Assembly (NCBI GenBank): GCA_027604185.1
Contig: JADGKB010000185.1
Span: 1-19,399, forward strand
Length of the DNA stretch: 19,399 nt
From: Boothiomyces macroporosus
Taxonomy: Eukaryota; Chytridiomycota; Chytridiomycetes; Rhizophydiales; Terramycetaceae
Direction: 5' to 3'
Each line of letters begins with the position of its first letter. The stretch's first letter is position 1. Below are positions 1 through 19,399 of the stretch, in pieces. The notes beneath the pieces are model-generated. The model saw only the letters and a list, made by a program, of their open reading frames with translations, ran no database searches and was not told where the DNA came from. The translations under genes and the position numbers were made by a program.

Positions 1-1276
1 AATTGAGCCATCTTTCTGGTTTATACTGAACTGCATCCTTCCATAGCTTTTCAGATCGTCCCATAGCGTAAGGGTAAAACGATACAATTGCACCTTTAGG
101 GATTCGTGTACCGTTGGGCAATATATCGTCTTGAAGCGCTACCTTACCTTCTCTTGGAACAGAAGGATAAAGTCTTAAAGTTTCTTTAAAAACTGCATTT
201 GCATACTTCATCTTTCTAACCTGTTCATAGTCTGGAATTTCTTTGTCTCCAAGAATATCTTTAATCTCTTTTAAAAGACATTCTTTAGCATGAGGGTTTT
301 TGGAAAGGCAATATAGTGTCCATGACAGTGCTTGGGCTGTGGAGTCTCTTCCTGCCAAGATAAAGCTAATAACATGGTCTGCAAGCTCTTCTGTACTTGG
401 CGACTGTCCATACTCGTCCCGATGCTCCATGAATAGGGATAACAAATCATTCCTTTTTTCCATAGTGTTCTTTCTATTTTCAACCACTTGATTCCCAAAT
501 TCGCGAATCATCTTGATATCCTCTCTTAAATTATAATTGAATTTATCCATTAACCTGAAGAATGGATTTACGAACCTACTTCCCATCACATTCTGGGATC
601 TATCAAATGCTCGAACGTAGCTTGGAGATTCACCTAGCAAACTGTTGATGTCAATCTAGAATGAAAAAGTAAATACTCCATAGGCAATCTTTCCGAATGA
701 ATCCATGAAATATCGTTGGAAAATATCATGCATATCGACAGGAACGTTTTGTGCCAAGTCCTTCAGTACCAAAAGTAAGATTGAAATATTGTCCGTGAAA
801 ACAGTATCAATGTATAATTTAAAGTTTCTATTGGTCATGATTTTAGCCGTAAGTTTTCTTTGAGTGTACCACTGGTGCCCATCACTATTGAATATCCCAT
901 TTCCAAGTACATCTTGCATCCGCGAATTGGTAAAAGTCCCTTTAACGTAATTTTCAAAATTAGTATTGGTGATATACTCGATACTCTGTGGATCATGTAT
1001 CATTATTCTTGGTTCTGAAAAGGGCACTGCTAGGACTAGTGCTCTTTCGAAATGGGGCGAATTAAGTTCTTGCGAGAGCAAATCGATTGAATTGTCTATA
1101 TCCTGTACCATCGCAAGCAAGCTTCCTATAATTGGCAAATGGAAGGAAGTTCTTTTCACATTCTTGTCGACTTTGATTGCACCGATTGGGTCATCCTTGT
1201 ACTTCCAGTATAATACCGCTCCGGCTATACCAATTAATCCGCATACTTTAGCAGCTTGCAGCCATGTCCCATCCAT
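1..1276 (-). CDS. Cytochrome P450 (P450-1), C-terminus cut by window edge
   Basis: Haem-thiolate monooxygenase, probably ER-anchored and acting on fatty acids or related lipids; the substrate is inferred only from resemblance to CYP52/86/704-type enzymes. Exon 1 is 1276..677 (200 codons), then a 21-nt intron (676..656), and exon 2 runs 655..1, giving 418 visible residues. Residues about 8-25 form a hydrophobic anchor followed by the charged YKDDPIG segment typical of this array. The I-helix motif AGRDST is at residues 301-306; its paralogues have AGRDTT. The K-helix ExxR (ETLR) is at 358-361 and PERW at 413-416. The haem-binding Cys loop lies beyond the left edge. The reading frame is intact through the visible part. 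It is the last gene of a head-to-tail array and its ATG is 203 nt from the stop of P450-2. Confidence 0.93.
656..676 (-). other. 21-nt intron of P450-1
   Basis: Phase 0, beginning GTATTTAC and ending CATTCTAG. Removal joins AYG to IDINS, as in every paralogue. Unspliced, it ends in an in-frame TAG. Confidence 0.93.
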
Positions 1277-1479
1277 GAAGGTTAAAGCTGAGTCTGCAGG
1301 TTATATAACGGGATAAATGACGCGGAGATGAGCAGTGGCGCCAACACCAAATGACCAAGAAATCATAAAAGTACCTCAAACCGCACATGAAAATTAAAAA
1401 AATTTCTTTATCAAAACTTCTGCCAGTGCTGAAATCAGGATTTCGAGTGTCATTGGGAGATCTCAATCTCCGATACCTC

Positions 1480-2972
1480 TTATCGCCTAGAGACGACACA
1501 CTCAAGTCCATTTTTCATTGGGAGAGTGAGCGACATTCTCTGTACGACTTTTGAAGTATCGACAACTTTAAAATCAAACTGTTTGAATAGTGCAACCAAA
1601 GTGAACACACCTTGGAGTTCTGCTAGGTTTTTGCCAAGGCAAATACGAGGTCCACACATGAATGCGACATATGCATAGTTGGAGGGGTTCTTTCCGTCTA
1701 GCCATCTTTCTGGTTTGTACTGAACTGCATCTTGCCATATCTTTTCAGACCTGCCCATTGCATACGGACAGAATGCTAGATTGGCTCCCTTTGGAACATG
1801 GATTCCATTTGGTAGAGTGTCGTCATTGACAGCAATTTTACCTTCTCTTGGAACAGAAGGGTACAAACGAAGAGTTTCTTTGAATACAGCGTTTGCATAC
1901 TTCATTTTCTTGATCTGATCATATTCTGGAATAAGCTGGTCTCCCAAAACTTGATCAATCTCTTCAATCAATTTTGCTTTGACTTTTGGGTTTTGGTGCA
2001 GGCAGTAGATGGTCCATGACAATGCCTGAGAGGTAGTGTCTCTTCCAGCCAGTATAAAGTTGATAACATGGTCGGCAAGTTCATCTGCTGAGAGTGCACT
2101 ACCATCTTCATTCCTATGATCCATGAAGAGTGACAGCAAATCATTCCCATTGCTGTTTCCGTTTACTTTTCTATCTTCAACAACTTTGTTGCCAAAGCTT
2201 CTGACAATTTCAATATCTCTTTGCAGTTGAGAATCAAACCTTTCTGTGATTGGCCAGAAAGGATTGATGAAGCGATCGCCCATTGCATTTTGGCAGCGAT
2301 CAAATGAGGCCACATAGTCCAAGGTACCTTCAGACAAACTGTTCAGCTCAATCTAATTTAGATATTTAGTACCCCATAGGCAATTCTACCGAAAGAATCC
2401 ATAAAATATCTGTGAAAGAGATTATGCATGTCAGCATTTCGTCCCTTCTCCACACACTCGTTCAAGACGTCAATGAACACCTTGATATTGTCCGTAAACA
2501 CCGTATCGATATTGTTTTTAAAGTTTCGGTTGGTGAGTATCTTTGCAGCCAGTTTCCGTTGAATAAACCAATCATGGCCATCAGTATTAAAGATACCATT
2601 TCCCAACACATCAGTCATACGAGATTTCGTGAAACTTCCTTTGATATAGTTTTCAAAATTTGTGCTGGTGATATACTCTACACTTTCCGGGTCGTTGACT
2701 AAAATTGTTGGCTCTGCAAATGGGATTGTTAGGAGAACAGCCTTATCAAACGATGGAGAATTTACTTCGGATGTGATTTTTAAGACTGACCCGTCGATAT
2801 CCTTCATCATTTCCAAAAGACTGCCTACGAATGGTAAGTGAAATGAGGTTCTATTGACAGACTTTTCTACTCGGATGGAACCAATAGCATCATCCTTGTA
2901 ATAATAATATATTGCGAATGCGAAACCCGCGGCGGTGACTGCTAGTTTTGCGCTTCCTAACCAGCTTTCCAT
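1480..2972 (-). CDS. Cytochrome P450 (P450-2)
   Basis: Complete P450 of 490 aa, the usual length for a microsomal enzyme. Exon 1 is 2972..2373 (exactly 200 codons) and exon 2 is 2352..1480, separated by a 20-nt intron. An N-terminal hydrophobic helix (residues about 8-25) is followed by YYYYKDDAIG. The oxygen-activating I-helix AGRDTT is at 302-307, ExxR (ETLR) at 359-362, PERW at 414-417, and the haem loop FMCGPRICLG begins at 431 with the thiolate Cys at 438. All catalytic hallmarks are present, so it should be active. Likely lipid hydroxylase; no CYP number can be assigned without a search. A reductase partner is not encoded in the window. The upstream spacer to P450-3 is 133 nt. Confidence 0.96.
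2353..2372 (-). other. 20-nt intron of P450-2
   Basis: Full sequence GTACTAAATATCTAAATTAG, phase 0. CTAAA supplies a branch-like A at position 15. Being 20 nt it changes frame, and its removal joins AYG to IELNS. Confidence 0.94.
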
Positions 2973-3105
2973 GCAAGTAAAAAAGTTGAGACTGCTTTTA
3001 GCTATGCCACCGCAGCACTGCCTTGGAAATTAATTGGCCGAGGGATTTTTCCGGTGCCCTTTCCGGTCATAACCAAAATTTTCAATCAATGATTACACTA
3101 ACGCT

Positions 3106-4626
3106 TTATTTTCGTTTTGTTATTTTGCACATTAAACCATTCTTCATTGGGAGAGTGAGCGACATTTTTTGTTTCACTACCAAAGGATCTAATATTTCAA
3201 AATCGAAATTCTTTAAAATCGAAACTAATGTGAAAACGCCTTGGAGTTCGGCCAAGTTTTTGCCTAAACAGATTCGAGGGCCGCACATGAAGGCAGTGTA
3301 TACATAGTTGGACGGTTGCTTGGAATTGAGCCATCTTTCTGGTTTGTATGCACTTGCATTTTCCCATAGCTTTTCAGACCGTCCCATTGCATATGGGCAG
3401 AACCCGACAATCGCGCCTTTAGGGATCTTTACTCCATTTGGCAAGACATCATTATTTAATGCAAGTTTTCCTTCTCTTGGTACTGAAGGATACAGTCTTA
3501 AAGTTTCTTTAAACACTGCTGTAGCATATTTCAATTTCTTAATTTGATCATATTCTGGAATCAATTGACTACCAAGGATTTCATCAATTTCTTTGACAAG
3601 TGCGGCCTTGGCAGCTGGGTTTTCGTACAAGCAGTACAGTGTCCATGATAGGGCTTGAGATGTTGTATCTCTCCCAGCAAGGATAAAGTTTATCACATGG
3701 TCAGCCAGCTCATCTGTGGATAGTTCTGTACCATCTTCATTCCTTTGCTCCATGAATAACGATAAGAGGTCGCTTTTGTTTCCAGCGTGCACACCATTCT
3801 TTCTGTCTTCAACAACCTTTCGCCCAAACTCCCTGATTAGCTTGACGTCGGTTTTCAAGAAAGGATTAAGCATATCAGCAAGGCGATAGAACGGATTGAT
3901 GAATCGATCTCCCATGGTGCTTTGTGATCTATCGAATGAGGCTACATAATTTGGAATACCTTTTGACAGACTTCCCATTTCAATCTATTATTAAACAATT
4001 ATTACTCCATACGCGATTTCACCAAATGAATCCATGAAATAACGGTGGAACAAGCTGTGCATATCTACATCCTGACCTTCTTGGACTGCCTGGTTCAGGA
4101 CGTTGATAAAGATTTGGATGTTGTCAGTAAACACAGTTTCGATATTTACTTTGAAATTGCGGTTGGTCAATATTTTGGCTGCCAGTTTTCTCTGTGTGAA
4201 CCAATCATGACCATCAGTGTTAAAAATTCCATTCCCCAGAACATCAGTCATTCGAGCTTTAGTGTAGTCACCTTTGACGTAATTGTCAAAGTTTGTGCTT
4301 GTGATATATTCGACACTTTCCGGATCATTCACAAATATTGTTGGCTCAGCAAAAGGGATAGTCAGCACTTTTGCTTTATCGAATCCTGGGTCATTGATTT
4401 CATCCGAAATCAAATTTCCTGATTCATCAACATTCTTTAACATGGCAAGCAGACCCCCAAAGATTGGATTATGGATTTTGAATCTGGGAACACTCTTGTC
4501 CACCCTGACCATTGCGCCAATTGCGTCATCTTTGTAGTACCAGTAAACGGCAGATGCTAGTCCGATCACAGCAGCCCCGACATAGTAAGCATCTTTTGAC
4601 TTTTCAATCCAGTTGTTTGACACCAT
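3106..4626 (-). CDS. Cytochrome P450 (P450-3)
   Basis: Complete P450 of 499 aa. Exon 1 is 4626..4006 (207 codons) and exon 2 is 3984..3106, split by a 21-nt intron. I chose the ATG at 4626 (MVSNNW) because it matches the start of P450-5 (MTNNWREK); an in-frame ATG at 4716 would add 30 residues with no homology. Anchor helix near residues 17-33, then WYYKDDAIG. Motifs: AGRDTT 310-315, ETLR 367-370, PERW 422-425, haem Cys 446 in FMCGPRICLGK. From just after the K-helix region to near the C-terminus it is almost identical to P450-4, because 218 nt are shared without a difference. Likely ER lipid hydroxylase. Confidence 0.96.
3194..3411 (-). repeat. 218-nt identical block, copy in P450-3
   Basis: Base-for-base identical to 4960..5177 in P450-4 (constant offset of 1766). 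It covers the PERW and haem-Cys coding region. Flanking coding sequence diverges at many sites, which fits a recent gene-conversion tract. Confidence 0.9.
3985..4005 (-). other. 21-nt intron of P450-3
   Basis: Phase 0, starts GTAATAAT and ends TTTAATAATAG. Three in-frame stops (TAA, TAA, TAG) prevent read-through. Joins AYG to IEMGS. Confidence 0.94.
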
Positions 4627-4871
4627 TGTTGCTACTTTCCAGTCCGGCGTTTTAAAGGTTTTACGGACCGTGTCACATGGCAAAAGACGGCCTTGAACAA
4701 CGAATGACGGCAACAACTCCGTGTTTTCCTGTCTACGATTAAATTAAAAAAATGGAGTGAATACATCCATATGCATTTCACTTTTAATTCCTCACAAGAA
4801 GAATGGGTTTGGTTCCCTGAGATAAGCAAATGTCCCTTCTAACTGTAAGGAAAGTGAACAAGCTAAATTCT

Positions 4872-6367
4872 TTATTTTCGTTTGGTTATTCTGCACATTA
4901 AACCATTCTTCATCGGGAGAGTGAGCGACATTTTTTGCTTTACTGATCCAAGGTCAATGATTTCAAAATCGAAATTCTTTAAAATCGAAACTAATGTGAA
5001 AACGCCTTGGAGTTCGGCCAAGTTTTTGCCTAAACAGATTCGAGGGCCGCACATGAAGGCAGTGTATACATAGTTGGACGGTTGCTTGGAATTGAGCCAT
5101 CTTTCTGGTTTGTATGCACTTGCATTTTCCCATAGCTTTTCAGACCGTCCCATTGCATATGGGCAGAACCCGACAATTGCACCCTTTGGTATTTTTATGC
5201 CATTTGGTAATGTGTCATCATTGACTGCAACTTTCCCTTCTCTTGGTACTGAAGGATACAGTCTTAATGTTTCTTTAAATACAGCGTTTGCATACTTCAT
5301 CTGCTTGATTTGATCATATTTAGGGATTAACTGATCACCCAGAATTTCATCAATTTCTTTGTAAAGTGCTGTCTTTGCTGCAGGGTTGTTGGAGAGACAA
5401 AACAGTGTCCAAGATAATGCTTGGGCGGTTGTATCTCTGCCGGCCAGAATAAAGCTAATAACATGGTCAGCCAGCTCTTCTGTAGTCAGTTTTGACCCGT
5501 CTTCGTTACAGTGGCTCAAGAACAAGGACAATAAATCATTTCGGTCATTATGAGGCTCACCAACCCTATCTTTGACCACCTTTTCTCCAAATTCTCTAAT
5601 CATCTTTATGTCGTTTTTCAAATACGGGTTAAAGAAATCCACAATGGGGAAGAATGGATTCACCAATCTATCTCCCATTGTATTTTGAGTTCTATCAAAA
5701 GAGACAACATAAGAAGGAATCCCTTGCGATAAACTATTCAAGTCAATCTAGGATTAGTCCATATTACCCCGTAAGCAATCTTTCCAAATGAATCCATGAA
5801 ATAACGGTGGAACAAGCTGTGCATATCCACCGGTGTCTGGGACTCTGCGACTGCATTCAACACTCCAATAAATATACCAATATTTTCTGAAAATACAGTC
5901 TCGATATTCAGCTTAAAGTTTCTGTTGGTCAATATCTTGGCAGAGAGTTTTCTCTGGACAAACCAATCATGACCATCGGTGTTGAAGATACCATTTCCCA
6001 ATACATCTGTTAATCGCCATTTGGTAAAGGTTCCTTTGATGTAGTTTTCAAAATTGGTATTAGTAATGTATTCCACGCTTTCGGGGTCATTCACAAAGAT
6101 AGTGGGTTCGGCGAATGGAATAGTGAGCACCTTTGCCCTATCGAAATCGGGACCATTCAATTCCTCTTCAATCAATATTCCGGAATTATCAATGTCTTTA
6201 ATCATTTGCAGCACACCACCCAATATCGGATTGTGGATTTTGAATCTTGGAACAGACTTGTCCACTCTTACAGTAGCGCCAATTGCGTCATCTTTGTAGT
6301 ACCAGAATGCAGCCGAAATGATTCCCAGTGCTGCACCAACAAAGTAGAAATTTCTTGTATTTTCCAT
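4872..6367 (-). CDS. Cytochrome P450 (P450-4)
   Basis: Complete P450. Exon 1 is 6367..5768 and exon 2 is 5747..4872, around a 20-nt intron. With the ATG at 6367 (MENTRN) exon 1 is 200 codons, exactly as in P450-1 and -2, and the protein is 491 aa; an in-frame ATG at 6403 would add 12 residues. N-terminal anchor around residues 7-23, then WYYKDDAIG. Motifs: AGRDTT 302-307, ETLR 359-362, PERW 414-417, haem Cys 438. The C-terminal third is nearly the same protein as P450-3, while the N-terminal half and I-helix region differ more. So substrate-recognition sites in the first half may have diverged while the haem domain was homogenised. This is inference. Confidence 0.95.
4960..5177 (-). repeat. 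218-nt identical block, copy in P450-4
   Basis: Partner of 3194..3411. Identity stops abruptly at both ends: G versus T just before, T versus C just after on the plus strand. Confidence 0.9.
5748..5767 (-). other. 20-nt intron of P450-4
   Basis: Full sequence GTAATATGGACTAATCCTAG, phase 0. ACTAAT is a textbook branch-point match. Joins AYG to IDLNS. Confidence 0.95.
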
Positions 6368-6729
6368 TGACGCTTTGAAAAAATAGGACAATTTATGGGT
6401 CAACTTGCGGCCGATGCATGTGAAAGGATAAGAACCAATTGATGATAAGAATGCGCCTAAAGGTGGCGAACGAGTATAGTATTTAGAATTTCATGTTGGT
6501 GCTGATGATGAGAATTTGGGCTACTGTTGGGGAGTAGTACCAAAATTGTTACAATTCGACGAGCAGTACCCGAATAAATTGGACCATGCAAGCTAAAGGA
6601 GCACCTTGCAAATAATGCAGTTTCAAGAATACCTTAAATTTCCACCATCGAGTATGTTGATTCTAAATTTAAAGTATTATTGTTCATTAACAGTCACCAG
6701 GATGAACAACTTGTAGCAAAATGATTTAT
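6368..6729. promoter_or_regulatory. 362-nt spacer between P450-5 and P450-4
   Basis: Largest spacer inside the P450 array. It should hold the P450-4 promoter and the P450-5 3' end. No open frame with recognisable homology, tRNA or repeat is visible. A CCAAT on the minus strand (6578..6582) lies in the context TCCAATTTA, also seen upstream of P450-7. I see no clear TATA box. Confidence 0.35.
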
Positions 6730-8289
6730 TTAATTCCTTCTTGTGATACTACACTGAAGGCCGTACTTCATTGGAAGCGACAAACTCTGCTTCATTGTTA
6801 CCGAAGCGGTATTTTCGATATTGAAATCAAACTGGCAAAGAATAGATACTAGGGTAAACACACCTTGAATTTCTGCAAGAGATTTGCCCAAGCAGATACG
6901 AGGCCCACAGTTGAATGATGGGAATTCATATTGGGTAGGTTGTTTGCCAGATAGCCATCTTTCAGGGAGAAACTGCTCCGGAGATTTCCAAATCTTGTCT
7001 GACCTGCCCATCGCATATGGGAGCCAAGCTACAATAGCACCTCTAGGAATTTTGGTACCATTTGGAAGAACGTCGTCATTAAGTGCACTTTTTCCCTCTC
7101 GAGGAACAGAAGGATAGAGTCTTAATGTTTCCTTGAATACGGCGTTGATATATCGCATCTTCTTGATTTGTTCGTATTTAGGAATCAGCTCTTCTCCAAG
7201 TGTTTCATCTATTTCTTTGAATACTTGTTCTTTTACTTTGGGATTCTGATGGAGACAAAATAAGCACCAGGATAGTGCCTGTGCAGTTGTATCTCTTCCA
7301 GCTAATATAAAATTGATTACATGGTCGGCTAATTCTTCATTTGTCAAGCTAGTTCCATCATCATGTCTATACTCCATAAACAAAGATAGCAAGTCGTGGT
7401 TATTGGATGGGGTGCCATTTTTCTTACGATCTTCAACAACTTTATGGCCAAAGCTCCTGACCAATTTGATGTCTCTTTGCAGCTTGAAATCAAACTTGTC
7501 GGTAATAAACCAGAAGGCACTGGTGAATCGATCTGCCATTGCATTTTGAGCGCGATCAAATGAAGATACAAAAGCTGCACTTCCTTTCTCCAAACTTTGC
7601 AAGTCAATCTGTGATTAAAAGGTAATTACTCCATAAGCAATCTTGCCAAAAGAGTCCATGAAATATCGGTGAAAGATGTTGTGCATATCAATGAGTTTAG
7701 CTTCACTAGCATGGTCGTTTAACACTTTAAGCAAGATATTGATATTGTCCGTAAATACAGTGTCAATGTTGGTTTTGAAATTCTTGTTTGTGAATACCTT
7801 TGAAGACAACTTTCTCTGGACGTACCAGTCATGGCCATCGGTATTGAATATTCCATTGCCAAGCACATCCGTCATTCGGCTCTTTGTAAACTTTCCCTTG
7901 ACGTAATTATCGAAATTGGTGCTGGTCACATACTCTACGCTCTCTGGATCGTTGATGAAGATATAAGGCTCTGAAAAAGGTATGGATATTGTTGTAGCGT
8001 TTTCAAATTCTGGAGAAAGCAACTCTTCTGTGATTCTAGGAGTAGATCTATCATGAACACCAACTTACTGGTCCATATCGTTCAGAATCTCAAACAGCGC
8101 ACCCACAATCGGCCGATGCATACTGGTTCTGATGTGAGATTAGATTTACCTTTTTACACTCTTGTCAACCTTTGCAGTAACTCCGATTGCATCGTCCTTG
8201 TAGTACCAGTACAATGCAGAGGCAACCCCAACTGCGGCCGCGCCTATGAAATAGTAATCTTTCATCTTCTCTCTCCAATTGTTTGTCAT
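6730..8289 (-). CDS. Cytochrome P450 (P450-5), four exons
   Basis: Complete P450 of 498 aa. Exons are 8289..8150, 8128..8069, 8047..7630 and 7608..6730, separated by three introns of exactly 21 nt each. A naive reading finds only the last two exons. The 5' part is recovered by joining KSVKR, then TSMHRPIVG, then DMDQSTPRITEELLSPEF, which aligns residue for residue with P450-2. Anchor helix near residues 13-30, then WYYKDDAIG. Motifs: AGRDTT 309-314, ETLR 366-369, PERW 421-424, haem Cys 445 in FNCGPRICLGK. By sequence it belongs with P450-1 to -4, but it keeps an N-terminal intron shared with P450-6 and -7, so it looks intermediate. Likely ER lipid hydroxylase. Confidence 0.94.
7609..7629 (-). 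other. 21-nt intron 3 of P450-5
   Basis: Phase 0, starts GTAATTAC and ends TTTTAATCACAG, with an in-frame TAA. It occupies the site shared by all seven P450s and joins AYG to IDLQS. Confidence 0.94.
8048..8068 (-). other. 21-nt intron 2 of P450-5
   Basis: Phase 2, starts GTAAGTTG and ends TTCATGATAG. Read through it gives CAG TAA, a stop. This acceptor rather than the next AG (which would make 33 nt) gives a protein of the same length as its paralogues here. Confidence 0.85.
8129..8149 (-). other. 21-nt intron 1 of P450-5
   Basis: Phase 2, starts GTAAATCTAATC and ends CACATCAG. Read through it gives AGG TAA, a stop. Same site as intron 1 of P450-6 and -7. Confidence 0.9.
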
Positions 8290-8400
8290 TGCAAAGATTA
8301 TCTGTTGACAAAGCTTAAATACTTTTCACGGAAAGCGGCCCTTAATAGTGGCTGGGTAAGGAATGCACTGACAAGCCAACACTGCTAAAGGGACAGGGAT

Positions 8401-9917
8401 TTATTTGTTATAGAATCTAACTTGCATTCCGTGCTTCATGGGAAAAGTCAAGCTAACTCCTGGAACAATCATGTCCATATTTTCAACTGTAAAATAATAC
8501 TTTTTCAAGATGCACACCAGCACGAAAACCCCTTGGATTTCCGCCAAAGACTTGCCGAGACAAATACGGGGACCACAGTTGAATACTGGATACTCATACT
8601 GAGTGGCTTGCTTCCCAGACAGCCAGCGTTCTGGTTTGTAGGTCAAAGGATCTTCCCAAACGTCCTTGTTGCGACCAAAGGCATACGGTACATACCCAAT
8701 CACAGCTCCACGCGGAATATTGGTCCCATTGGGTAGTACATCATCATTCACGGCAATTTTGGCGACTCTAGGAACAGATGGATACAGTCTCAAAGCTAAA
8801 TTAGCATAGCATTACTTTCTTTAAAGACAGCATTCGCATACTTCATCTTTTTGATAGTATCATAATCTGGAATTTCTTCTTCTTGTAAATATGTTTCAAT
8901 TTCTTTGTTCAAGGTCTTTAGAGCTGCTTGATTTTTGAACAAACAGTAGAATGTCCAACTTAAAGCCTGGGCCGTTGTGTCCCTGCCTGCAAGCAAGAAA
9001 TTGAGCACACTGTCAATTAGCTGGTCATCATCCAATTTAGATCCATCTTCATTGGTATAGTCCATGAAAAGAGAAAGCAAATCTGACTTTGACTCTGTTC
9101 CGCCTCGCTTTCTTTCTTGAATTATCTTTGTGCCAAACTCTCTAATCACTTGAATATCGTGATTAAATCCAGGGTAGACGAAAGGATCGGTGTACTTGAA
9201 AAGCGGATTTGAGAACCTATCGCTGGTGACTTTTTGGATTCTGTCAAATGCTTGCGCAAACGGAACTGTTGTTTTCGACATGCTGTCAATTTCATACTAA
9301 ATCAGCAATCAAGTACCCCATAAGCAATTTTTCCAAAAGTGTCCATAAAGAATTTATGAAACATGTCATGCACATCAACAGCCTTTCCGTTGGTGGATTC
9401 AATCAAATTCAGGAACACCTTAATCTTTTCAGTAAAGACGGTTTCGATATTAGTCTTGAAAGCACGAGTTGTGAATATCTTTGATCCAATTTTTCTTTGA
9501 ATGTACCAATGGTGTCCATCAACATTGAAAATTCCTTGACCCAAAAATTCTGATAATCTACAACTAAAGAATGAACCCTTGACATAGTTTTCAAAGTTTG
9601 TATTCAATACATACTCTAGCGATTCCGGGTCATTTATCATAATGGCGGATTCGGTAAAGGCAATGCTGAACACTTTGGCACCAGAAAATGATGGGTCCAG
9701 TAATTCTTCACAGAGATATTCAGACATTCGATTGATATTCTTCAAGAAACCAAAAGTAGAGCCAATGAGTGGTAAGTGAGAATTCGCTCTGTAATCAGAA
9801 AATCAAAAACCTTTGAATTTTTGAGTCTATTTTACGAGTACCTACAGCATCGTTTCTAAAATACCAGATCAAAAGCCCAACTGCAGCGGCGGCATAACTT
9901 AGTGACTTGTAATCCAT
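8401..9917 (-). CDS. Cytochrome P450 (P450-6), four exons
   Basis: Complete P450 of 484 aa in the second subgroup with P450-7. Exons are 9917..9811, 9788..9317, 9296..8816 and 8795..8401, with introns of 22, 20 and 20 nt. It starts MDYKSLSYAAAA; the anchor is at about residues 6-18, followed by WYFRNDAVG. Motifs: AGRDTT 296-301, ETLR 353-356 (split by the last intron after the Glu), PERW 408-411, haem Cys 432 in FNCGPRICLG. At the conserved middle intron the next exon begins with two extra codons (Tyr-Glu) before the ID of its paralogues. Both subgroups keep the full catalytic set. Substrate unknown; lipid hydroxylation is inferred. Confidence 0.94.
8796..8815 (-). other. 20-nt intron 3 of P450-6
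   Basis: Full sequence GTAATGCTATGCTAATTTAG, phase 1. Removal restores the K-helix motif FKETLRLYPSVPR, which is otherwise broken by a stop. Confidence 0.96.
9297..9316 (-). other. 20-nt intron 2 of P450-6
   Basis: Full sequence GTACTTGATTGCTGATTTAG, phase 0, with CTGAT as branch-like site. Joins AYG to YEIDS. Confidence 0.92.
9789..9810 (-). other. 22-nt intron 1 of P450-6
   Basis: Phase 2, starts GTTTTTGA and ends TTCTGATTACAG; it lacks the GTA start used by most others. Joins KIQR to ANSHLPLIG. Confidence 0.9.
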
Positions 9918-10060
9918 TTCCAATTCGAAAAGATTTTGAAACGTTTGCGCTATCATGTTGCAAAATGGTCAGGGAATTTACCTGAAACTTGGAAAGTTTA
10001 GTGATTTGATTGGTGAGACAAAACAAGTGCCACAATAATACGGAAAAACTCCAATGCTAT

Positions 10061-11606
10061 TTATTTCTCGTTAAACTGCACTTGCATCCCGTATTTCATT
10101 GGGAATGTCAAACTGCAACCAGGCATAATTTTGTCCATATTTTGAATCTTGAAATGGAACCTTGCCAGTATGCTGACCATAACGAATACCCCTTGAATTT
10201 CTGCCAAGGTTTTACCCAGGCAAATACGAGGTCCACAATTGAAGGCTGGATATTCATACTGAGTGGGTTGTTTGCCAGTCAGCCACCGTTCAGGCTTGAA
10301 TTCTAATGGGTCAGTCCAGACTTTGCTGTTTCTTCCGTATGCATATGGGCAGAACGCAATAGCAGTGCCAGCTGGAACCGGGGTACCATTTGGCAACACA
10401 TCATCATTCACAGCAAGCTTTGCCTCCCTTGAAACAGAAGGGTACAATCGAAGAGCTAACGTTAAACATTCGTTTACATTCTTTAAAAACAGCGTTTGCA
10501 TACTTCATTTTCTTTACAGTGTCGTAGTCGGGAATCAATTGGTCATTCATGCTACTTTTGATTTCAGCAAGCAAAGTATCAAGGACATTAGGGTTTTTAA
10601 ACAAAGAGTAGAACGTCCAGCTTAGTCCTTGCGCTGTAGTATCTCTTCCGGCAATCAAAAAGTTCAAGACATGATCAATCAATTGATCATCAGTGAGAGG
10701 AGAGCCATCTTCGCTTTTATAATTCATAAAGAGCGAAAGCAAGTCGTTTCTGGTCACATTTACCTCTTGTCTTCTGTCATTGATAACCTTCAAACCAAAT
10801 TCACGTATCATCTTAATATCAGCATCGAAATTTGGATAAATGAATCTATCAGTCATACTAAAGAATGGATTAAAGAATCTTTGACTGGTAGCTTGCTGAA
10901 TACGGTCGAAAGCCTGGGCAAAAGGTACATTGTCTTTGGTTAAACTCTGGATTTCAATCTGAGTTAGAGAGCTATTACCCCAAAAGCAATTTCCCCAAAG
11001 CTATCCATAAAGAATCGATGGAACATATCATGCAAATCAACAGCTTGACCATCCTTTTCCTTCAATACTTTGATGAAGGTCTGCATATTTGAGGAAAAGA
11101 CCGTTTCAATGTTGGACTTGAATGCCCTAGCAGTGAAAATCTTTGAGGCAAGTTTCCTTTGCATATACCACTCCTGGCCATCAGAATTAAAGATTCCATG
11201 TCCCAAGAATTCAGTCACTCTCTTTCCCCACAAATGCCCTTTGACGTAGTTTTCAAAGTTTGTGCTCATGACATACTCCAAGCTTTCAGGGTCGTTGATG
11301 AGGATAACTGGCTCCATAAACATGTTGCTAATCACTTTTGCACCAGAGAACTCTGGATCCAAAACTTCTTGAGCAATATAATCAGACATTCTATCCATAT
11401 TGGTGAGGAACGAAAAAGTGGTTCCAACGACAGGCAAATGAGACTTTGCTCTAGATATTAGCAAATCCAAACCGTTGAACTTTGGAATCGATTCGCTTTG
11501 TTCCAATGGCATCGTTCCTAAAGTACCAGCATAGTGCGCTAACTAAACCAACCGCACCAGCCGCAGCATAGTAGTAATCTTTGATTCTTTCGCTCTTTCT
11601 TGACAT
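10061..11606 (-). CDS. Cytochrome P450 (P450-7), four exons
   Basis: Complete P450 of 493 aa and the first gene of the array. Exons are 11606..11473, 11450..10979, 10958..10478 and 10455..10061, with introns of 22, 20 and 22 nt. I chose MSRKSERIKDYYY (11606) by comparison with the starts of P450-3 and -5; the frame stays open to an ATG at 11696 that would add 30 residues. Anchor near residues 13-28, then WYFRNDAIG. Motifs: AGRDTT 305-310, ExxR as ESLR 362-365 (Thr replaced by Ser), PERW 417-420, haem Cys 441. All three intron positions match those of P450-6, its closest relative here. Probable ER lipid hydroxylase, transcribed away from the acyl-CoA dehydrogenase. Confidence 0.94.
10456..10477 (-). 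other. 22-nt intron 3 of P450-7
   Basis: Phase 1, starts GTAAACGA and ends TTTAACGTTAG. Removal restores FKESLRLYPSV. Confidence 0.95.
10959..10978 (-). other. 20-nt intron 2 of P450-7
   Basis: Full sequence GTAATAGCTCTCTAACTCAG, phase 0, with CTAAC as branch-like site. Joins AFG to IEIQS. Confidence 0.95.
11451..11472 (-). other. 22-nt intron 1 of P450-7
   Basis: Phase 2, starts GTTTGGAT and ends TGCTAATATCTAG. Joins KVQR to AKSHLPVVG. Confidence 0.94.
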
Positions 11607-12105
11607 TAAAAAAGCTAAATTCCTTTTTCGATCGTGTGCCCACATCAGGCACGAGAACGCCTCTGATGGCCCGTCCTCCGTTTGGAAACAACACAAGATA
11701 AGAGTAGGGAAAAGGTTTGGCGCAAAACAACAACCGCAAAGGTAAATAAGCGGTGCAACTGATTGGGAAAGCGTTAAATTGGTCCAGGATAAATTTAGGC
11801 TACAATTATCTACTTGGTTTCATCTTGTAGGGCGCTTTACATGACCGAAAATAGTAGCGTTGAACAGTGATTTAGTCTCTGGTTGTTGCACCTTTATTAA
11901 TATTAGTATTCCCTTTATGCCAACAAATACAAATAATTCCAACTCTAATTACTTGAACATTCAGAAGGAATTCACAGTCACCGTGGGCCCCAATACCTGT
12001 AAATAGCCAACAGTTCCAAGCGAATTCATTCGTTGAGAGCCCATGTACCAGTATAGAATAGTCCAATTAAATTATATCATGTGGTTTAATTTTTTTCACT
12101 TTGAA
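11607..12105. promoter_or_regulatory. 499-nt divergent spacer, P450-7 / ACADSB
   Basis: Longest gene-free stretch in the window, between divergently transcribed genes, so it should contain both promoters. On the minus strand two CCAAT pentamers (11762..11766 and 11778..11782) face P450-7. On the plus strand CCAAT occurs at 11990..11994 and 12063..12067, facing the dehydrogenase. These are short motifs that can arise by chance. No other gene or RNA is recognisable. Confidence 0.35.
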
Positions 12106-13320
12106 ATGTTCAGAATCGCCAAAACCTTTTCAAGAGGAGCGAGATTATTTTCCTCATCCAGCATTGCCAGAACTACATCTCTGCATCATCTCACTCCGGA
12201 AGAAACCATGTTCAAGGAAGCCGTAGCAAAGTTTGCAAAGGATGTGATTTCTCCCAGAGTTCGTGAAATGGATGAAAAAGAAATGCTCGACAAGACAGTT
12301 TTGCAAGGGCTATTTGACAATGGGTTGATGGGGTTAGAAGTCCCTTCTCAATATGGCGGCTCTGAAGCTTCGTTCATGTCTGCGATTCTTGTTATTGAAC
12401 AGCTCGCCAAAGTTGACCCAGCTGTTGCTACCTTGTGTGATGTTCACAATACGGTTGTAAATACAGTAGTGCGAATGTATGGAACAGAAGCTCAAAAGGA
12501 AAAATACCTTGCTCCTTTGGCCACTGAAAAAGTAGGATCTTTCTGTTTGTCTGAAGCTGGTGCTGGATCAGATGCATTCGCTCTTCAAACTAGAGCCACA
12601 AAAAGCGGAAACAAATGGATATTGAATGGAACTAAAATGTGGATTAGCAATTCATACGAAGCGGATATTTTCTTGGTGTTTGCAACTGTCGATCCATCAT
12701 TGGGATACAAGGGAATTACTTGTTTCATTGTTGAAAAAGACTGGGGTGTCCAAGTTGCAAAGAAGGAGCAGAAACTTGGTATTAGAAGCTCCTCTACCTG
12801 TGTTCTTTCCTTTGACAATGTAGAAGTGCCAGAAGAAAACGTTTTGGGAGAAATTGGAAAAGGATACAAATACGCTATTGGAATATTAAACGAAGGAAGA
12901 ATCGGAATTGGTGCATTGATGACTGGGCTAGCCCAAGGCGCTGTTGACTCTGCCATTCCGTACACATTCCAAAGAAAGCAATTTGGTCAGTTTATCGGTG
13001 ATTTCCAAGGAATGCAGTTCCAATTTGCTCAAGTACAAACTGAAATTGAAGCCGCTAGATTAATGACTTACAATGCTGCTAGATTAAAAGAAGAGGGAAA
13101 ACCTTTTGTTATGGAAGCTGCAATGTGTAAATTATATGCTGCTCAAGTTGCAAAGAAAGCTGCTGCTTTGGCGATTGAATGGACTGGAGGTGTAGGCTTC
13201 ACCAGAGACTTGATTCTTGAAAAGTACTATAGAGATGTTATGGTTGGGCAAATCTATGAAGGCACCTCAAACGTTCAACTACAAACCATTGCCAAGATGC
13301 TCAAGCCTAAATATGCTTAA
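12106..13320 (+). CDS. ACADSB: Short/branched-chain acyl-CoA dehydrogenase, mitochondrial
   Basis: FAD enzyme that oxidises short branched-chain acyl-CoAs (such as 2-methylbutyryl-CoA of isoleucine catabolism) in the mitochondrial matrix, passing electrons to ETF. The 404-aa product is closest to ACADSB by many diagnostic stretches, such as KVGSFCLSEAGAGSD, GYKYAIG and the C-terminal IYEGTSNVQL. Both family signatures are present: CLSEAGAGSD, and EWTGGVGF continuing to EKYYRD. The catalytic base is Glu385 in IYEGT. The start at 12106 gives an Arg/Ser-rich amphipathic presequence (MFRIAKTFSRGARLFSSSS); an upstream in-frame ATG at 12043 looks like non-coding extension. It is the only complete gene here without an intron. 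Its stop lies 15 nt from the ERG27 stop. Confidence 0.96.
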   Translation: MFRIAKTFSRGARLFSSSSIARTTSLHHLTPEETMFKEAVAKFAKDVISPRVREMDEKEMLDKTVLQGLFDNGLMGLEVPSQYGGSEASFMSAILVIEQLAKVDPAVATLCDVHNTVVNTVVRMYGTEAQKEKYLAPLATEKVGSFCLSEAGAGSDAFALQTRATKSGNKWILNGTKMWISNSYEADIFLVFATVDPSLGYKGITCFIVEKDWGVQVAKKEQKLGIRSSSTCVLSFDNVEVPEENVLGEIGKGYKYAIGILNEGRIGIGALMTGLAQGAVDSAIPYTFQRKQFGQFIGDFQGMQFQFAQVQTEIEAARLMTYNAARLKEEGKPFVMEAAMCKLYAAQVAKKAAALAIEWTGGVGFTRDLILEKYYRDVMVGQIYEGTSNVQLQTIAKMLKPKYA

Positions 13321-13335
13321 TTTTGCAATATATTT

Positions 13336-14402
13336 TTATTTGTGGTTTGTCCATTCTTGTTTGTATTTGCCGTATAGCAAGTTTAGCTTTCGAACCAGTT
13401 TCTTGCTCATAATATCATCCTTTTCGTCATACTTTAGTTCAATTGATCGAACCCATCGCTGAGCCAATATATTGATTTCGCTGTGATACATTAAATTGGG
13501 ATTGATCTTTTCTGGCTCAGATTTGGCTACCCAAAGAGCGGAGGTAGCTGCGTTGTAACCGGTAATGTTTATTCCTGAGCAGAAAAAGATGCGCATCTAC
13601 GTTAAGAAGGGATTACAAGGATTAGTGCAAACAGGATCAAAAACTCACCCACTGCTCCTTTGGTGATTCCCGAAAGGACATTTCCAGGTGAGGTGATAAA
13701 AGAGTACACATTTCTTTCTCTCAATTCAGCGTTAACTCCAATACTAATCAGCTCGCATAACCTTTTTGACGACTCGTACGGTTTTGGTCTAAAATTAAAG
13801 TTAAATGACATACCCGTGAAGACACTGAAAATCCTCTGGATCAAAAAATGCAGTTTCGGAAGCAGTAGTAGAAGAACACCAAATGACTTTACCAGCACCA
13901 GATGCGGACAGCAAGTCTGTAAATTCTTTTACCAAGATATAATGACCGAATACATTGGCAGCAAATACTTGCCCCAATCCTTGCGGTGTTTGTTTTCCGA
14001 CTTCTTGTACAATAATATCACCGCCTGTTCTTGCAACATATCCAGGATCTGTTAGCAGTTTTGTTACACCATGTGCCAAATCAATTCGATCTACTGGCAT
14101 AATACCTGCATTCAAAAAGAGGTAATCCAAGACCACAAATCGCTCCTTGACTTTTTGAACCATATTAAAGACACTATTCGTATCTGAGAGATCGCACTGC
14201 ACACATGTTATTTGACTGGAAAAGATTTCAAATTCGTCCAGCAGCTGCTGTTTGGTCTACATTAACTTGAACTCACCAATTCAGCATTCTTGAGTGATCT
14301 GCAAGCTAGGATCAAATGAATGTCAGAGAATGTTTCCAGTAGTTGCTGGCAGATTCCTTTTCCGACTGAACCATTGGCGCCAGTAATCAAAGCGAGCTGC
14401 AT
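13336..14402 (-). CDS. ERG27: 3-keto-steroid reductase, ERG27/HSD17B7-like
   Basis: Short-chain dehydrogenase predicted to reduce the C3 ketone during C4-demethylation of sterols in the ER, using NADPH. The 333-aa protein comes from exons 14402..14277, 14256..13814, 13788..13617 and 13596..13336, with introns of 20, 25 and 20 nt. Cofactor motif TGANGSVG at 7-14 (Ser where many SDRs have the last-but-one Gly), NAG at 91-93, catalytic-type Ser in WCSS at about 170-171, and YxxxK as Tyr194/Lys198. After the catalytic core come a hydrophobic stretch (FLILFALIL) and a conserved YNAATSALWVA segment, as in HSD17B7 proteins. That supports ERG27 over a generic SDR. Tail-to-tail with ACADSB and head-to-head with the VPS9 gene. 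Confidence 0.9.
13597..13616 (-). other. 20-nt intron 3 of ERG27
   Basis: Full sequence GTAATCCCTTCTTAACGTAG, phase 0. Removal skips a TAA and joins the hydrophobic FALIL to MRIFF, keeping the HSD17B7-like alignment. Confidence 0.85.
13789..13813 (-). other. 25-nt intron 2 of ERG27
   Basis: Longest intron in the window. Phase 2, starts GTATGTCA and ends CTTTAATTTTAG. Removal creates the active-site segment HGPKPYESSK. Confidence 0.93.
14257..14276 (-). other. 20-nt intron 1 of ERG27
   Basis: Full sequence GTGAGTTCAAGTTAATGTAG, phase 0. Joins SLKNAEL to TKQQLLDEF. Confidence 0.9.
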
Positions 14403-14431
14403 TTTTGAGGCAAAGTAGTTTTCCGCGAATC
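14403..14431. promoter_or_regulatory. 29-nt divergent spacer between ERG27 and VPS9 start codons
   Basis: Only 29 nt separate two outward-facing ATGs, so 5' UTRs and core promoters must overlap each other or the neighbouring coding region. No TATA-like element fits in the gap. Both starts are well supported: the Rossmann motif begins at residue 7 of ERG27, and VPS9 exon 1 is needed in frame. Confidence 0.6.
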
Positions 14432-15633
14432 ATGGCTGTTGACTATGAAAAGTTTATCACACAGCTAAGGACAGAAGAGGGGGCTCCTTTAAAACTCAAA
14501 TTTCAAAAGTAAAACGAAAAGCTAAACCTAGTTTTCTGGTGCAGTTTGAGCGGGAGGCAAAGACGCTGCAACTGCAGAGGAAGCTCATTGCAAAGTTTCT
14601 TGTACGGATACTGGAAGATTCTCAGAATCACTTGGCATTCATCGACAAGGAAGACCAGTCTTTTGATGAGGAAAATGTAAAGGAAGGATGGGAAAAGGTT
14701 TGTCTAACTAACCTAGTTGGTCATGGCCAAGGTATTTGATTTGGTCTTTGGAGCCCCAACTACCGATGAACACAAGTCGAATGCGCTTCTCGCAAAGCAA
14801 ATAAAGACTTACTCGTGGATAGAAGAGCGACACTTGGATTTGAAAATCAACTTTTCGCTCTCATTGGAAGTCGCACAAGCAGAGCTGCTGCGCATCAATG
14901 GATACAAAGCGCCAAGGGATAAACTAATCATCCTTCACAATGTAATGCAAATTATAGTCGGTATATCTGTCCTCAACTAGATCTGATTAAAAAGTGGGGA
15001 ACCAATGAAGCGTCCAACAATGATTCGCTCTTGCCAACCCTAATCTTGGTTATTATTAGGGCAAATCCTCCAAATCTGATTAGCAATATCAAGTACATTA
15101 GCAGATATCGCAATGCGCAGGAAATGGAGCAGGGGAACAACCAATACTGTATGACAAATATGATGGGTGCCCTTTCATTCATTTACAACATGTCTCACAA
15201 GTCTCTTACCTTGACAGACAAAGAAAAATCCGAATGGTTGCCTAATCTTAACGATAGGGCCGGTGAAACAAAAGGAAGCGAACCAAATCTAAACAAATTC
15301 GCTGCTTCAGCCAAAGAAGAATTCGTTCAATTTTCAAGCCAAGTAACTGATTTTTTCGGGTCTTTTATCAAAGAAGTCAAAAGTACAGCTGATGAATTGT
15401 TGAATTCAAATCCTACTTCTCCCAAAGACCAAGTGTTTACTCCAAATAGCTTTGGTCCACCAGAGTTACCAACTCCCACTACTGGGAATAGTGCTGAACG
15501 AGAGTACATTGATAGGGAAAGGTATGAGTTGGATTTGGCTATTGCCATGTCACTGTCAGAAAACCAACAAAAACCACCAATGTTTGAAGAATCATTTGAT
15601 GAAGAGATCGAGTTACAAAAGAGCAAAAAATAA
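14432..15633 (+). CDS. VPS9: VPS9-domain Rab5-type GEF with C-terminal UIM
   Basis: Predicted guanine-nucleotide exchange factor for Rab5/Vps21 GTPases on endosomes. The 379-aa protein comes from exons 14432..14508, 14532..14697, 14717..14960 and 14981..15633, with introns of 23, 19 and 20 nt. The N-terminal half is a helical bundle. The VPS9 core (about residues 145-235) carries LPTLILVIIRANPP and ISNIKYI, with the family's invariant Asp (177), Tyr (218) and Thr (221) kept. Near the C-terminus ELDLAIAMSLSE (345-356) fits a ubiquitin-interacting motif, with the key Ala and Ser. Yeast Vps9 instead ends in a CUE ubiquitin-binding domain, so assignment as the functional equivalent is inferred. 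Head-to-head with ERG27; its stop is 22 nt from the LEU2 stop. Confidence 0.9.
14509..14531 (+). other. 23-nt intron 1 of VPS9 gene
   Basis: Phase 2, starts GTAAAACG and ends GCTAAACCTAG. Joins LKLKFQN to FLVQFEREA; unspliced it hits TAA at once. Confidence 0.9.
14698..14716 (+). other. 19-nt intron 2 of VPS9 gene
   Basis: Full sequence GTTTGTCTAACTAACCTAG, phase 0, with two overlapping CTAAC branch-like sites. The two flanking frames differ by 19 nt, so no other GT-AG pair here works. Confidence 0.92.
14961..14980 (+). other. 20-nt intron 3 of VPS9 gene
   Basis: Full sequence GTATATCTGTCCTCAACTAG, phase 1. Joins MQIIV to DLIKKWG inside the VPS9 domain. Confidence 0.92.
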
Positions 15634-15655
15634 ATTGGGTTTGGAGTATTAATGA

Positions 15656-16779
15656 TTATATTTGTGATAGTTTTTGTTTGAATACAGCGGCTACAGCATC
15701 GCCAACTTGGCTAGTAGTTGCACTTCCACCCAAATCTTTTGTTCTTAGCTTTTGTACATCAATTACATGAGCGACGGCTTCTTCTAGCGCTCTAGCCTCC
15801 TTTTTCATATTCAATGAACATTCTAGAAGCATAGCAGCACTGAGTATAGTACCAATTGGATTTGCGATTCCTTGTCCAGCGATATCTGGAGCAGATCCGT
15901 GAATAGGCTCGTAAAGTCCCAAACTGGCTTCTCCCCATCCATTCAAACTGGCGCTAGGCAATAGACCCAAGCTTCCAGGAATTACTGAAGATTCATCAGA
16001 CAGGATATCACCAAACATATTTTCAGTCAAAACTATCCCGTTCAGCTTACGCGGATTCATAACCATGTGCATAGCAGCAGAATCTACCAAATTATGATAC
16101 AGTGGAATTTGAGGGAATTCCTTTTCAAGAGTTTCGGTAACTACTCTTCTCCAAAGTCTAGAGGTAGCCAACACATTTGCCTTGTCGATTGAAGTGATTG
16201 CAAGTGGAGGATTATGAAGCAGGGCGAGGTTGGCTGCAACTCTGGTAATACGTTTAACTTCGTCGACAGTATAAGTCATTACATCATGGGCTACAAGTTA
16301 ATAAAGTGCTTACCAACACCATCTTTCTCTTCAGTGCGATCTCCAAAGTAAATACCACTAGTCAGTTCGCGAACAACAGTAAACTTTACATCCTTTACAA
16401 TCTCTGGTCGAAGTGGAGAATGATCAATCAGCGTAGTGCCAGGGAAAAAGCATGGTCTGATGTTTGCAAACAGATCCAGCTCTTTCCGAATTTTCAACAG
16501 TCCTTGCTCAGGTCGTGCAGGAGTTGGGTTTTCTTTAGTTGCAGGTCTTGGCCATTGGGGTCCACCAACAGCCCCCAAGAGGATAGCATCTGCCTTTCTA
16601 CAAGCTTCAAGTGTGGTATCTGGCAGTGGAACACCAGAAGCATCGATTGCTGATCCTCCGATTAGATGCGTTGTAAAAGTTAATCCAGGAATTAGTTCCA
16701 ACACCTTCTGCGCTTCAGCAACGACTTCAGGCCCTACACCATCGCCAGGAAGTAGAATAATATTCTTTTGATTAGTCAT
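15656..16779 (-). CDS. LEU2: 3-isopropylmalate dehydrogenase
   Basis: Leucine biosynthesis: NAD-dependent oxidative decarboxylation of 3-isopropylmalate to 2-ketoisocaproate. The 366-aa protein matches the family length. Exons are 16779..16314 and 16290..15656, around a 23-nt intron. Visible determinants: [11 protein letters not shown] at the N-terminus; substrate-binding Arg98, Arg108 and Arg137 (last in [11 protein letters not shown]); catalytic Tyr144 and Lys192; metal-site Asp225, Asp250 and Asp254; and the IDH/IMDH signature starting NMFGDILSD at about 246. There is no mitochondrial presequence, so a cytosolic location is expected, as in yeast. The promoter side is a 150-nt spacer shared with a divergent carrier gene. 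Confidence 0.97.
16291..16313 (-). other. 23-nt intron of LEU2
   Basis: Phase 1, starts GTAAGCAC and ends TTAACTTGTAG. Joins EKDGV to AHDVMTYT, the conserved order in this family. Confidence 0.95.
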
Positions 16780-16812
16780 AACAAGGAAATGGAAAATATT
16801 TCACATGCAACC

Positions 16813-16819
16813 TTTTATA
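16813..16819 (-). promoter_or_regulatory. TATA-like element upstream of LEU2
   Basis: TATAAAA on the minus strand, 34-40 nt upstream of the LEU2 ATG. It is a plausible core promoter element, but close to the start codon; transcript start sites would decide. Confidence 0.35.
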
Positions 16820-16929
16820 ACTTTCGGCTCCGTGTGTCACACGTCAGTAAGTGACATGATTGGAGGAGATTAAAGGATTGAACAGAGATGAAAAATATTT
16901 AAACTTTTTTAGAGTTTTCTAAATTATAA

Positions 16930-17836
16930 ATGGATTTCAAAAAGACTGATTGGCAGAAACAAACAGGAATTAATTTTCTATCGGTAATTTGACGATTGAT
17001 GACAGGGCGGATTCGCTCTCGCAACAGCTTTCGCAGTTATGCATCCCTTAGATACCCTGAAGACACAATTACAGACTCACCAGCCGATAGTGATGAAGAA
17101 CTTGGGAAGAGGATTCACGATTAGCTTCCTCTTGGCAGCACCTCAGGGTGGACTGCGGCTGTCAACTTATGAGTACAGCAAATCTTTTCTGTCAACAAAA
17201 AACATTGATAGCACTCTAGCGTCTGCAATATCTGCTTGTGCTGGTGACACGGTGTCTTCCATTGTCAAAGTTCCTCGAGAAGTAGTTACAGCACGTCTGC
17301 AGTCAGGTGTGGACTTGCAATCCATAAAGGGCGGAAACCCAGCACTAGCAACAATGAAAATGATTGTCAGGGAGCAGGGAGTTAAAGGATTGTTTAGAGG
17401 GTTTTGGAGTACCACAGCAAGAGACTGGCCATTTATGGTTATTTTGTTTACCACTTACGATTCTTTCAAACACAAGCATCAGGCTTATATAGGGCAAGAG
17501 CCTGATGATATTACTACAGTCAAGTCTACAATATTTGGGGGTATCTCTGGAGGTCTAGCGGGATTTTTAACTACACCATTTGACGTGATAAAGACCAATA
17601 TCATGACAAAAAGTTCAAGCTCCTCGATCTTTGTGGTTGGAAAGGAATTGCTACAGAAGAGCGGGACCAAGGGACTATTTGTTGGCGGAGGAGCCAGAAG
17701 TGTGTGGTGGTAACTGTATTTTGAATTTAGGTTCTGTGTTTGCTCAATGTTTTTCCCAATGTACGAAGCTGGCAAATCTACCCTTGGATCAGCTTTTGTA
17801 AAGGAATACGGACATCAAAAACTGGTAGTCGGTTAA
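16930..17836 (+). CDS. Mitochondrial carrier family (SLC25) protein
   Basis: Inner-membrane metabolite carrier of 287 aa, the usual length for the family. Exons are 16930..16983, 17006..17709 and 17731..17836, with introns of 22 and 21 nt. Three tandem repeats are seen. The first has PLDTLK at residues 32-37 and the third PFDVIK at 209-214. The second reads PREVVT at 108-113, so the usual final Lys/Arg is Thr. Each repeat continues with a GxxGLFRGF-like segment. The VPREVVTARLQ context and third repeat resemble S-adenosylmethionine-type carriers, but the first repeat (LAAPQGGLRLSTYE) does not, so I leave the substrate open. Divergent from LEU2; the stop is 27 nt from the BMT2 stop. Confidence 0.9.
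16984..17005 (+). other. 22-nt intron 1 of carrier gene
   Basis: Phase 0, starts GTAATTTG and ends GATTGATGACAG. Joins INFLS to GGFALATAF, the first carrier helix. Confidence 0.92.
17710..17730 (+). other. 21-nt intron 2 of carrier gene
   Basis: Phase 2, starts GTAACTGT and ends TTTTGAATTTAG. Read through it gives TGG TAA, a stop. Removal adds the last helix, SMFFPMYEAGK. Confidence 0.92.
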
Positions 17837-17863
17837 TGCAAATATAATTGTTACTTACACATT

Positions 17864-18653
17864 TTATTTCATGGTTATACAAAAGTTGTTTCTAGCAGGT
17901 CCAGGAGCAATTTCCACTTTTTTGAATTCCTGCTGCTGGTATTCGCCATTGAACTTGAACAAGTAGTAAGCCAATTTCTTTGAGTGGTGCTCAGCAATCA
18001 ACGAGTAGCCCAATGAAAACACAATATGTTTAAGATGATCATTAGTGCAATATCTAGAGTTTGTCACACATGGTAGAGGTAGGACCAAGTAAAACAACCC
18101 ATCACCCGCCAAATGCTTGGAGACAATTTGCAGCATCCTTCCTCTATCTTCAGCTTCAGGCACGAAATTAATTACCAAAGACAAACAAACGATATCAAAC
18201 TTTTCTGCTTGCGTTGCAGGTATTGGCCGAAGAAAGAAATCCTGTTTAATCACCAGTGGCGATTGCGAATTCAAGTCAATAGAAGTTACTTTAAGAAATT
18301 GGTACTTGATGTACACCTCTCCTGAGATTGCGCCAACATCCAGCATTTTCATGTTTGGTTTTACTAATTTGAAGAGCTTCAATTTATCTACCAGCCATTT
18401 CCCTGCCGAGCCCCACCTGCATTAGCAATAAATACCCTTTATCCATGCTTCCGCCTTTTAGTGATGCTCGCTGGTAGGTGTCAAGTCCACCCAGCTCGTT
18501 AATTTCTTTGTTGATTTTGTCGATTGCCTCCGCATCGCCTACTTTCCTTGATTGCGATAGTTTTTTATTCAGCGTATGGAATTTAGAAATCAATTTCTGT
18601 GTATCCTTAATGGTTTTTCTCTGAGTAATGGGTTGCTTTAATTTTTTTTTCAT
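17864..18653 (-). CDS. BMT2: 25S rRNA adenine-N1 methyltransferase, Bmt2-like
   Basis: SAM-dependent nucleolar enzyme; yeast Bmt2 makes m1A2142 in 25S rRNA. The 256-aa protein comes from exons 18653..18436 and 18416..17864, with a 19-nt intron between. A basic, helical N-terminus leads to the family motif LGGLDTYQRASLKG (about 54-67). The SAM-binding core follows: LDVGAISG from 98, IDLN at 119-122, and QDFFLRP. The family signature LPLPCVTNSRY is at 185-195. Animal relatives (SAMTOR) share the fold, but the LGGLxxYQxASL stretch points to the fungal rRNA enzyme. Its stop is 27 nt from the carrier stop and its ATG is 155 nt from the MIR1 ATG. Confidence 0.92.
18417..18435 (-). other. 19-nt intron of BMT2
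   Basis: Full sequence GTATTTATTGCTAATGCAG, phase 2, with CTAAT as branch-like site. Removal joins SMDKG to WGSAGKWLVDKL and switches to the frame that holds the SAM-binding core. Confidence 0.94.
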
Positions 18654-18674
18654 AAAAAATTTACAGCGCTAGAT

Positions 18675-18701
18675 AGGTGAAATGTATTAGAAATTTCGCC
18701 T
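18675..18701. repeat. Inverted repeat in BMT2/MIR1 divergent spacer
   Basis: Arms AGGTGAAAT (18675..18683) and ATTTCGCCT (18693..18701) are complementary except for one G-T pair, around a 9-nt spacer. It could be an operator-like site between the two promoters, or chance. Confidence 0.35.
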
Positions 18702-18808
18702 GTATCCACGTATACCAACTTTATGGTATTGTTATCTATTGTCCCACCCCCACGTTCCATATTAAAAAATTTTAAAACCAATTTTTTTTTCTCATCATAA
18801 ACTTACTA

Positions 18809-19399
18809 ATGGGCAAGCACGTAATTACCTATTAAGCATTAGGAACAAGGACCATTCACTCTCGCTTATTTCACAAAGGGAGCATTAGCTGGCGGTATTT
18901 GCTGTGGTGTTACCCATGGTGCATTGACACCTGTGGATGTCGTCAAAACTCGTATCCAATTGGAGCCTACTGTATACAACAAAGGCATGATTTCTGGTTT
19001 CCGTCAAATTATTGCCAAGGAAGGTGTTGCTGCTTTGGCTACTGGCTTTGGACCAACTGCTGTTGGCTACTTTGTTCAAGGATGGTTCAAATTTGGAGGT
19101 GTAGAATTCTTCAAGGTAAAGGCTGCTCAAGCTTTGGGAGATGAAAAGGCATGGCAATACCGTTTACCAATCTACTTGGGTGCTGCTGCCGGTGCTGAAT
19201 TCATTGCTGATATTTTCTTGTGTCCTCTTGAGGCAACTCGTATTAGATTGGTTTCCAACCCAGGATTTGCTTCTGGATTGTTCAGTGCTTTCCCAAAGAT
19301 TATTGCTCAAGATGGTGTTATTAAAGGTTTCTACTCTGGATTTGGCCCAATTTTGTTCAAGCAAATTCCATATACTATGGCTAAATTCGCTGTCCAAGG
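18809..19399 (+). CDS. MIR1: Mitochondrial phosphate carrier, 3' end cut by window edge
   Basis: Imports phosphate into the mitochondrial matrix for ATP synthesis. Exon 1 is only 12 nt (18809..18820, MGKH), then a 22-nt intron, and exon 2 runs from 18843 past the window; 189 residues are visible. The protein follows yeast Mir1 closely: [43 protein letters not shown] and [15 protein letters not shown]. Carrier signatures are PVDVVK at residues 34-39 and PLEATR at 132-137; the third repeat is off-window. The start is chosen because it is the only ATG that joins in frame through a GT-AG intron. No separate presequence is seen. Confidence 0.95.
18821..18842 (+). other. 22-nt intron of MIR1
   Basis: Phase 0, starts GTAATTAC and ends TTAAGCATTAG. 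An earlier AG would leave a TAG stop immediately after, so this acceptor is required. Joins MGKH to [10 protein letters not shown]. Confidence 0.9.

Follow-up and report, generated by a model that had tools for sequence, protein, structure and literature searches.

The genome of the chytrid fungus Boothiomyces (Chytridiomycota, Rhizophydiales), which we take to be free-living, very probably contains genuine genome-wide U2-type introns of 19-23 nt, near the lower size limit, that would be removed by an ordinary major spliceosome; judged from sequence, this reading has a probability of roughly 0.94. A yeast host, which the LEU2 and P450 genes might have suggested, was rejected because a protein search pointed to Boothiomyces, most likely the soil species B. 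macroporosus. A first-pass annotation of a 19,399-nt stretch, referred to below as the window (the whole stretch of DNA that was analysed), had proposed 24 GT..AG segments as spliceosomal-type introns. All 24 were located, each at a single place in its gene, in 13 of the 14 genes, and all have GT..AG ends; the lengths agree exactly at 19 (2), 20 (8), 21 (6), 22 (5), 23 (2) and 25 (1) nt, with a mean of 21.04 nt. Removal of the segments restores the reading frame in 13 of 13 models with 0 internal stops, while the unspliced frames hold 1-26 stops. In their GT..AG ends, branch motif and frame restoration the segments fit spliceosomal-type introns in every respect tested. The seven P450 genes of the window and their introns are as follows:

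1..1276, minus strand: P450 gene 1, 1 intron; 3' part beyond the window; model with 0 internal stops
656..676, minus strand: gene 1 intron, 21 nt; site common to 7/7 P450 genes
1480..2972, minus strand: P450 gene 2, 1 intron; model with 0 internal stops
2353..2372, minus strand: gene 2 intron, 20 nt; site common to 7/7 P450 genes
3106..4626, minus strand: P450 gene 3, 1 intron; model with 0 internal stops
3985..4005, minus strand: gene 3 intron, 21 nt; site common to 7/7 P450 genes
4872..6367, minus strand: P450 gene 4, 1 intron; model with 0 internal stops
5748..5767, minus strand: gene 4 intron, 20 nt; site common to 7/7 P450 genes
6730..8289, minus strand: P450 gene 5, 3 introns; PF00067 match, residues 92-480
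7609..7629, minus strand: gene 5 intron, 21 nt; site common to 7/7 P450 genes
8048..8068, minus strand: gene 5 intron, 21 nt; gene 5 only among the P450s
8129..8149, minus strand: gene 5 intron, 21 nt; common to genes 5, 6 and 7, genes 1-4 uninterrupted
8401..9917, minus strand: P450 gene 6, 3 introns; model with 0 internal stops
8796..8815, minus strand: gene 6 intron, 20 nt; common to genes 6 and 7; not interrupted in genes 1-5
9297..9316, minus strand: gene 6 intron, 20 nt; site common to 7/7 P450 genes
9789..9810, minus strand: gene 6 intron, 22 nt; site common to genes 5, 6 and 7
10061..11606, minus strand: P450 gene 7, 3 introns; model with 0 internal stops
10456..10477, minus strand: gene 7 intron, 22 nt; site common to genes 6 and 7
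10959..10978, minus strand: gene 7 intron, 20 nt; site common to 7/7 P450 genes
11451..11472, minus strand: gene 7 intron, 22 nt; site common to genes 5, 6 and 7

In the alignment the 13 P450 introns occupy only 4 sites, common to 7, 3, 2 and 1 paralogues, so the 24 window introns represent 15 distinct sites. Where a paralogue lacks a given intron, its reading frame is continuous through the site. It is conceivable that the segments are indels from sequencing or assembly, or that they belong to decayed pseudogenes and mimic introns, and duplicated stretches do exist in the assembly. Such an origin is very improbable: all seven paralogues keep an insertion at one site although its sequence has diverged (the inner parts of the introns are on average 51% identical, against 75% for the 60 nt of exon upstream), and errors do not typically produce GT and AG ends, a branch motif in a fixed place and lengths within a few nt of one another. 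The proteins of relatives are likewise continuous at three junctions, those of the short-chain dehydrogenase gene. The remaining genes are as follows:

12106..13320, plus strand: acyl-CoA dehydrogenase gene, without intron
13336..14402, minus strand: short-chain dehydrogenase gene (SDR; 3-keto-steroid reductase-like), 3 introns; relatives aligned
13597..13616, minus strand: SDR third intron, 20 nt; continuous in 7/7 aligned relatives
13789..13813, minus strand: SDR intron, 25 nt, the longest in the window; continuous in relatives P0121 and P0123
14257..14276, minus strand: SDR intron, 20 nt; continuous in relatives P0121 and P0122
14432..15633, plus strand: VPS9-domain protein gene, 3 introns; PF02204
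14509..14531, plus strand: VPS9-domain gene intron, 23 nt; gene model
14698..14716, plus strand: VPS9-domain gene intron, 19 nt; gene model
14961..14980, plus strand: VPS9-domain gene intron, 20 nt; junction within the VPS9 match
15656..16779, minus strand: isopropylmalate dehydrogenase (LEU2-type) gene, 1 intron; PF00180, whole profile
16291..16313, minus strand: isopropylmalate dehydrogenase intron, 23 nt; junction within the Iso_dh match
16930..17836, plus strand: mitochondrial carrier gene, 2 introns; PF00153
16984..17005, plus strand: mitochondrial carrier gene intron, 22 nt; gene model
17710..17730, plus strand: mitochondrial carrier gene intron, 21 nt; gene model
17864..18653, minus strand: Bmt2-type 25S rRNA methyltransferase gene, 1 intron; PF11968, positions 2-221 of 221
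18417..18435, minus strand: Bmt2-type gene intron, 19 nt; junction within the Bmt2 match
18809..19399, plus strand: mitochondrial carrier gene, presumably of the phosphate-carrier type, 1 intron; PF00153; extends beyond the window
18821..18842, plus strand: intron of this carrier gene, 22 nt; placed after the 4th codon

The acyl-CoA dehydrogenase gene is the only uninterrupted gene in the window. When 7 of the 14 proteins were scanned against Pfam, 5 of 14 junctions fell within the best Pfam stretch. Of the 3 closest relatives, 2, 2 and 3 have proteins that read straight through the respective SDR junctions. The boundary of the third SDR intron is ambiguous by eye (20 or about 52 nt), and the longer version was rejected: the 20-nt reading predicts an unbroken protein at this point, and each of the seven relatives in the alignment has one. 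Some of the window introns are already implied by the public annotated proteins of relatives, which run through three SDR junctions.

A gene finder that allowed any intron length proved too weak and ran separate genes together; tests on pairs of ORFs were used instead for the 15.2 Mb genome. Among 155 ORF pairs from the window and twenty 10-kb stretches, a GT..AG join of 19-25 nt was possible in 84, compared with 15-27 for seven decoy dinucleotide pairs. With a motif model built from the window only, the 140 non-window ORF pairs yielded 43 GT..AG joins of 19-22 nt that restored the frame and 0 joins for each of five decoy dinucleotide pairs, which again speaks against indels. With this model the other lengths up to 150 nt were without a clear excess of joins; the 41-60 nt class yielded 3 joins at the strictest motif cut-off against 0-1 in decoys. 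The whole-genome motif had 327 matches versus 35 for the reversed motif, and with 16-46 nt allowed, 91 of the 100 matches listed were 20-23 nt long, the expectation from base composition being about 1.3 matches per length. A genome-wide survey of lengths had been suggested beforehand, and by motif it reveals a narrow 19-23 nt excess beyond the window. No 19-25 nt GT..AG join was found in 66 of the 140 sampled non-window pairs; many of these probably represent distinct genes or chains of introns. Introns of this type probably number in the thousands in the genome. A stop codon occurs in 25 of 25 uniquely joined 21-nt introns, but by construction; 21-nt candidates inside long ORFs showed no excess (4 vs 2, 7, 13 and 5 in decoys, all small counts). 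The description of the introns as only 19-25 nt long holds for the window but not for the genome: the ISY1 gene (L043) contains a 46-nt intron and there is a possible 80-nt intron near U2AF65, and therefore the length limit is not absolute.

Motif scoring detected a branch-like motif in 23 of 24 window introns and in 57 of 60 sampled introns; a few of the latter may have been joined by chance, and the sample excludes 14 non-window pairs that were ambiguous. The likely branch A is nucleotide 14-16 in 53/57 sampled and 19/23 window introns with the motif, and 5-6 nt follow it in 51/57 sampled introns; the predicted branch A therefore keeps an almost constant distance to either end of the intron. 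The commonest donor is GUAAUU (17/84), and the usual donor base +5G is present in only 13/84 although U1 and U6 are unchanged.

The first-pass annotation had also advised inspection of U1, U2, SF1, U2AF and Prp8; the snRNA pairing regions proved canonical and the protein candidates present. U1 was found with the pairing region AUACUUACCUG, at a score 0.7 bits under the family gathering cut-off, U2 in 2 copies with GUGUAGUAUC, and U6 with ACAGAGA, whereas a U5 search of the genome gave no match, with controls equally silent. Candidates by homology were obtained for Prp8, SF1, U2AF65 (scoring under its whole-protein cut-off), Slu7, Prp18 and Cwc25. The small size, unusual for a fungal spliceosome, might point to another route of removal, such as ciliate-like DNA elimination, HAC1-like RNA cutting or programmed frameshifting or bypassing. 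We regard all of these as scarcely credible: the window lengths span all three classes modulo 3 and therefore no single frameshift explains the segments, and the GT-AG ends, the branch motif and the canonical U1/U2/U6 pairing regions fit spliceosomal removal. We know of no DNA elimination of the ciliate kind in fungi.

Under the preferred reading of spliceosomal removal, we infer splicing itself and the branch point as follows. Each intron would start with a donor of the GTA(A) type and end with a (T/C)AG acceptor; the branch A would lie near nucleotide 14-16, with 5-6 nt between it and the acceptor. The donor would be recognised by U1 and then U6, the branch site by U2, and the 3' end would be handled by SF1/U2AF, with step two carried out by Slu7/Prp18; the lariat would have a loop of about 14-16 nt and a tail of 5-6 nt. 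Since the human B complex is estimated, in the cited part of PMC6692369, to need about 52 nt from 5'SS to branch site, the spliceosome may contact both intron ends one after the other, or via a re-arranged B complex. The about 14 nt offered here, against about 52 nt, poses a question for structural biology. We would give even odds to the broader proposition that thousands of introns in a free-living fungus have ~14 nt between 5'SS and branch site, far below the known pre-catalytic span, and are removed by a largely canonical spliceosome. If true, assembly would follow a route undescribed so far (U1 gone before U2 docking, assembly by exon definition, or a B complex that folds differently), to which a remodelled ISY1 N-terminus might contribute, and the tiny-intron state would not require mass splicing-factor loss.

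It has been proposed for Stentor that a changed ISY1 N-terminus makes room for a tight lariat, and a spliceosome specially remodelled in this or a similar way overlaps our best explanation and does not exclude it. The ISY1 of Boothiomyces sp. JEL0838 begins MAPKTLAQKQEANILKKYDG, while 6 of 10 other aligned ISY1 sequences begin MARNEEK or MARNSEK, and the Stentor N-terminus is likewise described as non-conserved in the cited part of PMC9505925. Special remodelling is nevertheless rather doubtful here: the N-terminus diverges both in JEL0838 and in L043, with a gene model that is uncertain at its 5' end, ISY1 of Globomyces (P0147) is partly divergent too, and the N-terminal glycine plug of Cwc25, which Stentor has lost, is retained (MGGGDLNLKKSWHP, present in L038 and in an identical copy, L039). 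Loss of Slu7 and Prp18, expected by analogy with Stentor, was rejected, both factors being found. The suggestion of a spliceosome adapted to minimal introns is thus not borne out by the parts that could be checked, which are canonical except for the ISY1 N-terminus with its uncertain model; longer introns also exist.

The set is narrow in length, and the comparison drawn earlier with nucleomorphs and Stentor is an apt one. According to the cited parts of PMC9505925, the introns of Stentor coeruleus are 15-16 nt long and resemble those described here in GU-AG ends, very narrow lengths, a branch A in a fixed position followed by about 5 nt, and canonical U1/U2/U6; its commonest intron begins GUAAUU, the commonest donor here. 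Stentor differs in being a ciliate and not a fungus, in its branch A at nucleotide 10 (about 14-16 here), and in that Slu7 and Prp18 were not found and the Cwc25 plug was lost, all of which are kept here. Introns of 18-21 nt in the Bigelowiella natans nucleomorph show an equal length range and are narrow and relatively numerous, but belong to an endosymbiont nucleomorph with a reduced genome (PMC10245619 and PMC2483917, in part), against a fungal genome of 15.2 Mb here. Mikrocytos mackini shares very narrow lengths (16-17 nt) and conserved motifs; its spliceosome is described in the same part of PMC10245619 as highly reduced, with 224 introns, whereas Boothiomyces probably has thousands and keeps the step-two factors. 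Paramecium, a ciliate, has tiny, numerous U2-type introns and a conserved spliceosome, but its introns are longer on average (median about 24 nt in P. bursaria; PMC12862383, in part). With its canonical U1/U2/U6 pairing regions and retained step-two factors, this fungal case, taken as free-living, shows tiny introns uncoupled from a reduced genome and from splicing-factor loss.

Among other fungi, Yarrowia lipolytica has introns of ordinary length, unlike Boothiomyces, and Batrachochytrium belongs to the same order, Rhizophydiales. As described in portions of the respective papers, the Yarrowia branch site is, as here, anchored near the AG with no polypyrimidine tract between (PMC2483917), and most Batrachochytrium transcripts are spliced (PMC5364385). 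In the portions of openly licensed PMC papers covered by a literature search, we noticed no report of such introns in fungi; uniform introns at the lower limit were described there from ciliates and dicyemids, from the parasite Mikrocytos and from a nucleomorph. In such genomes many genes would be broken by gene finders and RNA mappers whose minimum intron length is set higher than this.

The 15.2-Mb assembly of Boothiomyces macroporosus (Chytridiomycota, Rhizophydiales, Terramycetaceae), which we take to be a free-living soil saprotroph, comprises 216 contigs. The window (C185:1-19399) holds 14 genes, namely seven tandem P450 genes, an acyl-CoA dehydrogenase, a 3-keto-steroid-reductase-like short-chain dehydrogenase (SDR), a VPS9-domain protein, a LEU2-type dehydrogenase, two mitochondrial carriers, and a Bmt2-type rRNA methyltransferase. 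P450 gene 5 was scanned against Pfam and the other six were named by their similarity to gene 5 in an alignment. In a protein search, the acyl-CoA dehydrogenase matched a protein from Boothiomyces sp. JEL0838 with 100% identity. The first-pass annotation had claimed that 13 of these genes are interrupted by 24 GT..AG introns of 19-25 nt and that their removal restores the reading frames. All 24 introns were located (mean 21.04 nt), and the 13 interrupted models contain no internal stops after intron removal, compared with 1 to 26 stops in the unspliced frames. The 24 introns represent 15 sites, since the 13 P450 introns fall at four sites occupied in 7, 3, 2, and 1 paralogues, respectively.

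The junctions were then compared with paralogues and relatives. At the site common to the seven P450 genes an intron of 20-21 nt is kept, with a mean inner-intron identity of 51% vs 75% for the 60 nt of upstream exon. At alignment column 49 an intron is present in genes 5-7, and genes 1-4 read through; genes 1-5 read FKETLRLYPS at the position of the intron found in genes 6 and 7. The best Pfam stretch encloses 5 out of 14 junctions in the seven window proteins scanned (7 of 14). For the window SDR protein, an alignment with seven annotated relatives was made. Junction 1 is run through by the proteins of Terramyces JEL0728 (P0121) and Boothiomyces JEL0866 (P0122), and that of Boothiomyces JEL0838 (P0123) begins downstream; junction 2 is run through by P0121 and P0123, and P0122 lacks the preceding stretch; junction 3 is uninterrupted in all seven. 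Because the SDR junctions are continuous in these proteins (proteins alone were compared), the public gene models of the relatives imply such introns, unevenly. The missing stretch in P0122 and the truncation of P0123 are as would be expected if 20-nt introns cause gene finders to err.

The first-pass annotation had also proposed a genome-wide survey of intron lengths. We sampled 200 kb, or 1.3% of the genome, taking two adjoining 10-kb stretches per contig from C1-C10. In a simple count over sample and window, 206 GT..AG joins of 19-25 nt were found vs 51-140 for nine other dinucleotide pairs; at 26-40 nt GT..AG is nothing special (220 vs 134-296). Of 155 coding-like ORF pairs, 15 of which lie in the window, a 19-25 nt GT..AG segment can join 84, vs 15-27 for seven decoy dinucleotide pairs, and the excess is concentrated at 19, 20, 21, and 22 nt (17, 35, 31, and 9, respectively). 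In the cleanest test, motifs trained on the 24 window introns only were applied to the 140 non-window ORF pairs at lengths up to 150 nt, and the 19-22 nt excess was again found, with 43 joins in 43 pairs at threshold 2.5.

Table. Motif test on 140 ORF pairs outside the window (threshold, length: GT..AG joins; joins in five decoys)
2.5, 10-18 nt: 0; 0, 2, 0, 0, 0
2.5, 19-22 nt: 43; 0, 0, 0, 0, 0
2.5, 26-40 nt: 0; 2, 5, 0, 2, 3
2.5, 41-60 nt: 6; 5, 5, 8, 0, 1
2.5, 61-100 nt: 10; 7, 16, 10, 6, 9
2.5, 101-150 nt: 18; 7, 24, 19, 14, 30
3.5 (stricter), 19-22 nt: 31; 0, 0, 0, 0, 0
3.5 (stricter), 41-60 nt: 3; 1, 1, 1, 0, 0
1.5 (laxer), 19-22 nt: 55; 1, 0, 0, 0, 1
1.5 (laxer), 10-18 nt: 4; 0, 2, 0, 0, 1

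The tiny introns are real as sequence and genome-wide. A few longer introns are possible, as the 41-60 nt counts at threshold 3.5 indicate. No 19-25 nt GT..AG join was found in 66 of the 140 pairs, many of which look like adjacent genes or pairs spanning two introns. The other 74 pairs were joined, 60 by a single possible join; perhaps 20 or so are chance joins, judged from the decoys. Since the ORF-pair method recovered 9 out of 24 window introns, these joins in a 1.3% sample suggest a genome-wide total of some ten thousand introns, a very rough estimate and not a count. Across the whole genome the motif GTAATT-N(0-30)-TTAAY-NN-TAG, which captures only a small part of all introns, gave 327 matches vs 35 for its reversed control. 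Among the matches listed (100 of 327), 91 are 20-23 nt long (56, 21, 10, and 4) and nine lie elsewhere between 16 and 44 nt; the motif permits 16 to 46, and base composition predicts about 1.3 per length.

Intron anatomy was examined in 84 introns, the 24 of the window and 60 sampled ones that may include a few chance joins (14 ambiguous sampled pairs were excluded). The commonest donor is GTAATT (17/84), and the acceptor -3 base is T or C in 78. Motif scoring predicts a branch point (mostly T/C-T-A-A-T/C) in 57 of 60 sampled and 23 of 24 window introns; the predicted branch A is nucleotide 14-16 in 53/57 and 19/23, with 5-6 nt after it in 51/57 and 18/23, respectively. The donor +5 base is T in 44 introns, C in 16, G in 13, and A in 11; +5G is nearly lost, yet no corresponding change is seen in the pairing regions of U1 and U6.

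The claim that introns are only 19-25 nt long holds for the window and fails for the genome, where ISY1 is interrupted by a 46-nt intron that begins with GTAAGT and ends in the usual way (CTAATGTTAG). A query built with this intron matches the JEL0838 ISY1 protein along its full length at 98% identity. An 80-nt candidate intron near U2AF65 also begins with GTAAGT; on these two cases, too few to prove it, longer introns may keep the canonical donor. At the unusual 5' end of ISY1 two 20-nt-like introns seem to abut, and a 49-nt intron there agrees with the JEL0838 protein; the arrangement may be a nested or twin one.

An adapted spliceosome had been proposed for the short introns. Of the components pointed to, U1 and U2 have canonical pairing regions and SF1 and Prp8 score above their family cut-offs, as do Slu7, Prp18, ISY1, and the Cir_N domain of the Cwc25 candidate; U1 and U2AF65 fall below theirs. 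U1 starts with AUACUUACCUG and scores 68.8 bits, just below 69.5, in a search at E up to 1 in which three of 14 control genomes also gave matches, none above the cut-off. Both U2 genes carry GUGUAGUAUC and U6 has ACAGAGA; the U5 search found no match in the genome, and the control genomes were silent as well. In a six-frame search the U2AF65 candidate, whose best match contains four in-frame stops, reaches 230.7 bits and falls short of its whole-protein cut-off (310.3); its gene model has introns of 19 and 20 nt. The other 24 matches mostly resemble general RNA-binding domains, and two of 14 controls matched. The glycine plug of the Cwc25 candidate is intact (MGGGDLNLKKSWHP). ISY1 starts with a divergent MAPKTLAQKQEANILKKYDGVDRTRN in JEL0838, and with MARNEEK or MARNSEK in six of ten other aligned sequences; N-terminal divergence in this genome is a hint only, since the 5' region is spliceable in more than one way. 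The two Cwc25 loci (C49:3542 and C100:5137) are identical across all 3,111 bases, and identical motif matches occur at C2:283666/326262 and C3:205544/227162, which suggests that parts of the assembly are duplicated or that haplotypes were left unmerged.

The tiny introns would be excised by the major spliceosome. Work on the human B complex places the U6/5'SS and U2/branch-site helices ~15 nm apart, with an estimated 52 nt required between 5'SS and branch site, and splicing in extract is abolished at 46 nt (PMC6692369). Boothiomyces introns would offer about 14 nt up to the predicted branch site, which pairing with U1 and U2 would nearly use up. The intron ends might be bound one after the other, assembly might be exon-defined, or the B complex might be re-arranged.

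The likeness in length to nucleomorph and Stentor introns, drawn in the first-pass annotation, is borne out: published accounts give 18-21 nt for nucleomorphs (PMC10245619, PMC2483917) and 15-16 nt for Stentor, with the branch A at nucleotide 10 and GUAAUUUUUAUAUAG as the commonest intron (PMC9505925). Mikrocytos (16-17 nt; PMC10245619) and Paramecium (PMC12862383) are further near cases, and Boothiomyces joins this small class of tiny-intron lineages. Its tiny introns appear to work comparably to those of Stentor, in which Slu7 and Prp18 were reportedly not found, the Cwc25 plug is lost, and the ISY1 N-terminus is not conserved (PMC9505925). Boothiomyces, in contrast, has Slu7/Prp18 and the plug, and its spliceosome is not of the Stentor type in these two tested features. 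What makes the case notable is that such introns occur in a fungus whose snRNA pairing regions are canonical and which has step-two factors. A survey of 644 fungal genomes by Lim and others has intron-free microsporidia at one extreme; the available portions of that survey name no fungus with ~20 nt introns, and Boothiomyces is absent from its main text (PMC8476143). Among the papers listed from the openly licensed PMC literature, none was seen to describe tiny introns in a fungus. As far as seen in that literature the finding is apparently new to print, although partly present in the relatives' gene models.

The P450 array itself deserves mention. Over 218 bases of their 3' parts (window 3194-3411 and 4960-5177) genes 3 and 4 are identical, and identity drops to about 76-85% in the flanks, which looks like recent gene conversion as judged from the sequence. 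Seven tandem P450 genes on a single strand (window 1-11606) are unexpected for a chytrid; some yeasts carry alkane-hydroxylase (CYP52-type) P450 arrays, and the Boothiomyces array is alike.
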